Notes under the pieces: model-generated | Told to the model about the DNA's origin: nothing | What the model saw: the letters and a program-made list of their open reading frames with translations, nothing else | The model's database searches: none | Assembly (NCBI GenBank): GCA_000403215.2 | Contig: KE159534.1 | Span: 50,701-112,686 of the forward strand | DNA length: 61,986 nucleotides | From: Lachnospiraceae bacterium A4 | GTDB taxonomy: Bacteria; Bacillota; Clostridia; Lachnospirales; Lachnospiraceae | Reading direction: 5' to 3' | Shown here: in pieces, positions 1-61,986 of the stretch | Layout of the letters: each line of letters begins with the position of its first letter | How positions within the stretch are numbered: position 1 is the stretch's first letter | Made by a program: the position numbers and the translations under genes

Positions 1-1
1 A

Positions 2-82
2 AAGCCTAAATCATACATAACACAGATAATTCATGAGCTACAGGAAGAGTCAGAAAAACACTGGGATTTTCTGGCTTCTTAG
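2..82 (+). CDS. C-terminal end of an unidentified gene (cut by window edge)
   Basis: An open frame entering from the left edge runs 26 codons and stops at TAG 80-82. It reads as a charged helical tail ending W-D-F-L-A-S. It is too short to identify. It lies 30 bases upstream of the promoter of the next gene, so it probably belongs to a separate transcription unit. Confidence 0.35.
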   Translation, partial: KPKSYITQIIHELQEESEKHWDFLAS

Positions 83-107
83 TGGTACAAACTTTTAACT
101 CACAAGT

Positions 108-117
108 ATGCTATAAT
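108..117 (+). promoter_or_regulatory. Extended -10 promoter of the response regulator operon
   Basis: A TG-n-TATAAT extended -10 element (TATAAT at 112-117) stands 25 bases before the chosen start codon. No good -35 box is visible at 17 bases upstream, as is usual for extended -10 promoters. Confidence 0.5.
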
Positions 118-142
118 GTATCAGATATGGAGGGAATTTTAC

Positions 143-826
143 ATGGAGAAGATTTTGTTAATAGAGGATGATGCAGATATTCGTGAAATGCTGATTGACT
201 ATCTAAGCGGAGACGGCTACGAAATAACGGCATATGCGGACGGGGTATCTGTTGGGGTATTTACAGATATTACAGACTATTCGTTGGCATTAGTTGATTT
301 AATGCTCCCCAAAAGCAATGGCTTTGAATTGATAAAGAAGATACGGGAAATCAGTACAATACCAATCATTATCATTACTGCAAAAAACAACGATCACGAT
401 AAGGCAAGAGGGCTGTCAATGGGAGCCGATGATTATGTGACAAAGCCGTTTTCCATTGTCGAATTATCGGCAAGGATTAAGGCAAACATCCGAAGAGTGG
501 CTATATACGATGTGCAAACGCCGACAGAAAATGTAATACATTTAAAAGATTTACAGATTGATTTGTCTGCTCATATTGTAAAAAGAGGAACTGATTTTAT
601 TGATTTAACCCGGACAGAATTTGACATACTTGTTTATTTGTCAAAAAATAGGAATCGGGCATTATCAAAAGAATCCATCTATCAAAAAATATGGAAAGAG
701 CCTTATTACGGAAACGAAAATGTATTAAATACGCATATGAATCGGTTGAGGAATAAACTAAAAAATGGAGATAGTGAATATATAAAGACACTATGGGGAA
801 TTGGTTATAAAATAATGGAGGATTAG
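143..826 (+). CDS. OmpR/PhoB-family response regulator
   Basis: Cytoplasmic DNA-binding response regulator of about 227 residues. The receiver domain shows the acidic pair in LIEDDAD, the phosphoacceptor Asp in LVDLMLP and the conserved Lys in VTKPFS. A winged-helix output domain follows, ending in the family-typical GIGYKI. The start at 143 follows a GGAGGG ribosome site at 129-134; an upstream in-frame ATG at 116 would place the -10 box inside the gene. The sensor kinase starts 2 bases after the stop, followed by an ABC exporter. This is the usual arrangement for peptide-antibiotic sensing and immunity operons (LanRK/BceRS-like). The actual ligand is unknown. Confidence 0.9.
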   Translation: MEKILLIEDDADIREMLIDYLSGDGYEITAYADGVSVGVFTDITDYSLALVDLMLPKSNGFELIKKIREISTIPIIIITAKNNDHDKARGLSMGADDYVTKPFSIVELSARIKANIRRVAIYDVQTPTENVIHLKDLQIDLSAHIVKRGTDFIDLTRTEFDILVYLSKNRNRALSKESIYQKIWKEPYYGNENVLNTHMNRLRNKLKNGDSEYIKTLWGIGYKIMED

Positions 827-828
827 GT

Positions 829-1758
829 GTGATGAGATTCTTTTTGGAAATAATTCTTAGTATAGTTGTTGTCTGGCAATATAACGTTATACGCAATTAT
901 CAATTGGAGATAGAACAACTTAGTGGGGAACTGAATTTCCTGTTGGAAAATCAAAGAGGATTATTATTATTGCGTACAAATAGTAAAACAATTCAAAACC
1001 TAATTCTCTCAATTAATGATTACTTACAAATGCTCTATCAAAAGAAAGCAGAATTTCAGAAAATGAAGACAGAATTACATGAAATGATGATAAATTTATC
1101 ACATGACTTAAAAACACCACTTACAACGTTGTCTGGCTATGTTCAGCTTCTACAAATTCGATATAATGAGGATCATAATAACTATCAGTCTATTGACGCA
1201 ATACTGGAGAAACTTCAAACAAAAACAGTACAAACCAATCGAATGATTACGCAGTTTTTAGATATAGCCAAAATTGAATCAGGAGATATTGAAATCGAAT
1301 TTTTACAAGTGGATATTGGCAGATTATGCAAAGAGATTGTAATGGAATATTATGATATTTTGGAAATAAACGGATTTGAGGTTGAACTTCACATAGAAAC
1401 AAAACCTATTTTAATAAATAGTGATAAAAATGCACTTACTTGCATTTTACATAATCTAATTGATAATGCTTTAAAATATGGAATTGACGGTAAGTATTTT
1501 GGATTGACGGTAAGGAAAACAAAGAAATATATTTTCATAGAAGTAGAAGATCATGGTCAAGGGATAACGGAAGATGAACAGGCACATATTTTTGAAAGAA
1601 ATTATAGGGGAAAAGCAGCAAAGCAGCAAACAAATAATGGTTCGGGATTAGGATTGGCAATATGCCATAAATTGTCAAAAGAATTACATGCAGAATTAAG
1701 AGTCAATAGTCTGCCAAAGATAAAAACGGTCTTTTCGTTATTGTTAGAAAAAAGTTAG
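829..1758 (+). CDS. Sensor histidine kinase paired with the upstream regulator
   Basis: Membrane-anchored histidine kinase of 309 residues, with one N-terminal hydrophobic segment (about residues 3-20) and a short linker. The HisKA H-box reads INLSHDLKTPL (phosphoacceptor His about residue 92). The HATPase_c domain has the N-box LIDNALKYG, the G1 box VEDHGQGI and the G2 box GSGLGLAI. There is no large extracellular loop, so it belongs to the intramembrane-sensing type often coupled to bacitracin or lantibiotic exporters. GTG 829 and ATG 832 are adjacent possible starts after GGAGG at 818-822. It is expected to phosphorylate the regulator at 143-826. Confidence 0.9.
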   Translation: MMRFFLEIILSIVVVWQYNVIRNYQLEIEQLSGELNFLLENQRGLLLLRTNSKTIQNLILSINDYLQMLYQKKAEFQKMKTELHEMMINLSHDLKTPLTTLSGYVQLLQIRYNEDHNNYQSIDAILEKLQTKTVQTNRMITQFLDIAKIESGDIEIEFLQVDIGRLCKEIVMEYYDILEINGFEVELHIETKPILINSDKNALTCILHNLIDNALKYGIDGKYFGLTVRKTKKYIFIEVEDHGQGITEDEQAHIFERNYRGKAAKQQTNNGSGLGLAICHKLSKELHAELRVNSLPKIKTVFSLLLEKS

Positions 1759-1816
1759 AAAAAAGAGATAGAAAAGAAAAGTCATGATGATATGATATAT
1801 TCAAAGGAGTAAACAG

Positions 1817-2722
1817 ATGGAATATTGTATTGTAGGAAAAAACATAGAAAAACTATATGGTGCAAAGAAAGTTCTCAACAATGTGGATATCCATGTTCCA
1901 ATAAATAGTATTTATGGCCTAATTGGTCCGAATGGCGCAGGAAAAAGCACATTATTAAAATGTATTATGAATTTAATTCATATCGATGGAGGGAATATTA
2001 AGGTTTTTGGTAATACTGCCGGAATGGGGAAATATGAACTCAATCGAACAGGCTCTTTGATAGAATACCCATATTTCTATGATGATTTAACAGGAATGGA
2101 AAACCTGCTGATTCATTCCAAATATATGGGATATTATGATAAAAAAAGAATTGATGAAGTCCTAGATGAAGTTGATTTGACAAAGGATGCAGAGAAAAAA
2201 ACAGCCAATTATTCCATGGGAATGCGGCAGCGATTAGCAATTGCAAGAGCAATACTGATTAAACCGGAATTATTGATATTAGATGAGCCTATTAATGCCC
2301 TCGACCCTGACGGAATTAAGAAAATGCGGGAATTGTTTATACTGTTAAATGAAAAGTGGGATACTACTATCATCATTTCAAGCCACATACTTTCCGAAAT
2401 GGAGTATCTTGCAAGCGATATCGGTATAATGAGTAATGGCAAAATAATAAAAGAAAAACCATTAAAGGAAATTCATAAGGAAAATAAGGATAAAATTGTG
2501 GCGAGGGTAGATGATTTATCAAAGGCGGCTATTATACTGGAAGAAAGAGGCGTACAGGATTTTAAAGTTATGGATGACGGTCAAATACATATATTTGATT
2601 TGACTTATGATGCATCCTATTTTGCAGAACTATTTGTACGGAACGGTTTAAAACTCTACCAAATAGATATTGTAAAAAAAACATTGGAAGAATATTTTTT
2701 TGAAGTGGCAGGTAGAAATTGA
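1817..2722 (+). CDS. ABC transporter ATP-binding protein, LanF/BcrA type
   Basis: Nucleotide-binding subunit of a two-component exporter (301 residues). Visible motifs are Walker A GPNGAGKSTLL, signature YSMGMRQRL, Walker B LLILDEP with a D-loop ALDP, and the switch His in ISSHIL. In place of a Q-loop glutamine the segment reads LIEYPYFYDDLTG. Glutamate there (the E-loop) is a known hallmark of lantibiotic-immunity LanF proteins. AAAGGAG at 1804-1810 precedes the ATG. Its stop overlaps the start of the permease, implying translational coupling. It probably expels or removes a membrane-active peptide under control of the upstream two-component system. Confidence 0.9.
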   Translation: MEYCIVGKNIEKLYGAKKVLNNVDIHVPINSIYGLIGPNGAGKSTLLKCIMNLIHIDGGNIKVFGNTAGMGKYELNRTGSLIEYPYFYDDLTGMENLLIHSKYMGYYDKKRIDEVLDEVDLTKDAEKKTANYSMGMRQRLAIARAILIKPELLILDEPINALDPDGIKKMRELFILLNEKWDTTIIISSHILSEMEYLASDIGIMSNGKIIKEKPLKEIHKENKDKIVARVDDLSKAAIILEERGVQDFKVMDDGQIHIFDLTYDASYFAELFVRNGLKLYQIDIVKKTLEEYFFEVAGRN

Positions 2723-3393
2723 TGCAGTTATTGATACAGTTGGAGTTAACTAAATTTAAAAAAATCAAAAGATATATTCTATATTGTGTGCTAATAACTA
2801 TAGGTATGTGTTTATTTACTACGATTTCACTCTTTGCAATTGAGCAGGACAGGGCAGCAAATTATAATGATGCAATCAAAATGATGAACGCGGCAATTAT
2901 AGACTGTTATCTTATTTTTTCGGGTGTTCTCATAACGAAAGTAATTGTTGAAGAATACACAAAAAGAACGGCGTTAATATTGTTTACCTATTCTGTCAGC
3001 AGACGCCATTTGATGATGGCAAAGGTGTTGTTAGTGCTTGGAGCAACAACTTGCTTTATGATTATTACAGAACTTATCAGCATCATTTATTTAATTGTGG
3101 CTGGTCCATATATGAGGCTGGCGCTGAGCAGATTCAATGAATCTGATTTTGAGTATTGGCTTATCCAATTTGGCTGGGGAATAATATTTACAATCAGTTT
3201 TACGCTATTGAATATTAGTATGGCGTTCATTAAGAAGACAAGCCAGCATGTATTTTTGACATCGCTATTGTCGGTAATCATTGCACAGATTTTAATAAGT
3301 CAGGATATCCAAAAACTGTCACTTATTTTAGGGATATTATTTATTATACTGACAGAGATTTCTATAAGGAGATATTCAGACAAGATTGAATAA
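2722..3393 (+). CDS. ABC-2 type permease (LanE/BcrB-like)
   Basis: Membrane subunit of about 223 residues with roughly six hydrophobic segments; the N-terminal amphipathic stretch ELTKFKKIKRYIL leads into TM1. The ATG at 2722 overlaps the ATPase stop (TGA 2720-2722); a TTG at 2719 is in the same frame. With the ATPase it would form a LanFE-type or bacitracin-type exporter. A LanG-like second permease is not present before the terminator at 3556-3600, so this is a two-gene exporter or a truncated operon. Confidence 0.85.
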   Translation: MQLLIQLELTKFKKIKRYILYCVLITIGMCLFTTISLFAIEQDRAANYNDAIKMMNAAIIDCYLIFSGVLITKVIVEEYTKRTALILFTYSVSRRHLMMAKVLLVLGATTCFMIITELISIIYLIVAGPYMRLALSRFNESDFEYWLIQFGWGIIFTISFTLLNISMAFIKKTSQHVFLTSLLSVIIAQILISQDIQKLSLILGILFIILTEISIRRYSDKIE

Positions 3394-3555
3394 CTGAGGT
3401 AACTATTAATGAATATAAAGCACACTGAAGGGATGTGAAAGTTATGTTTAAGCAGTTAGGAACTGTAGAAAAATAACGCAACAAAGCCACAGAATGAGTG
3501 GCCATGTATGTTCTGCGATGAGTGGAGATTCGATTTTATACACTAATCGAGAATT
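3394..3555 (+). other. Leader region between exporter and maturase; possible tiny peptide frames
   Basis: This gap holds two very short frames: a 10-codon frame at 3443-3475 after a GGGATGTGAAAG-like site, and a 21-codon frame starting ATG 3494 with one Cys. A RiPP precursor gene would be expected here, between an immunity exporter and a peptide maturase, but neither frame is convincing. The precursor may be decayed. Confidence 0.25.
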
Positions 3556-3600
3556 ATAAAAGCTCGTCTATGGTTGAAATACCATAAGATGAGCTTTTAT
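3556..3600 (+). terminator. Long hairpin, probable terminator after the exporter
   Basis: The arms ATAAAAGCTCGTCTATGGT and ACCATAAGATGAGCTTTTAT pair over about 17 bp with one bulge and one G-T. The 3' arm ends in TTTTAT and the 5' arm begins with an A-run, so it may work in both directions. Confidence 0.6.
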
Positions 3601-4014
3601 ATTCAAAAAAAGGGGGGAATACATATGGACAAAATTATAGTTTTTAAACCCACAAAAATATTTAACATTGGGGAAAGAAAATTCTTATATAGTATTGAAG
3701 ATAGCAGGCTGTTTGAAATAGATGATAAACTTGAACAAATATTGGCATTAAGCGGTCACTCAGTTGAAGAGTTGTTCAACATATTTGCCAAAGAAAAAAT
3801 ATTGAAATTGAGGAAACAAAGAATTTATTACAAATGATTTATGATGCTGGTCTTGTTCTTGATTCAAATTCGGATGAGACAGAAAGTGAAAATATGCAGT
3901 TGGTAGCGTTAACATTAATGATATGTCAAGAGTGCAATATGAAATGTGCTTATTACTATGGAGATGGTGGTGAGTATAACAATAGAGGAAAAATGTCTTT
4001 AGAAACAGCACTTA

Positions 4015-5787
4015 GGAACTGTTAAGAATTAACTTTGCAGATGACGCAGTATAAATCTTTTTATGCAAGGCGGAGGAATGAGGCGTACTGGGGTACGCCG
4101 CAGACTGTAGACAAAGTCCCAGCAAATGCCAGACTTTTCTATATTTCGAGCCGTTTCTTTGGTATAATAAAAATATCAGAGAGGCGGTGTTTTTATGATG
4201 ACAAAAAATGCAGATAAAAAAAGAGAACAAATACTGATGTTCTGTATGGATGACATGGTTCCGACAAATCATATGCTGCGCTTGATCGAGAAAGCGATCG
4301 ATTGGAACTTCATCTATGACCTGGTGGAAGAAAAATACTGTCCAGATAACGGACGCCCAAGCATGGATCCCGTTATGCTTATTAAAATTCCATTCATTCA
4401 GTATCTTTATGGGATTAAAAGTATGCGCCAGACGATAAAAGAAATTGAAGTAAATGTTGCTTACCGATGGTTTCTAGGATTGGATATGCTGGATCCGGTT
4501 CCGCATTTCTCTACTTTTGGGAAAAATTATACACGCCGTTTTAAAGATACCGATCTTTTTGAACAGATTTTTGCCAGGATACTGGAAGAATGTATGCGGT
4601 TTAAACTGGTTGATACCAATCATATCTTTGTGGATTCTACCCATGTGAAAGCATGTGCAAACAGCAAAAAAATGCGTAAAAGGCTTGCACACGAACAAGC
4701 GCTCTGGTATGAGGAAGAACTACAGAAAGAAATCGCAAAAGACCGGGAAGCACATGGGAAAAAGCCCCTGAAAAAGAAAGATAAAAATGAGCCGCCGTCT
4801 AGTGGCGGAACGGTTGATCGTGAAAAGGAAAAAGAGATTTCGGAAGGTGTGAAAACGCAAAAATGCAGTACCACGGATCCCGAGAGCGGCTGGTTTCGGA
4901 AAGGGGAACATAAACATGTTTTTGCCTATGCAGTAGAAACAGCATGTGATAAACACGGCTGGATTCTTGGATACAGCGTTCATCCTGGGAACGAACATGA
5001 CAGCCGGACATTTAAAAGATTGTACGATAAGATAAAAAACCATTTGCCCTCTATGATCGTATTAGATGCAGGATATCGTACACCAGCAATTGCCCATAAA
5101 TTACTAGAAGATGGGATCAAGCCCTTGTTTCCCTATAAAAGACCAATGACCAAGGATGGTTTTTACAGAAAATACGAGTATGTATATGATGAGTATTATG
5201 ACTGCTACCTTTGCCCGGAAAATCATATTTTGTGTTACTATACCACAAACCGAGAAGGGTACCGGGAATACAGGAGTTGTGGAGAAACATGTACCAAGTG
5301 CCGCAGCCTTCACAAATGCACGGAAAGTAAAGAACATAGAAAAGTAGTAACCCGTCATGTATGGGAGGAGTACATAGAAAAGGCAGAGGATATCCGCCAT
5401 ACAATAGGAAACAAACAGATATATGAATTACGAAAAGAAACGATAGAGAGGCTCTTCGGAACAGCCAAAGAACAGCATGGATTCCGATATACCCAATACA
5501 AAGGAAAGGCCCAGATGGAGATGAAAGCGGGGCTTACGTTTGCGTGCATGAATCTGAAGAAACTGGCAAGGATATTGGCACAAAGAGAAGTAAAATCCAC
5601 ACTCATATCTGACATTTGGTGTGAGACAAAAGAAAAAATGGCTTTTATCGAAAAGTGGTGCTGGAGTTGTTCTCCAGCACCAACTTTGTCTACAGTCTGA
5701 GGCGTACTGGGGTACGCCGATTGACGACAACGCGGCATAAGAAGATTTAGACAAGTCAGATGTAAAGATTAATTCTTTAACAGTTCC
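4015..5787 (+). mobile_element. IS1182-family insertion sequence, 1,773 bp
   Basis: The ends are imperfect inverted repeats beginning GGAACTGTTAAGAATTAA on the left and its near-complement on the right. TTA is duplicated at 4012-4014 and 5788-5790. Removing the element plus one TTA restores a continuous reading frame of the interrupted maturase, which fixes the boundaries. Both subterminal regions also carry the palindrome AGGCGTACTGGGGTACGCC next to CAGACTGTAGACAAAG. In the right end this follows the transposase stop. Confidence 0.85.
4195..5700 (+). CDS. IS1182-family transposase
   Basis: DDE transposase of 501 residues and complete. The N-terminal DUF772-like domain (VPTNHMLRLIEKAID, DPVMLIKIPFIQYLYG) is followed by a DDE_Tnp_1-like core with IFVDSTHVKA, VLDAGY and the C-terminal RLFGTAKEQHGFRYTQYKG. 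A cysteine-rich insertion (CYLCPENHILCY, CGETCTKC, CTESKEH) is typical of the family. The start lies 8 bases after GAGGCGG; ATG 4195 and 4198 are both possible. It catalyses movement of the element at 4015-5787. No lesion is visible, so the element may be active. Confidence 0.9.
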   Translation: MMTKNADKKREQILMFCMDDMVPTNHMLRLIEKAIDWNFIYDLVEEKYCPDNGRPSMDPVMLIKIPFIQYLYGIKSMRQTIKEIEVNVAYRWFLGLDMLDPVPHFSTFGKNYTRRFKDTDLFEQIFARILEECMRFKLVDTNHIFVDSTHVKACANSKKMRKRLAHEQALWYEEELQKEIAKDREAHGKKPLKKKDKNEPPSSGGTVDREKEKEISEGVKTQKCSTTDPESGWFRKGEHKHVFAYAVETACDKHGWILGYSVHPGNEHDSRTFKRLYDKIKNHLPSMIVLDAGYRTPAIAHKLLEDGIKPLFPYKRPMTKDGFYRKYEYVYDEYYDCYLCPENHILCYYTTNREGYREYRSCGETCTKCRSLHKCTESKEHRKVVTRHVWEEYIEKAEDIRHTIGNKQIYELRKETIERLFGTAKEQHGFRYTQYKGKAQMEMKAGLTFACMNLKKLARILAQREVKSTLISDIWCETKEKMAFIEKWCWSCSPAPTLSTV

Positions 5788-5836
5788 TTAGTGTCATAAA
5801 AGAATCTGATGTAGTATGACGGAAGATAAGTATTAA

Positions 5837-6319
5837 AAGTTAAGTAGCTGGGATGCAACACTTGAATTGCTTTGGATATTTAAAGACTGGGTTGAAAATA
5901 ATAGAGGATGGGATGAAGTATTATCCGCTTCCACAAATAAAAGGGAAAAGTCGTTACAAAGATTTTTACATCTTTTGGGGAAATATTATTGCAGCCAAAA
6001 TAACATAGACATGACTTTTGAGGAAAATGAAGGTTCGGGTCCAGTTGATTTGAAGAGGAGCAGAGGAAACGACAAGACTGAAGTTGAGATAAAACTCTCT
6101 TCAAATGCTGACTATATTCATGGATATGAAGAACAGATTGAGCAATATGTCAAAGCAGAAGGAACAACACAAAGAGTATTTGTGTATGTGAAAGTTGGAA
6201 ATCCTGGACGAGATAAAAGGATAGAGGAACTTCATGCATCAAGACTGAATAATGGGGAAAATCCGCCGGAACTTTTTATCATAGATTCTAAAGAACAAAC
6301 ATCAGCGAGTAAGAGATAA
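5837..6319 (+). pseudogene. C-terminal fragment of a PD-(D/E)xK-like nuclease
   Basis: The open frame begins after a TAA at 5834 with no start codon or ribosome site; the first possible start is TTG 5867. The translated part contains G-P-V-D followed 15 residues later by E-V-E-I-K-L, the D...ExK spacing of the PD-(D/E)xK nuclease fold, then YEEQIEQYVKAEG. The N-terminal portion is missing, presumably deleted where this fragment joins the radical-SAM remnant. It is likely a relic of a restriction or DNA-repair nuclease. The exact family is not recognised. Confidence 0.55.
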
Positions 6320-6331
6320 TATATTATTTAC

Positions 6332-6356
6332 AATTGTGCAGATGGTCTGCACAATT
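6332..6356 (+). terminator. Perfect 11-bp hairpin after the nuclease fragment
   Basis: AATTGTGCAGA-TGG-TCTGCACAATT forms an 11-bp stem with a 3-base loop. Only a short T-run follows, so terminator function is probable but not certain. Confidence 0.45.
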
Positions 6357-6371
6357 TGGAAGGAAGGTAGT

Positions 6372-6608
6372 ATGCTTATAACATCGAATGAGTATTTGCA
6401 AGCAGTACAAGAAATAAATGATTATGTGAATCAGGCTAAATATAGAGCATCCGTTAGTGTGAATAGTGAAGTGCTGAAAACAAACTTGTTCATTGGAAGT
6501 GTGATTATTCGTAACTCCGAATGGGGTAATAAATTCGTTGATAATTTATCTAAGGAAGAAATAAAAAATTCAAAAAAGTATTGCATTGTAGAATTTGAAA
6601 TTATATAA
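6372..6608 (+). pseudogene. N-terminal fragment of a DUF1016 (YhcG-type) nuclease
   Basis: The start ATG 6372 follows GGAAGG. The sequence (EINDYVNQAKYRASVSVNSEV...IIRNSEWGNKFVDNLSKEE) matches the conserved N-terminal domain of DUF1016/PDDEXK proteins, where LSRDLR...FP normally follows. Here the frame degenerates after about 70 residues and stops at 6608, so the C-terminal PD-(D/E)xK nuclease domain is absent. Together with the fragment at 5837-6319 this indicates a decayed nuclease cluster. Confidence 0.65.
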
Positions 6609-6633
6609 TAATGTTAGGATATTTAACAATAAA

Positions 6634-6662
6634 TTGACATATACTTTATTGTGTGTTAAAAT
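6634..6662 (+). promoter_or_regulatory. Sigma-A promoter of the XRE/ImmA/PIN module
   Basis: TTGACA at 6634-6639 and TAAAAT at 6657-6662 are separated by 17 bases, 28 bases before the XRE start codon. It is the best consensus promoter in this part of the window. Confidence 0.75.
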
Positions 6663-6690
6663 GTATAACGTATGTTTGGGGGAAAACGCA

Positions 6691-7038
6691 ATGAAAACAT
6701 TTAATACAGGGAAGTTTTGTCATCAATTAATAAGTTTACGAGCTGATAAAACGCAACAAGCATTTGCAAACGAAATAGGGATAAACAGAAGCACGCTATC
6801 TCTACTTGAAACAGGAAAGCAATTACCAACATTAGAAATATTAAACAAGATTTGTGATTTTTCAAATATGATAATTGATGAATTTTTTATTGAAAATGAA
6901 AAAGATGGCTTGATTTATTTAATGGGTAATATGGATGAAAACGATCGAAAAAAAGTTGGGACTATGATTGAAAAAATTCACACTAGGGAAAAGTATAGTG
7001 TTCTTGCAAGAAGGTGTTTGGATGATATCGGTAAATAA
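6691..7038 (+). CDS. XRE-family transcriptional regulator (module gene 1)
   Basis: DNA-binding protein of 115 residues. The N-terminal helix-turn-helix reads TQQAFANEIGINRSTLSLLETGKQLPTLEIL across three strings, the Cro/CI fold; about 50 residues of charged C-terminal helix follow. The start at 6691 has GGGGG upstream. The 3' end overlaps the next gene by 17 bases. XRE proteins next to ImmA/IrrE peptidases are commonly the repressor that the peptidase cleaves or inactivates. Here it probably autoregulates the module. Confidence 0.85.
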   Translation: MKTFNTGKFCHQLISLRADKTQQAFANEIGINRSTLSLLETGKQLPTLEILNKICDFSNMIIDEFFIENEKDGLIYLMGNMDENDRKKVGTMIEKIHTREKYSVLARRCLDDIGK

Positions 7039-7969
7039 TCAAGAGCTATTTGAACAGTATTATCAAAAAGAGTATGACTTTAATACAAATTCTTTAAGCG
7101 AAGATGAAGTTGATTCAATTAAAGCACTTGTAAAAGAGAAACGTGTTGCTTATGCGCTAGCTCCAATTGGAGAAAAGATCTTTGGATGGATAACTGAACA
7201 AGATACAAGTATACATTTTGAAGCTGTTGATTTTGAAAGTGATAAAATTGACGGCTTATTGTATATTCCACAATCTGGGTGTGATAAGGCGTATATAGTT
7301 CTAAATTCCAAAAAGCCTTTGATTAACCAGATTTTTACTGCAGCACATGAGTATTATCATTATGTGAAAGATTACTCGGATATTAAGAAAGAACCCTATA
7401 TATGTAATTTCACTGCACTAAGTAGCATAAATGAAAAACGTGCGAGTAGATTTGCAGCAGAATTCTTATTACCAGAGGAAGCGCTAAGGACAGAAATAAA
7501 ATTTTTAAGAAAAAGAATGCCTGGTAAAAAAAATCGTGAAATGATTTTTGAAGATTATGCTGTTTTAAGTATTTTTTTGACCTTAAAATATCAATTACCC
7601 TTAAAAGCAGTTATTTATAGATTGTATGAAGAACATTATATCGATAAAATTGATGAATATATACAGAACTATCAATTTATAAAGGGTGTATTACAAGAAG
7701 TAAAGGTATTTCAAGAACAAGTACAATACTTATATACTTGTAAAAATCCTTATATTGAAAATAATAGTTTAATATATAGGCAAATGAAATTGGTTTATGA
7801 TAATGGATATGCTTCTAGGGATGAACTTATAAAAGATGCTGAGATATTAGGGCTTGATAAAACACTTGTCGAAGATTTTTTTGATGACATAAGTGAAGAG
7901 GATGTAGGAGAAGATGATGATATTGAATTAACACAATACATATCTGAGTTATGGAGAGCGGATGTATGA
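7022..7969 (+). CDS. ImmA/IrrE-family metallopeptidase (module gene 2)
   Basis: Protein of 315 residues. It carries the zinc-peptidase motif H-E-Y-Y-H at about residues 109-113, with the downstream glutamate region NEKRASRFAAEFLLP that supplies the third ligand (COG2856). A C-terminal extension of about 150 residues with an acidic tail (DDISEEDVGEDDD) is longer than in minimal ImmA. ATG 7022 lies inside the XRE gene, and the stop overlaps the next start as ATGA. COG2856 proteins cleave or release cognate XRE regulators in mobile elements and stress responses. The trigger here is unknown. Confidence 0.85.
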   Translation: MISVNNQELFEQYYQKEYDFNTNSLSEDEVDSIKALVKEKRVAYALAPIGEKIFGWITEQDTSIHFEAVDFESDKIDGLLYIPQSGCDKAYIVLNSKKPLINQIFTAAHEYYHYVKDYSDIKKEPYICNFTALSSINEKRASRFAAEFLLPEEALRTEIKFLRKRMPGKKNREMIFEDYAVLSIFLTLKYQLPLKAVIYRLYEEHYIDKIDEYIQNYQFIKGVLQEVKVFQEQVQYLYTCKNPYIENNSLIYRQMKLVYDNGYASRDELIKDAEILGLDKTLVEDFFDDISEEDVGEDDDIELTQYISELWRADV

Positions 7970-8631
7970 AAAGCGCATTACAAAAGATACCTCTTAAACT
8001 TTTAATTAGACAACCAGTGATGTTTGATGCAAACATTTTTATGGTAGGAATTGAATATAGATCATCTGATTCCAATTGTTCTTTTGAAAATATGTATAAG
8101 GTATATTTGAAACCTTTATTTGAGTGTTTTCAGCAAATTATAATTCATGAGATGGTATATAATGAATTAGATGAAGATACAAAAAGATTAGTTGATTTAT
8201 ATAAAGGTAAGAATGTTACAATCGTTGATGAGGGAGGTTTATATGGAAAAGATCCGCAATACACAACGATTTTTAATGCGATTGCTAACCATGAAAGAGT
8301 AATGTATACTAGGGGAAATTCAAAAGATAGAGGAGAGGTGTATAGCTTGGCCTATGCAGCTCATAACAAAATTAATTATTTTAGCTCTAAGGAAGTAATG
8401 GTTGATTTAATTGCGGAAGAGTTAGAAGAATTAAACGATGTTGAAGTTGTTACTTTTGATGTAGTTCTTTTGCTGGCATATATATACTATGCATCTAAAG
8501 GAGATAATAGTAATAATAAGGCATTGAAATCAATATATAAAAGGTATTGTGAGGATGTGATTAAACGCCATAAACTGCCTGTAACTCTAAAAGAATATGT
8601 CGTTGCCTCAACAAAATATATAGGCAATTAA
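7966..8631 (+). CDS. PIN-like domain protein (module gene 3, candidate toxin)
   Basis: Protein of 221 residues starting at ATG 7966, with a 4-base ATGA overlap with the peptidase. Acidic residues are spaced as in PIN RNases: D21 in VMFDANIF, E62/E67 in IHEMVYNELDE, DRGE at 121-124, and FSSKE with D147 near 139-147. This fold assignment is by eye and divergent. PIN proteins usually cut RNA and act as toxins. Being last in an operon with a repressor and a peptidase suggests an effector released when the regulator is cleaved. A terminator follows directly. Confidence 0.6.
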   Translation: MKSALQKIPLKLLIRQPVMFDANIFMVGIEYRSSDSNCSFENMYKVYLKPLFECFQQIIIHEMVYNELDEDTKRLVDLYKGKNVTIVDEGGLYGKDPQYTTIFNAIANHERVMYTRGNSKDRGEVYSLAYAAHNKINYFSSKEVMVDLIAEELEELNDVEVVTFDVVLLLAYIYYASKGDNSNNKALKSIYKRYCEDVIKRHKLPVTLKEYVVASTKYIGN

Positions 8632-8633
8632 GA

Positions 8634-8670
8634 GCTCTGATGAATTTTCAATTCACCGGAGCATTTTTTT
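8634..8670 (+). terminator. Intrinsic terminator of the XRE/ImmA/PIN module
   Basis: The GCTCTG...TGAA and TTCA...CGGAGC arms form a G-C rich base followed by ATTTTTTT. It closes the module cleanly, 3 bases after the last stop. Confidence 0.75.
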
Positions 8671-8681
8671 AGAGAGTTGGG

Positions 8682-9104
8682 GAGTGCTGCGGCAATAGCT
8701 TCCTTTATTCCGCTAAGACCATTCGCGCAAATGATCAGCTTATTGATAACAAGCCATTGGAAAAGAGCCTTGTGACAGATAAATTTGGTGTGGGCATCTG
8801 CATGGAGGAAATACAGAAAGAGCTGTCAAAAGAAAATGGTGAAGATATACCCGAAATGCTGATTGAAACGCTTCTCTGGAATGGTATACAGGGAAGAATA
8901 GATGTTACGGCTGTAAAAGAAGAGTGTATAGCAAGACTGTATATAGAAAATATTAGAAAGCGTTTGGTTGGTTACGGTTATAAAGAAGGCTTGGTGCATT
9001 TATATGTGATTGGCGGAGGCGGATGTCTGCTTTGGAATTACATAGAATTGGCAAGTAAAGCGGATGTTACTTATATTACTGATACTTGTGCCAAAAGGGT
9101 ATGA
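8682..9104 (+). pseudogene. Fragment of an actin-like ParM/StbA segregation ATPase
   Basis: This open frame has no proper start. The C-terminal portion reads LEKSLVTDKFGVGI and LYVIGGGGCLLWNYIEL...ADVTYITD; the GGGG phosphate-binding turn followed by the I-x-D-x-C tail is typical of plasmid or ICE actin-like proteins. The N-terminal half is absent. It would once have moved plasmid or ICE DNA at division. It indicates that this stretch descends from a conjugative or plasmid-like element. Confidence 0.5.
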
Positions 9105-9794
9105 GTAACTTTGCGTTTATTGCGGTTCTTGACAGAGGAATATAGGAGATAAATGAGGCGGAGGAAGACACTGTTATCCTAAAAGAACAGCTTGCAGATG
9201 CTATTGAGGAAGTGCTCGACAGGGCGTTGGAAAAAAGATTTTGAGATGCTCCAAAAATTAAAGGAAGTTTTCGAAGACAAAATAAGTAGAGGATATGCTT
9301 CTGATTCGTGTTCTAGTGCAGACAATCATACGCACAAATCCGATGTAGATGGAAAGAGGCAGATGTAGGAAACGGAATTATCCGAGGATATGATGGCGTT
9401 TGCATTTGTGATGGGTGAATACGCAGTTCAGGATTTTTATATTCGGTACTATTTTCTGAAAAGGAAGTCTATGGAACAGTGCTGAAATGTATTTATTCGG
9501 TGCCACCGCCCATAACGAATGATGGGGAATGAGCAGTCTGGTGTGGAAACTTTCACTACAGACTACGGATTCCTATAGGCAGACGGTGTTTGCCAAAGGC
9601 AAACATTACCCTTGGAGAGTGCCTTACTTCTGATGCGTATGTGTCAGAAGTATTGCTGGACGAGTATGTAAGAATTTTTCAGGAACGAAATTCTAAATTA
9701 ACCTGTTGTGCTAGTTGATTATAGATGTAGAAAAACTTCAACAACATATGCTATCCTATAGTTGTACACCACTACAGACTATGAAAGGAGGCAC
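9105..9794 (+). other. Decayed coding DNA, no intact gene
   Basis: Short frames of 20-40 codons look like former protein sequence (for example EQLADAIEEVLDRALEKRF near 9190-9240 and MMAFAFVMGEYAVQDFYIRY near 9390-9460) but are broken by frameshifts and stops. No family could be assigned. It is most likely remnants of the same element as the ParM-like fragment. Confidence 0.4.
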
Positions 9795-10479
9795 ATGATG
9801 TTGAAGTTTCAAGATGATTATACCACTCTCATAGCAACTTTTGAAGATTTTATTTTGCTCGTTTATACAATTGTTGATGATTTATACCGGCAGGTTGTTC
9901 CTGTGTCTGTTTCGCAAAGGCGGAAAGTGGGTACGGCTAAAATGTCTGATTCCGAAATTATTACCTTAAGTATCTGCGGAGAACTGACTGGCACAGATTC
10001 TGAAAAAGCATGGTATTCTTTTGTGAAACGCAATTACTGGCATTTGTTCTCCAGACTTTGCAGCTGTACCCGCTTCAACCGAACTAGGAGGGCTCTTTTG
10101 CAGACAACAGAACTGCTCCGCCAGCAACTAGTACAGTCCTTTCCTATACCAATCATCCGTTATTTTGTCATTGACAGCTGCCCTGTCTGCCGACATGCAA
10201 AACAGAGGAATCTGCTTAATGTCTTTAAAGTATACCAATTATAAAAAGAACTGGTCCACAGAAATATGGCGGTTGATTTTTCGCTTCAGGAGGAGGATGG
10301 AAACGGTATTTTCGCAGCTTAGCGGGCAGCTGAATGCCGAAAGAGTGCTGGCAAAAAGTTTCTGGGGATTATGTACCCGGCTTTAAAACAAAGTCTTAGG
10401 ACATAAGCTGTGCATGGCATTCAACAGCATAGTCCTAGAGCCCTGTGACATAGGAAAAATCAAACAGATGATATTCTAA
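9795..10479 (+). pseudogene. IS982-family transposase remnant with internal deletion
   Basis: ATG 9795 follows AAGGAGG. The N-terminal half is intact (VSVSQRRKVGTAKMSDSEII, SICGEL, FVIDSCPVCRHAKQRN). A large part of the catalytic core is then missing: after about residue 140 the sequence jumps to the C-terminal segment (RRMETVFSQLSGQLNAERVLAKSFWGL) in another frame. It ends in a third frame (KVLGHKLCMAFNS...IGKIKQMIF) at TAA 10477. Its terminal repeats were not found with confidence. Confidence 0.75.
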
Positions 10480-10940
10480 AAAATTTTCCCAAAATACATA
10501 GGGACTTTTTGAGTTTTTTCAGAGTTTAGGTAAGTATGCGATATCAGTTATTTAAGTAGACAACGAGTTAATTTAAATTGTATTGTCTCCACTGCTTTTT
10601 TCATATTTCATTGTCCAACTGATTAGCCACTTGACGGATAAGGTCATGAAGCAGTGCGACACCATGGACCGATTGTAGGAAAGAGCGTCTGAATTGGAGC
10701 GTTAAGAGTGTCATTTCGAAGGGGAACAGGTGCAGTCGATAGTAGGACGATCAAAAGAACATTCCCAACGAGCCTTTGAGAAAAATCGTTGGAATGATAA
10801 GAAGTAAGGGGTGTGACGGTAGCCATATTTCTTATAGCAAATTGTATAGGGATATGCTATACTTAGCGTAGCAAAACGAAATTTAAGTAAGTAGTGCAGA
10901 TACATATTGAAACGCAAAGAATGTAAGGAGCTGTTTGCAA
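10480..10940 (+). other. Intergenic DNA with first copy of the linker repeat
   Basis: There is no intact gene. Positions 10785-10806 carry TCGTTGGAATGATAAGAAG, the tail motif of a degenerate repeat that recurs near 11842 and 12607. A ribosome site AAGGAG at 10925-10930 serves the next gene. Confidence 0.4.
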
Positions 10941-11540
10941 ATGAATAATCGTATCATAACAGATATTTCAAACTATATATTTGTTTCTGACGCGCCCGAA
11001 AAATCTGATGTAATATTTCTGCCAGGTGGTTCGCACCCAGAACAGCCTGAATATGCGGCAGAGTTGTACCGCAAAGGATATGCGAAATGGCTTATTCCTT
11101 CAGGAGGTATCAGCGTTAAACGAGATAAATGGCCAGGCGTTCGGTCAAAGGCAGAGATATACAACGGCAATTATCAATCTGACTGTGAGTTCTTTACGGA
11201 TGTGTTAAATAAAAATGGTGTATCTATGGATGCTATCATTAGAGAAAATAAGTCAGGACATACCCGTGATAATGCATTTTTCTCTCGAAAGATTGTTGAC
11301 GAAAAGGGGATAGAAATCAAAACCGCTTTGATTATCTGTAAAGCGTTTCATGCTCGGCGTTGTCTTATGCTATATCAAATGGCTTTTCCCGATGTTGAAA
11401 TAAAGGTCTGCCCAATTCATTGTTACAATATTACAAAGGATAATTGGTACAAGAGTGAACAAGGTATTAACCGTGTACTTGGCGAGCTTGCTCGGTGCGG
11501 CAACCAGTTTGTCGGGGATATCAAAGAGTATTTGCTCTGA
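10941..11540 (+). CDS. YdcF/DUF218-family protein
   Basis: Protein of 199 residues starting at ATG 10941, 10 bases after AAGGAG. DUF218 hallmarks are visible: VIFLPGGSHPEQPEYAAELY near the N-terminus, SGGISVK, S-G-H-T-R-D-N around residue 105, and LIICKAFHARRCLMLY. DUF218 proteins (SanA/ElyC/YdcF) bind nucleotides such as S-adenosylmethionine and several act in envelope maintenance, but this soluble version lacks a transmembrane segment. It sits alone between linker repeats, so it appears to be an acquired single-gene cassette. Confidence 0.75.
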   Translation: MNNRIITDISNYIFVSDAPEKSDVIFLPGGSHPEQPEYAAELYRKGYAKWLIPSGGISVKRDKWPGVRSKAEIYNGNYQSDCEFFTDVLNKNGVSMDAIIRENKSGHTRDNAFFSRKIVDEKGIEIKTALIICKAFHARRCLMLYQMAFPDVEIKVCPIHCYNITKDNWYKSEQGINRVLGELARCGNQFVGDIKEYLL

Positions 11541-11935
11541 CAAAGCAAATTTCCGATTGTGTGTATGTTAATAGAATGTTGGTTAAGTTTCTCTTAATGG
11601 TATAAATTACATGGTGCTAGTACCATGTAATATGGGAGGATAAGGACAAAATCAGTATTTTGCTACTGGCTCTAAAATTTTACAGAATAGTAAAAATGTA
11701 GTAAAAATCAGATAATATGAGATTGCCGAGAGGGAGTGCGGGGCAGTTGGAGCACATAAAAGAACTCTGCAAAAGCGTAAAAATCTTTATGAAAAACAGA
11801 ACAATTTAAAAGGACAGAAACAAAAAATTGAGAATTCGTTGGCACGATAAGAAACTGCCCTTATTTTTAAATGGTAAATGTGGAATGAAAGTGGTATTAT
11901 TAATGAGCGAATAAAAATTTATGGAGATATGAGAT
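11541..11935 (+). repeat. Linker repeat copy 2 (degenerate coding relic)
   Basis: There is no intact gene in 395 bases. Positions about 11645-11917 align by eye with 12517-12695: a shared ACTGGCTCTA block, then a relic frame reading EKQNNLKGQK-KIENSLAR-stop, then TCGTTGG-CGATAAGAAA, then GAGCGAATAAAA. It looks like the C-terminal end of a lost gene reused between acquired genes. Confidence 0.5.
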
Positions 11936-12478
11936 ATGGAGCAAATTTCACTAATCGAGCCTCAAAAGATGTATGCAGATGAAATATGGAAATTTCGTCA
12001 AGAAATTTTGGAATATGACGCAGAAAATGAAAGCCAATTTGCAGGTTGCTTATCGCTTGATGTAAGTAAGTCCTCTGAAGAATGGATCAAAATATGTGAA
12101 CTTAGAAAAAGTGAGAAGACATGTGACGATGCAGGAACGGCTGTTCCTGCGCATACATACTTAGCGATACGCAAGAGAGATGATAAAGTTGTAGGCGTGA
12201 TAGATTTGCGTCATCACATCAATCATCCTATTCTTGGAACGTGGGGAGGGCATTGTGGGTATTCAGTGCGTCCTTCTGAACGAGGCAAAGGTTATGCAAA
12301 GGAAATGCTTCGTTTGAATATACAAAATGCAAAATCAAAGGGAATAGAAAAACTTCTTATCACTTGTGATATTGAGAATGCAGCCAGTGAAAAAGTAATA
12401 CTCGCTAGTGATGGGGTTTATGAGAAAACCATAGATGTTGATGGATGCAAGATGAAAAGATATTGGATAACAGTATAA
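11936..12478 (+). CDS. GNAT-family N-acetyltransferase
   Basis: Protein of 180 residues, complete. The acetyl-CoA binding motif A reads YSVRPSERGKGYAKEML (Q/RxxGxG/A type) at about residues 115-131, preceded by the beta-4 strand VVGVIDLRHHI and followed by LLITCDIENAASEKVI. ATG 11936 follows GGAGAT. It resembles the YjdJ-type acetyltransferases of clostridia. The substrate is unknown; resistance or tolerance to a small amine is a possibility given neighbouring acquired genes. It is flanked by linker repeats on both sides. Confidence 0.85.
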   Translation: MEQISLIEPQKMYADEIWKFRQEILEYDAENESQFAGCLSLDVSKSSEEWIKICELRKSEKTCDDAGTAVPAHTYLAIRKRDDKVVGVIDLRHHINHPILGTWGGHCGYSVRPSERGKGYAKEMLRLNIQNAKSKGIEKLLITCDIENAASEKVILASDGVYEKTIDVDGCKMKRYWITV

Positions 12479-12767
12479 GAAATAGACAACTTTCGGTTTT
12501 GTTGGTTAGAGTGGTGGAGAAAATCGGTATTTCCCACTGGCTCTATTTTGGCTCTAAAAGAAAAGCAGAATGATTTGAAAGGACAGAAATATAAAATAGA
12601 AATATCGTTGGAACGATAAGAAATGTGGGGCATGGCGGTTGCAATGCTCCACATTTTATAGTAGCGAATAAAAGGTGAAAGTGATATAATCAAAAGCAAA
12701 TATTTGTAGATTTTGAGCAGAAGTGATATAGAGAAATTAGTTATTGAAATATAATGAGAGGGTGAAT
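12479..12767 (+). repeat. Linker repeat copy 3 with terminator
   Basis: Positions 12517-12695 repeat the elements of 11645-11917, with the relic frame EKQNDLKGQKYKIEISLER-stop. They end in GTGATATAATCAAA at 12681-12694, which recurs at 13741-13754. The TATAAT inside may be the -10 of a promoter for the following gene. Confidence 0.5.
12623..12660 (+). terminator. Terminator inside linker repeat 3
   Basis: ATGTGGGGCAT and ATGCTCCACAT pair over 11 bp with one wobble, followed by TTTTATA. It lies downstream of the GNAT gene. Confidence 0.65.
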
Positions 12768-12992
12768 ATGGGCGAGAATATTTGTGAAGAAATTAGACTT
12801 GTTGACAATATTTTACAAGCGGAGGATTTTATAAGATTGCGCATACAAGCAGGACTTGTTGAGATACCGGTGGAGCATGCTCGAAAGGCTCTGCAAAACG
12901 GTTTAATGAATGTTTCTGCCCTATATAATGGGGAACTTGTGGGAATGGGGAGACAAGATGATAGAAATGAAATAAAAGTGTGGGATAACTAA
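12768..12992 (+). pseudogene. N-terminal fragment of a GNAT acetyltransferase
   Basis: ATG 12768 follows GAGAGGG. The sequence EEIRLVDNILQAEDFIRLR...ALYNGELVGMGR looks like the first about 65 residues of a GNAT protein (up to the strand before motif A). The frame then loses similarity and stops at 12992. It is fused directly to a second, different GNAT remnant. Confidence 0.55.
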
Positions 12993-12993
12993 T

Positions 12994-13745
12994 GTGAGAG
13001 GGATTTTTTCGCCTATGGGTGCAAATGCAGCCGTTTCTAAAAACCGCCCCCAAATTTATGCAGCCATGTATCAGGCGGCAGGAGAAAAATGGATAAAGAC
13101 CGGGGCAGTTTCCCGTGCAATCTGCTTATACGCCCATGATGAAGAACTTCAACAACAGTTTTTCCGTTATGGTTTTGGGTTGCGTTGTTTAGATGCTATC
13201 CGTCCGATGGAACTGATTCATTGTGAATTTTGTGCCAGCTATGATTTAGTCGAATTGTCAAAAGCAGAATATCATTTTATCTATCCGCTTCATTTAGCGT
13301 TATATCAACATTACCGAGAAAGCCCTTTCTTTATGAATCGCAAGCCCGAAACACAAGAGGGGGTTGCAGTATCTTCAATGCAGGAAGGGGCGCGTTACTT
13401 TGTGGCAAAGCAGAATGGAAAAATATGTGCGTTTGTAAAAATTTCGGTTCCCGGCGAAACGTTTGTTGCAAGGGGCGGCACCTATCGTCATATCAGAGGT
13501 GCATACTGTCTGCCGGAACACAGGGGAAGGGATTATATCAAAATTTACTGAACTTTACCATATCTGTGTTGAAAAGAGAAGGCTATACCAGACTTGGCGT
13601 GGACTTTGAAAGTTTTAATCCAACAGCGCGCGGATTTTGGCTAAAATATTTTACTGCATACACGAATAGTGTAGTTCGGAGGATTGATGAGCCACTGGGG
13701 TTTGCTGTGTCCTATATTTTTGTGGCAAATAAGGTGTGGAAGTGA
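12994..13745 (+). pseudogene. Second GNAT acetyltransferase, 5'-truncated and frameshifted
   Basis: The frame from 12994 reads SPMGANAAVSKNRPQIYAAM, QQFFRYGFGLRCLDAIRPME and a second acetyltransferase half, VAKQNGKICAFVKI...GAYCLPEHRG. A frameshift near 13525 moves motif A into another frame (QGKGLYQNLLNFTISVLKREGYTRLGVDFESFNPTARGF, given here as joined blocks), which runs to TGA 13743-13745. The protein therefore resembles a two-domain GNAT lacking its first about 60 residues. It is non-functional unless the frameshift is a sequencing error. Confidence 0.65.
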
Positions 13746-13812
13746 TATAATCAAAGGAACGAATCGGGATTAGAGAGAAATGTTTTTTATTTTTTAGGCA
13801 AGGCGGTACAAT

Positions 13813-14775
13813 ATGAAAAGAGTGTTAAGGAAATCTTTAATCGTGGTATTGGCAATGATGATAATCCTTGTATTATTTGTCATCATATCTTTTGTTCGTC
13901 ATAAAATATGCAGTTCAAAAGAAAAGGACTTGCGGACTCCTTTGGGTGCGCTTGTAGAAGTGAACGGCCACAATATGAGTGTATACATAGAGGGTAAGGG
14001 GGATAAAACGCTTGTGTTTCTGTCTGGAGGCGGGACCTGCTCGCCGATATTGGATTTTAAATCGTTGTATTCACTGTTAACCGATGAATATAAAATAGTC
14101 GTTGTGGAAAAATTTGGCTATGGTTTTAGTGATGTCGTAGATGAAAAAAGAGATATAGATACAATATTAAGTGAAACAAGAATGGCGCTTGATAAAGCAG
14201 AAGTACAAGGCCCGTATATACTTTGCCCGCATTCCATGTCCGGGCTGGAGGCTTTGTACTGGGCGCAGAAATATCCCAAAGAGGTTGAGGCTATCATTGG
14301 TTTGGATATGGCTGTACCGGGCTATTATGATGAAATGAATATCAGCATTCCTGTAATGAAAGCAGGGCAATATGGCGCTGCATTGGGGATTACAAGATGG
14401 ATACCAAGCCTTGCAGAAAGCGATGCCATGAAGTTCGGAACGCTGTCTGATAAGGAAAAAGAGATCTACAAGGCTGTATTCTATCAAAGAACGGCAACTG
14501 TGACAATGATAAATGAAGTGAAAACCGTAAAAGACAATGCGAATGTGGTAAAAGAAAAAGGCGTTCCGCAAGTACCGATGTTATTGTTTGTGTCTAATGG
14601 TTCAGGAGGAACAGGATTTACGGAGGAAAGATGGAGAAGTATTCCCAAAGAATATATCTCAGCTTCTGAGAATGCTCGTTTTATTGAATTAGACTGCCCG
14701 CACTATGTCCATGATTATAAATATGAAGAAATAGGCAAAGAAATCAGAAACTTTGAGAAGATAAACTATGAATAA
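13813..14775 (+). CDS. Membrane-anchored alpha/beta hydrolase
   Basis: Protein of 320 residues with an N-terminal transmembrane anchor (about residues 8-27) and an extracytoplasmic hydrolase domain. The oxyanion region is LVFLSGGGTCSPILDF. The nucleophile elbow is C-P-H-S-M-S-G (Ser about 141), where the usual first and last Gly of GxSxG are Pro and Ser. A conserved acid region lies near GLDMAVPGYYDE and the catalytic His in LDCPHYVHDY. It overlaps the next gene by 8 bases. Substrate unknown; the paired amidase suggests the two act on the same class of amide or ester compound. Confidence 0.8.
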   Translation: MKRVLRKSLIVVLAMMIILVLFVIISFVRHKICSSKEKDLRTPLGALVEVNGHNMSVYIEGKGDKTLVFLSGGGTCSPILDFKSLYSLLTDEYKIVVVEKFGYGFSDVVDEKRDIDTILSETRMALDKAEVQGPYILCPHSMSGLEALYWAQKYPKEVEAIIGLDMAVPGYYDEMNISIPVMKAGQYGAALGITRWIPSLAESDAMKFGTLSDKEKEIYKAVFYQRTATVTMINEVKTVKDNANVVKEKGVPQVPMLLFVSNGSGGTGFTEERWRSIPKEYISASENARFIELDCPHYVHDYKYEEIGKEIRNFEKINYE

Positions 14776-15865
14776 TACAGTTAGAAAACCGCACGGGAAG
14801 CTTAAAATAAGTGTTAAATATTTTTTGCTCGCAATAGCTGTAGTTTTGCTTGTAATTGTTATAGGAGCGGCTGCGCTGTTCTGGAATGAATTGCGAACCC
14901 TCTTTTCATTAAAAAAGATTGACGATTACGGTGCATACCAGATGACCTGCTACGGGGAGTATGGTTTTGATGAATTTTTAAAGGTCGGCGCATCGAGCGA
15001 TCAGGATATTGAAAAGTTTGTGACAAAAAGGCTGCTAAAAGGAATGCCCATAGACCTTGGTGTTATGGGAGATGGCTGTACTGCTTTTGTAACAAGAAAT
15101 GAAAAAGGAGAAGTCCTGTATGGGCGGAATTTCGATTTTCTTTATGCGCCGTCATTACAATTATATACAGAGCCGGAGAATGGATATAAGTCTGTTTCCA
15201 CTGTAAATTTATCTTTTGCCGGATACTCAGAAAATTTTCTGCCCGATGGCTCCCTATTTGATAAATTTTTGACACTCGCAGCACCGTTTTTGCCATTTGA
15301 TGGCATGAACGAGAAAGGCGTGGCAATCGCATTGCTGGCTGTACCTGAAGCCGAGCCGCCTTATGACAGTGACAAAATAACTTTGAATACGACCACTGCA
15401 ATCCGGTTGGTGCTGGATTATGCGGCAACGGTAGAAGAAGCGGTTGAACTACTCCGCAATTATAATATTTATTTTTCAGGAGATGTCGAATGCCATTATT
15501 TGATAGCAGATGCCAGCGGACAGTCTGTTATTGTTGAGTTTTATGATGGTGAACTTCAACTCGTGGAGGCGGAAACCGATTATCAAATCGCAACTAATTT
15601 TATAGCGTTTCATGGTTTGAATATTGGCGAGGGTTTTACAGAATTTGAAAGATATAATACGGTAGAAAAAGAATTGCGGAAGAACAATGGCATACTAAAT
15701 GAAAAGGACGTTATATCGCTTCTTGCCAAGGTTGGTGTGCAGGATGGAGAAGTGGATAAATTACAGTGGTCTGTTGTCTATAATCTGACAACAGGAGATG
15801 TCCGTTTATTTGTTCACAGAGATACAAACAATATCACAGCGGCAAAACTCGAAATGTGTCATTGA
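14768..15865 (+). CDS. Ntn-type linear amide C-N hydrolase (choloylglycine/acid-ceramidase-like), membrane anchored
   Basis: Protein of 365 residues. A transmembrane helix at about 18-40 is followed by an Ntn-hydrolase core: the candidate nucleophile Cys104 sits in MGDGCTAFV, and RNFDF at about 120-124 is the arginine/aspartate motif of choloylglycine-hydrolase relatives. Further on are GMNEKGVAIALL and ATNFIAF. In this family the Cys becomes the N-terminal residue after autocleavage or Met removal. Here it is internal, as in acid-ceramidase/NAAA-type precursors, so self-processing is expected. It is translationally coupled to the alpha/beta hydrolase. Substrate could be N-acyl amino acids, bile-acid conjugates or similar; the sequence does not decide. 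Confidence 0.75.
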   Translation: MNNTVRKPHGKLKISVKYFLLAIAVVLLVIVIGAAALFWNELRTLFSLKKIDDYGAYQMTCYGEYGFDEFLKVGASSDQDIEKFVTKRLLKGMPIDLGVMGDGCTAFVTRNEKGEVLYGRNFDFLYAPSLQLYTEPENGYKSVSTVNLSFAGYSENFLPDGSLFDKFLTLAAPFLPFDGMNEKGVAIALLAVPEAEPPYDSDKITLNTTTAIRLVLDYAATVEEAVELLRNYNIYFSGDVECHYLIADASGQSVIVEFYDGELQLVEAETDYQIATNFIAFHGLNIGEGFTEFERYNTVEKELRKNNGILNEKDVISLLAKVGVQDGEVDKLQWSVVYNLTTGDVRLFVHRDTNNITAAKLEMCH

Positions 15866-15902
15866 CATTTATTGGTTTGCAACTAATTTTATGGAGATTA
15901 TT

Positions 15903-16382
15903 ATGAACGAATTAAAAACATCTATAAAAACGTATGACAGGGACGCTTTGTGTTGCGGAGTACCATGCTGGCGGTGGGTTTACCATGCACTCCACTCTGC
16001 CGATAAATGGTTTATAAACCCCTTTACTTATGAAGAACCGCCATTCCACGAAGAGGGAATGGACAATCCTGACAAGCCTTGTAAGGGCGTTTTATCTGAC
16101 GAACAGTTACTTCGTTATCTTGACAGTGTGGAAAAAAAGACAATTGAGTATCTTGATACGCTTACAGACGAAATGTTATATGAAAAGCCTGAAAAGTGTC
16201 GGTATACACGCATGGAGCTTGTCCTAAGACAATTTAGACACATATCTTTCCATACAGGTATGCTAAATGGACAAACCGCAGTCACAACAGGAGAATTTCC
16301 CATGTGGGTATCGGAAACAGGGAAGTATGTTGATGACGGCGTTTTCTTTGGCAGATACCGTAAAGGAGAAATAAAACTTTAA
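15903..16382 (+). CDS. DinB-like protein
   Basis: Protein of 159 residues starting at ATG 15903 after GGAG. The four-helix DinB/YfiT-type fold is suggested by WVYHALHSADKWFINP near the N-terminus and FRHISFHTGMLNGQ around residue 115-130; these histidines would be the metal ligands. Members are metal-dependent transferases, for example bacillithiol-related enzymes, but this one is unassigned. It is the last gene before the tRNA and the change to higher GC DNA. Confidence 0.65.
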   Translation: MNELKTSIKTYDRDALCCGVPCWRWVYHALHSADKWFINPFTYEEPPFHEEGMDNPDKPCKGVLSDEQLLRYLDSVEKKTIEYLDTLTDEMLYEKPEKCRYTRMELVLRQFRHISFHTGMLNGQTAVTTGEFPMWVSETGKYVDDGVFFGRYRKGEIKL

Positions 16383-16405
16383 ATTCAGGAATACAAATAA
16401 ATTAC

Positions 16406-16434
16406 TTGCTTTTTCGACAAAATTATGTTTTAAT
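16406..16434 (+). promoter_or_regulatory. Promoter of the tRNA-Tyr gene
   Basis: TTGCTT at 16406-16411 and TTTAAT at 16429-16434 are spaced by 17 bases, ending 30 bases before the tRNA. Confidence 0.5.
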
Positions 16435-16441
16435 AATAATT

Positions 16442-16460
16442 GTCAGGGCAAACCCCTGAC
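16442..16460 (+). other. Small hairpin in the tRNA leader
   Basis: GTCAGGG-CAAAC-CCCTGAC forms a perfect 7-bp stem immediately before the mature tRNA 5' end. It may be part of the precursor processed by RNase P. Confidence 0.4.
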
Positions 16461-16464
16461 ATAT

Positions 16465-16546
16465 GGGTGGATTCCCGAGTGGCCAAAGGGGACAGACTGT
16501 AAATCTGCTGCTTTATGCTTCGGTGGTTCGAATCCACCTCCACCCA
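16465..16546 (+). tRNA. tRNA-Tyr (GTA anticodon)
   Basis: Class II tRNA. The acceptor stem is GGGTGGA/TCCACCC with discriminator A. The anticodon loop is CTGTAAA (anticodon GTA), followed by a long variable arm CTGCTTTATGCTTCGG and a T arm GGTGG-TTCGAAT-CCACC. CCA is not encoded. It stands alone with its own promoter and terminator. Confidence 0.95.
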
Positions 16547-16558
16547 GTCTTTGTTGGA

Positions 16559-16585
16559 GGAATATCGGTTGCCGGTATTCCTTTT
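16559..16585 (+). terminator. Terminator after tRNA-Tyr
   Basis: GGAATATCGG-TTG-CCGGTATTCC (10-bp stem with one G-T) is followed by TTTTG, 12 bases after the tRNA. Confidence 0.7.
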
Positions 16586-16640
16586 GTTGTGTATAGGTTC
16601 TGTTTGATGCAGCATAGCTGTGGAGCGGTACGGGGGAAAC

Positions 16641-17258
16641 ATGCGAGTCAGGAAACGAAAACGATATCAATTTTTCATAGTATTGCTTCTTTTAGGGATT
16701 TTGCTGATTTTGTTTGCGGCAGTGTTGTTTCTGCGCCTTCGCGGCAGTGTGGCGCTAAAGCCAAGCAAGCTCGAGCTGCCCGCCCAAAGTATAACTGCAT
16801 ACAGGCAGGACGAGGCGGCGTGGGCTGATGATTTGCTGGGAGAGTCCTCTTATACGATGGCGTCCTCTGGCTGTCTTGTGACCTGCATTGCATCTGCGGT
16901 CAGCATGGAGACGGGGACTGCCATCACGCCGGGCAGTCTGAATGCCATTTTTTCAGAGAATCATGTATATGACAGTGAGGGGAACATTCAGTGGGCGGCG
17001 TTGGAGGCGCTGGAAGGATTTACAGCCGATGTGGGGCAAGAGGTATCGCAGCCAGCGCTTGACGCATGCCTTGCCGCGGGACATGCTCCGATTGTGCGCG
17101 TGCGTATGCATGGACTGGGCAGTTTTCATTATGTGCTGATTGTGGGCGCCGAGGAGGGGGATTATATCTGTATGGACCCGCTTGCCGACAGCCTGACAAA
17201 ACTGTCTGATTATCTTGGCAGAGTTTATGCGATGCGTGTGGTATCGTGCCAGCCATGA
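16641..17258 (+). CDS. Secreted or membrane-anchored C39-like cysteine peptidase domain protein
   Basis: Protein of 205 residues. The start ATG 16641 follows ACGGGGG; an upstream ATG at 16620 is less well placed. An N-terminal transmembrane anchor (about residues 10-32) leads to a papain-like C39-type domain: SYTMASSGCLVTCIAS with the catalytic Cys, SFHYVLIVG with the His and YICMDPL with the acid. C39_2-like domains outside ABC exporters are extracytoplasmic and usually of unknown substrate. GC content is clearly higher than in the preceding 16 kb. Confidence 0.75.
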   Translation: MRVRKRKRYQFFIVLLLLGILLILFAAVLFLRLRGSVALKPSKLELPAQSITAYRQDEAAWADDLLGESSYTMASSGCLVTCIASAVSMETGTAITPGSLNAIFSENHVYDSEGNIQWAALEALEGFTADVGQEVSQPALDACLAAGHAPIVRVRMHGLGSFHYVLIVGAEEGDYICMDPLADSLTKLSDYLGRVYAMRVVSCQP

Positions 17259-17295
17259 CGGGAGAGAAAAAATTCATATTTTTTTTAGAATGTCA

Positions 17296-17324
17296 TTGTT
17301 CGTATTCAAAAAAAGGTTTATAAT
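17296..17324 (+). promoter_or_regulatory. pfkA promoter
   Basis: TTGTTC at 17296-17301 and a perfect TATAAT at 17319-17324 are separated by 17 bases. This leaves a 5' leader of roughly 100 bases. Confidence 0.7.
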
Positions 17325-17336
17325 GGTATGTAAGAC

Positions 17337-17378
17337 AGCCATACAGCAGTTTTGTATGGCTTGGCAATGCAGCATTGC
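17337..17378 (+). promoter_or_regulatory. Two hairpins in the pfkA leader
   Basis: AGCCATACA pairs with TGTATGGCT (17337-17361), and the palindrome GCAATGC-A-GCATTGC follows directly. Neither has a T-run. They may stabilise the mRNA or bind a regulator; function is inferred only. Confidence 0.4.
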
Positions 17379-17431
17379 ATATAAAATGATATTTTAATGC
17401 GCAGATAATGAATGCGAAGAAGGAGGTTCCC

Positions 17432-18505
17432 ATGATAAGAATCGGAATGTTAACAAGCGGCGGTGACTGCCAAGCGCTCAACGCGGCTATGCGCGGTGTG
17501 GCAAAAGGGTTGTTCAATGCAGGCAAAGAGGTTGAGCTCTTTGGCTTCCTCGACGGCTACAAAGGATTGATTTATGGAAAGTACAAGATGCTCTCGCCGT
17601 CAGATTTCTCTGGAATCCTGACAAAGGGCGGCACAATCCTTGGCAGCTCACGTATGCCATTCAAGAATATGCGCGACCCGGATGAAAATGGTCTGGATAA
17701 GGTGGAGGCGATGAAGCACAATTACTATAAGCTTTCGCTTGACTGTCTGGTAATCCTCGGCGGAAACGGGACACATAAGACAGCAAACCTTCTGCGCGAG
17801 GAGGGCTTAAATGTCGTGACACTGCCAAAGACCATCGACAATGACCTGTGGGGAACGGATATGACCTTCGGCTTCCAGAGCGCAGTTGATATCGCGACAC
17901 AGTGCATTGACCAGATTCACACGACGGCGGCTTCCCACGGACGTGTCTTTATCGTGGAAGTTATGGGACACAAGGTTGGCTATCTGACGCTGAACGCAGG
18001 AATCGCGGGCGGCGCTGATATTATCCTGATTCCAGAGATTCCGTATGACATCAACAAGATCATTAAGGCAATCCAGAAGCGGTCTGAGAGAGGCAGCAAA
18101 TTCACGATTCTTGCGGTTGCAGAGGGTGCGATTTCCAAGGAGATTGCTGCACTTTCCAAGAAAGAGTATAAGAAGTACATGGCAGAGTACAAGTATCCGA
18201 GTGTCTCCTACGAAATTGCAGAGAAAATTAAGGAAAAGAGCGGCATGGAGGTGCGTGTCACGGTTCCCGGGCATACACAGCGCGGAGGAAGCCCCGACTC
18301 GTATGACAGGGTATTTGCAAGCAGGCTCGGCGCGGAGGCATCTAAGCTGATCTTAAAGGGAGAGTATGGATACATGGTTGGTTATCAGAACAGAGAGGTT
18401 GTGAAGGTGCCGCTGTCCGACGTGGCAGGCAAGCTCAAGATGGTAGACCCGGATTCAACCATCATCAAGGAAGCAAAGATGCTCGGCATCAGCTTTGGCG
18501 ATTAA
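17432..18505 (+). CDS. pfkA: 6-phosphofructokinase
   Basis: Glycolytic enzyme phosphorylating fructose 6-phosphate. The start ATG 17432 follows GGAGGT, and the protein has 357 residues. Motifs are GMLTSGGDCQALNAAMRG (phosphate-donor loop), GGNGTHKTA, PKTIDNDLWGTDMTFGF (catalytic Asp), VEVMGHKVGYL and GHTQRGGSPDSYDR. The residue pair that separates ATP from pyrophosphate enzymes reads Gly (GGNGT) and Lys (PKTIDND), a mixed pattern seen in group III PFKs. Gly at the first site favours ATP, but donor specificity is uncertain. It is transcribed alone from its own promoter. Its terminator has been split by the transposon at 18530-23775. Confidence 0.92.
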   Translation: MIRIGMLTSGGDCQALNAAMRGVAKGLFNAGKEVELFGFLDGYKGLIYGKYKMLSPSDFSGILTKGGTILGSSRMPFKNMRDPDENGLDKVEAMKHNYYKLSLDCLVILGGNGTHKTANLLREEGLNVVTLPKTIDNDLWGTDMTFGFQSAVDIATQCIDQIHTTAASHGRVFIVEVMGHKVGYLTLNAGIAGGADIILIPEIPYDINKIIKAIQKRSERGSKFTILAVAEGAISKEIAALSKKEYKKYMAEYKYPSVSYEIAEKIKEKSGMEVRVTVPGHTQRGGSPDSYDRVFASRLGAEASKLILKGEYGYMVGYQNREVVKVPLSDVAGKLKMVDPDSTIIKEAKMLGISFGD

Positions 18506-18515
18506 GTGAAAAAAT

Positions 18516-18529
18516 AGAACTCCGTCAAG
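18516..18529 (+). terminator. Left half of the pfkA terminator (split by transposon)
   Basis: AGAACTCC-GTCAA at 18516-18528 is the left arm and loop. The right arm GGGGTTCT plus a T7 run lies at 23785-23799. Joined, they make an 8-bp stem with a 5-base loop and a U-tract, a textbook intrinsic terminator. The transposon sits in the loop. Confidence 0.8.
18520..18529 (+). repeat. 10-bp target-site duplication, left copy
   Basis: CTCCGTCAAG occurs directly before the left inverted repeat and again at 23776-23785 directly after the right inverted repeat. Confidence 0.9.
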
Positions 18530-18560
18530 CAATGTCATTTACTTAACATTTTTTACCATT

Positions 18561-18603
18561 AAATTAAGCCCATTACTCCATTTTTGAGTAATGAGCTTAA
18601 TTT
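18561..18603. terminator. Long hairpin inside the left transposon end
   Basis: AAATTAAGC...ATTACTC pairs with GAGTAAT...GCTTAATTT around a CATTTTT loop. It may block read-through between pfkA and the cargo in either direction. Confidence 0.45.
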
Positions 18604-18772
18604 ATCTAAATATTTCTATCGAGAACATATCCAACAATTAATATCTGTCAAAAATAAAATTCTTACATAAAAAATTTCAGAAATCCATATATTGTTACTG
18701 TTAAAAATATGTTCATTGTTTTAGTACCAAATTTTATGAAAATAGTGGGAATACTGCATATAAAACAGTAAT

Positions 18773-19255
18773 TTATTTTATTGCAGTTCCCAATGTTGCT
18801 ACTAATGTAGTGACAAGCTTAAATAATTCATTATTGTTGATTTGTTTACATACATCTGCAATATCCGGCAAACTGAATTTAGGCATTTTTCTCATGGCAA
18901 TTTTCAGTTCTTCCTTGTCCAGTTTCATGTATTTCTGTCCATAATCCATTCCCTTTTTGCATAATGCCAATGAAATAAAATCATATCTTATATAATCCTT
19001 GTCAGATGTATCAGTATTATCCTCAAAATTTATGTAATTTTTCTCATTAAGGCTGATTAAGTTTTCATAAAACAGCCATTGTAATTCGTCATCACCGCTC
19101 TCACCTATCCCATCAAATACCTGTATAAACCGGTCATATAATGAATCTTCATCGTATTCATCGTCCGAAGTGTTATTTCGTTTTACGTATGCATCAATTA
19201 AGATTAAATAAGACAGAACCATTTGTTCATCATTTGTTAATTCCTGTTTTTTCAT
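18773..19255 (-). CDS. Transposon cargo: unknown 160-residue protein
   Basis: The start at 19255 follows AAGGAG at 7 bases. The protein is acidic and helical (TNDEQMVLSYLILIDAYVKR near the N-terminus), with a C-terminal moderately hydrophobic segment LFKLVTTLVATLGTAIK. No catalytic motif or known domain is recognised. It is divergent from the XRE gene at 19407 with a shared 150-base control region. A role in cargo regulation or in an immunity or toxin function is possible but unsupported. Confidence 0.6.
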   Translation of the reverse strand: MKKQELTNDEQMVLSYLILIDAYVKRNNTSDDEYDEDSLYDRFIQVFDGIGESGDDELQWLFYENLISLNEKNYINFEDNTDTSDKDYIRYDFISLALCKKGMDYGQKYMKLDKEELKIAMRKMPKFSLPDIADVCKQINNNELFKLVTTLVATLGTAIK

Positions 19256-19345
19256 GGCAGACTCCTTTTGCTGTTTATCAGCGGTTCTTTCCGCATTTTT
19301 TCATTGGTTACTTTTTGTTGCTTTATGCACATTATACTACATATT

Positions 19346-19360
19346 GTTGTTTTATACAAC
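19346..19360. promoter_or_regulatory. Palindromic operator candidate between divergent cargo genes
   Basis: GTTGT-TTTAT-ACAAC is a 5+5 palindrome in the divergent intergenic region. It is a plausible binding site for the adjacent XRE protein. Confidence 0.4.
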
Positions 19361-19406
19361 CTATTGAAGTATGTTTTCTTATATTCTTTTGCATGGAGGT
19401 ATCGCT

Positions 19407-19706
19407 ATGATTAATAACTTAGGTGATAAACTAAAATCTGCACGTATTCAAAATAAATTGTCAAGAAAGGTCGTTGCTGAACTGACTGGGGTATCTGTCA
19501 GCATGATAGGGTTATATGAATCCAATGTAAGACAGCCGTCTCTTAATATTCTCATTAAACTGTCAGCAATTTACAAGGTATCCGTTGATTATCTGCTTGG
19601 AACTGACAGCAATACAAGAAATGTCTTATATCTCGACGGACTGACTGATAAACAGATTACGGCATTGAAAATGACTGCCGATTGTTTTCGTAACTCTAAT
19701 ACATAA
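19407..19706 (+). CDS. Transposon cargo: XRE-family repressor 1
   Basis: Protein of 99 residues starting at ATG 19407 after GGAGG. The helix-turn-helix is LSRKVVAELTGVSVSMIGLY followed by ESNVRQPSLNILIKLSAIYKVSVDYLLG, given as separate blocks. This is the SinR/phage-repressor form. The C-terminus is short (QITALKMTADCFR). It is divergent from the unknown gene at 18773-19255 and convergent with the lipoprotein gene. Confidence 0.8.
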   Translation: MINNLGDKLKSARIQNKLSRKVVAELTGVSVSMIGLYESNVRQPSLNILIKLSAIYKVSVDYLLGTDSNTRNVLYLDGLTDKQITALKMTADCFRNSNT

Positions 19707-19741
19707 TTACCTATTAACGCCATAACCCATTAAACGAATGC

Positions 19742-19763
19742 GGACAGCCCTTTCGGACTGTCC
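19742..19763. terminator. Hairpin between convergent cargo genes
   Basis: GGACAG...CTGTCC with G-C rich inner pairs (GGACAGCCC-TTTC-GGACTGTCC) lies between the XRE stop and the lipoprotein stop. Probably bidirectional. Confidence 0.6.
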
Positions 19764-19795
19764 CTTAGTTATTGTCTCCTACCACTGCTTCCTTG

Positions 19796-20497
19796 TTAAA
19801 CATCTTCCAAATATGTAGTTTTCACACCAGCATCATTAACCCAGCTGTCGCCCGGTTTCATTACTTCACCCGTCTTTGGATTTATATTGATTGGCTCACC
19901 ATGTTCATTATATACTACCCCATTTGCATCTGTTGTATTTGGTGTTCCAGTCGTCTGTTCCGGTGTCTGCGTCTGTTCCGGTGTACTCGGCTTTTGTGCT
20001 GTTTCCTGTTGCAACGGATTATTCACTACTAAATACTCTCCGCTGATAAATCCTTTATCCCCTGTTTCTGCCTCATACTCATACCAGTTTGATTCCTCTT
20101 TTACCTGTCCGGTAAGATGCACTAACTCGCCTTTATTGCACTCACCGAATAACTCATACGCCTGTTCATTCGGACCCATGTATGTATTGCACCACTCTTT
20201 GACATACATTTTCTTGTCTATTGTTTCTACTGTATATCCTGCCTGCTCCGTTTCTTCTGTTTCAGGCGTTGGGGCTGATGCCGCCGTTAGAATTTCATTC
20301 TCATCCGTACCGCCCTCATCTGTTGAATATTCTTCAGACCCTGTACTTTCTTGCCCTGCCGTACTTTCCTCCTCTTCCATACTCGCTGCAATTTTTGTGT
20401 TTTCCACCATATTCATGACTGCCTTTTCTTCATCACTGTTGCACGCTGTCAGCCCGATTATGATTAATCCCATCATAACTATTAGTTTCTTTTTCAT
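19796..20497 (-). CDS. Transposon cargo: lipoprotein with SH3-like domain
   Basis: Protein of 233 residues. The start at 20497 follows GGAGG. The signal peptide KKKLIVMMGLIIIGLTAC ends in a lipobox (L-T-A-C), predicting lipidation and outer-face anchoring. A low-complexity Ser/Glu/Thr linker follows, then an SH3b-like domain around GECNKGELVHLTGQVKEES...WYEYEAETGDKGFISGEYLVV (shown in parts). A proline/threonine stretch (TPEQTQTPEQTTGTPN) is next, then a C-terminal tail. Such SH3b lipoproteins usually bind the cell wall. Finding one as transposon cargo is unusual. Confidence 0.75.
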   Translation of the reverse strand: MKKKLIVMMGLIIIGLTACNSDEEKAVMNMVENTKIAASMEEEESTAGQESTGSEEYSTDEGGTDENEILTAASAPTPETEETEQAGYTVETIDKKMYVKEWCNTYMGPNEQAYELFGECNKGELVHLTGQVKEESNWYEYEAETGDKGFISGEYLVVNNPLQQETAQKPSTPEQTQTPEQTTGTPNTTDANGVVYNEHGEPININPKTGEVMKPGDSWVNDAGVKTTYLEDV

Positions 20498-20541
20498 TTT
20501 CTTTTCCTCCACTGCAACTTATTGTATTATTAGTTTCTTTT

Positions 20542-20578
20542 AGTTGCATTATATCACTGTATGTAGCAATTTGCAACT
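20542..20578 (-). promoter_or_regulatory. Lipoprotein promoter overlapped by paired operator
   Basis: Reading the minus strand: TTGCAA (20576-20571), a 17-base spacer, then TATAAT (20553-20548). The inverted pair AGTTGCA/TGCAACT spans exactly the -35 and -10 boxes, and another TGCAACT lies just downstream near 20513. A repressor bound here would block the promoter. Confidence 0.65.
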
Positions 20579-20699
20579 ATGTGCATTATTTACTATAAAA
20601 GAAATCCTGTATTTTCAGGAAACTGATAGACCATATATTTCCTAATCTATCAGTTTCCTTATACCACCCAATTGTTAAGTTATTCTGTCCGAATCATTT

Positions 20700-20873
20700 T
20701 TATGACCCTATCCTGTCGATGACTGCCTTTATCATTTTTTGTATCACGTCCACACTCCGTATGATATGGCTGTCCTCCTCATTGTCCTCTAATGATACCG
20801 CCAGCAACTGCACAATGTTCAGTACGTCCTCCAATTCCTCCCTTATGCTTTCCGGACTGTTTTTTTCTTCCAT
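20700..20873 (-). CDS. Transposon cargo: 57-residue acidic helical protein
   Basis: ATG at 20873 follows AGGAGA at a good distance, and the frame ends at TAA 20702-20700. The protein begins M-E-E-K-N-S-P-E-S-I-R-E-E-L and continues as one long amphipathic helix (VLNIVQLLAVSLEDNEED, then DVIQKMIKAVIDRIG). It has no known domain. Good ribosome site, own promoter and codon structure support it as real. Confidence 0.65.
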   Translation of the reverse strand: MEEKNSPESIREELEDVLNIVQLLAVSLEDNEEDSHIIRSVDVIQKMIKAVIDRIGS

Positions 20874-21045
20874 TCCTTTGTCTCCTTTCTCATTTGTTTA
20901 TTCAATTGTCAATGAGTTCAAATACCATACTGTCAGAATCCTTTATGTATATACGTTGCCCCCCTTTCCCTATGAAATTTCCAGTATGCATTTGTTCCCT
21001 GCCAAAGGGCAGGGGGAGTGTAACATTTTCTGACATGCTATTCAA

Positions 21046-21074
21046 ATTATAACCTTTAAGGTTGTATAATTCAA
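21046..21074 (-). promoter_or_regulatory. Promoter of the 57-residue gene with central palindrome
   Basis: On the minus strand TTGAAT (21074-21069), a 17-base spacer and TATAAT (21051-21046) form a promoter. The 13-base palindrome AACCTTTAAGGTT at 21051-21063 fills the spacer, an ideal operator position. A related ACCTATAAGGT palindrome lies at 21120-21130 upstream of the divergent XRE gene. Confidence 0.65.
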
Positions 21075-21161
21075 TACCTTTTACGCGGTTTTGTAAACGG
21101 TTAATTATGTGTAAACTTTACCTATAAGGTTATATTTTGCATGAAAGGCGCTGGTTATCAT

Positions 21162-21482
21162 ATGGAAGATTACAGAATTAAAATGGGTATGCGTTTGAAA
21201 AAGAAACGGAAAATGCTTAACTTAACACAGGAACAGATGGCTGAAAAATTAAATGTGTCAATCAAGCATTACGGAGGGGCTGAACGTGGCAGGGCAGGAC
21301 TTTCCATGGAAAACCTCATAGAAATATGCGGTATACTGGGTACGGATTTGAATTACCTGATTTTGGGGGAGCGTGAGGAAAAAGATTATATTCCTGAAAA
21401 ACTTAAGGAGCTGTATTTCTCCTGTCCTGAAGAAAAACGTCCTGTTTTTCTTGAACTGATGGAAGTAGCATTGAAATTATAA
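21162..21482 (+). CDS. Transposon cargo: XRE-family repressor 2
   Basis: Protein of 106 residues from ATG 21162 (an ATG at 21141 is also possible). The helix-turn-helix is RLKKKRKMLNLTQEQMAEKL followed by NVSIKHYGGAERGRAGLSME. Such proteins bind short palindromes as dimers. It is divergent from the 57-residue gene, with two AGGT-type palindromes between them, and likely controls both. Confidence 0.8.
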   Translation: MEDYRIKMGMRLKKKRKMLNLTQEQMAEKLNVSIKHYGGAERGRAGLSMENLIEICGILGTDLNYLILGEREEKDYIPEKLKELYFSCPEEKRPVFLELMEVALKL

Positions 21483-21581
21483 AGCCGTCTGCGGTTAAAT
21501 TTCCATTGCGTCCGCGCGTTTTGCAGGACTGGTTAATTTAAGAAAAATCAGTTGCAATTTTTAACAGGGCGCGGTATCATT

Positions 21582-21748
21582 GTGGTAACAAATCCAACAC
21601 AAAAGTTACCACCCTGTTTTGGGTTAAAAATATTATATGGAAAAATTCCTGTGTCCTGCTCCAAAATCAGCGTGAAATCAGTGGTAATTTTGGTAACAAA
21701 AATAAATTACCATTGTGAAGGGTTAACAAAACATGGAGGATAGTTACC
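21582..21748 (+). promoter_or_regulatory. Cluster of GGTAAC/GTTACC boxes
   Basis: GTGGTAAC (21582-21589) and its exact inverse GTTACCAC (21605-21612) are followed by GTGGTAATTTTGGTAAC (21681-21697), an AATTACCA around 21705-21712 and GTTACC (21743-21748) just before the next ATG. Five or six copies in 170 bases suggest cooperative binding, either of a cargo regulator or of the 130-residue protein itself. Confidence 0.6.
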
Positions 21749-21751
21749 ATT

Positions 21752-22144
21752 ATGCCTGAACAAAAATCTCTAAAAAATGCAGACCTTAAACTGACACAGA
21801 TGTCAGATTCAGAACTGTTAGCCGTTGTTAACGACAGTGAAAATGTAAATTCCCTCAATGCGTCAGGGGAACTCCTGTTCAGACTTTTGAGACGCGTGCG
21901 CCAATTGGAAAAGGAAGTCCTGCTGTTAAGCGGACAGGCTGATAAGAAAGCGCGGAAACGTAAAGTTTATTATTATGAAGATGTCGAACTGACTGACGAA
22001 CTTCTTGTTGAATATATTGATACGGAAGCCTTTACGGTCTATGAACTGGAAAAAATTGTGGGCGCAAAGAAAAATGTGCTCCGCAACCGGTATAAGAATG
22101 CAAAAAAGAAGATACAGGCTCTGAAATGTCAGAATACGGAATGA
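21752..22144 (+). CDS. Transposon cargo: 130-residue basic, probable DNA-binding protein
   Basis: ATG 21752. The N-terminal half is acidic/helical (LTQMSDSELLAVVNDSENVN) with a coiled-coil-like LLRRVRQLEKEVLLLSGQ. A basic patch KKARKRKVYYYEDVEL leads to a C-terminal helix-turn-helix-like segment, FTVYELEKIVGAKKNVLRNR, ending in Lys-rich helix. No family recognised. Preceding operator boxes suggest autoregulation. It lies tail to tail with the transposase. Confidence 0.6.
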   Translation: MPEQKSLKNADLKLTQMSDSELLAVVNDSENVNSLNASGELLFRLLRRVRQLEKEVLLLSGQADKKARKRKVYYYEDVELTDELLVEYIDTEAFTVYELEKIVGAKKNVLRNRYKNAKKKIQALKCQNTE

Positions 22145-22184
22145 CAGGAAAACCTTTAAAACTGTTTTCCTGTCATTCTGTATT

Positions 22185-23501
22185 TTATGCAGGCACGCGG
22201 TAGACAAAACCAACGAATGATTTTGGTTTTATGTTGCGCCCGTCCTGCCGTCCGGGGCGTACTGGTTCGGTATATGTTGCGATGTCCTGTAAAAGCTTTT
22301 CTGCATCTGCGTCCTCCGTGCGGAAAAACTGCCTGCACAGGTAGACCGCCATTTTGAAATTGACCCTGTATTCATGGATATTTTCTTCTTTCTGCTGTAC
22401 TGCAACCATGCCTGATATCCGGCTGCAGAAATTTGACATTATCATTGACGCAAAGATTTCCTGTTTTACAAAACTGTCCTTTTTTCCGTGCAGGTTTACA
22501 AGTCCGAGTCCGTATTTAAGTTCCCTGAACGCGGTCTCTATCCCCCATCTTGCGTGGTACAGCTCCTTAATTTCTGACAGTGTGAAACTTCGTGGGAGGC
22601 TTGTTGCAAGCGTTTCATACACCCCTGTATCCAGCTTAAAACGCACCACGCGGAATTTCATTGCATACGGTGACTGGAAATCCCACCGTCCTGCCCTTGT
22701 CTTATCACTGTATGCACGGTCTTTGTTTTTATGCGTCTGTATAAGGATATGTCCTTTTTTCTTGTCCTCATTCGTCTGCGTGGTGGTTATCGTGCATGAA
22801 ATGTCAGTGTCAAGTTCCTTCATGGGTAGTTTTTTGATGTCGCGCATTGCCGAATTGTCCTGCTTTACACGGATTAGGAAATCCACATTGGGCTTTTCTG
22901 ACAAATGTGCAAAAACATTGTATGACTCATATCCCCTGTCTGCAACTATCAGTGTTTTTTCCCTGAACCCATGCCATGCCAGCATAAAGGTCAGCGCACC
23001 GATTTCGTCCTGCTGGGGCTGGGGCTGTATCACGCAGTGCTGGTATGTCTTGTTGAGCACGTCATACATTGGATTCACATGTAGCTGGTTATAGCCTTTG
23101 GGATTATAGTCACTACATACAAAACTGTTCGACCTGGGATTCCTTGCCATATTTACGGTGGTACCGTCAACAGCAAGGACACGGTATCCCCTGTATGTCC
23201 TGCTGTCCATGCTGGCATCATTAAAGCGTTCCATAGCCTCTTCCAATACTGTGTATGAAAGTTTTTTGCGCTGTTGGACAAATGCGGACGCCGTAACACC
23301 GATTCCTGCGTCATACAGTTCCTTGTTCAGACTTCCGCCCTGCATTGACAGTAACAGTTTGAAAATTACTTCCGGGGTAAGCTTGCGTCTGCGTACAAAA
23401 TTGCATTCCTGTTCGCCAAACTCCTTATGTGGGTTAGCGATTGCCGCCGATATGGCTGACATTAATTCAGCCTTTATTGTGTCAGGTGTCTTTTCATTCA
23501 T
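22185..23501 (-). CDS. IS4-family transposase
   Basis: DDE transposase of 438 residues, complete. The N-terminal domain (LTPEVIFKLLLSMQGGSLNK, DAGIGVTASAFVQQRKKL) precedes catalytic blocks: VLAVDGTTVNM (first D), LIVADRGYESYNVFAHL (second D, DRGY) and the YREK-like C-terminal signature ELYHARWGIETAFRELKYGL with the catalytic Glu. These are the IS4 signatures. It would move the whole 5.2-kb unit because it is the only transposase between the matching inverted repeats. Confidence 0.9.
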   Translation of the reverse strand: MNEKTPDTIKAELMSAISAAIANPHKEFGEQECNFVRRRKLTPEVIFKLLLSMQGGSLNKELYDAGIGVTASAFVQQRKKLSYTVLEEAMERFNDASMDSRTYRGYRVLAVDGTTVNMARNPRSNSFVCSDYNPKGYNQLHVNPMYDVLNKTYQHCVIQPQPQQDEIGALTFMLAWHGFREKTLIVADRGYESYNVFAHLSEKPNVDFLIRVKQDNSAMRDIKKLPMKELDTDISCTITTTQTNEDKKKGHILIQTHKNKDRAYSDKTRAGRWDFQSPYAMKFRVVRFKLDTGVYETLATSLPRSFTLSEIKELYHARWGIETAFRELKYGLGLVNLHGKKDSFVKQEIFASMIMSNFCSRISGMVAVQQKEENIHEYRVNFKMAVYLCRQFFRTEDADAEKLLQDIATYTEPVRPGRQDGRNIKPKSFVGFVYRVPA

Positions 23502-23775
23502 AATATTATGCCTCCTTTTTTATGACAACTGAAAGGTTAATGTGTATCTGTTTTTGGACACAAAAAAAGCAAGTTGCATATAAAAAAATTTTATATTTGA
23601 CCTGCTTTTATATTTCCACGTTTGATTTTCCTTTTAAATTTCCTATGACTGATTTAAGTTTAATTCTGTCGGATTGGTTTGTCAATACATTATTTTAAAT
23701 TTTTTAAAATGGCATTAAGTTAAGATTTTATTGCGCATTAACTTAATGGGGATAAATGTTAAGTAAATGACATTG

Positions 23776-23799
23776 CTCCGTCAAGGGGTTCTTTTTTTC
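23776..23799 (+). terminator. Right target duplication and right half of the pfkA terminator
   Basis: CTCCGTCAAG (23776-23785) repeats 18520-18529. GGGGTTCT plus a T7 run complete the split terminator. This copy on its own still has TCC...GGGG potential but lacks the AGAAC arm, so termination of pfkA now depends on structures inside the transposon. Confidence 0.75.
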
Positions 23800-23887
23800 A
23801 CCTTCTTTTTTCGTTTACAAAGTTTGTCAATTATGGTAAATTATAAATAATTGAGTATTATAATAAGAAGAAAGGCGATGGCAACCA

Positions 23888-25870
23888 ATGCAGAATAAAG
23901 GGAAATATTATATCACAACGGCGATTGCATACACTTCAGGCAAGCCGCATATCGGAAATAATTATGAAATTGTACTGGCGGACAGTATAGCCCGCTACAA
24001 GAGAAAAGACGGCTATGAAGTCTTTTTCCAGACAGGGACGGACGAGCATGGACAGAAGATTGAATTGAAGGCGGCGGAGGCGGGCGTGACGCCCAAGGCG
24101 TTTGTGGACAAGGTGGCAGGCACAATCCAAGGGCTTTGTGATCTGTTAAACATTGCCTATGACAAGTTTATCCGCACGACGGACACAGATCATGAGAGAC
24201 AGGTGCAGAAGATTTTCAAGCGGCTGTACGAGAAGGGTGACATCTACAAGGGCGCCTATGAGGGATTGTACTGTACACCGTGCGAGTCGTTTTGGACAGA
24301 ATCCCAGCTAAAGGACGGCAAGTGTCCTGACTGCGGGCGCGAAGTCAAGCCTGCAAAGGAGGAGGCTTACTTTTTCAAGATGAGCAAGTATGCGGACAGG
24401 CTGATTGAGCATATCAACCAGCACCCGGAGTTTATACAGCCCGTCTCGCGCAAAAATGAGATGATGAATAATTTCCTGCTCCCCGGTCTACAGGACTTGT
24501 GTGTGTCGCGTACCTCATTTAAGTGGGGGATTCCCGTGGACTTTGACGACCGCCATGTCGTCTATGTGTGGCTGGACGCGCTCACGAACTATATTACGGG
24601 AATTGGCTATGACGCAGATGGAAACAGCACGGAGCAGTATCAAAAATTATGGCCCGCGGACCTGCATCTGATCGGAAAGGATATTATCCGTTTCCACACG
24701 ATTTACTGGCCGATCTTCCTGATGGCGCTTGGCGAGGAGCTGCCGCATCAGGTGTTTGGGCACCCGTGGCTTTTGCAGAACAATGACAAGATGAGCAAGT
24801 CGAAGGGCAACATCATGTATGCAGACGATCTTGTTTCGCTGTTTGGCGTAGATGCGGTTCGGTATTTTGTGCTGCATGAGATGCCGTATGAAAATGATGG
24901 GTCGATCACGTGGGACTTGATGGTTGAGCGGCTGAACTCAGACCTTGCAAATACACTGGGAAATCTTGTGAACAGGACTATTTCGATGAGCAATAAGTAC
25001 TTTGGCGGCGTGGTTGAGAACAAAGGCGTTGCCGATGAGATGGATGCGGATTTGAAAGCGGTTGCCCTTGGCGTTTATGACAAGGTGGAGTCAAAGATGG
25101 CAGAGCTTCGCGTTGCCGATGCGCTGACAGAGATTTTTAATCTGTTCAAGCGCTGCAACAAATATATTGATGAGACAGAGCCGTGGGCGTTGGCAAAGGA
25201 CGAGGCAAAAAGGGACCGGCTTGCGACGGTTTTATATAATTTAGTCGAAGGGATTTCGATTGGCGCGGGACTGCTTGAGCCGTTTATGCCAGAGACGACA
25301 CAGCGGATTATGAAGCAGCTCAACAGTGCAGTTCGTGACTTTGAGTCCACAAAGACGTTCGGCGTGTATCCGTCAGGCACGAAGGTGACAGAGACGCCAG
25401 AAATCCTCTTTGCGCGGCTCGACCAGAAAGAAATTGATGAAAAGGTGGCGGCGCTTGCGGCGCAGCAGATGGCGGAAGCCGGTGCGCAGCAGGAGACAGA
25501 AAATGACACGGATGTCACAAATTGCATTGATGCAGCGCCGAAGGCAGAAATCACATATGAGGATTTTACCAAGATGCAGTTTCAGGTGGGTGAGATTCTA
25601 TCCTGTGAGGCAGTGCCAAAGTCCAAGAAGCTTCTGTGCAGCCAAGTAAAAATTGGCTCGCAGGTAAAGCAGATTGTGTCCGGCATCAAAGCATTTTACA
25701 GTCCAGAGGAGATGGTTGGCAAGAAAGTGATGGTGCTGGTGAACCTCAAACCGGCAAAGCTTGCCGGCGTATTGTCCGAGGGAATGCTTCTGTGCGCTGA
25801 GGACGCAGATGGCAATCTTGCACTGATGACACCGGAGAAAACAATGCCGTCGGGTGCGGAAATTATGTAA
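23888..25870 (+). CDS. metG: Methionyl-tRNA synthetase
   Basis: Charges tRNA-Met with methionine. The 660-residue, class I enzyme has HIGN at about 21-24 in SGKPHIGNNYE and KMSKSKG at about 301-307. A zinc knuckle CTPC...CPDC at about 129-148 is of the single-knuckle clostridial type. The anticodon-binding helical domain is followed by a C-terminal EMAP/tRNA-binding domain (FTKMQFQVGEIL...SGIKAFYSPEEMVGKKVMVLVNLKP, in parts) that dimerises the enzyme. ATG 23888 follows AAAGGCG. It probably starts a transcription unit with the HAD and ddh genes. Confidence 0.96.
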   Translation: MQNKGKYYITTAIAYTSGKPHIGNNYEIVLADSIARYKRKDGYEVFFQTGTDEHGQKIELKAAEAGVTPKAFVDKVAGTIQGLCDLLNIAYDKFIRTTDTDHERQVQKIFKRLYEKGDIYKGAYEGLYCTPCESFWTESQLKDGKCPDCGREVKPAKEEAYFFKMSKYADRLIEHINQHPEFIQPVSRKNEMMNNFLLPGLQDLCVSRTSFKWGIPVDFDDRHVVYVWLDALTNYITGIGYDADGNSTEQYQKLWPADLHLIGKDIIRFHTIYWPIFLMALGEELPHQVFGHPWLLQNNDKMSKSKGNIMYADDLVSLFGVDAVRYFVLHEMPYENDGSITWDLMVERLNSDLANTLGNLVNRTISMSNKYFGGVVENKGVADEMDADLKAVALGVYDKVESKMAELRVADALTEIFNLFKRCNKYIDETEPWALAKDEAKRDRLATVLYNLVEGISIGAGLLEPFMPETTQRIMKQLNSAVRDFESTKTFGVYPSGTKVTETPEILFARLDQKEIDEKVAALAAQQMAEAGAQQETENDTDVTNCIDAAPKAEITYEDFTKMQFQVGEILSCEAVPKSKKLLCSQVKIGSQVKQIVSGIKAFYSPEEMVGKKVMVLVNLKPAKLAGVLSEGMLLCAEDADGNLALMTPEKTMPSGAEIM

Positions 25871-25930
25871 GGGCAAAAAACTGTGCTGAGCAGTTTCATG
25901 GTGCGCAGGGATATTAGAATGAGGAGAACT

Positions 25931-26608
25931 ATGGAAAATCATAATGGAAATCAAAATGTAGGAAATCCTGTACAGGCAATCTTGTTTGACTTGGATGGGA
26001 CTCTTTGGAATGCAGTTGACGGGATTCACAAGACATGGAATCAGGTGGTGTCAAACCACCCGGAGTACAGAACGAATCCAATCTCGTTTGAGGAGTTGGA
26101 AGGCTGTCTTGGACTTCCGATGACAGAGATTGCGGCGCGTTTATTTTCAGGGACGACACCAGAACAGCAGCAGGCGCTGATGGACGAGTGCTGTGCGGTG
26201 GAGAATGCCTATCTTGCAGAACATGGCGGCATTCTTTATCCAAAGCTGGAGGAGACACTGCTGGAATTGAAGAAAAGGTACAAACTCTTTGTGGTGAGCA
26301 ATTGCCAGCAGGGATATATCGAGAGTTTTATCAAGGCACATCGGCTTGAAACGTGTTTTGATGACATGGAGTGCTGGGGGAATAATCTGCTTCCCAAAGG
26401 AGAAAATAACAAGCTTATCATGGAGAGAAACGGTGTGACGAAGGCCGTGTATGTGGGCGATACTGCGGGCGACGAGGAGTCCGCACGCGTGGCAGGGATT
26501 CCGTTTATCTTTGCAAAATATGGATTTGGAGAGCCGAAGGCGCCAGATTATGTATTGGAGGAATTTGCGAAGCTGCCTGCGCTCATGCAGCAGATTGAGC
26601 AGTTGTAG
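25931..26608 (+). CDS. HAD-superfamily phosphatase (phosphoglycolate phosphatase-like)
   Basis: Protein of 225 residues; ATG 25931 follows GAGGAG. HAD motifs: I ILFDLDGTLW, II FVVSNCQ, III Lys around LLPKGENNKLIM, IV VYVGDTAGDEESARVAGIPF. The alpha-helical cap of subclass I lies between motifs I and II. It removes phosphate from a small phosphorylated metabolite; the exact substrate is not deducible. It lies 60 bases after metG and is probably co-transcribed. Confidence 0.85.
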   Translation: MENHNGNQNVGNPVQAILFDLDGTLWNAVDGIHKTWNQVVSNHPEYRTNPISFEELEGCLGLPMTEIAARLFSGTTPEQQQALMDECCAVENAYLAEHGGILYPKLEETLLELKKRYKLFVVSNCQQGYIESFIKAHRLETCFDDMECWGNNLLPKGENNKLIMERNGVTKAVYVGDTAGDEESARVAGIPFIFAKYGFGEPKAPDYVLEEFAKLPALMQQIEQL

Positions 26609-26728
26609 AAGCTATCGTGCGATTGGACAAAGCAGAGGGGCAATCCGCATTCAGACAGTGGGAATGAAGCCGAACGGAAAAATTGTGTGTGCGGGTACAG
26701 GCAAAGAGTGGAAATAAGGAGAGAGAAA

Positions 26729-27715
26729 ATGAGTATACGTATAGGAATATTAGGATATGGCAATCTGGGGCGCGGCGTGGAGTGCGCGGTGCGGCAGAAT
26801 GAGGATCTCGAACTTGCGGCAGTGTTTACGCGCAGGGACCCGGAGACGGTCTCGATTTTGACAAACACTGCAAAGGTGTGCAGGATTTCGGAGGTGGAGA
26901 CGTGGAAGGACAAGATCGACGTGATGATTCTCTGCGGCGGCAGCGCGACAGATCTTCCGGCACAGACACCGGCGTATGTGAAGCATTTTAATGTGATTGA
27001 CAGCTTTGACACCCATGCGCGCATTCCAGAGCATTTTGAAAAAGTGGATGCCGCTGCGAAGGAGAGCGGTCATATCGGCATTATCTCGGTGGGCTGGGAC
27101 CCGGGAATGTTCTCGTTGAACCGCCTGTATGCGAATGCAATTCTTCCAGAAGGCAGAGATTATACATTTTGGGGGAAGGGTGTCAGTCAGGGGCATTCGG
27201 ATGCCATTCGCCGAATTGAGGGTGTGAAAAATGCAAAACAGTATACCATACCAGTTGAAGCCGCGCTGGACGCGGCGCGTTCTGGCAGCAATCCAGAACT
27301 GACAACGCGTCAAAAGCACACGCGGGAATGTTTTGTCGTGCTGGAGGAAGGCGCTGACGCGGCAAAGGTCGAGGAGACGATCAAGACAATGCCAAATTAT
27401 TTTGCTGACTACGACACGACAGTGCACTTTATCAGTGAGGACGAGCTGCTCGCAAATCACAGTGGGATTCCACACGGCGGTTTTGTGCTGAGAAGCGGCG
27501 TGACAGGCTGGGAGAAAGAGCACAAGCATTTGATCGAGTATCGTCTCAAACTTGATTCCAACCCGGAATTTACGGCGAGTGTGCTCGCAGCCTACGCGCG
27601 GGCGGCGCATCGTCTGTCACAGGAAGGACAGAGCGGATGCAAGACTGTATTTGACATCGCACCGGCATATCTGAGTGCAAAGAGCGCGCAGGAGCTGCGG
27701 GCTTCCATGCTGTAA
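26729..27715 (+). CDS. ddh: meso-Diaminopimelate D-dehydrogenase
   Basis: NADPH-dependent enzyme converting tetrahydrodipicolinate and ammonia to meso-diaminopimelate in one step for lysine and peptidoglycan. The start ATG 26729 follows GGAGAG; 328 residues. The Rossmann motif is RIGILGYGNLGRGVECAV. Substrate-domain landmarks are VIDSFDTHARIPEHF, SVGWDPGMFSLNRLYANA, FWGKGVSQGHSDAIRRIEGV and SGIPHGGFVLRSGVTG, all typical of clostridial Ddh. It is preceded by a 120-base gap without its own obvious promoter. Confidence 0.95.
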   Translation: MSIRIGILGYGNLGRGVECAVRQNEDLELAAVFTRRDPETVSILTNTAKVCRISEVETWKDKIDVMILCGGSATDLPAQTPAYVKHFNVIDSFDTHARIPEHFEKVDAAAKESGHIGIISVGWDPGMFSLNRLYANAILPEGRDYTFWGKGVSQGHSDAIRRIEGVKNAKQYTIPVEAALDAARSGSNPELTTRQKHTRECFVVLEEGADAAKVEETIKTMPNYFADYDTTVHFISEDELLANHSGIPHGGFVLRSGVTGWEKEHKHLIEYRLKLDSNPEFTASVLAAYARAAHRLSQEGQSGCKTVFDIAPAYLSAKSAQELRASML

Positions 27716-27773
27716 ATAGAGATTGCGTTTTAGGTTCCGTGAAAGCTGACTGGAAAGTGGAAATATCAAGCAG

Positions 27774-27828
27774 TTGCAAAATTGTCTGAGCTATGCTATA
27801 TTATAAGAAGAGTTAGATAAAACTAACT
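27774..27828 (+). promoter_or_regulatory. ZIP transporter promoter with adjacent palindrome
   Basis: TTGCAA (27774-27779), 17 bases, TATATT (27797-27802). Nine bases further, AGTTAG-ATAAAA-CTAACT (27811-27828) is a perfect 6+6 palindrome overlapping the probable transcript start. Its position suits a repressor; for a metal transporter a DtxR- or Fur-type regulator is a reasonable guess. Confidence 0.55.
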
Positions 27829-27885
27829 TATAACCTTTCAAAACTCGAATCATATACTATAATGAAGAAAAAGGGGGAAAATAGC

Positions 27886-28668
27886 ATGGATATCAGCGTA
27901 GCGGCAGGGGTGATGATACCTTTTATCGGCACGACGCTTGGCTCGGCTATGGTTTTTTTCATGAGAAACCAGATAAATAAAAAGATTGAGAAATTGTTGA
28001 TGGGATTTGCGGCGGGGGTGATGGTGGCGGCTTCAGTATGGTCGCTTCTCATTCCGGCAATCGACATGGCGGCAGAGCAGGGAAAGGTTGCATGGATACC
28101 GGCAGCAGTGGGATTTATTTTAGGAATGGCATTTTTGCTGCTTTTGGACAGTGTGATACCGCACTTGCATCTGGACACAGATAAACCAGAGGGCATGAAA
28201 ACCAAGGTCAAAAAGACAACGATGATGGTGTTCGCTGTCACATTGCACAATATACCCGAAGGGATGGCAGTCGGTGTGACCTTCGCGGGAGCACTCTTAG
28301 GAGATACACAGATTACGATGGCGGGGGCGTTTACACTGGCGCTGGGCATTGCAATACAGAATTTCCCGGAGGGCGCGATCATCTCGATGCCGCTCAAAAG
28401 TCAAGGGACTTCCAAGAAAAGAGCGTTTGCTTACGGCTTGCTGTCAGGGCTTGTCGAGCCGGTTGGCGCGGTGCTGACGATTGTTCTTGCGGGATTGATC
28501 GTGCCAATGCTCCCATATTTTCTTGCTTTTGCAGCAGGTGCGATGATCTATGTTGTGGTGGAGGAGCTGATTCCAGAGTCACAGTCAGGTGAACATACAA
28601 ACATCGGAACGATTGGTGTCGCAGTGGGATTTGTTGTGATGATGATTCTGGATGTGGCTCTGGGGTAA
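27886..28668 (+). CDS. ZIP-family divalent metal transporter (GufA-like)
   Basis: Inner-membrane importer of Zn2+ or related ions, 260 residues with about eight transmembrane helices. Metal-site helices read HNIPEGMAVGVTFAG (helix 4) and QNFPEGAIISMPL (helix 5), the binuclear ZIP signature, with a histidine-containing loop PHLHLDTDK between helices 3 and 4. ATG 27886 follows AAGGGGG. It ends 5 bases before the convergent EFR1 gene, with no clear terminator between them. Confidence 0.9.
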   Translation: MDISVAAGVMIPFIGTTLGSAMVFFMRNQINKKIEKLLMGFAAGVMVAASVWSLLIPAIDMAAEQGKVAWIPAAVGFILGMAFLLLLDSVIPHLHLDTDKPEGMKTKVKKTTMMVFAVTLHNIPEGMAVGVTFAGALLGDTQITMAGAFTLALGIAIQNFPEGAIISMPLKSQGTSKKRAFAYGLLSGLVEPVGAVLTIVLAGLIVPMLPYFLAFAAGAMIYVVVEELIPESQSGEHTNIGTIGVAVGFVVMMILDVALG

Positions 28669-28673
28669 TATGG

Positions 28674-29447
28674 TTATTGCTGCGGCAGAAATAATTCATT
28701 GTGTTTGTATCCACTGCAAGCTTTTTTCAGCTTCATACTGCTGGCGGCGAGGAGAATACTGCTGACGCTGCGGGCTTTCTGCGGGCAGACGGCGATACAG
28801 CGCATACAGGAAATACAGCGGTGCGTATCGGTCTTGGAGGGGGAGTCCGTGTCAATTGCGCCTACAGGGCACTCTTTTGCACAGAGACCGCATTGGGTGC
28901 AGGACTGACTTGCCTGAGGTTTGATGGGAACGCCGTTGTATTCACGGTAGGGCCGGTTTCCGGGCAGGTTCAGGGGAGTTGATGGCGCGTCGGACGCAAT
29001 ATGTTCCCGGATAATTTGGGCAAATGAGGCTAGTTCTTTTTCGTCCTGCGCGTCTGGGCGGCTGGCGGCATACTGGCGCATGATGGAATGTTCTGCGATG
29101 GCGGCAACCGCAGCAGCACAGATAAATCCGCAGTTTGCCAGCGTATCTTGCAGCTCTGCAAAGGTATCATCATAAGCGCGGTTTCCGTACACGACGATGA
29201 GTATGGCGCGTGCGCTGTTTCCCTGCATCTGGCGAAGCCGCGATACCGCGCAGTCGGGAACGCGTCCGCCGTAGGAGGGGACAGCGATGATGCAGATGTC
29301 CTCTGCATGAAATGAATACATAGAATAATCTTGGCTGCGGTCAGTGAGATCAATCAAGGTGCTCTGAGGGCAAAATGATTTCACAAAAATGTCCGCAGCT
29401 TTTTTCGTGCCGCCGGTGGGGCTGAATACAATCTGATATACTGACAT
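28674..29447 (-). CDS. EFR1-type flavodoxin plus 2[4Fe-4S] ferredoxin fusion
   Basis: Protein of 257 residues. The N-terminal flavodoxin-like FMN-binding fold starts YQIVFSPTGGTKKAADIF (phosphate loop SPTGGT), continues with AVPSYGGRVPD and VVYGNRAYDD. The C-terminal bacterial ferredoxin domain contains CTQCGLCAKECP and CISCMRCIAVCP. It is an anaerobe-type electron-transfer protein, and EFR1 family members are widespread in Clostridia; the partner is unknown. The start at 29447 follows AAGGAG. Confidence 0.88.
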   Translation of the reverse strand: MSVYQIVFSPTGGTKKAADIFVKSFCPQSTLIDLTDRSQDYSMYSFHAEDICIIAVPSYGGRVPDCAVSRLRQMQGNSARAILIVVYGNRAYDDTFAELQDTLANCGFICAAAVAAIAEHSIMRQYAASRPDAQDEKELASFAQIIREHIASDAPSTPLNLPGNRPYREYNGVPIKPQASQSCTQCGLCAKECPVGAIDTDSPSKTDTHRCISCMRCIAVCPQKARSVSSILLAASSMKLKKACSGYKHNELFLPQQ

Positions 29448-29823
29448 GGTAAGGGATACTCCTTTCTTATGGGTTGTGGTGCAGTCGAACAGAGGAAATG
29501 TTTTCCTTCATTTGTATCTCTAACAGAATAGCACAATCGCACGCATATTTCTATCAAAAATTCAATTAATTTCTTCCGCCCGCCCTCCGCCCACTGTATC
29601 GGCGTTATCTATTCGTCCATCTGTAAAAGGAGCTGCATATGCTCTTTTCATTCGGTGGACTTTGAGCGGCTGCTGAGAAAATATTACGAGAAATTTAGTT
29701 TTCAATCAGAATTGCCCGATGTATAATAAAAGCAGTGGAAGAAGATGTTATTTTTGAATACAACAGCGCAGACACATCAGTAAGATTTAGTATGTCTGAA
29801 ACTAGAGGGAGGTTTATAAAATA
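29448..29823. other. Intergenic region, divergent promoters likely
   Basis: 376 bases without a gene. A TATAAT at 29721-29726 upstream of the Nudix-like gene lacks a convincing -35. A short stretch around 29635-29700 looks like degenerate coding DNA but could not be identified. Confidence 0.35.
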
Positions 29824-30600
29824 ATGAGTTCGCAGTATGTTTGCAGTAATAATACGAAAGTATTTGTATGCCGTGATAAAGTTTCTTTTTGCCTCAGTGA
29901 AACAGAGATTTCGCTCAGTGAAGCAGAAAGAAATACGATTTGCAAATATTGGAAAGAAGCAGTAGACAAAAATCCAAATTTATTTGATGGAGTAGTTTTA
30001 AGTGTCAAATCCGTAGAGAAATTATCAGATGGAATCAAAGTAGAGCTTGAAAAAACACATTATTCCCATATGACGTATGTCATGAACCATCAGAATGAGA
30101 AGATAACAGAATGCAGGGCGGTAGCAGTCGGAGGTAGTATTGTTACGATAGATGGTTATGTTGTTTTTGGCAAAATGTCCAAGCATACGTCTTTTCCAGA
30201 TGTGATTCAATGTATTGGCGGAGGATTATCTGAGGAAGATATTTTCGATGGTGATCCAGTACATACATTCTTGAGAGAGTGCAGGGAGGAAATAGGTCTT
30301 ACGAGTGAAGATATCGTATCTATTGATAACAAAAAGTATTTTTATATACGAGATCACCAATCCACGGTTGGTATTTGTTATATCGCAAAGATCGGATTAA
30401 CGAAGGAGACTTTGTTACAAAGATTCAAGGAAGCTGCTACAGATGGAGAAATTGAGTCATTGGTCTTTGTGAATGAAACTGATGAGTCAATGTCTGATTT
30501 ATTAAAGCAGCCATCATTGGTTGATTATGCTAGAGTAATCTTTGAGAAAAAATTACTTGATCAGTCCTTTGACGACATTCGGGAGTATGAGTTTGAATAA
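29824..30600 (+). CDS. Nudix hydrolase-like protein
   Basis: Protein of 258 residues starting at ATG 29824 after GGGAGG. The first about 95 residues form an uncharacterised N-terminal domain. The second half is a Nudix fold: AVAVGGSIVTIDGYVVFGK strand pair, then a degenerate Nudix box around residues 132-159 ending RECREEIGL (REUxEExGU). The glutamate normally seven residues before REU is replaced and the loop is longer, so substrate specificity is open. Low GC relative to the ddh-EFR1 block suggests acquisition. Confidence 0.75.
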   Translation: MSSQYVCSNNTKVFVCRDKVSFCLSETEISLSEAERNTICKYWKEAVDKNPNLFDGVVLSVKSVEKLSDGIKVELEKTHYSHMTYVMNHQNEKITECRAVAVGGSIVTIDGYVVFGKMSKHTSFPDVIQCIGGGLSEEDIFDGDPVHTFLRECREEIGLTSEDIVSIDNKKYFYIRDHQSTVGICYIAKIGLTKETLLQRFKEAATDGEIESLVFVNETDESMSDLLKQPSLVDYARVIFEKKLLDQSFDDIREYEFE

Positions 30601-31091
30601 AGATGCAGAAAACCGAAAGAAGGCAGGAACAGGGAGGTATATAAGCGATAAAATGGTTTGTGACATGATGTTCAACGAAGCGTTTCGTATTGAATCAACG
30701 CTTCGTAATTTATTGCACGGTGCAGAAAAGAAAAAATCTGACACAAATGCAGCTTGCCGAACTATTAGGGATTACCAATCATGCTGGTGGTATAATAGGA
30801 CTAAATTAAGAGAAGCCCAGTAAACATAAGGGTTTGCACTGATTTAGTCCTATTTTTTAAGCCCATTTTAGGTCAAGATTAGGACAGCGCTGCTCAAAAT
30901 CGAAAACCTACATTACGAAAGTCAGATAATGGTCGATTACTGATACGGTTATTCTATGGCTTTAATGAAATGCGAGGTGAAACAAAATAACAAAGATTTA
31001 GGTAGGACTAAATTGGCTCTCTAAACGGATAATCCGTTTGTGCAATGCTAATCTGGTCTTGCCTTTTTATTTTGAGAAGGAGGATTTACAG
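30601..31091 (+). other. Decayed region with hairpins
   Basis: There is no intact gene. A frame from 30587 (M-S-L-N-K-D-A-E-N-R) is broken, and another short stretch reads LTQMQLAELLGITNHAG, resembling a helix-turn-helix scrap. TAGGACTAAAT recurs at 30796 and 31004. The palindrome AAACGGAT-A-ATCCGTTT lies at 31023-31039. Confidence 0.4.
30796..30857 (+). terminator. Terminator with 11-bp perfect stem
   Basis: TAGGACTAAAT pairs with ATTTAGTCCTA (30842-30852), followed by TTTTTT. The 35-base loop is long. Confidence 0.6.
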
Positions 31092-31415
31092 ATGGGCTAT
31101 ACAAAAAGGGAGCTGATTGAGTTCTTAGACGGGCTGGTGGAGTTAGCCAGTGAGGAAAACCAGGCAAAAGCAGTATTGGCAAAAGAAAAATTTGTAAGTG
31201 ACTTTGAGAACACTTACGGATACGAAAAGGAGGTAATCACAGAAATTACAAAGCTGCCAACACACTATATAGCAGCAATGCCAGATGCGGTGCAGGAAGA
31301 AATCGGGCAGAAAGGAATTGCAGCACTGACAGAACACGGCGAATGTACTCCTGAAAATGTTGACCGTGCCATGAGATCCAAAATCTATGACTTAGAGGAT
31401 TTGATTGACAGCTGA
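31092..31415 (+). CDS. Unknown 107-residue helical protein
   Basis: ATG 31092 follows GGAGG. The protein is charged and helical (MGYTKRELIEFLDGLVELAS at the start, SKIYDLEDLIDS at the end), with no cysteines and no transmembrane segment. It is not recognised. It is followed at once by hairpin repeats and two stem-loops before the group II intron. That setting resembles the accessory or mobilisation region of a plasmid or ICE, but the link is only positional. Confidence 0.6.
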   Translation: MGYTKRELIEFLDGLVELASEENQAKAVLAKEKFVSDFENTYGYEKEVITEITKLPTHYIAAMPDAVQEEIGQKGIAALTEHGECTPENVDRAMRSKIYDLEDLIDS

Positions 31416-31440
31416 TTGTAAAAAGTGAGTTCATTTTTTG

Positions 31441-31583
31441 AAAAAGAACTGAAAAAGTGCAATCATTCCGCAAAAGTGATTGCAAAAAACACTATCACTG
31501 AAAAAACGCAGGAAAGAAGGAGTGGCTGTTCCGCAAAAAAAGAACTTAAAAAGTGCTATCAGAACAGGAAAATGATAGCAGAA
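31441..31583 (+). repeat. Two direct repeats forming covarying hairpins
   Basis: Unit A (31441-31483) and unit B (31536-31579) share AAAAAGAACT-AAAAAGTGC. Each folds: GCAATCA (31459) pairs with TGATTGC (31477) in A, and GCTATCA (31555) pairs with TGATAGC (31573) in B. The A-to-T change in one arm is matched by T-to-A in the other. A third half-unit AGTGCAATCAGAATAG follows at about 31583. Confidence 0.7.
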
Positions 31584-31645
31584 AGTGCAATCAGAATAGA
31601 AATATTCTATCATATTTTAAGTTTACTATATATATCAGCGAGGTT

Positions 31646-31690
31646 TTAGGGGCAGTCCCCTAACCAGAGGCATGAGGCGCCTCTCATGCG
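31646..31690 (+). other. Two adjacent stem-loops (oriT-like appearance)
   Basis: TTAGGGG-CAGT-CCCCTAA (31646-31663) is followed 6 bases later by GCATGAG-GCGCCT-CTCATGC (31670-31689). Both have perfect 7-bp stems. Neither has a T-run, so they are not classic terminators. Confidence 0.5.
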
Positions 31691-31755
31691 TATCTGGCGA
31701 AAGACATTAAAAATTTTAGGAGTACAAGTTTTGAAAAAGTATAGAAATCGGAATT

Positions 31756-33626
31756 GTGCGCCCAGACGAAGGGCGGGTAGTCTAGCAGGTGAGAAGCCTG
31801 TCTGCGAAGGTCTAACCAACCAGCAGTAGCGAGTCTTGGGTGGGCTGCAGTAATGTTGCCTGCTAAGCGTAGACAGCGAGAAAATAGGGAAAGTGATTGA
31901 GCCTCGAAATTTTGACATTTGGAGGGCTGACGCTCTAATTTCGGCGGAAAGCAACACAGGCGGCATTGCTATGGTGAGATGCAGTCTGCTTCTGCGGGGT
32001 CAAAGAGCTTTTCATGTTTTACATTGTGACTACCCAGTCAACTGGGGAGAGCCTGATGTCTCTTGTTTTCAAGTATGGCGGACAACGCTGAAACGGAGGA
32101 TGTCAAACAGATGTCAGGCAGTCGGATAGCTTCATAGTACCGAAGAAGCCGGGTAATTCCGGTGGAGGAAAGGGGGCTACATAATAACAGTCTCTCTGAG
32201 GGCACATCAGCCGTACTCAGGGACGGAGATACTGATGGAAACGAAATTGGAGAGAATAGCAGACAAATCGGCCCATGAGCCGAAACCGGAATTCACATCT
32301 TTGTACCATCTGATAAATAAAGAACTGTTAATGCAATGCCACAGGGAACTGGACGGCAGCAAGGCAGTGGGGATTGATGAAGTGACAAAGAAGGAATACG
32401 GAGAGAACCTGGAACAGAACATCAAGGGGCTTGTAGAAAGGCTGAAAAGGAAGTCATATAAGCCACAGCCATCGCTACGGGTATATATTCCGAAAAGCAA
32501 TGGGAAACTGCGTCCGCTGGGGATTGCAAGTTACGAGGACAAAATAGTCCAGCTGGCTTTGAAGAAGATACTTGAAGCAATATACGAGCCGAGATTTCTA
32601 AACTGTATGTACGGATTCAGACCAGACAGGGGATGCCATGGGGCAGTGAAGGAACTGTATAAGAGGCTGAACTTCACGAAGATATGCTACATCGTGGATG
32701 CAGACATTAAAGGCTTCTTTGACCATATGAAGCACGACTGGATAATGAAATTCCTGAATCTATACATCAAAGACCCGAACATCCTCTGGCTGGTGAACAA
32801 ATACCTGAAAGCCGGGGTGATGGATGAGGGAAAGCTGGTTGAAAACGGAGAAGGTTCAGCACAGGGAAACATCATCAGCCCAATCCTTGCGAACATCTAT
32901 ATGCACAATGTTCTTACACTATGGTACAAGTTTGTAATAGCCAAAGAGAGCAAGGGCGAGAATTTCCTGATTGTCTATGCAGATGACTTCATTGCGGGAT
33001 TCCAGTACAAATGGGAAGCGGAGAAATATTATAAGCTTCTTAAGGAACGAATGGAAAAGTTCGGACTGGAACTGGAGGAAAGCAAGAGCAGGATGCTGGA
33101 AAGCGGAGGATATCTGGCAAAATCGAAGCAGAAACGCGGAGAATCAACAAGGCTGGAAACTTTCGATTTCCTTGGATTTACATTTTATTGCGGAAGGACA
33201 AGGAAAGGAACAGCATGGATGATGCCGAAAACGAGCAGTAAGAAATTCCGGCAGAAACTGAAGGACATAAAAGTCTGGCTGTACGCTAATCGAGACCAGA
33301 AACTAAAGAAACTGATGGGAATGCTCAATCTGAAACTGACAGGGCACTACAGGTATTATGGTGTCAGTTTCAACGGAAGGATGATAAGCAACTTCAAACA
33401 GCAGGTAAGAGAAATGCTGTTCAAGGTTCTGAACCGAAGGAGCAACAGGAAGAGCTATACACGGGAAGGGTTCATAGAAATGCTGAAATATTATCCACTG
33501 GTAATGCCGAAGATATATGTCAGCTTATTCTGAAACTGTAAATGTTATTATGAAGAGCCGTGTGCGGGAAAGCCGCACGCACGGATCTGTGAGGGGCTGG
33601 CATCGTGAGGTGCCTGTCTACTCGAC
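31756..33626 (+). mobile_element. Group II intron, about 1,871 bp
   Basis: The 5' end is GTGCG at 31756, followed by a GC-rich domain I. An intron-encoded protein lies in domain IV. Domain V is a 34-base hairpin at 33555-33588 (GAGCCGTGTGCGG-GAAA-GCCGCACGCACGGATCT style pairing), then domain VI, with the 3' end at ...CTCGAC near 33626. End positions are accurate to a few bases. It interrupts no recognisable gene and lies 45-150 bases upstream of the defence-island control region. Confidence 0.85.
32235..33533 (+). CDS. ltrA: Group II intron reverse transcriptase/maturase
   Basis: Protein of 432 residues that binds the intron RNA, assists splicing and copies it into DNA. The reverse transcriptase blocks include KSNGKLRPLGIASYEDKIVQ, FLNCMYGFRPDRGCHGAV, VDADIKGFFDHM, EGSAQGNIISPILANIYM and the catalytic FLIVYADDFI. 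The maturase (X) domain follows with FDFLGFTF and LNLKLTGHYRYYGV. It ends without a recognisable HNH/En domain, as in class C/D-like proteins. Intact, so the intron may be mobile. Confidence 0.92.
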   Translation: METKLERIADKSAHEPKPEFTSLYHLINKELLMQCHRELDGSKAVGIDEVTKKEYGENLEQNIKGLVERLKRKSYKPQPSLRVYIPKSNGKLRPLGIASYEDKIVQLALKKILEAIYEPRFLNCMYGFRPDRGCHGAVKELYKRLNFTKICYIVDADIKGFFDHMKHDWIMKFLNLYIKDPNILWLVNKYLKAGVMDEGKLVENGEGSAQGNIISPILANIYMHNVLTLWYKFVIAKESKGENFLIVYADDFIAGFQYKWEAEKYYKLLKERMEKFGLELEESKSRMLESGGYLAKSKQKRGESTRLETFDFLGFTFYCGRTRKGTAWMMPKTSSKKFRQKLKDIKVWLYANRDQKLKKLMGMLNLKLTGHYRYYGVSFNGRMISNFKQQVREMLFKVLNRRSNRKSYTREGFIEMLKYYPLVMPKIYVSLF

Positions 33627-33669
33627 TAACAATTCACTTTACGCGACAAATTACGTTTTATATGTTTCC

Positions 33670-33694
33670 TATGTTAAAAACTATCTTTAACATA
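33670..33694. promoter_or_regulatory. Operator candidate upstream of the defence island
   Basis: TATGTTAAA and TTTAACATA form a perfect 9+9 inverted repeat with a 7-base spacer, 13 bases before the -35 of the island promoter. It is a plausible target for the XRE protein encoded first in the operon. Confidence 0.5.
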
Positions 33695-33706
33695 ATAAAG
33701 TTTATA

Positions 33707-33735
33707 GTGACATAACAGTCTATATGTGATATAAT
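33707..33735 (+). promoter_or_regulatory. Promoter of the phosphorothioation-type operon
   Basis: GTGACA (33707-33712), 17 bases, TATAAT (33730-33735), 54 bases before the first start codon. It is the only strong promoter seen before the 16.5-kb run of same-strand genes. Confidence 0.65.
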
Positions 33736-33789
33736 TTTTTCAGATGTATAACAATAGAATTTTGGCAAGTTATATGGAAGGTAAAGAAT

Positions 33790-34026
33790 ATGACGGTTTC
33801 TTATAATGGTTTGTGGAAAATGTTAATTGACAAGAATATGTATAAGAAGGATTTAGCATCAGAATTAAATATAAGTTCAGCAACAATGGCAAAAATGGGA
33901 AAAGGCGAAAGTGTATCTATGGATGTGTTAGCGCGAATATGCAGTTATATGGATTGTGATATTGGAGATATTATGAGCTTTGAAAAGATTGACAGAGAGG
34001 AAGCACCGAGTAATGGTAGTAAATAA
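33790..34026 (+). CDS. XRE-family regulator of the island
   Basis: Protein of 78 residues, essentially one helix-turn-helix domain: WKMLIDKNMYKKDLASELNI, SSATMAKMGKGESVSMDVLA, then YMDCDIGDIM, given in parts. The form is YozG/Cro-like. ATG 33790 follows GGAAGG. The stop overlaps the DUF4007 start by 14 bases. As first gene of the operon with a palindrome upstream of its promoter, it is the probable autorepressor. Confidence 0.85.
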   Translation: MTVSYNGLWKMLIDKNMYKKDLASELNISSATMAKMGKGESVSMDVLARICSYMDCDIGDIMSFEKIDREEAPSNGSK

Positions 34027-34888
34027 GCACGGAAGTTTTTATATGCGAAGCGGATGGGGAACCAAAATCATTCAGGCAGTAAAAGAAGATAATATGATTT
34101 TTTCGCCAAGTAATGAGCAGGCGGCAATTGACTCTATTGGTCTGGGGCGCATAATGATAAAAGCGTTACGATATTGGTCAGATGTAATGGGGTTGACGAA
34201 CGAGGTTAAGACACAAAATGGTATAAGAAAAGAACCAACGCAATTGTTTGAATATATAGATAAATACGACAGATATTTTCAACGCATGGGGACAATGAGT
34301 TTACTTCATAGAAACCTTGCCTTAAATGTTGATGAGGCAACCGCATGGTATTGGTTATTTAATGAGTGGAACAGTACCACGATTACAAAGGAAGAATTTT
34401 CAGATGGTTTCCACACATATCTTGCTGTTAATGGCATGAAAATTAAGAAAGATGCTGTAGATAAAGAATATAATTGTGTCAAAAACACATATATTGGCGA
34501 GAAATCTTTTGATTTAAAAACCATTATGGACGAGGATACTTATCCATTTTTGGCACCACTAAAAGTTTTGAAAACTGGAGAAAAGAAAGTTTTATTGAAA
34601 ACACACTTAAATAGTCGTGAGATTCCGGTGGAACTTCTAATTTATTGTATAGCTTTGGATAATAGAGATCAGAATTTTGAAGGAAATCAGATAAGTATTG
34701 AAGTCTTAATGGAAGAAAAATGTCAGGTGGGAAGGTATTTTAATTTTAGATATTCCGAATTGATAGATATGCTTCTTGAGGCGGAAAATAAAAGATATAT
34801 CGGTCTTAATAATAATTTTGGGAATAGATATATTGAATTTATAGGTTATGATTATACGAGCCTGTTAGATAAATACTTTATTGGATAG
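34013..34888 (+). CDS. DUF4007-family protein
   Basis: Protein of 291 residues; ATG 34013 lies within the XRE gene, after GAGAGGAAG. The sequence GSFYMRSGWGTKIIQAVKED, SIGLGRIMIKALRYWSDVMG and FQRMGTMSLLHRNLALNVDEATAWYWLFNEWN (in parts) matches DUF4007. I recall that family from Dnd-type and related defence loci; this was not checked. The N-terminal part (HGSFYMRSGW...) and the E-A-T-A-W-Y-W helix are the conserved landmarks. Biochemical role is unknown; it could read the modification state of DNA or couple to the following ATPase. Confidence 0.7.
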   Translation: MVVNKHGSFYMRSGWGTKIIQAVKEDNMIFSPSNEQAAIDSIGLGRIMIKALRYWSDVMGLTNEVKTQNGIRKEPTQLFEYIDKYDRYFQRMGTMSLLHRNLALNVDEATAWYWLFNEWNSTTITKEEFSDGFHTYLAVNGMKIKKDAVDKEYNCVKNTYIGEKSFDLKTIMDEDTYPFLAPLKVLKTGEKKVLLKTHLNSREIPVELLIYCIALDNRDQNFEGNQISIEVLMEEKCQVGRYFNFRYSELIDMLLEAENKRYIGLNNNFGNRYIEFIGYDYTSLLDKYFIG

Positions 34889-34898
34889 GAAGGCAGTT

Positions 34899-37800
34899 AT
34901 GAAATATTCACAGCTCATAGAAAAAAGAAAACAGTATAAGTATTCGGCGAATATTTGTTTTGACTTAGAGAATGAAAATCGCTTGTCCGGATTTATTCCT
35001 AATGTGACAACAACGGAGATTTTGCGTGAGTATTTATATGGAATAATTCAAAAAGGAGATACACATTCCAGAATTTTATATGGTTCATATGGAACAGGAA
35101 AGTCACATCTACTCACGGTATTAAGCGCATTATTAGGGCATATAAATACAGATGGCAAGGCATTTGATATTTTTATAAATGCAATTGAACATTATGATAA
35201 AGAATTTGCAAAGGATATAAAAGCTTACGTCAATAATGATAAACCATACTTGGTAGTGCCGATTTATTCCGATTTTTCAGATTTTGACAGATGCATATCA
35301 TTTTCACTGAAAAAAGAGATGGGAAAATTAGGCTACGAAATATGTTTTAAAAATTATTTTCACGAAGCATTAGTACTTCTTGAAAATTGGGAACAAGGGG
35401 AAGATTCCTCTCTTCGTTTAAATCAGATTTTGTGCGATTTGAAAATTGATATGAATAAATTAAAGAATAGTCTTGCTAATTTTGAAACATTAAGTGAAAA
35501 GATGTTTGACGAGGTTTTTAAGATGATGACCTACGGCGCCTCATTTGTAAGCGGTGTAGGAAACCTTATAGATAATTTGAATCAAGCGAATCAGACTATT
35601 ATAGATGATTATAGGGGAATCGTATTTGTATTTGATGAATTTGGAAGATACATTGAGGATAATAGCGAAAGCATAAAAGTTAAAACCATTCAAGACTTTG
35701 CAGAGTATTGTGATCATACGGATTACGACAATCATTTAATTTTGGTGTCACACAAGCAACTGTCTCTGTATACGGATAAAATGAAAAAAAGTCTTAGTGA
35801 TGAATGGAAAAAAATTGAGGGAAGATTTAAGTCTACTTCTATCAATATTAAGTATGACCAATGCCTTTCTTTGATCCCGCACATTATTCCTAAAACGAAA
35901 AAATGGGAGGATTTTAGAAATAAATATTCAGAAGAATTAAATTCTCTTTATGAACAGGCTTGGGATTTTAAAGGCTTTTTACTACCGCCTGAAGGAGGCA
36001 ACCCATTTGAAGGAGGATACCCGCTTCATCCAATTACACTTTATGCATTAGACAGATTATCAAAAAAAGTGGCACAGAATGAAAGAACATTCTTTACATA
36101 TCTTGCAAGCGATGAAAAAAATTCGCTTTTTTCGCAGTTGAGGAATCTGAAGGATGACAGGTTTCATTTTGTTGGATTAGATTATATTTATGATTATTTT
36201 GAAGAGAATATCATGTCATTCAGGGTGAATGACATCTATTTGGTATATAAAAAATTACAGTATGCGATTAACAAATTAGGAGATATGCAGAATTCAATAG
36301 AGGTCAGAATTTTAAAGGCAATGGCGGTTATCAATATTATTTCTGATACAGCTATCCTGTCATCTAACAGAAATACCTTGTGTCATGTTATCGATGAAAA
36401 TGACGCTGATGTCATAAGAGCAATTGAAGAGTTGGAGCAGAAGAAAATCATTAGGTATATGCGACAATATGGGTTTTATGATTTTCTTGATAGCAGTATT
36501 TATGATTTTGATTCGCTGATTGAAGAAAGGATACCTGCAATCAGCGATGAAATGGTAACAGCTACATTAAATGACGAGTTTTCTTGTTTTGCAATTTATC
36601 CAAATGATTATAACTTTACATATCATATGAACAGGATATTTGCACCGGTATTTGCTTACAGGGCAGATATCAGTAAAAAAACATTCTTAAAATCGCTGCC
36701 GGCATATTATGATGGTATTGTTGCGTTCATTTTGGACAGAAATTATATGATAGAAGAGTATGCTGTAGACGCTGGAATACCTGAACGTACAATTTGTTTG
36801 GTAAATACTGTACCGCAAACAATCGAGAATGAGGTTAAACGTTATATTTCTGTTAAGTATTATTATGCAAAAAGGGAAGAATTAAAAAAGGATGATCCAA
36901 CAGTCGAGAAAGAACTTCTTTTATATTTAGAAGAAGAAAAAGCAATCGTGAATGATTTGATTGAGAGTTGGAAAAACATGGTGGACAAGAATATCGTTTC
37001 AATCGTGTATGGAGAAGAAAGAAATATTTCATCAGCATTGGAATTGACTAAAATTGCTTCAGATGTGGTGGAAAAAGCTTTCCCTAGAACGATAATTGTT
37101 AATAACGACTTGGTAAATAAAAATGCAATTTCTGGAGCCATTAAATTAGCGAGAGCTAAAGCACTTGAATATATTATGGGCGATGAGGATGACATTCTAA
37201 AAGAATGCACACTATTGTCGCCGGAACATACAATTATTCGGTCAGTGCTTGTGAAAAATGGCTTATATGATGATGAAACAAATGCAACTCTTAATGTTTT
37301 GCCAGATGGTGAGTATTCCGGAAGAGCTGTGCAAAAAGAAATAAGAGATTATTTAAAAAAGACGCAAAAAGCACCTGTTCCTTTAATGGAGATATACAAA
37401 AAGTTAAAGCAACCTCCATATGGATTGAGAGACGGATATCTTCCAATTTTGCTCGCGTTTGAAATGAAGAAACATGAAAATGTATCAATATCATTTCATG
37501 GCGCAGACAGAGATTATTGCATTGATGAACTTATAAAAGCATTTGAAAGTCCGGAGGATTTTTCGATATATATTTGCAACTGGGATAGGCAGCAGAGGGA
37601 ATTCATTGAGAGGACGGAGGCGTTATTTGGGGGATATAGAAACAGCAAGTCCAAGAGCAGGCTTAAGGATTTATTAAATGCTATGAATACACATTTTGCA
37701 GGAGTAAGTAAAAGCGCGAGAACAACCGAAAAATTTGTCACTGCAAAAACAAAACTTTACAGAGATATTATGAGTGTGTCATGCAAGGATTACAATGCGT

Positions 37801-38420
37801 TTTTCTTTGAAATATTACCACAAATTAATCGAGATTTATCTGAACTTTCTTATGAACTTGAAGTGATTAAAAACGAGTTAGAAAATGTATCGAAACTGCA
37901 ACTGGCAGAGGCAGATAGGATTATTCGAAATATTTTCGAGATAGCAGATACAATCAGTATAGTTAATTATTTTGCAAAAAAATATGAGGATGATTGGTCT
38001 CAAAAAGAACATAAGGTGTTTGATTATCAGACGAATGCAATGATTGAGTACTTAAAAACTTTTAATCGTGGGAATGAGGATAATATATTTATAGAGGAAT
38101 TAGCGCAAGTAATTACAGGGTTTGAAATTGGATATTGGAATGACTCTAAAATGGATGACTTCAATGATACGTTGCTACGCATTATATATCAACTAGAGAA
38201 TTTTGAGGTCAAAGAAGGCTTGGAAGATAATGAAGTAAAAATTATAATTCAAGCCGGAAATGAGAATTTAAGGAGCACGCAATTTGACAAACAAGAGTTG
38301 AGCGGAAATGGACAAGTAATGTTCAATAAAATGAAGTCAACGCTTGAAAACTTTGGACAGTCGTTATCTCAAGAGGAAAAAATGCAGATTGTTGCAAGGC
38401 TATTGGAAGAGATAATGTAG
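34899..38420 (+). CDS. Large P-loop ATPase of the island (1,173 residues)
   Basis: The start is ATG 34899 after AGGAAGG, 10 bases past the DUF4007 stop. Walker A GSYGTGKS lies at about residues 62-69 and a Walker-B-like FVFDEFGRYIED at about 244-255. Coiled-coil-rich regions lie in the second half, for example around SYELEVIKNELENVSKLQLAEAD (in parts). Size and domain order resemble BrxC-type and other large defence ATPases. In a phosphorothioation setting it would be an energy-dependent sensor or DNA-remodelling subunit. No nuclease motif is evident. Confidence 0.8.
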   Translation: MKYSQLIEKRKQYKYSANICFDLENENRLSGFIPNVTTTEILREYLYGIIQKGDTHSRILYGSYGTGKSHLLTVLSALLGHINTDGKAFDIFINAIEHYDKEFAKDIKAYVNNDKPYLVVPIYSDFSDFDRCISFSLKKEMGKLGYEICFKNYFHEALVLLENWEQGEDSSLRLNQILCDLKIDMNKLKNSLANFETLSEKMFDEVFKMMTYGASFVSGVGNLIDNLNQANQTIIDDYRGIVFVFDEFGRYIEDNSESIKVKTIQDFAEYCDHTDYDNHLILVSHKQLSLYTDKMKKSLSDEWKKIEGRFKSTSINIKYDQCLSLIPHIIPKTKKWEDFRNKYSEELNSLYEQAWDFKGFLLPPEGGNPFEGGYPLHPITLYALDRLSKKVAQNERTFFTYLASDEKNSLFSQLRNLKDDRFHFVGLDYIYDYFEENIMSFRVNDIYLVYKKLQYAINKLGDMQNSIEVRILKAMAVINIISDTAILSSNRNTLCHVIDENDADVIRAIEELEQKKIIRYMRQYGFYDFLDSSIYDFDSLIEERIPAISDEMVTATLNDEFSCFAIYPNDYNFTYHMNRIFAPVFAYRADISKKTFLKSLPAYYDGIVAFILDRNYMIEEYAVDAGIPERTICLVNTVPQTIENEVKRYISVKYYYAKREELKKDDPTVEKELLLYLEEEKAIVNDLIESWKNMVDKNIVSIVYGEERNISSALELTKIASDVVEKAFPRTIIVNNDLVNKNAISGAIKLARAKALEYIMGDEDDILKECTLLSPEHTIIRSVLVKNGLYDDETNATLNVLPDGEYSGRAVQKEIRDYLKKTQKAPVPLMEIYKKLKQPPYGLRDGYLPILLAFEMKKHENVSISFHGADRDYCIDELIKAFESPEDFSIYICNWDRQQREFIERTEALFGGYRNSKSKSRLKDLLNAMNTHFAGVSKSARTTEKFVTAKTKLYRDIMSVSCKDYNAFFFEILPQINRDLSELSYELEVIKNELENVSKLQLAEADRIIRNIFEIADTISIVNYFAKKYEDDWSQKEHKVFDYQTNAMIEYLKTFNRGNEDNIFIEELAQVITGFEIGYWNDSKMDDFNDTLLRIIYQLENFEVKEGLEDNEVKIIIQAGNENLRSTQFDKQELSGNGQVMFNKMKSTLENFGQSLSQEEKMQIVARLLEEIM

Positions 38421-38437
38421 ATGAATGGAGAGTTTGC

Positions 38438-40045
38438 ATGATATTTTGGTGCGATAAATGCCAAGAACCGATTTTTGATAAGGAACTACATAAGCACTCA
38501 TGTAAGGGTACTATTAAAAAAATATCTGATGGGACTATTTGCAATCCAGTATTTTTGCAAGAACGCAAACTACTCAGTTGTATTTGCGGAGAAGATTTAA
38601 GCAACAAGAAAATTTGGTATTTTGGAGCGAGCAAGTATTATTATGAAGGGCAACTTAAAAAAATACCATATAGGGATTGGTATAAGGGCAAGAAACATCT
38701 TTTGTTTGCCGAGGAGCTTCGAGAAAATATAGCTATAGAGAGCGACTATACTGTATATATGGGAGTAGTAGAAGCAAACTTATCATATGTTAAGAATTTA
38801 GTGTATGAGGCCGAAAATTATATTACTAATATTATGAATCAGTATAAGGCGGCGCATTATATACCGACCGTATCATTTTCCGGAGGTAAGGATTCAACGG
38901 TAGTGAGTCGTCTGGTACGGGATGCGCTTCAGGATAATTCTGTCTTACATTTTTTTGGAGACACAACGCTTGAATTTAAGGAGACTTACGATTATGTGAG
39001 AAATAAGTTTCGTAAGGAAAATCCGTTAGTTCCTATGTTGCCCAGTGAAACTGAAAACGATTTCTTTAAGCTCTGTAAGGTTTTTGGACCACCAAGCCAG
39101 CATGAAAGATGGTGCTGCACGATTTTCAAGACGAGTAATCTGAACAAGGAACTTGATAATTTGCCCGGAAATAGCTTGTCATTCTTGGGGATACGGCATA
39201 GTGAATCACTTGCAAGAAAGTCATATGAACGGACACAAGAGCATTCAAAAATATCTTCGCAGATAAATGCGATGCCAATTATAGAATGGACAGATTATGA
39301 TGTCTGGCTGTATATCTTATACAGGGATATATTGGTGAATGACTGTTACCAATATGGATATAAGCGAGTTGGGTGTTGGTGTTGTCCAAATAACTCGGAT
39401 TGGTCAATGATGTTGACAGAAATATACCACCCAGAGGATATGCAGCGTTGGAAAGACATGATATATGATTTTGCCAGAAAAACCGGCAAAACGGATATTG
39501 ATGATTATTATGATGAAGGAAGATGGAGAACGAGGCGAGGAGCGAGCGGACTTCAGGTGAAAAACGTGTCAATTGTAGACACTGTCTGCAATCTATCGGA
39601 CAGAGCCCGGAACATTATTATAGAAAAAAAGTTGAATAAAGATGTTGTTGAATTTTTTAAACCATTAGGTGATTTAAAAATAGTCGAAAAAGCTGATGCG
39701 ACTTACATTTCAGTATTTGACGTGGATAAATCTGATGTATATAGGAAATGTTTTGAGCTTATTATTTCATTTGGAACGAATGTAGTTAAGGTGTTGCCGG
39801 AGGAACGAATAGATATTACGAATTTGATAAATAGAATAAAATGCCAGCTTCGTAAGTATCAATTTTGCATCAGATGTTCAGCGTGTGATTCAGTGTGTCC
39901 TCATGGTGCGATAGACACAATTCACGGAACATACCATATTGATGAATCTAAATGTGTGCATTGCAAAAAATGTGTAGCCAAGTTTTATAATGGCTGCATA
40001 ATATGTGACAAAGTTGCTGGAAAGAAGGAGGATAAAGATGATTAA
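38438..40045 (+). CDS. PAPS-reductase-like sulfurtransferase (DndC-like) fused to a 2[4Fe-4S] ferredoxin
   Basis: Protein of 535 residues. An N-terminal zinc-ribbon-like segment (C5, C8, C22, then C48/C50) precedes an ATP-pyrophosphatase PP-loop domain with S-G-G-K-D-S at 148-153 and cluster cysteines WCC at 226-227 and CWCC at 313-316. The C-terminus (477-523) is a ferredoxin: CIRCSACDSVCP and CVHCKKC...C. DndC activates DNA with ATP and transfers sulfur. This version carries its own electron-transfer domain and resembles archaeal PAPS-reductase/ferredoxin fusions more than textbook DndC. The stop overlaps the GHKL gene by 8 bases. Confidence 0.8.
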   Translation: MIFWCDKCQEPIFDKELHKHSCKGTIKKISDGTICNPVFLQERKLLSCICGEDLSNKKIWYFGASKYYYEGQLKKIPYRDWYKGKKHLLFAEELRENIAIESDYTVYMGVVEANLSYVKNLVYEAENYITNIMNQYKAAHYIPTVSFSGGKDSTVVSRLVRDALQDNSVLHFFGDTTLEFKETYDYVRNKFRKENPLVPMLPSETENDFFKLCKVFGPPSQHERWCCTIFKTSNLNKELDNLPGNSLSFLGIRHSESLARKSYERTQEHSKISSQINAMPIIEWTDYDVWLYILYRDILVNDCYQYGYKRVGCWCCPNNSDWSMMLTEIYHPEDMQRWKDMIYDFARKTGKTDIDDYYDEGRWRTRRGASGLQVKNVSIVDTVCNLSDRARNIIIEKKLNKDVVEFFKPLGDLKIVEKADATYISVFDVDKSDVYRKCFELIISFGTNVVKVLPEERIDITNLINRIKCQLRKYQFCIRCSACDSVCPHGAIDTIHGTYHIDESKCVHCKKCVAKFYNGCIICDKVAGKKEDKDD

Positions 40046-41696
40046 AGAAGAACGCAGAAAAGATTTGCCGATAATAAGAGTTATGACTGGCATAAGAAAC
40101 ATGGGATATACATTGGAAAGTGCTATTCTTGATATTGTAGATAATTCGATAGTTGCAGGAGCTAAAAAGGTTAATATTATTATTCAGGCAGAGGATAAAA
40201 CATTAAAACAATCTATAAGAAGAATCATAATTGATGATGATGGAAAAGGAATGAACACAGACCAAATTTACAATGCACTGGAATTGGGATCATCAGAAAG
40301 TTTATATGAAAACAATTCTTTGTCAAAATATGGATTTGGTTTGAAAAGTGCTGGATTTTCTCAAGCGAATACAATTATAGTGATTTCTAAAACTGAAACA
40401 TGCGAAAATTGGCATAAATCAATGGTAAAGTGGGATTTGATAAAAACACATAACAGATATGTTGTGGATGAAGAATTAGAACTTGATGCTAATGATATAA
40501 CCCTTTTGGAAAATAAAAAAACAGGAACAATTGTAATATTGGATGAACTAACAAAAGTCAGTAAAGTTAAGAAAGATGTGGCAATAAAGAAAATTAGTGA
40601 AAAATGTGCTATAACCTTTCATAGATTTATGGAAGATGATGGATTGGAAATAAAAGTTAATGAAAAGAATGTAGAACCTTACGATCCGCTGTTTTGTAAT
40701 GAAATAGCAGAAAATATGATTGATTATAATGGTAGAAAAGTTTGTAAATACTTTGATGATGACTATAGTTTGGTTCTTAATTCTAAAAATAAGAGTAAAG
40801 CAATTATTAGGGCAGTACTGCTTCCAAACCCACCATTATTTGAAAAGGAAGGATTACAGAAGAAAATAAATTCTAAATATCAGATAAAACAAAAAAATAT
40901 TGGGTTTTATATATATAGAAACAAGAGATTAATTGTAGAGGCAACTACATTATCTCTATTTTCTAGAAGTGAGCCAAGACTTTTGGCTTCAAGAATAAGG
41001 ATTGATTTGGATTCGTTGTGTGATGATGAAATAAATCTTGATGTTAAGAAAACATCACTTGTTTTTCCAGAACGATTTATGGAACAATTAAGAGATTTAT
41101 TAAACCCTTATTTAAAACGTTCTAAAGACTTATGGGATGAAATGAAGATTAGAAAGGTCAACAATGATCAGGAAATTGCAACAGATTCAGATTCATTACA
41201 TAAAAGAAGTAACGAGATGCTAAAAAGTATATCACCGGTTGTTGTTGATCCTCAAACTGGGAATATTGAACCAATGCAGGGCTATATGGAGGCACATATA
41301 GATAATTTAAAGGAAAAGTATAATATTGATGATAGCATAATTGATGAAATACGTAAAAAAAATAGCCAACGAGTCATTACTGTCAGTGAATTGCCAAAGG
41401 GAATGCTATGGGCTCCGAATATCGGAGGAGAAAATAGTAGTCAGGTAGTGGTTCACTTATCTAGGCAACATCCATTTTACGAGAAGGTGTATAAGAAATT
41501 AGAAGATGGATGTGATGCAGTTGTAATCTTGGATGCACTATTTTTAAACATGGCAATGGCTGAAATGGGCATAAACTGTGGCGATAGTAAATATGAAAAA
41601 ATATTTGCAAAACTTAGGCAGTCGGTTTCTCACCAGTTGGAAAACTTTATAGATTTAGAGATGGATGATGAGGATTACGATGATGAAAACCTATAG
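40038..41696 (+). CDS. GHKL (Hsp90/MORC-type) ATPase
   Basis: Protein of 552 residues; ATG 40038 follows GGAGG. The Bergerat ATP site is complete: N-box LDIVDNSI at about 31-38, DDDGKGM at 66-72 and KYGFGLKSAG at 97-106. A transducer-like domain follows (FYIYRNKRLIVEATTL...RIRIDLDS), then a C-terminal region with no known fold. MORC-like GHKL ATPases clamp DNA and occur in defence operons. A truncated homologue of its first 50 residues lies at 50314-50499. It overlaps the next gene by 14 bases. Confidence 0.85.
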   Translation: MIKEERRKDLPIIRVMTGIRNMGYTLESAILDIVDNSIVAGAKKVNIIIQAEDKTLKQSIRRIIIDDDGKGMNTDQIYNALELGSSESLYENNSLSKYGFGLKSAGFSQANTIIVISKTETCENWHKSMVKWDLIKTHNRYVVDEELELDANDITLLENKKTGTIVILDELTKVSKVKKDVAIKKISEKCAITFHRFMEDDGLEIKVNEKNVEPYDPLFCNEIAENMIDYNGRKVCKYFDDDYSLVLNSKNKSKAIIRAVLLPNPPLFEKEGLQKKINSKYQIKQKNIGFYIYRNKRLIVEATTLSLFSRSEPRLLASRIRIDLDSLCDDEINLDVKKTSLVFPERFMEQLRDLLNPYLKRSKDLWDEMKIRKVNNDQEIATDSDSLHKRSNEMLKSISPVVVDPQTGNIEPMQGYMEAHIDNLKEKYNIDDSIIDEIRKKNSQRVITVSELPKGMLWAPNIGGENSSQVVVHLSRQHPFYEKVYKKLEDGCDAVVILDALFLNMAMAEMGINCGDSKYEKIFAKLRQSVSHQLENFIDLEMDDEDYDDENL

Positions 41697-42174
41697 GATT
41701 GCAGTGTCCCAACCAGGGGCATCGGAAAGATACCCATATGTTTACATTTTATATACAGTTAATCCGGAAGCTTTTGTATATGTTGGTGAAACAGAAGATT
41801 TGAATGGTGCGATAGGAAGATTGGCTGGACATATAAAATTGAATAATCCCGGAACGTTTATCAAGAAGTTTATGGAAAACTCCAATTATGACGTGTCTTG
41901 TTTAAAAGATATTCGTATGATAGCATTTGATATTTCTGAACATGAAATATTTACAGGAGAAATCAATAAAACGAGACGGAGGGCACTGGAGTATTTGCTT
42001 CATTTTAAAATCTTAGGTTTTTCATGTGATGATAGCGTAAAGATACCGTATACTGTTGTTTCACACGTACAGACACAGGAACGCTTTATTTCAGACAGAA
42101 AAATCAATGATATTTGTAATGAGATTTTTAAAGAGGCAATACAGCTTTTACCATATAGCGAGGAATGCCAATGA
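41683..42174 (+). CDS. GIY-YIG-like nuclease domain protein
   Basis: Protein of 163 residues from ATG 41683, inside the end of the GHKL gene. The GIY-YIG pattern is recognisable: YVYILYTV at about 19-26, VYVGET at 32-37, then R (about 46) and H (about 50) in GRLAGHI. The catalytic Glu that normally lies further on could be in the EYLLHF or HEIFTGE segments. GIY-YIG enzymes cut DNA. The partner could be the GHKL ATPase with which it is translationally coupled. The stop overlaps the desulfurase start as ATGA. Confidence 0.65.
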   Translation: MKTYRIAVSQPGASERYPYVYILYTVNPEAFVYVGETEDLNGAIGRLAGHIKLNNPGTFIKKFMENSNYDVSCLKDIRMIAFDISEHEIFTGEINKTRRRALEYLLHFKILGFSCDDSVKIPYTVVSHVQTQERFISDRKINDICNEIFKEAIQLLPYSEECQ

Positions 42175-43292
42175 TATATTTTGATAATGCAGCCACAACA
42201 AAATATAAGCCGGAAACAGTGATTAAGGCGTTTGTTGATTATACAAGAAATGTGGGAGTAAGCCCGGGGCGAGGGAGTTATTCTCTGGGAATAGATGCTT
42301 CGAGAAAGCTGTATCAAGTGAGAAAAAGTGTTGGTAAGTATTTCGGACTTGGTGATTTGACGAATGTGGTGTTCACTAAAAATTCTACAGAGGCAATTAA
42401 TCTATTTTTTTGCGGATATTTGAATAAGGGTGATCATGTGTTAATAACTTGTTACGAACACAATTCTGTATTAAGACCACTGCAGTCAATGCAAGATAAG
42501 GGAATGATTGATTATTCAATTATTTCCAGAGAAGATTTGTTGCTTCCTGCAAAACAAATTTTGGACAAATATTGTAAAACGAATACAAAGGTGCTGGCAG
42601 TGACACTGGCTAGTAATTTGACGGGAAGAATTGTCTTTAGTAGGGATTTATTTGCTGAGGCAAAAAAACATGATATTACAACATTTTTGGATTCTTCACA
42701 GGGGGCGGGGAAAATACACATTTCTATGGAAGCGGATAAAATTGATTATTTAGCATTTACAGGTCATAAGGATTTAATGGGATTGCCGGGGACAGGCGGA
42801 TTATGCTGTAAAGAAAAGGATAAAATTGTCCCCTTGTTGCAAGGGGGAACTGGCATATTGGGGAATGAATATGTGAATCCGAAAGCTTTTCCGGAGGGAC
42901 TGGAGGCAGGAACATTGAATATGCCTGCTATATGGGCATTGGGGAGCGCAATAAATTATGTATCGGAGCACATGGAAGAAAATCAACTTAAAGAAAGACA
43001 TCTGGTAGATACACTTTTAAAAGAACTAAATGAAATGGGTTCGGTGACTATTTATGATAATGAATTTGAAAGAGTGTCAACTATAGGTATCAATATTGAG
43101 GGACATACATCTGATGAGGTAGTAAAGTATTTAGATGATAATGATGTATGTGTTAGAGGTGGAATCCATTGTGCGATATTAGCACATGAGGCATTGAATA
43201 CTGTTTCAACAGGAGTAGTGCGGATTAGTCTTTCTCCATCAAATACAGAAGAAGAAATTTTTAGATTTATAGAATTAATAAAGAAAATGTAG
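42171..43292 (+). CDS. Cysteine desulfurase (DndA/IscS type)
   Basis: PLP enzyme taking sulfur from cysteine and holding it as a persulfide, 373 residues. Landmarks are MIYFDNAATT at the N-terminus, EHNSVLRPL, FLDSSQGAGK, the PLP lysine in FTGHKDLMGLPG (about 200), and the persulfide Cys in GGIHCAILAHEAL (about 334). ATG 42171 overlaps the previous stop by 4 bases. Its presence beside a PAPS-reductase-like protein and DndD-like ATPase is the core argument for a DNA sulfur-modification system. Confidence 0.92.
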   Translation: MIYFDNAATTKYKPETVIKAFVDYTRNVGVSPGRGSYSLGIDASRKLYQVRKSVGKYFGLGDLTNVVFTKNSTEAINLFFCGYLNKGDHVLITCYEHNSVLRPLQSMQDKGMIDYSIISREDLLLPAKQILDKYCKTNTKVLAVTLASNLTGRIVFSRDLFAEAKKHDITTFLDSSQGAGKIHISMEADKIDYLAFTGHKDLMGLPGTGGLCCKEKDKIVPLLQGGTGILGNEYVNPKAFPEGLEAGTLNMPAIWALGSAINYVSEHMEENQLKERHLVDTLLKELNEMGSVTIYDNEFERVSTIGINIEGHTSDEVVKYLDDNDVCVRGGIHCAILAHEALNTVSTGVVRISLSPSNTEEEIFRFIELIKKM

Positions 43293-43297
43293 GTGAT

Positions 43298-43328
43298 TCG
43301 ATTGAAAAATCGATGATTTTTCAATCGA
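43298..43328 (+). other. Perfect 14-bp hairpin inside the operon
   Basis: TCGATTGAAAAATC-GAT-GATTTTTCAATCGA is followed by a second stem CCTGCG/CGCAGG at about 43339-43360, just before the DUF3343 start. No T-run follows, so an mRNA stability, processing or attenuation signal is likelier than a terminator. Confidence 0.7.
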
Positions 43329-43372
43329 GAATTTGTGCCTGCGGATCAAGGTTCGCAGGTTATGGGAAAGGC

Positions 43373-43582
43373 ATGGTTATTGAAATGAATATAGTTTTTT
43401 TCAGCACAAATGATGTGTTTGCCGGTGAAGACAGGCTCAAAGATAAACAAATCAATTGTAAAATTGTTCCAACCCCGGTAACAGATAAAGCATATTGTGG
43501 CGTTTGTATTGAAACGGATAATGAAGATGCGATAGAAGCGTTGGAAGATATGGAGTTTAATGTAATCCGAAAGGGAGCATAA
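43373..43582 (+). CDS. DUF3343-like small protein (putative sulfur/selenium carrier)
   Basis: About 66-70 residues; ATG 43373 follows GGGAAAGG, and ATG 43385 is an alternative. The sequence MNIVFFSTNDVFAGEDRLKD then KIVPTPVTDKAYCGVCIETD matches DUF3343, whose members are thought to carry sulfur or selenium on a cysteine near the CG turn. Here there is a C-x-x-C (YCGVC). Directly downstream of a cysteine desulfurase, it could relay persulfide sulfur to the PAPS-reductase-like enzyme. It is followed one base later by the helicase gene. Confidence 0.7.
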   Translation: MVIEMNIVFFSTNDVFAGEDRLKDKQINCKIVPTPVTDKAYCGVCIETDNEDAIEALEDMEFNVIRKGA

Positions 43583-43583
43583 A

Positions 43584-45749
43584 ATGTCATTTAAAGATTT
43601 GAAATTGTTGAAGTACTACAAAACATATAAGAACAATATTGTAAAAGAGTTTTATAATCCTGTCTTGAAAAACGCTGTACTGTATCAGCGATCAGTAGGT
43701 TTTTTCTCATCGACTGCATTGATAGAATTGACGAAGGGCATCTCAGGACTTGTTAAAAACAAAGGGAAAATACAATTGATTGTATCACCGTATCTTTCAC
43801 CGGAGGATGTTGAGGCAATTGAAAAGGGATATGAGAAACGAAAAATAATTGAGGAGGCGTTATTAAGAGAATTTAAGGAGCCAGAAAATTATTTTCAGGA
43901 AGAACGGTTAAATCTATTGGCTCATTTAATAGAAGAAGGTACATTAGAATTAAAAGTGGCATTTACCCCGCCGAATAAAAACACAGGTATGTACCATGAA
44001 AAGGTTGGGATTATTAAGGATGAGAACGGAGATAAAATAGTATTTACAGGTTCTCTAAACGAAACAATCAATGCCTTTTACAATAATTATGAGTCAATAG
44101 TAGTTTTTACTTCATGGGAAGAATCAAAAGAATATGCGGAAGAAATGCAAAGAGATTTTGATTTGCTATGGAGTGGAGGAGACAATGATTTGGAGGTGAT
44201 TGATTTCCCGGAAGTTGTGAAAGATAAGATTACAATATGCAAGAAGACAGAGGTTCATTATGATATAGATGAAGAAGAGAAAATTGAAGATATTAAGGAG
44301 GCAGTGAGAGGAAATCCACGAATGCCTCAGGGGTTTATATTAAGAGATTACCAAATAGATTCGATAGAACATTGGAAAAATAATAGTTATCATGGCATTT
44401 TTGACATGGCAACTGGAACAGGGAAGACTTACACAGGATTAGGTGCAGTCGTTAAGCTGTTTGAGGATAAGGAGAAATTAGCAATTGTAATTGTATGTCC
44501 ATATCAGCATTTAGTTGAACAATGGGTAGAAGATATTGAATTATTTAATATGGAGCCAATTATAGGATATTCAGCTTCCAAGCAAAAGAATTGGAAACAA
44601 AGGCTTAAAGATGATGTGTTAGATTTTAATCTTGGAATAATAAAGTCATTTTGTTTTGTGACGACTAATGCGACATATTCTTCTAAGTTCGTGACGGAAA
44701 TAATGGGAAGCTTAGGGAAAGACACTTTGCTGCTTGTGGATGAAGCACATAATTTTGGCTCAAATAATTTGCGAAAACGATTATATTCGCAGATAGAGTA
44801 TAGACTTGCACTATCTGCCACGTTGGAACGACATGGGGATGAAGAGGGAACAGAGGCATTAAAAAAATATTTTGGCAGGAAGTGCATTGAATATGATTTA
44901 AAGAAAGCGATTGCTGATGGGAAATTAACACCATATTATTATTATCCGGTACTTGTCTTTTTAGATGAAGAAGAACTGGCAGAATACAAAGATGTATCTT
45001 ATAGAGTGTCAAAAGAGTGCCACAAGGATAAGCGTGGTAAATTACAGGTTACAGAAAAAGGGAAAATGCTATTAATGCAACGTGCCAGAATCGTTGCGGG
45101 AGCAAAAAATAAGCTTAGTGTTTTAAGGGATAAAATGCAGGACTATAAAGACGATTCTCATATATTGGTATACTGTGGGGCAACCAGAGTTCCGACTTTT
45201 GAGCATGATGAATCTGAGCACGATGAAGAAGGAGAAAGACAAATAGTAGCCGTATCAAAAATCCTAGGTAATGAACTGGGAATGAAAGTGACGCATTTTA
45301 CATCAAATGAGTCAGCTCAGGAAAGAGAGGCTATAAAAAGGCGATTTGCAACAGCCGAACCATATCAGGCAATTGTTGCAATTAAATGTTTGGATGAAGG
45401 TGTCAATATTCCGAGCATCAGAACGGCATTTATTTTGGCAAGTACTACGAATCCTAAAGAATATATACAAAGACGTGGCAGGGTTTTACGCCTTGCAAAA
45501 AACAAACCATATGCTGTGATATACGATTTTGTAACGCTTGCGACACCGCTAGACGAGGTAAATGTATATGGCGTGGACTTTAATTGTGAAAGAGCGCTGG
45601 CAAAAAGGGAACTGGCAAGAATAAAAGAATTTGGAGAAATTGCCATGAATTCAAGGGATTCAGATGTGTTAATCAATGATATTATCGATGCTTATCAGAT
45701 TTCAGATGAAGAAATGGAGGACGTAGAAGATGGATCAGAATTTAGATGA
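43584..45749 (+). CDS. Phospholipase-D-like nuclease fused to a superfamily 2 helicase
   Basis: Protein of 721 residues. The N-terminal PLD-type domain has HxK in YHEKVGIIKDENGDKIVFTGSLNE (parts; H138, K140), the single-HKD form found in restriction enzymes. The helicase domain has Walker A MATGTGKT at 275-282, DEAH at 386-389, LSATLERH (motif III), and motif VI QRRGRVLR. Such fusions cut and translocate on DNA in restriction systems. It would be the main effector against unmodified DNA. Its 3' end overlaps the 49-residue gene by 20 bases. Confidence 0.9.
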   Translation: MSFKDLKLLKYYKTYKNNIVKEFYNPVLKNAVLYQRSVGFFSSTALIELTKGISGLVKNKGKIQLIVSPYLSPEDVEAIEKGYEKRKIIEEALLREFKEPENYFQEERLNLLAHLIEEGTLELKVAFTPPNKNTGMYHEKVGIIKDENGDKIVFTGSLNETINAFYNNYESIVVFTSWEESKEYAEEMQRDFDLLWSGGDNDLEVIDFPEVVKDKITICKKTEVHYDIDEEEKIEDIKEAVRGNPRMPQGFILRDYQIDSIEHWKNNSYHGIFDMATGTGKTYTGLGAVVKLFEDKEKLAIVIVCPYQHLVEQWVEDIELFNMEPIIGYSASKQKNWKQRLKDDVLDFNLGIIKSFCFVTTNATYSSKFVTEIMGSLGKDTLLLVDEAHNFGSNNLRKRLYSQIEYRLALSATLERHGDEEGTEALKKYFGRKCIEYDLKKAIADGKLTPYYYYPVLVFLDEEELAEYKDVSYRVSKECHKDKRGKLQVTEKGKMLLMQRARIVAGAKNKLSVLRDKMQDYKDDSHILVYCGATRVPTFEHDESEHDEEGERQIVAVSKILGNELGMKVTHFTSNESAQEREAIKRRFATAEPYQAIVAIKCLDEGVNIPSIRTAFILASTTNPKEYIQRRGRVLRLAKNKPYAVIYDFVTLATPLDEVNVYGVDFNCERALAKRELARIKEFGEIAMNSRDSDVLINDIIDAYQISDEEMEDVEDGSEFR

Positions 45750-45879
45750 AAAGAAACTGGACAATATTAAATATCAGATACTTGATATGGAAACGGAAAA
45801 CATTGTTAAGAAAGAGTCAAATCCTGCCATGGTTGATAAGATTAGAAAGATGATAATACGGGAGGTAGAAAAGAGATGA
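45730..45879 (+). CDS. 49-residue microprotein between helicase and DndD-like genes
   Basis: ATG 45730 lies inside the helicase gene and TGA 45877-45879 overlaps the next ATG, so it is coupled on both sides. The protein is a charged amphipathic helix pair (M-D-Q-N-L-D-E-K-K-L..., then NPAMVDKIRKMIIREVEKR). No family recognised. The double overlap argues strongly that it is translated. It could be an adaptor for the helicase or the SMC-like ATPase, or a highly reduced DndE-like subunit; the last is speculation. Confidence 0.65.
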   Translation: MDQNLDEKKLDNIKYQILDMETENIVKKESNPAMVDKIRKMIIREVEKR

Positions 45880-47873
45880 TTATCAATAGGCTTGAAATGT
45901 TTAATTTCAGACAGTACATAGGGCTGCAATCAGTTGAATTTTCTACCGATAAAGATAAAAATGTAACGGTGCTTATCGGGGTAAATACATCTGGAAAAAC
46001 AACGATTGTCAGGGCATTTGAATGGTGTCTTTATGGGAAAAACGGATTTGAAGATACCGTTCTTTTAAATAGTGAAGTACGTACGAATATGAAGGAATCA
46101 GATGTTCAAGAAGTTTGGGTATCCGTAACATTTACACATGATGACATTGTGTATACGATTAAACGTTCTCATAAATATGTATGTGTTGAAAGATATACAG
46201 AGAATGGCAGATTTGTTGTAACTTTGGGGAAAAAGCCAGACGAAAATGTTATGCTTGAATATTTGATGAAGGATGGACAGACAAAGATTCCTATAGATAA
46301 ATCAAATATTGATGAATCAATGAACAGAATTTTACCAAAAGATTTATCAGATTACTTCTTTTTCGGTGGTGAACGGATATCTGGAATAGCTAACAGAACG
46401 GATTTGTCGAAAGCAGTTAGAGGATTGATGAGATTAGATGTGTTAGAAAATGCATATACACATCTAAAGACTGTAGTAAAAGGATTTGAAGATGAAATAG
46501 ATACTTCCGGCGATGCTAACGCTCAAAGAGCAAAGGACAGCCTCGATACATATACTGACAGAAAGAAAGCTTTAGAGCAGGAATTACAGAATTATGAGAA
46601 GCAGGTATCCTATTGGCTTGATAAGGAAAAGGAATATGATGCAAAGCTGGCAAAAAGTAATATTGATCAAGTTAAGGAATTGGCAGAAAAAAGAAGAAAT
46701 GCGCAAAGTGCTCTTGAAGGAGAAGTACAGAAATTAGAGAGAGTTAAAGGAGAAATGGTTCGCTCATTTAACAACCGTACTTTTGCCTATTTTGGACTGC
46801 CGTCTATTAAAGAAACACTTGAATTTTTAGAAAATCAAAACAATAAAACAGGTGGAGTTAGAGAAAGTATTCCGGCGATGGAACAGGATGCAATAGATTT
46901 TCTTGTGAAGAGGAGAATTTGTATATGTGGAACCCGACTAGATCCCGGAACAATACCGTATGCAAAAGTAATGGAAGAAAGACGCGTATTGCCGCCAGAA
47001 CATGTGGGGGATGCCGTAAGGCAATACAAAGATAAGTCAGAGGGATATTTGGCAGGTACAGAAGATTTTAAAGATAATATTGAGAGAAAGTTTATAGAGT
47101 ATCGTGAAACCAAAAGGCAGATAACCAAATTGCAAAATGAATTGGAGTCATTAGCGGGAGAAGTAATTGACGATACAGAGGCGAGAAATATTGAAAAAAA
47201 TCGCAGGGAAGCACATACAAAATATTTGGAGGCAAAAGACGATTACGATTCCTGTAACAGAAAACTTGGAGAGTGTAATTCCAACATTAGTAATTGTCAA
47301 AAGGCTATTGATAAGTTTGCAAAAAGCAGTACCAAGAATCAAAGAGCAGCAAGACTTATTGCATATGCGCAGCATGTCTATGGATGGCTTTTTGATACTT
47401 ACAAGGAAAAGGAAGATGTTGTGCGTGCTGAGTTGCAAAAGCGTGTCAATGACAATTTTTCTAAAATGTATCACGGTGATAGAGCCATTGAAATTGATGA
47501 AAAATATCGTGTGAGATATTCCGATATAACTACAGAGGAGTCAGATGGTTTGAAAGCGGTTAAAAGCTTTGCTTTTATTGCAAGTTTAGTATCAATGGCT
47601 AAGGATAAAATTTTGGATGATGGAGATATGAAATTGGGACAGGTGTACCCGCTTGTCATGGATGCACCATTTTCGAATGTAGATGAGATTCATATTGACA
47701 ATATATGTAAAATCCTTCCGAATACTGCTAATCAGGTAATAATGGCAGTCATGCAGAAAGACTGGGAATATGCGTCTGAAAATCTTGAAAGCTATGTGGG
47801 TAAAAGTTATAAGATTGAAAAAGACAGAGATGAATTTGGCAAAGAAATTGATACGGCTACACATATTATCTGA
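45876..47873 (+). CDS. dndD: DndD-like SMC/Rad50-type ATPase
   Basis: Protein of 665 residues. The N-terminal ATPase lobe starts NRLEMFNFRQYIG with Walker A GVNTSGKTT at about 35-43. DYFFFGGERI at about 157-166 is a DndD hallmark. Two coiled-coil arms flank a central CICGTRLDPG (about 348-357), a zinc-hook-like turn with C-x-C. The C-terminal lobe carries VMDAPFSNVDE (about 594-604), the Walker B/D-loop. DndD hydrolyses ATP during DNA phosphorothioation, possibly altering DNA shape for sulfur insertion. ATG overlaps the microprotein stop. Confidence 0.85.
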   Translation: MIINRLEMFNFRQYIGLQSVEFSTDKDKNVTVLIGVNTSGKTTIVRAFEWCLYGKNGFEDTVLLNSEVRTNMKESDVQEVWVSVTFTHDDIVYTIKRSHKYVCVERYTENGRFVVTLGKKPDENVMLEYLMKDGQTKIPIDKSNIDESMNRILPKDLSDYFFFGGERISGIANRTDLSKAVRGLMRLDVLENAYTHLKTVVKGFEDEIDTSGDANAQRAKDSLDTYTDRKKALEQELQNYEKQVSYWLDKEKEYDAKLAKSNIDQVKELAEKRRNAQSALEGEVQKLERVKGEMVRSFNNRTFAYFGLPSIKETLEFLENQNNKTGGVRESIPAMEQDAIDFLVKRRICICGTRLDPGTIPYAKVMEERRVLPPEHVGDAVRQYKDKSEGYLAGTEDFKDNIERKFIEYRETKRQITKLQNELESLAGEVIDDTEARNIEKNRREAHTKYLEAKDDYDSCNRKLGECNSNISNCQKAIDKFAKSSTKNQRAARLIAYAQHVYGWLFDTYKEKEDVVRAELQKRVNDNFSKMYHGDRAIEIDEKYRVRYSDITTEESDGLKAVKSFAFIASLVSMAKDKILDDGDMKLGQVYPLVMDAPFSNVDEIHIDNICKILPNTANQVIMAVMQKDWEYASENLESYVGKSYKIEKDRDEFGKEIDTATHII

Positions 47874-47887
47874 ACGGAGGAAATGCT

Positions 47888-48439
47888 ATGTTTGATAAAG
47901 ATTTTAGAATAACAGGGAAACATGCGAACTATTGGAAAGATTTATGTGAATTGGCAGGGAATGTTCCAGATAGGGATCAACATAATAATTTTAAGATTTT
48001 CAGCGCTTATATTGATGCATATGTAGTGTGTCCTTTGATTGGGTTTCAATACAATAGAAAAAGCGTGATTGATAATTCAGAAGAGGGTAATGCGGGTATG
48101 CTGGCAGAAGTATTTGGGAAAAGACGGCAGGAGTTAAAATATGTTTATCAGATCATTATGATGTTAGATACGGATTCTGAGCCAGATGAGGATAAACGTT
48201 TATACAGAGCTTTTAAATTTGCTGCTGAAACACCAGAAGATAAGTCCTTAATTGAAGAAAATATGAAAATATACAATGCTTATTTTCTTGGTGGATTGGA
48301 AATTCTTCATGAGGAATTTGTAGAGCAGTGCCATGATGACGATGATTATCTGAAACAGATGTATGATTATGTAAAACGTTTTTATGATGAACAAGACGGA
48401 GATGCCATACGGGATGGGATAAACAAATATTTAGGCTGA
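47888..48439 (+). CDS. Unknown 183-residue island protein
   Basis: ATG 47888 follows GGAGG, 15 bases after the DndD-like gene. The protein starts MFDKDFRITGKHANYWKDLC, is mostly helical, and has a conserved-looking SAYIDAYVVCPLIGFQY segment and an acidic C-terminal third. It is larger than canonical DndE (about 110 residues) and I see no DndE motif, but it occupies the position of dndE after dndD. Position alone suggests a DndD partner. Confidence 0.7.
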   Translation: MFDKDFRITGKHANYWKDLCELAGNVPDRDQHNNFKIFSAYIDAYVVCPLIGFQYNRKSVIDNSEEGNAGMLAEVFGKRRQELKYVYQIIMMLDTDSEPDEDKRLYRAFKFAAETPEDKSLIEENMKIYNAYFLGGLEILHEEFVEQCHDDDDYLKQMYDYVKRFYDEQDGDAIRDGINKYLG

Positions 48440-48456
48440 TTGAAGGGGATGAAGTT

Positions 48457-49413
48457 TTGCTGGGACTGTCTGCCAATGAAGTGATAGAGGAATTAAATAA
48501 TGACTTCTGTGCCTTTCAAGTCTCTGAGTTTCTTGAAAAGTCTGGGTTTTTGCAGGACAAACAACCTTGTATAACAGAGGATTTGCAAAGGTTGATATTT
48601 TTACAAGGCAATCAAGAAGAGGTTTACACCGTATTAGAACGTAAATTTATAGAACAAGTGGGAAAGGTTTATATTTTTCCAGAATTCTATAAAAAAACAA
48701 AACGTGGAAATATGCCCTGCAGATTTATTGCAGTAGATTTGTCAAAATGGTGGAACGATATATATAATGCAGTATTTTTTATGAAAATTATCATAAAGGC
48801 ATTTTCGGGATTTAGTTTATTCATAATAAAATCCAATGATGGCATTCATTTGGGTGCGAGATTATTTGATAAGACTGAGTGGAAAAATTGCACTTTATCT
48901 AGGTCAGACGAGTTACCTGATATTTTAGGTGAAGCAGACTGGGAAAATGACACAGATGATTTTTTTGCTTTTTATAATTCCGTAATCGAAGCAATCACAC
49001 CTGTAACAGACAATCATATTGGATATGATGAGAAAATTTTGAAAAGCAGGGGAGTACAAGCTGGTTACGTTGATATGCTCAATGAGATAGAAAATATCTA
49101 TGGAGAAAGCATTTTGGATGAATTGGAACGATATAGAGGCACTTTTGAGGAAATTGAAGAACAGGGATTTGCAGAGATATTAGGGGAGTGTTTGGAGGAT
49201 TTGAAGGATGTTTGCTCAACCAAGATAAATACAATAGAAATGCTTTTTGAAGCAGAAGAACTGGAGAAAATGGCAGAAAAAGCGGAAGCGCAAAGAAATG
49301 TAGATTTTGAAAGTTCTATTAATAGTGAGAGTAACTATATAGTGCTTGGGGAATTGAGTGATGATCCTGAAGTAATAATAAAGAAGTTGAAAAACCTAAA
49401 GGGTTTAAGGTGA
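48457..49413 (+). CDS. Unknown 318-residue island protein
   Basis: TTG 48457 is the only reasonable start, 9 bases after AAGGGG. No known domain. The middle part is predicted alpha/beta (VDLSKWWNDIYNAVFFMKII, GFSLFIIKSNDGIHLGARLF). The C-terminus reads NTIEMLFEAEELEK...DDPEVIIKKLKNLKGLR and matches the tail of the next protein. It is co-transcribed, with 18 bases before and 6 bases after. Confidence 0.7.
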   Translation: MLGLSANEVIEELNNDFCAFQVSEFLEKSGFLQDKQPCITEDLQRLIFLQGNQEEVYTVLERKFIEQVGKVYIFPEFYKKTKRGNMPCRFIAVDLSKWWNDIYNAVFFMKIIIKAFSGFSLFIIKSNDGIHLGARLFDKTEWKNCTLSRSDELPDILGEADWENDTDDFFAFYNSVIEAITPVTDNHIGYDEKILKSRGVQAGYVDMLNEIENIYGESILDELERYRGTFEEIEEQGFAEILGECLEDLKDVCSTKINTIEMLFEAEELEKMAEKAEAQRNVDFESSINSESNYIVLGELSDDPEVIIKKLKNLKGLR

Positions 49414-49419
49414 GTGTAC

Positions 49420-50298
49420 ATGAAATACTACAATTTGTCAGAAGGAAACTTCAAAACCGGAAAATTGCCGGAGAATGAAATGTGGGAAGCGTTTCATTGG
49501 CTCTTTTCGGATAAGTCAGTCAATGATTCTAGCTATAAATTCATTTTTTTAAAGTCAATAATTGATTGTATGGATAGAAAAGATGAATTTGATAAGATAA
49601 GCTTTGATATTTTGTTTGAACGGTTTACATCAATTTCGTGGAATCTTGTGTTAAAATATGGAATTTCGCAAAAAATAAAATCAATAGGAAAGAAAGCAAC
49701 AGTATTAGAACAGGAATTACAAGATTTTCTAGTGTTAAATGGATATGACCGATATGTTCCGATAGAGGAAATTGATGATGAAAAACGAAGAAAATTAGTA
49801 TTTAAGATAAAACAAGGTTGTAAGAGGTATGTTATAGGTGCTTTGTTTGGGGATATGAAAGAATTACTATATTCTTTTTCTAAGAAGGAACAATGGATAA
49901 AGTTAAATCCTCAAATGGAAGTATTTGTAATAAAACATAAAAATGTTATTGAAAGCTTGAATTATTGTAAGTGGGCGTCTTTTTATGAAAAGATAAATTC
50001 AGATAAGACTAAAAACTATATTATTTCTGTGTTAGATAAAGATTTTGAAAAGAGAAAGAATGAGTCAATATACAGAGCGCTTCTTGCGTATGAATTTGAA
50101 AGGGAAATGACCGTATATAGGGTAAATACAATGGAATTATTATTTATGGCTGAGGATAGTGGAGAAAATGCGGAAATCGTTAATAGAAATAATATAGAAG
50201 AGGAACTCTTTCAAGACTATAGTAGTATGAGAAAATATTTAGCAAATCCAATTGACTTGATCGGTAAGTTAAAAAGAGACAAAGGTATTGAAGTATAA
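49420..50298 (+). CDS. Unknown 292-residue island protein, tail shared with neighbour
   Basis: ATG 49420 (GTG 49414 also possible). The N-terminal domain MKYYNLSEGNFKTGKLPENE, YKFIFLKSIIDCM and FERFTSISWNLVLKYGI resembles the N-terminus of some HNH-nuclease proteins, but no HNH residues follow. The C-terminal NTMELLFMAEDSGEN...ANPIDLIGKLKRDKGIEV parallels the end of the preceding protein. The shared tail suggests a common docking partner within the complex. Confidence 0.65.
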   Translation: MKYYNLSEGNFKTGKLPENEMWEAFHWLFSDKSVNDSSYKFIFLKSIIDCMDRKDEFDKISFDILFERFTSISWNLVLKYGISQKIKSIGKKATVLEQELQDFLVLNGYDRYVPIEEIDDEKRRKLVFKIKQGCKRYVIGALFGDMKELLYSFSKKEQWIKLNPQMEVFVIKHKNVIESLNYCKWASFYEKINSDKTKNYIISVLDKDFEKRKNESIYRALLAYEFEREMTVYRVNTMELLFMAEDSGENAEIVNRNNIEEELFQDYSSMRKYLANPIDLIGKLKRDKGIEV

Positions 50299-50313
50299 TA
50301 CGAAGAGGAAGAA

Positions 50314-50499
50314 ATGGCAAGTTATGAGGTGCCAATTATTAGGATATTGAGTGGTTTTAGATGCATGGGATATACGCCAGTTGCTGCGTTTTTGGATATT
50401 ATAGACAATACAATTGCGGCAAAAGCTACAGAAGTTGAAGCTATAGTGGAAACAAGCGAAAAGCATATGTCCCAGTATAAATTGGGTTATTTAAAGTAG
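50314..50499 (+). pseudogene. Truncated second GHKL ATPase (N-terminal 50 residues)
   Basis: ATG 50314 follows GAGGAAG. The sequence YEVPIIRILSGFRCMGYTPV, AAFLDIIDNTIAAKATEVEA aligns with the start of the GHKL protein at 40038 (PIIRVMTGIRNMGYT, LDIVDNSIVAGAKKV). The N-box LDIIDNT is kept, but the frame ends after 61 codons and the G-boxes are absent. It appears to be the relic of a second, related ATPase at the operon end, cut by a deletion that joins it to the AlbA-type remnant. Confidence 0.7.
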
Positions 50500-51250
50500 T
50501 TTCAAGGGTATATTATAACAGGGAAGTGTCGAATCATAAAATAGAGAAATTGGCAAAGTAGATTATAAAAAATATTCTTGATAAAATTTCTTTTGGTTAT
50601 ACTGATATTATTGGAAAGGTGGCAGTAAGTCTTAACTTTTGCCAATACCAAAGGCGGCTATATCATTCTTGGTGTGAAGGAAGATAAAAAGAAAACATTT
50701 CTAGAAGAAAGATTTATGATACAGGGAATCCAAAATGTAAAGAAACAGGTAGAGGATTTTTGGAACACCATTAACAGCAGTAAAGTCAACCGTAATATTC
50801 TGAAAGATGAAGATGTATTTATTGTGGAAGAGTTCGGCATTAGCCTGATTGTGATTAAAGTGTTGAGAGCTGATTTTAAAATGCGCCCGATTTATGTTGG
50901 CGAGAATCCGTACAAAGGGACATTCAAGCGAAATAACGAAGGTGATTATCATGCGACGGAACATGAAATCAGAGGAATGATTCGTGACCAGAATCCGGAT
51001 GGTAACGATGGAATGATTTTAGAATATTATACAATGGACGATATTGACAAGGAAACATTGCGGAAATACCGGCAGATTTTTGAAATCAGGAATGATGGGC
51101 ATGTTTGGAATGCCCTTGATGACAAATCATTTCTGGAAAAACTTGGAGGATACAGAAAGGACAGAAGAGAGGGCAAGGAAGGACTGACCCTTGCAGGTCT
51201 GATGATGTTTGGAGACGGACTTGCCATACGGAATGAGTTTGACAATATTT

Positions 51251-52915
51251 CCACCTGTGCGGTTGCAATATGGCTAGGAGCGGCAATAAAGCAACAGAAA
51301 TATAATTCCCATATTCTTCCATCTGCGTTATAATGATTTCATAGTATTGCTGACAGCATGAACGGAGGAGTATTTGGGATGAAAGTAAAATTTACTGCTG
51401 AAATCATAGATGATGATGGAAACGTAGTTGGAAAACGCACCAGTGAGGAAGGGGGCATACCTTCCATGGAAACATTTGATATTTCCACCAGGGAAGGATT
51501 CTTAAGGGATTTCGACCTGCTGGAAAAGGCGGTACTGAAAGCAAGGAACCAGATCGGGGCAGATGCTGCAGATGAGATCCTTAAGGGTACGCTAAAAAAA
51601 ACTGCGGATCCCAGAACCGGGAAAGAGAGACAGCTGTAGAGTCTGAACTTGGCAGGATCCCTGTCTGTCTCATGGATGATATGGCGCAGTCCCTACAGCC
51701 GAAAGAAAGGGTCTGCAGTACCGGGTATATGGAACTGTCCTGCAGGCTCTGTACAAAACTCAGTTACCGGAATGCGACAGAAATGATCAATCTTTTTCAG
51801 CACCGTGATGCCGGTGAGACCGTAAAACTGCGCACTCTTTCCGACAGTGTGGAGCGTGTCGGGGAACAGATATCTGCCAGGCTGGAAGAGATGACGCAGA
51901 AGGTTCTTAAAATGTATGGGTTTGACAGTGAGACCGGCCGCCCCATGGAAGGGGTCTGTCTTTCTGCCAACATCACCTCCCCTGCCATTCCGGAAAAGAC
52001 AGAAGCTGACATACAGGCAGTGGACATCATTATTGATTCAGCCAACGCATCCCGTGATGAAAAGATACCGTTCACGGCGGAAGAGCTGGATATGGAGACC
52101 TCACCATTGGAATGTGTGTATGTATCCATAGACGATGTGGGGGTAAAACATCAGAAGGACTCGCGCAGCCAGGGAACGGAAAAGAATGCAAAGTATGTGG
52201 AAAACACAGTGATTCATATCCAGTATGGACAGGACACATATGCCCTGACAGCGTGCGGCATGAAAAACGCAATGAAAGCAATGCTGGCATTCCTGGTTTT
52301 CAATGGGCTGCTGCAGAACAGGCTGGTGTTTTTTACAGATGGTGCAAGGAATATCAAAAGCAGCATTGAGGAAATGTTCCCGTTCCATCCATATACTGTG
52401 ATCCTGGATTGGTACCATTTAAAGAAAAAGTGTCAGGAACTGCTGAGCATGGCGGTAAAAGGGAAGGACATGCGGAATAAGACCCTTGAAAAGCTGCTGC
52501 GGATTCTGTGGGTGGGAGATGTAAAAAACGCGGTAAGATATCTGGAATCTTTACCGTCTCCTGTAATAAAAAATCAGAAATGGCTTGATGAACAGATAAA
52601 CTATCTGAAACGGAAAGAATACAGCATAACCTGCTATGCTGTGAGGGCAGAACTTGGTCTGCGCAATTCCAGCAATCCTGTGGAAAAAGAAAATGACATG
52701 CTGGTGGCACAGCGCCAGAAACATAATGGCATGTCGTGGTCAAAGAATGGGAGCAGTGCCCTTGCTGCTATTGAAATGGTCTATCAGAATAAATATGAGG
52801 ATATCTGGTTCCAACATGGGCAGATTTCTTTTGTAATGCCCAAAAAAGAAACGGATTCATTGGATCTGTGCGCCTAATTTTGTGGTATAGTTATAAAATC
52901 TAACCGCACAGGTAG
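51251..52915 (+). mobile_element. ISLre2-type (UPF0236) insertion sequence, about 1,665 bp
   Basis: The ends carry 14-bp inverted repeats with one mismatch (CCACCTGTGCGGTT on the left, CTACCTGTGCGGTT as read from the right). Removing the element restores the frame D-N-I-F-M-D-Y of the host gene. The flanks AATATTT/AAAATTT look like a worn target duplication and are not identical. Confidence 0.7.
51379..52877 (+). pseudogene. ISLre2-family transposase with frameshift
   Basis: The first 87 codons from ATG 51379 (MKVKFTAEIIDDDGNVVGKR) end at a TAG near 51637. The next frame continues T-A-V-E-S-E-L-G-R-I-P-V-C-L and then CRLCTKLSYRNATEMINLFQ, VYVSIDDVGVKHQ, FFTDGARNIKSSIEEMFPFH, VILDWYHLKKKCQELLSM and NGMSWSKNGSSALAAIEMVY, all typical of UPF0236/ISLre2. 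The single frameshift at about 51630 probably inactivates it; no slippery heptamer is obvious there. Confidence 0.75.
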
Positions 52916-53734
52916 GAAAATTTTTATGGATTACCGCTATGAAAGCGAAATTACAATGGATATTCGCTGGAATGACAGGATTACCTACGATGGAACATGG
53001 GAGAATAATCTGTTTAATTTTTTTACCAAAGTTACGCCGAAATTAACGGAGGATTTAAAGAAGCCATTTAAGCTTGAGGGAATACAGCGGATAGATGAAA
53101 CTCCGGTACACAAAGCGGTGAGGGAAGCATCTGTAAACCTTATTATACATGCCGACTATTTGACGGATGCAGGTGTATTGAAAGTGATAAAGAAGTCCAA
53201 TAGCTTTGAGTTTACAAATCCGGGTATTCTAAAGCTTCCTCTGAAGGATATTTACCGGGGAGTAAATTCAAAATCAAGAAACCCGCATATGCAGACCATG
53301 CTTAGAATGGTTGGATTTGGGGACAATGCAGGTTCCGGATTTCTCTCTATATTGGCAACTTGGGAAGATGAGGGCTGGGTACAGCCGGAACTGATAGAAG
53401 ATACCGCGCTTAATCAGGTAACGCTTTATCTTAAAATGATTCCGAAACATGGACAACAATTGGCAAAAAAATAGCAGAAAAATCAGCAGAATCAGCAGAA
53501 AAGTCAGCAGAAACGCAAGAAGAATTGTTATCTGAAAGGCAGAAGCAGATACTTGCGTGCATGGAGTTAGAAGTATTATATAGGACAGAAGAAATTGCTG
53601 AAAAAATAGGATTAAAAGGACCAAGGACAAGGCAGTTACTAAATGAATTGGTGGCAATGGGCAGATTAACCTGCACAGCAGCGACTAAAAACAGAAGGTA
53701 TATAAGGATTGAATAAACCAGGGAATGACATGAA

Positions 53735-53784
53735 ATACGCCAATCGTTATGTATAAGACAAAAATTTGCCTGCGATTGGCGTAT
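53735..53784 (+). terminator. 12-bp perfect inverted repeat after the AlbA-type remnant
   Basis: ATACGCCAATCG (53735-53746) pairs with CGATTGGCGTAT (53773-53784), with 26 bases between them. It probably terminates transcription of the old regulator gene; the T-run is weak. Confidence 0.5.
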
Positions 53785-53823
53785 ATATTGTTGCCTTTAA
53801 TGCTTAGATGGAGGAAATAAAAA

Positions 53824-54141
53824 ATGGTTGAGCCTTCAAAAAGGGACTGGAAATTATACAGGGAGAAAATTGGTGAATGGCAGGAACATTACATGAAGAA
53901 GCTAGTAAAAGAATATGCGGATTATTTGTGCAGCGATTTGCCTGCATCCACCAAGTTTTGGGAGATAGAGAAACGGATTAAGAGAGACAGGAAAACGCCA
54001 GGTGTTTGTATTGAGTTAAGAAAATCTGACATGTTTTGGGATATTGCCGGACTGATCCATGATAAGGTTATTTCAATGGATGATCTGGAAGAATTTAGTG
54101 ACGATTTAAAAGAAGCGGTAGTGTTGATTTTGAGGAGATGA
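53824..54141 (+). CDS. Small hypothetical protein (105 residues)
   Basis: ATG 53824 follows GGAGG. The protein is basic and helical (MVEPSKRDWKLYREKIGEWQ at the start, FWEIEKRIKRDRKTPGVCIE in the middle) and ends DDLKEAVVLILRR. This type of short protein is common and uncharacterised in Clostridia. No catalytic motif is seen and neighbours give no clue. Confidence 0.65.
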   Translation: MVEPSKRDWKLYREKIGEWQEHYMKKLVKEYADYLCSDLPASTKFWEIEKRIKRDRKTPGVCIELRKSDMFWDIAGLIHDKVISMDDLEEFSDDLKEAVVLILRR

Positions 54142-54182
54142 AAAATTGTATTGTTCTTTGTATAAACGAGAGAGTGGTGGTT

Positions 54183-54675
54183 ATGTTGGCAGAAAAAATA
54201 AGTTTTTAGTCCTTACTTGACAGAAGAACAGGCAGTTTCCAAATGGGAAAATGGAAGAGGAATGCCGGAGGTGTCACTTTTACAGCCTTTGTGCAAGGTT
54301 CTGGGTATTAGTTTGAACGAACTTTTTTCGGGAGAGCATATATCAGCGGAGGAATACAAAGGAAAAGCGGAAGAAAATATTTCCAAACTTTTTAAAGAAA
54401 AACAAATTGCCAATCTTAAACCTGTAAAATACGTATTTTCCATCTGTGCGAATGTCACTTTACTTGTAGCGGTGATTGAATTAGCAATTGGTGTTGTTGG
54501 GAATTTTTTTCATTCAACGATACTGAAAGCCATGTTAATCAATGTTTCTGTATGGCTAATATTGTTTTTGGCTTCAATGGGGAAACTGGTATATGACAAG
54601 AAAAAATTGAAGAACCTAAAGCATTCAGGCACTTGTATGGACTCCGAAATAGAGGACATGATTCCGGCAGCTTAG
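54183..54675 (+). pseudogene. XRE regulator with membrane domain, broken near the start
   Basis: The frame starting at ATG 54183 stops after 8 codons. The main frame (from TTG 54217) begins within the helix-turn-helix: EEQAVSKWENGRGMPEVSLL, then LCKVLGISLNELFSGEHI, followed by two transmembrane segments (FSICANVTLLVAVIELAIGV, MLINVSVWLILFLASM). Intact relatives have about 30 more N-terminal residues including the first helices, so this copy is truncated or frameshifted. Confidence 0.65.
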
Positions 54676-55108
54676 ATTAGAGTAGGAAATGTTTTGCCCC
54701 CATTTATTCAAAGAGAAGATTTATATGCGAATGTTTATATCGACAATGCGAATCCTGCCCAATACAGTGTAGAGCTTTTTCAGACAGGCTGATAAATGAT
54801 TTTTGAAAAAAGTAGTTGAAGTTTAGTTGGGGATGTGCTAGTCTAATTTTAGACCGTAGGAAGGCATGGGTAATGCCCGAATCCAAATATTCCATTGGCG
54901 GGGAGGCAGCTGTGAGAAACGGCTGCCTATTTTAGTTATGAAAGAATGGCAATTTTGGGAGAATCCTAATAAGTTTCCGTTTGACAAGTTTTCCGAAATC
55001 CAGCTATACTTTTTGAATGGCAAAGCGTATAATAAAGTTGGCAACAAATCGAATTTTTTATGTGCATTTGACGGATAACACATTCTACCAAAAAGAGGAG
55101 GAAGAGAA
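54676..55108 (+). other. No recognisable gene
   Basis: 433 bases with short frames only. There is scrambled coding-like sequence around 54715-54790. GAGGAGGAAGAG at 55095-55106 is the ribosome site of the next gene. Confidence 0.4.
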
Positions 55109-55603
55109 ATGTTAAACAATTTGTTATTGAATCCAAAAGAGTTTGTAATTGACGAAATTGACGAAATTGACGAAATTGATGAGATTGACGAGATTGATGG
55201 TGAAAACAATGACATTTACTGTAAAAGACTGATAGAGAACTGGACACCCCAACTGGAGACCGAAATGCTGGAGGCTTTTATACGTCTTTATTATGATGAA
55301 ATGTATGGAAATTGGGGACCTGATGACGAGGAAGAAAGTAAAGAATATTGGCCAGAAATAAGCTCTCCGGCAGATCTTGTCAAATACACGGGCACAGAGG
55401 TTATACTTTATGCTTTGGAAGACGCAGTTTATGTCAGACGCAAAACAGGAAATCCCCCCTATGAGTCGAAAAATGTTCCTGTATGTGTTATATTGCTGCT
55501 GAATTGTCCTTGGGACGAAGACCACGGTTGGGCTGCGGTATTTATAGATGAAAAATTTGTGAAAGTTGGCCGTGACATCGTTGATTGTGTTTGGTTGGAT
55601 TGA
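55109..55603 (+). CDS. DUF6985-like hypothetical protein with Ile-Asp-Glu repeat
   Basis: Protein of 164 residues; ATG 55109 follows GGAGG. Residues 13-30 consist of six tandem D-E-I/I-D-E units encoded by a 9-base repeat (ATTGACGAA and variants, 55147-55198). The rest, IENWTPQLETEMLEAFIRLY, YDEMYGNWGPDDEE and CVILLLNCPWDEDHGWAAVF, resembles DUF6985-type or immunity-like proteins with an N-terminal acidic region. The assignment is tentative. The repeat would be prone to length change. Confidence 0.6.
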   Translation: MLNNLLLNPKEFVIDEIDEIDEIDEIDEIDGENNDIYCKRLIENWTPQLETEMLEAFIRLYYDEMYGNWGPDDEEESKEYWPEISSPADLVKYTGTEVILYALEDAVYVRRKTGNPPYESKNVPVCVILLLNCPWDEDHGWAAVFIDEKFVKVGRDIVDCVWLD

Positions 55604-55629
55604 TTTGTGACAGGAGTTAAGAGGAAGTT

Positions 55630-56433
55630 ATGAAAAAGTACCTATCATTTTTTAAACTTCGATTTGCCACGGGAATGCAGTATCGAATGGCATCTGTCGC
55701 AGCGTTGACCACACAGCTTATTTGGGGATTGATGGAATGTCTGGCATACAAAGCAGTCGCAGAGGCGATGGGCGGCAGGATACCGATGGATTACACTTCT
55801 ATTGTGACCTATATCTGGCTGAAAGAAGCGCTGTTTATTCTTTTTAACACATGGGCAGCGGACAATGAATTGTTTGCGATGATCACCAACGGCGATGTTG
55901 CCTATGAGCTGTGCCGTCCGGTTTCTATCTATTCCATGTGGTTTTCAAGAACGGCTGGCGCGAGAATAGCCGAAGCGTTGATGCGGTGTATTCCTGTATT
56001 GTTTTGTGCGTTTCTGATGCCAAGAGCCTATCGGATGACGCTGCCGGTGAGCGGGGTTTCCTTTCTGTTGTTTCTGGGTACCTTATTGTTGGCGAGTGGC
56101 ATTACAGTCAGCTTTTGTATGCTGGTTTATATGCTGAGCTTTTTTACGATTTCACCGCAGGGCTGGCGTATGGTACTGACAGGAGCAGTTGGATTTTTGT
56201 CAGGAAATATTATCCCGCTGCCGTTTTTTCCCAAGAAATATTTATCTTTATTGGAGCTCACGCCGTTTGCCTATATGCAGAATGTTCCTTTTCGGATTTA
56301 CAGCGGTGATCTTGCCGGCGCAGAAGTGTCGAGATGTATCATCAAACAAATTTTCTGGCTGGTGACGCTTATGCTCGCCGGCGTTGTCCTGTGGAAACAG
56401 GCGGAAAAAAGAATTGTGATTCAAGGGGGCTGA
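55630..56433 (+). CDS. ABC-2 family permease A
   Basis: Integral membrane protein of 267 residues with about six helices, matching the ABC-2 family represented by PF06182 (KLRFATGMQYRMASVAALTT, NGDVAYELCRPVSIYSMWFS, FLSGNIIPLPFFPKKYLSLL). This family acts as paired permeases with an ATPase encoded upstream. Here no ATPase gene lies upstream; the preceding gene is hypothetical. ATG 55630 follows AGAGGAAG. It is followed 4 bases later by permease B. Confidence 0.88.
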   Translation: MKKYLSFFKLRFATGMQYRMASVAALTTQLIWGLMECLAYKAVAEAMGGRIPMDYTSIVTYIWLKEALFILFNTWAADNELFAMITNGDVAYELCRPVSIYSMWFSRTAGARIAEALMRCIPVLFCAFLMPRAYRMTLPVSGVSFLLFLGTLLLASGITVSFCMLVYMLSFFTISPQGWRMVLTGAVGFLSGNIIPLPFFPKKYLSLLELTPFAYMQNVPFRIYSGDLAGAEVSRCIIKQIFWLVTLMLAGVVLWKQAEKRIVIQGG

Positions 56434-56437
56434 GACG

Positions 56438-57232
56438 GTGAAGTTCAAAGAAAATATGAAATTGTATGTGAAGTATGCCGCTGTGTGTACGCAAGGTATC
56501 ATGCAGTATAAACTGTCCTTTTTCCTGATGGTTTTTGCGCGTTTTATGATTGCATTCTGCGAACTGATCGCGATAAAGTTCTTATTTTCCGGCCTTACAC
56601 AGATCAAAGGTTATACCTATGGAGATGTGTTGCTGTGTTTTTCGATGATTCAAATGTCCTTTACCTTTGCGGAGCTGTTCGGCAATGGATTCAAGGTGTT
56701 TTCTGGAATGGTGCGGAGGGGAGAGTTTGACCGGCTGCTGCTGCGGCCATGCAGCTTGATTCTTCAAGTCATAGGAAGCAGATTTGAAGTCGGAAGAACA
56801 GGGCCATTATTGACGGCGCTGGTCACGCTGGTTCTGGGAATCAGGCATAGCCAGATTACATGGAATCTACTGACAGTTTGGACGATCGCTGCCATGATCA
56901 TAGGGGGAATGTTCTTGTTTATCGGTCTGTTTATGCTGGAGGCAAGTTTATGTTTCTTTACGATTGAGGACACTTCACTGATGAATGCACTTACCTATGG
57001 CGCCAAGGAACACAGCAAGTATCCTATAGATATTTATGGAAAAGGAGTTATGCGGTTCTGTACCTATATTATTCCGTATACCTTGATACAATATTATCCC
57101 TTGCAGGTCTTGCTGGGAAAAACGCGTGAGTGGTATTTTGCATTTTGTCCGCTTGGCATTCTTGTTTTTCTGGTGATTTGTTATGTGGTATGGCAGTTTG
57201 GTGTAAAAAATTATCAGTCGTGTGGTTCGTGA
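56438..57232 (+). CDS. ABC-2 family permease B
   Basis: Membrane protein of 264 residues, homologous in layout to permease A (VRRGEFDRLLLRPCSLILQV corresponds to the NGDVAYELCRPVS block of A; SKYPIDIYGKGVMRFCTYII near the end). GTG 56438 follows AAGGGGG. The two permeases would form a heterodimer. Without a local ATPase it either uses one encoded elsewhere or is non-functional. Confidence 0.88.
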   Translation: MKFKENMKLYVKYAAVCTQGIMQYKLSFFLMVFARFMIAFCELIAIKFLFSGLTQIKGYTYGDVLLCFSMIQMSFTFAELFGNGFKVFSGMVRRGEFDRLLLRPCSLILQVIGSRFEVGRTGPLLTALVTLVLGIRHSQITWNLLTVWTIAAMIIGGMFLFIGLFMLEASLCFFTIEDTSLMNALTYGAKEHSKYPIDIYGKGVMRFCTYIIPYTLIQYYPLQVLLGKTREWYFAFCPLGILVFLVICYVVWQFGVKNYQSCGS

Positions 57233-57246
57233 GCCTGCCTGAACTC

Positions 57247-57275
57247 TTGTACATTACAGTAAATTGCATTATAAT
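57247..57275 (+). promoter_or_regulatory. Promoter of the lipoprotein gene
   Basis: TTGTAC (57247-57252), 17 bases, TATAAT (57270-57275), 46 bases before the start codon. Confidence 0.7.
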
Positions 57276-57321
57276 TTGATAAAGATGAAAGATCTGACCA
57301 ATATCGAGGAGGGATACGGAT

Positions 57322-58638
57322 ATGAAGAGACAGTACGTGCTTGCAGTGTTAAGTGCCTGCATGTTTTCACTGGCAGGGTGCGGTAGTGTTGTGACGCTGA
57401 ACAGTACAGCGGAAGAGACACAAGCGCAGGAGACAGAAATGCAGGAAATAGAAATGCAGGAAATCAAAATGCAGGAAATCGCAGCGCCGGAAGAAAATAG
57501 TGCACTGCAAGATTCGCTGCAAAACGTTGCAAAAAAGAATGAAAGTTCTGTAAAATTGGCGACAAAGACTTTTGCAGATGCTACGCAGGAACGATATGAG
57601 TATTATCTGACGAAGGAGGAGCTGCTCGCAGATGTCGCGCAGGGGATTATATTTCGTGTGGACACGGCATTTCAAAAGCCGATGTGTCCGATTGTGAACG
57701 GGGGAAACTGGCCTTTTTATGTGCATGAGGACAATGTGGTAAACCTGGAAATCTCGTATTCTAATTTGATTTCAAAAACTAGTAAAACGTTTTATCCATA
57801 TGGGGAGAAGGTGTGCGTGGATGTGCTGTCGCCGGATGGGGAAACTGCCTATCATTTCGAGAAGCTGTACGACGAGATTATGCAGGATACTTCCATACAG
57901 GAACAGATTGCGGTCACGCCGGGAGAGTGGACGCTGAAAATCAGCTTTGCATATGTCTGCGATGAGGCGCGGTCGCATTTTAAGGTCTGCGCTTCTTATG
58001 AATCGCCGTCGGAGGAGGATATCAACTGGTTGCGAAAGGCGCGTCTGAGAGAACATGATGCGGGAATCCGGCCGGAAACCAAGGGTGGTGCCGCGGATTT
58101 TGAACTGACGGATGACGGAAAGAAATTTCTCGAATATATTTGTAAGACGGTCAATGATTTTGAGCGTACTGACAAGAAGGATGAGGCATTTTGGAGGGAC
58201 TTCTTGTTTTTGGCATATACTGGTTTATGGGAGGACAAGGCGGAAATTGTCAAAGTTCCCCGTGCGGATCTGGGATTTGATGAACCGGTGGTGAAAGTGT
58301 CTCTCGAGGAGGCGCAGGCGTATGCGAGGCTAGTCTTTGGGGAGGAGCTTCCTGATTTAAAGCCTGCATTTGAGGAGATGAAGGAGAGACAGACATCGTT
58401 CTTTTTTGCAGATGGCTATTATTATATAGGCACATCGGATTTCCCGGATTTTCAGTTTCACTTTGACGACTGCACTGTCTATGAGGAGGAGGGCAGTGTC
58501 TATGCAGTTGCGCAGTATGGCATTGACTTTGAGGGCGTGTCAAATGTGGGAACCGTGCGGCTGACACTTGTTCCGGCGGAGAATGAAAACGGATTTGTGC
58601 TCATCGAAAAGGAGCGGGCGTTCGTCTCGGGATTTTAG
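57322..58638 (+). CDS. Lipoprotein of unknown function (438 residues)
   Basis: ATG 57322 follows GAGGAGGG. The signal peptide MKRQYVLAVLSACMFSLAGC ends in lipobox L-A-G-C. A short tandem repeat of five residues (M-Q-E-I-E type, encoded by 15-base units at about 57436-57480) follows. The main domain has no recognised fold: KTFYPYGEKVCVDVLSPDGE, VTPGEWTLKISFAYVC, and a C-terminal mixed region WLRKARLREHDAGIRPETKG... ending AFVSGF. It is probably attached to the outer face of the membrane. It is followed 9 bases later by the AAA protein and may be co-transcribed with it. Confidence 0.75.
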   Translation: MKRQYVLAVLSACMFSLAGCGSVVTLNSTAEETQAQETEMQEIEMQEIKMQEIAAPEENSALQDSLQNVAKKNESSVKLATKTFADATQERYEYYLTKEELLADVAQGIIFRVDTAFQKPMCPIVNGGNWPFYVHEDNVVNLEISYSNLISKTSKTFYPYGEKVCVDVLSPDGETAYHFEKLYDEIMQDTSIQEQIAVTPGEWTLKISFAYVCDEARSHFKVCASYESPSEEDINWLRKARLREHDAGIRPETKGGAADFELTDDGKKFLEYICKTVNDFERTDKKDEAFWRDFLFLAYTGLWEDKAEIVKVPRADLGFDEPVVKVSLEEAQAYARLVFGEELPDLKPAFEEMKERQTSFFFADGYYYIGTSDFPDFQFHFDDCTVYEEEGSVYAVAQYGIDFEGVSNVGTVRLTLVPAENENGFVLIEKERAFVSGF

Positions 58639-58647
58639 GGGCAGCGC

Positions 58648-60471
58648 ATGAATGGGGGTGCGGATTTGGAACGCAGAATGATTGTGAATATCGGCGAACA
58701 GCGGTTTGATAAAATGATTGAGGAGCACAAATTTTATATTGACAAGACTGGTTTTATTAAGGAATGGTGGGAGTACGGCTCGACAGTGACGCTCATCACG
58801 CGCCCGCGCCGTTTTGGCAAAACACTTAATTTGCGAATGCTTGAGAGTTTTTTCTCAAATCAGTATGCGAACCGAGGAGACCTTTTTGAAGGGCTTTCAA
58901 TCTGGGAGGAAAAAGTGGATTTTTCTTCTTCTGAGGCGTATCCGTACAGGCATCTGCAAGGCACAGTTCCGGTGATATTTCTAAGTTTTGCAAGTATTGA
59001 GGCAGCAGAGTATACAGATATGGTATACAAGATTACGGAAGTCATCTCACAACTGTATGAACAGAATCGTTTTCTGCTAGAAGGAGACTTGTTAAGCGAG
59101 AATGAACAGAATTATTATAGGAAGATACAGCCCGGAATGGGGAGTGAAGTGGCAGCGGGGGCAATTCACTCGATGGCAGGATTTTTGCAGCGTTATTACG
59201 GCACGAATGTGATGATTTTGCTGGATGAATATGACACGCCGATTCAGGCAGCATGGCTTTGTGGGTACTGGGACAAGGCAGTCTCATTTTTCAGCGGTCT
59301 TTTTAACAGCACATTTAAGACCAATCCATATCTGCGGCGAGGGCTGATTACTGGAATTACAAGAGTTGCGAAAGAAAGTATTTTTTCAGGACTGAACAAT
59401 CCAGAAGTGATTACGACGACATCTGATAAATATGCGGCGTATTTTGGCTTTACGGAGGAAGAAGTGTTTCGCGCGCTGGACGAAGCGGGACTAGGCGCGG
59501 AAAAGCAGAAGGTCAAGAAATGGTATGACGGCTTTACATTTGGCAGATATACAGATATTTATAATCCGTGGTCCATCGCATCGTTTATACGAAATGAGGG
59601 AAGATATGACGCTTACTGGGCAAATACAAGTTCAAACGGGCTAGTCAATTCGCTGATACAGGGCGGAAACACCGAAATCAAGATGATGATGGAGGAACTT
59701 CTGCAAGGGAAAGCGATTGTGGTTGAGATGGACGAGCAGATTGTCTTTAACCAGCTAGTCGGCGATGCAAATGCCGTGTGGAGCCTGCTTCTTGCGACAG
59801 GGTATTTCAAGGTGATACAGCTTGCAGTGGTGGAAGAGGAGAATGGCGAAGATGGCGAGGAAGGCGACGTCTGGTACACGCTCGCACTGACCAACCTTGA
59901 AGTGCGCCGAATGTTTCGGAAGATGGTGAGGGGCTGGTTTTACGGTGATGCTAAGCTTTCCTATAACAACTTTATCAAGGCGCTTCTCACAGCCGATGTG
60001 GAGGCGATGAACGAGTTTATGAATAAGATTGCGCTGTACAGTTTTTCGAGTTTTGACATCGCAAGGAGTGTGGCGGAGGACGATGCCCCAGAGCGTTTTT
60101 ATCACGGATTTGTGCTGGGGCTGATTGTGGAGCTTGCTGGTCGGTTTGAGATTATCTCCAATCGGGAAAGCGGTTTTGGACGCTATGATGTGATGCTGAT
60201 TCCAAGTGACAAACAAAAGGATTGTGCGAATATTATCGAATTTAAGGTACACAAGCCCCAGAAGGAAAAAGACCTTGCGCAGACCGTCGCGAATGCGCTT
60301 GCCCAGATTGAAGAAAAGCAGTATGCTGCGCAGTTGGCTGCGAGAGGTTTTTTGCCAACGCAGATTAAAAAATATGGTTTTGCGTTTCGGGGAAAGGAAT
60401 GCCTGATTGGCAGTAATACGTATGACGTATCTGATATGGTAGAAAAAGATAAGGACAATATGCAGCAATGA
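58648..60471 (+). CDS. AAA-ATPase-like / PD-(D/E)xK protein (DUF1703 type)
   Basis: Protein of about 607 residues. The N-terminal predicted AAA-ATPase domain has FYIDKTGFIKEWW, the Walker-A-like TRPRRFGKTLNLRML and LLDEYDTPIQAA (Walker-B-like). The C-terminal nuclease domain has GFGRYDVMLIPSDKQKDCAN followed by IIEFKVHKPQ (D...E-x-K). These proteins are abundant in Lachnospiraceae and Bacteroidetes and their function is unknown. ATG 58648 and 58678 are both possible. The stop overlaps the response-regulator start as ATGA, an odd pairing. Confidence 0.88.
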   Translation: MNGGADLERRMIVNIGEQRFDKMIEEHKFYIDKTGFIKEWWEYGSTVTLITRPRRFGKTLNLRMLESFFSNQYANRGDLFEGLSIWEEKVDFSSSEAYPYRHLQGTVPVIFLSFASIEAAEYTDMVYKITEVISQLYEQNRFLLEGDLLSENEQNYYRKIQPGMGSEVAAGAIHSMAGFLQRYYGTNVMILLDEYDTPIQAAWLCGYWDKAVSFFSGLFNSTFKTNPYLRRGLITGITRVAKESIFSGLNNPEVITTTSDKYAAYFGFTEEEVFRALDEAGLGAEKQKVKKWYDGFTFGRYTDIYNPWSIASFIRNEGRYDAYWANTSSNGLVNSLIQGGNTEIKMMMEELLQGKAIVVEMDEQIVFNQLVGDANAVWSLLLATGYFKVIQLAVVEEENGEDGEEGDVWYTLALTNLEVRRMFRKMVRGWFYGDAKLSYNNFIKALLTADVEAMNEFMNKIALYSFSSFDIARSVAEDDAPERFYHGFVLGLIVELAGRFEIISNRESGFGRYDVMLIPSDKQKDCANIIEFKVHKPQKEKDLAQTVANALAQIEEKQYAAQLAARGFLPTQIKKYGFAFRGKECLIGSNTYDVSDMVEKDKDNMQQ

Positions 60472-61160
60472 AACGAATATTTTTTGTAGAAGATGATTTA
60501 AGTTTGATCAACGGATTGACATTTGCGGTCAGAAAACAAGGGTATGCGGTTGATGTAGCCCGCACATGCCTTGAGGCGGAGACGCTGTGGGGAAGTGGAC
60601 ACTATGATTTGGTGATTCTGGATGTGTCGCTTCCTGACGGTTCTGGGCTGGACTTGTGCAGGCGGATTCGCGAGACCTCCAAGGTGCCAGTCATGTTTTT
60701 GACTGCCGCTGACGAGGAGACAGACATTATCATGGGGCTTGATATTGGAGCCGATGACTATATCACAAAGCCTTTTAAGCTGGCGGTATTTCTGGCGCGT
60801 GTCAATGCGATGCTGCGCAGGGGCGGCAATTTCAGCCAGCCAGACGCCGAGCGGACTTCGAACGGGATTACGCTATTGCTGACAAAGGGAGAGGGCTACA
60901 AGAACGGAAAGCCGCTGGAGCTGACTTCGAGCGAGTATCGGCTGCTGTGCCTTTTTATGGAACACCCGGATCTTGTGCTCTCCGCGGAGCAGATTTTGGG
61001 CAGTCTGTGGGACTGCGACGAGAAGTATATTGACAACAAGACACTGACAGTCTATATCCGCAGACTGCGCATGAAAATTGAGGACGATCCTAGCGAACCG
61101 AAGAAGATTGTGACCGTCCGCGGCATGGGGTACAAGTGGAATACGCGGACGGACGGGTGA
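60468..61160 (+). CDS. OmpR/PhoB-family response regulator (kinase not found)
   Basis: Protein of 230 residues. The receiver domain has FFVEDDLS, the phosphoacceptor in VILDVSLPDGSG, TAADEETD and ITKPFKLA. The winged helix contains LELTSSEYRLLCLFMEHPDL and ends VRGMGYKWNT. It resembles VanR-type regulators of clostridia, which are normally followed by an overlapping sensor-kinase gene. Here 61161-61488 contains none and a transposase follows, so the kinase was probably displaced or lies beyond the window. It is translationally coupled to the AAA protein by a 4-base overlap. Confidence 0.9.
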   Translation: MKRIFFVEDDLSLINGLTFAVRKQGYAVDVARTCLEAETLWGSGHYDLVILDVSLPDGSGLDLCRRIRETSKVPVMFLTAADEETDIIMGLDIGADDYITKPFKLAVFLARVNAMLRRGGNFSQPDAERTSNGITLLLTKGEGYKNGKPLELTSSEYRLLCLFMEHPDLVLSAEQILGSLWDCDEKYIDNKTLTVYIRRLRMKIEDDPSEPKKIVTVRGMGYKWNTRTDG

Positions 61161-61488
61161 GGGCAAAGAACAGTATTGCATTCAGGCAGATATCTGTTTA
61201 TGGTAGTGATGCCAAGCCTGAACTTTGTGGACAAGTTCAGGCGTTAGAGGCACAAAACAATGAGCTTGTCAATCTTGGCAAGATATTCATTAAGATTTCC
61301 ACTCATAAGTAAATTAATGTAGGTAATTCTACGATACTTATGAGTTGAAAGTTCTCAATAAAAAAAATAACCCTTTCGTATGGATTTATGGTATCTTTAA
61401 GTTGCAACACTTAAGAAAGATATAAACCACTGAAAGAGTTATTTCATGTATGAGTTTACCATACTTTCCAGTGGTTAACCATACGATT
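61161..61488 (+). other. Hairpins and a coding scrap before the terminal transposase
   Basis: A frame without start continues from near 61167 to a TAA at about 61311 and reads GSDAKPELCGQVQALEAQNN; not identified. Two hairpins lie here: GCCTGAACTT/AAGTTCAGGC (61216-61242) and ACTCATAAGT/ACTTATGAGT (61301-61345). The left end of the terminal IS is probably between 61340 and 61440 but was not fixed. Confidence 0.4.
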
Positions 61489-61986
61489 ATGATGAATTTT
61501 ATTGAAAATGTTTTATGCCACTTTGAATCCTGTTTTTCCCGCAAGGCTGCTTTCCGCTGGTTTGTAACCATTATCATAGGGCTTATGCTCCGTTCAGATA
61601 AACTTGGTGTCACTTCTGTCATCCGTGACCTTGCACTAAGTCCGGGCTGCTATGATTCCATGCTGCATTTTTTCAGGGCATCCTCATGGTCGTTGGAGGA
61701 AATCCGTAAACGTTGGTTCTCCGCTGTCAGGCTGTATGCTCCCCTCTATAGGGAGGGGAACTACCACGTCCTTGTGGGCGACGGGGTGAAGCAGTCCAAG
61801 GAAGGGCGCCGTATGCCAGGGGTGAAAAAGCTGTTCCAGGAATCCGAAAACTCCGCAAAACCGGAGTACATCCATGGGCATATGTTCGGTGGTCTTGGCA
61901 TCTTAGCCGGAAGTGTACGGAATTGGGCCTGCATTCCTTTGAGTATCCGGCTCCATGACGGCCTGCAGGCTGCCATGGAGTGGAAA
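61489..61986 (+). CDS. Transposase, 5' part (runs off window)
   Basis: The open frame runs from ATG 61489/61492 to the window end with no stop, 166 codons. It reads MNFIENVLCHFESCFSRKAA, RWFVTIIIGLMLRSDKLGVT, then HVLVGDGVKQSKEGRRMPGV (first catalytic Asp in V-G-D-G) and KPEYIHGHMFGGLGILAGSV. These fit the DDE superfamily endonuclease (DDE_5-type, IS701-like) transposases. GC is high relative to the islands. It is incomplete, so family and activity are provisional. Confidence 0.7.
   Translation, partial: MMNFIENVLCHFESCFSRKAAFRWFVTIIIGLMLRSDKLGVTSVIRDLALSPGCYDSMLHFFRASSWSLEEIRKRWFSAVRLYAPLYREGNYHVLVGDGVKQSKEGRRMPGVKKLFQESENSAKPEYIHGHMFGGLGILAGSVRNWACIPLSIRLHDGLQAAMEWK

What the first reader, a model, noticed from the sequence alone, without database searches (positions are those of the whole stretch)
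33670..50499. Divergent DNA phosphorothioation-type modification/restriction island with non-canonical gene content
Seen: fourteen consecutive same-strand genes, most overlapping (at 34013, 40038, 41683, 42171, 45730 and 45876), behind one promoter. They encode XRE, DUF4007, a 1,173-aa ATPase, PAPS-reductase/ferredoxin, a GHKL ATPase, a GIY-YIG-like protein, cysteine desulfurase, DUF3343, a PLD-helicase, a 49-aa protein, a DndD-like ATPase and three unknowns. Known: desulfurase plus PP-loop enzyme plus DndD is the Dnd sulfur-modification core. Inference: a full modification-plus-defence system without recognisable DndB, DndE or DndFGH. It may be related to the haloarchaeal DndCDEA-PbeABCD type, but I could not check gene-by-gene correspondence.
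Basis: partly seen in the sequence, partly recalled or inferred. Interest (0 to 1): 0.88.

Follow-up and report, generated by a model that had tools for sequence, protein, structure and literature searches.

The report
Ssp-Pbe hybrid DNA-sulfur defence operon
A gut-type bacterium carries a 14-gene operon that probably puts sulfur into its own DNA backbone with one known kind of enzyme set and blocks unmarked foreign DNA with another known kind, a pairing that recurs in many bacteria but that I could not find described.

Summary
In detail: 14 intact co-oriented genes at 33790-50298, six of 13 junctions overlapping, plus a 61-aa fragment to 50499. It is a DNA-phosphorothioation (PT) type defence island, but the modification module is not Dnd. 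It is Ssp/BREX4-type: SspB/DUF4007, SspC, BrxP-type PAPS-reductase-ferredoxin, SspA-like desulfurase. The PLD-helicase, 49-aa protein, CxC ABC-ATPase and 183-aa protein correspond to PbeA, PbeB, PbeC and PbeD, the exclusion cassette known from Dnd loci. So a DndE-like gene is probably present. The pairing recurs: 56 of 82 related loci hold all seven scored genes; SspC and PbeA share a strand in 73 of 73. In a phylum sample, Ssp-type genes flank Pbe in 10 of 22 fetched loci, Dnd genes in 2. The papers I could search do not describe the pairing; supplements were not readable. The window's clade adds a CGVC Se/S-carrier (13 of 13). The window adds a GHKL-ATPase/GIY-YIG pair, probably an interchangeable effector. 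PT itself is unproven. New variant of a known kind.

The parts
33707..33735 (+). promoter-like site (GTGACA-17-TATAAT, TG before -10)
   Evidence: consensus scan only
33790..34026 (+). g1, XRE/Cro-type HTH regulator, 78 aa
   Evidence: PF13443 72.2 bits vs cut-off 22; tblastn hit (E<=1e-2) in 27 of 82 related loci
34013..34888 (+). g2, SspB-like DUF4007 protein, 291 aa
   Evidence: PADLOC SspB 3.4e-40; PF13182 160.6 bits vs 27; PDB SspB 6juf E 2.7e-4
34899..38420 (+). g3, SspC/BrxC-like ATPase, 1173 aa
   Evidence: PADLOC SspC 2.3e-99, BrxC 1.2e-32; Walker A G, Y, G, G, K, S and DEF 68 of 68
38438..40045 (+). g4, BrxP/SspD-type PAPS-reductase fused to a double 4Fe-4S ferredoxin, 535 aa
   Evidence: PADLOC BrxP 1.3e-80, SspD 2e-14, DndC 8.6e-9; SGGKDS and the eight C-terminal ferredoxin Cys 63 of 63
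40038..41696 (+). g5, MutL/MORC/MzaB-like GHKL ATPase, 552 aa
   Evidence: PF13589 94.4 bits; MzaB 1.4e-34 but 119 bits vs 850 cut-off; alignment
41683..42174 (+). g6, GIY-YIG-like putative nuclease, 163 aa
   Evidence: PF01541 17.6 bits, below cut-off 22.6; YVGET, GR..H and R...E[YF]L kept in window, L024, L030, L033
42171..43292 (+). g7, SspA/DndA-like cysteine desulfurase (EF2568 subtype), 373 aa
   Evidence: SspA 4e-44, DndA 2e-43; TIGR01977 348 bits (cut-off 377); C334 68 of 68
43385..43582 (+). g8, DUF3343 putative Se/S carrier, 65 aa
   Evidence: PF11823 45.4 bits vs 25; PTPVxDKAYCGVC in 13 of 13
43584..45749 (+). g9, PbeA: PLD/HKD nuclease domain fused to SF2 helicase, 721 aa
   Evidence: PADLOC PbeA 3.2e-253; TIGR04095 508 bits (cut-off 600); H138 and K140 83 of 84; D386, E387, H389 84 of 84 and A388 82 of 84
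45730..45879 (+). g10, 49-aa protein in the PbeB position
   Evidence: tblastn E<=1e-2 in 18 of 82 loci; no family hit
45876..47873 (+). g11, PbeC: CxC-type ABC ATPase, 665 aa
   Evidence: PADLOC PbeC 1.6e-114, DndD 8.4e-35; C349 and C351 72 of 72
47888..48439 (+). g12, PbeD (DndE-like), 183 aa
   Evidence: TIGR04062 21.7 bits (cut-off 74); AF2 pLDDT 86.5; best PDB match DndE 4lrv_E, prob 0.60, E 0.92
48457..49413 (+). g13, clade-specific protein of unknown fold, 318 aa, with C-terminal NTxEMLF...DPExxIKxLKxxKG tail
   Evidence: 8 homologues; no significant PDB fold match; tail
49414..50298 (+). g14, 294 aa; some homologues carry a C-terminal HNH nuclease; here that part is replaced by a tail like that of g13
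50314..50499 (+). g15, 61-aa remnant of a second GHKL ATPase, not part of the working operon
   Evidence: MzaB 7e-05; alignment; the place where L030 and L033 keep a full GHKL-GIY pair

Best explanation
A PT-based anti-phage operon built from two modules. Modification (inferred from homology): the desulfurase g7 takes sulfur from cysteine, the CGVC carrier g8 relays the persulfide, BrxP/SspD g4 activates the phosphate and transfers sulfur, and SspB g2 plus the SspC ATPase g3 bind, scan and open the target, as in SspABCD and type-4 BREX. Exclusion (inferred): PbeC/PbeD (CxC ABC ATPase plus DndE-like protein) scan DNA and load PbeA, an HKD-nuclease/SF2 translocase, on DNA lacking PT. PbeA blocks its replication with or without cutting, and the 49-aa PbeB acts as a required regulator. 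The GHKL-GIY pair g5-g6 is an interchangeable extra effector (ATP-gated nuclease) and g1 a repressor-type regulator. Shown: gene identity, intact catalytic motifs, recurrence and module covariation. Inferred: every biochemical step, the mark and the phenotype.
For: PADLOC/Pfam/NCBIfam matches. Catalytic residues conserved in 63 BrxP, 68 desulfurase, 68 SspC, 72 PbeC and 83 of 84 PbeA relatives. All seven scored genes in 56 of 82 loci; SspC and a PbeA frame over 1.7 kb on the same strand in 73 of 73 loci that hold both. Ssp-type genes beside Pbe in 10 of 22 fetched phylum-sample loci. Desulfurase distances track SspB/SspC/BrxP (rho 0.94-0.96) and PbeA/C/D track each other (0.79-0.87), with 0.48-0.68 between blocks, above all 500 permutations for the three pairs tested (the permutations do not correct for host relatedness). 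Ssp-linked PbeA lie together in the PbeA tree. Relatives carry other effectors in or after the operon: SspE-like DUF262 or Mrr proteins. Known biology: DndCDEA-PbeABCD excludes virus and depends on PT (PMC6459918, passages); type-4 BREX shares SspB/C/D homologues (PMC12839542, section 34).
Against: No chemistry or phage data. Covariation between the modules falls to 0.29-0.39 outside the window clade (46 loci), so they do reassort. L038 has PbeA-D in a 22-kb locus without a detected Ssp gene; L037 has none within the 10 kb upstream; L144 has Pbe next to a transposase with no modification gene found in 20 kb; eight more census loci have neither Ssp nor Dnd genes found. TIGR04095 is below its cut-off. 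The PbeD assignment rests on a fold match that is not significant by E-value. g8 was found by tblastn in 12 of 82 loci, all in the window clade, so it is not needed for the general system. The GIY-YIG call is below Pfam's cut-off.
Confidence: 0.78

Rival explanations
1. Two independent defence systems lie side by side: an orphan Ssp/BREX4-type modification set and a Pbe cassette that uses another mark or none.
For: Weak covariation between modules outside the window clade; Pbe without detected Ssp genes in L038 and L144; Pbe beside Dnd in other loci.
Against: One strand in 73 of 73; order PBCA-acd in 43 loci and BCPA-acd in 8; overlapping or abutting genes in the window; Ssp-linked PbeA in one part of the tree; correlation above all 500 permutations for three pairs.
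Confidence: 0.12
2. It is a divergent type-4 BREX (PT-BREX) whose PglZ/BrxL effectors were replaced.
For: BrxP is by far the best match of g4; a desulfurase occurs in 56% of type-4 BREX taxa (PMC12839542).
Against: No PglZ or BrxL by phmmer (E 1e-3), with the own genome's PglZ and BrxL as queries, in the 82 loci or 22 census loci, though a divergent type-4 PglZ could be missed. SspC models match g3 far better than BrxC. The effector is Pbe.
Confidence: 0.1
3. The desulfurase-DUF3343 pair delivers selenium rather than sulfur, giving a phosphoroselenoate or a selenium-dependent step.
For: g7 is nearest EF2568/SclA-type families (TIGR01977, NF040779); DUF3343 is linked to selenium genes (PMC5322559, passages).
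Against: SelD exceeds its cut-off in only 1 of 12 genomes with this clade and not in the window's own (29 vs 125 bits); two others score 102 and 96 bits, so they are open (the genome of L029 was not searched). The same paper proposes Se or S trafficking.
Confidence: 0.03
4. The operon is decaying and not functional in this strain.
For: Truncated GHKL remnant at 50314, no HNH in g14, transposase and group II intron reverse transcriptase genes at the borders.
Against: 14 intact frames with intact motifs. The relative L024 has all 14 genes, with 90% identical PbeA.
Confidence: 0.07

Closest known systems
DndCDEA-PbeABCD (haloarchaeal PT exclusion; CxC ABC-ATPase/DndE system of Rakesh et al. 2024)
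   Same: PbeA HKD-SF2 protein, small PbeB-position protein, CxC PbeC, DndE-like PbeD, in the order A-B-C-D; a linked desulfurase
   Different: Modification by SspB/SspC/BrxP instead of DndC/DndD/DndE; single-strand Ssp chemistry expected, not shown
SspABCD-SspE / SspABCD-SspFGH
   Same: SspA, SspB and SspC homologues; DUF262 SspE-like proteins in some relatives (L054, L071, L103, L028, L034)
   Different: SspD replaced by a BrxP-type enzyme with two 4Fe-4S motifs; Pbe module instead of SspE/SspFGH in the window
Type-4 BREX (brxPCZL)
   Same: BrxP, DUF4007, BrxC/SspC-like ATPase, often a cysteine desulfurase
   Different: No PglZ or BrxL found; Pbe instead
MZA system (mzaABCDE)
   Same: g5 is MzaB-like; the sigma-like protein after PbeD in the one relative scanned (L043) matches MzaA
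   Different: No MzaC-E among the listed matches of operon proteins; GHKL paired with a GIY-YIG-like protein instead

Membership tests
PbeABCD | PbeA: HKD nuclease domain fused to SF2 helicase | tested here: met
   PADLOC PbeA 3.2e-253; HxK 83 of 84; TIGR04095 508 bits, below its 600 cut-off
PbeABCD | PbeC with CxC motif | tested here: met
   C349-I-C351, both Cys 72 of 72; PADLOC PbeC 1.6e-114
PbeABCD | PbeD = DndE cognate with two ribbon-helix-helix units | tested here: inconclusive
   AF2 model with two strand-helix-helix units; rank 1 of 350,542 PDB chains is DndE but E 0.92, prob 0.60
PbeABCD | PbeB small fast-evolving protein between pbeA and pbeC | tested here: inconclusive
   49-aa ORF in place; position and size only
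PbeABCD | PT-dependent block of virus replication | not testable with these tools
   needs phage assay
SspABCD | SspB (DUF4007) | tested here: met
SspABCD | SspC ATPase | tested here: met
   2.3e-99
SspABCD | SspD sulfurtransferase | tested here: inconclusive
   functional equivalent present, but BrxP model (1.3e-80) far ahead of SspD model (2e-14)
SspABCD | SspA desulfurase with catalytic Cys | tested here: met
   4e-44; C334 68 of 68
SspABCD | single-strand PT at CCA | not testable with these tools
   needs LC-MS/MS and PT mapping
Type-4 BREX | PglZ | tested here: not met
   no Pfam hit in the operon; the own genome's PglZ lies about 10 kb left of the window; no phmmer hit in relatives
Type-4 BREX | BrxL | tested here: not met
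DndABCDE-DndFGH | DndC/DndD at equivalog level | tested here: not met
   34 of 290 and 96 of 246 bits; whole own genome: best DndC match 22 bits, inside g4. Positive control: six other genomes pass both cut-offs in the same search
DndABCDE-DndFGH | DndFGH restriction module | tested here: not met
   no PADLOC DndF/G/H among the listed matches at E<=0.01 for operon genes (for g11 the best 25 of 100 are listed)
MZA | mzaC-E beside mzaB | tested here: not met
   no such match listed

The most novel reading that the evidence does not exclude
Ssp-type PT modification plus Pbe exclusion is an unnamed class of PT defence and, in this phylum, the commonest recognised PT partner of Pbe. Pbe modules there also carry a recurrent RNA-polymerase-like component (sigma-70 region 4, sometimes alpha-CTD), so exclusion may be coupled to, or triggered by, interference with transcription. 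The window's clade has swapped that component for g13/g14 proteins sharing a docking tail and, in some members, a GHKL-gated GIY-YIG nuclease, and has added a dedicated persulfide carrier to the sulfur route.
Probability: 0.35. Interest if true: 0.8.

Novelty: new variant of a known kind. Interest (0 to 1): 0.62.

Why it matters
Two published loose ends meet here. Xiong et al. 2019 found 320 of 553 PbeAC 'solitary', without dndCD, and themselves suggested other modification partners (PMC6459918, passages). Wang et al. 2021 found only 7.3% and 7.4% of 2,678 sspBCD beside sspFGH or sspE (PMC8092258, passages). An Ssp-Pbe class could explain part of both and makes 'which mark does Pbe read?' testable in cultured Bacillota. 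It also suggests that exclusion modules can switch between Dnd-type and Ssp-type marks, names a candidate sulfur-relay protein for DNA, and points to an unexplained sigma-factor-like partner.

Tried and rejected
Near-identical DNA in plasmids and phages: no match for the whole operon. PbeA on plasmids: 21 records, all below 60% identity, the 20 listed rows 30-38% (contexts not examined). GHKL on plasmids: none at E 1e-30. Solved-structure search for SspC: none at E 0.01.

g13 fold: model pLDDT 72.5, no PDB match with E<=0.001. Its fold stays unknown. g13 is not homologous to the sigma-like gene at the same place: the profile built from that gene's cluster gave no hit among the window proteins at E 10. 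In reverse, the g13 profile gave one weak hit to a gene at that place (L036|14828, E 9e-4), which I do not count as homology.

Selenium delivery rejected as main reading. Type-4 BREX rejected (no PglZ/BrxL). 'Divergent Dnd' rejected (Dnd cut-offs not reached). A GHKL search of 392 genomes gave 9 hits including the window. I fetched six of the other eight loci; none held a GIY-YIG homologue or any of five Ssp/Pbe genes tested (SspB, SspC, BrxP, PbeA, PbeC). That five of them look like MZA loci is my reading of gene sizes, not a test.

The Dnd models do not bear this out (no DndC match; best DndD match 96 bits, its PbeC). G234 is now counted as unresolved. It sits in the 'Dnd' group of the tree, so that group has five confirmed members, not six. 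The other five and G549 pass both cut-offs; the three Ssp-type genomes included as negatives (G021, G295, G623) do not.

Not done: trees of SspB/SspC/BrxP against type-4 BREX; identification of the modification partner in the nine census loci with neither Ssp nor Dnd genes found.

Rows dropped: one search kept the best 80 of 135 relatives. G599 and G627 (partial PbeA hits) were not fetched; L160 was set aside as having no PbeC. PbeA rows over 800 aa were left out of the tree. For covariation only the 56 loci with all seven genes were used. Of one search's ten hits besides the window, six loci were fetched; L009-L012 (partial or weak) were not mapped. A3 holds only loci whose next same-strand frame after PbeD has 250 aa or more, 56 of 57 (G021 left out).


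Full report
WHAT IS THERE. A fifteenth small frame (50314-50499) is the truncated N-terminus of a second GHKL ATPase. Upstream lies a group II intron reverse transcriptase gene (32235-33533, over its cut-off); downstream is an ISKra4-like transposase (51672-52877; 90 bits against a cut-off of 205).

MODIFICATION MODULE. g2 is a DUF4007/SspB protein, g3 an SspC-like ATPase, g4 a PAPS-reductase with C-terminal double ferredoxin that matches BrxP (1.3e-80) far better than SspD (2e-14) or DndC (8.6e-9), and g7 an SspA/DndA-like desulfurase. No gene reaches a Dnd equivalog cut-off. Across relatives the PP-loop SGGKDS and the eight C-terminal ferredoxin cysteines are kept in 63 of 63 BrxP, the desulfurase Cys in 68 of 68, and the SspC Walker A residues (G, Y, G, G, K, S) plus DEF in 68 of 68. 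Rakesh and Krishnan 2026 report the same reductase-ferredoxin arrangement in type-4 BREX and in a subset of SspD (PMC12839542, section 34 read).

EXCLUSION MODULE. g9 is PbeA, g11 PbeC with its CxC pair (72 of 72), g10 sits in the PbeB place, and g12 in the PbeD place. Rakesh et al. 2024 redefine PbeD as a DndE cognate and PbeC as a CxC ABC ATPase; they also note that CxC systems occur without DndD-type systems in many bacteria and with cytosine methylases in some (PMC10853773, sections 16 and 17 read). My model of g12 (56-row alignment, pLDDT 86.5) has two strand-helix-helix units. Its top match among 350,542 PDB chains is DndE (4lrv_E), with other DndE chains at ranks 4, 12 and 46, although the E-value (0.92) is not significant.

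RECURRENCE. A search of named genomes with a PbeA alignment found 135 relatives; the best 80 were kept. Many of the 26 incomplete ones are cut by a contig edge, but L036, L038, L040, L053, L070, L076, L077 and L089 are not plainly so; L038 shows no Ssp gene at all. Where SspC and a PbeA frame over 1.7 kb occur together they share a strand in 73 of 73, in the order BrxP-SspB-SspC-desulfurase-PbeA-C-D in 43 loci and, as in the window, SspB-SspC-BrxP-desulfurase-PbeA-C-D in 8; the rest are partial or rearranged. Because those loci were chosen by similarity to the window's PbeA, I also took a phylum sample (398 genomes, model TIGR04095, 25 genomes with hits including the window's) and fetched 22 loci. 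Ssp-type genes lie beside Pbe in 10 (in L141 the BrxP match is weak, in L155 there is none), Dnd genes in 2 (L139, L149; DndC and DndD over cut-off), neither was found in 9 (one of them, L144, next to a transposase), and one (L160) has Dnd genes and a weak PbeA-like hit but no PbeC. Some sample genomes also occur in the named set (identical PbeA). In the order sample I mapped six loci besides the window: two Ssp-type (G021, G295), three Dnd-type (G365, G083, G199, confirmed by the DndC and DndD models) and one, G234, that I first took for Dnd but that has no DndC match.

MODULARITY. In 56 complete loci, distances of SspB, SspC, BrxP and desulfurase correlate at 0.94-0.96 and those of PbeA, PbeC and PbeD at 0.79-0.87; between the blocks 0.48-0.68. 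Three tested cross-pairs exceed all 500 permutations, which do not correct for host relatedness. Without the window clade (46 loci) the cross-block values fall to 0.29-0.39. So the desulfurase belongs to the modification block, and the two blocks travel together but reassort. In the PbeA tree (107 rows) the 78 Ssp-linked rows fall within one 93-row group (SH-aLRT 94, just under the starred level) that otherwise holds 14 rows classed unknown (12 with cut loci, plus L037 and L038) and L144. The five confirmed Dnd-linked rows, G234 and eight others lie outside (quick method, midpoint root; several long branches are warned of).

WHAT IS SPECIAL IN THE WINDOW'S CLADE. Twelve loci (L024-L035) and the window share a DUF3343 protein between desulfurase and PbeA, with PTPVxDKAYCGVC (x = T or Q) in 13 of 13; tblastn found it in no other of the 82 loci. 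DUF3343 was proposed as a Se or S trafficking protein (PMC5322559, passages). SelD passes its cut-off in 1 of 12 of these genomes and not in the window's own, so sulfur is the likelier cargo. A GHKL-ATPase/GIY-YIG pair lies between BrxP and the desulfurase in the window and L024, but after g14 in L030 and L033; the window's g15 remnant sits at that second place. In other loci, extra proteins are SspE-like DUF262/GmrSD_N, lying between SspC or desulfurase and PbeA (L071, L054, L103) or after g13/g14 (L034, L028), or an Mrr-type protein between BrxP and SspB (unnamed G021). I therefore read g5-g6 as an interchangeable extra effector. g14 relatives L026, L030, L035 and the one in G365 keep a C-terminal HNH domain (Pfam on L026, the rest by alignment); the window's g14 has instead a tail resembling that of g13. 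The g13-tail profile hits g14 of L028, L033, the window and L024 (E 3e-8 to 7e-5), hardly that of L025 (0.46), and a third protein in L028 (8e-5).

SIGMA-LIKE PARTNER. Of 56 loci whose next same-strand frame after PbeD has 250 aa or more, that protein has sigma-70 region 4 in 38 and region 2 in 36. The one I scanned in PADLOC matches MzaA (2.8e-37), a sigma factor by PMC9523054 (passage). Window-clade genes at that place cluster apart. Of five large proteins just upstream of PbeA in census loci with neither Ssp nor Dnd, four match Sigma70_r4 at E<=0.001, one of them (L152) below Pfam's cut-off. A profile from the downstream genes, which includes two long members, matches all eight large upstream proteins tested, including those of two Dnd-Pbe loci and G234 (E 1.5e-5 or better, but for a search of only ten sequences). 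PMC10853773 mentions sigma only for a DndH domain, and the four papers listed do not announce such a partner in title or abstract start.

LITERATURE. The searches list no paper whose title or abstract start describes Ssp-type modification paired with Pbe, and the passages and sections I saw in PMC10853773, PMC12839542, PMC6459918, PMC8092258, PMC7464106, PMC11931770, PMC12707154 and PMC7461809 do not either; none of these was read whole. Xiong et al. 2020 (Nat Microbiol) was not among the papers listed or seen, and no supplement could be opened, so a listing in a supplementary table is possible. In the passages seen, PMC7464106 counts strains having both PT-modifying genes and pbeA-D without separating Ssp from Dnd.

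VERDICT. A real, intact and recurrent PT-type defence operon; a new variant made of two known modules plus clade-specific additions. The mark and the phenotype remain to be measured.

Noticed in passing
Related loci, gene after PbeD (e.g. L043 14882-15982, L054 14883-15971); large genes upstream of PbeA in L150, L152, L153, L157: Sigma-70-like (sometimes alpha-CTD-bearing) proteins are recurrent neighbours of Pbe modules; purpose unknown.
   Followed up: partly
own genome contig C8 about 34000-45000 (L169), left of the window: A BREX-type cluster (PglZ 869 aa, BrxL 711 aa) lies about 10 kb left of the window. The genome has a single DUF4007 gene, so it is probably not type 4.
   Followed up: partly
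window 50674-51333 and 52926-53474: Two frames flanking the ISKra4-like transposase may be halves of one ATP-binding (RecG-C-terminal-like) gene split by the element; only the second has a significant Pfam match.
   Followed up: no
window 32235-33533: A group II intron-type reverse transcriptase/maturase gene ends about 170 nt upstream of the operon's promoter-like site; the intron's ends were not mapped.
   Followed up: no
window 48457-50298 and L028 16769-17908: Otherwise different proteins share a C-terminal tail (NTxE-LF ... DPxxxI-KLKxxKG), as if for docking to a common partner.
   Followed up: partly
   Followed up: partly
G234 locus (L017, L018): A Pbe locus with a PAPS-reductase-like (333 aa) and a desulfurase-like gene after PbeD but no DndC match and no DndD over the cut-off: possibly another modification type.
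   Followed up: no
L101 13969-15273: A HARE-HTH plus DndB-domain protein follows PbeD in an Ssp-Pbe locus.
   Followed up: no
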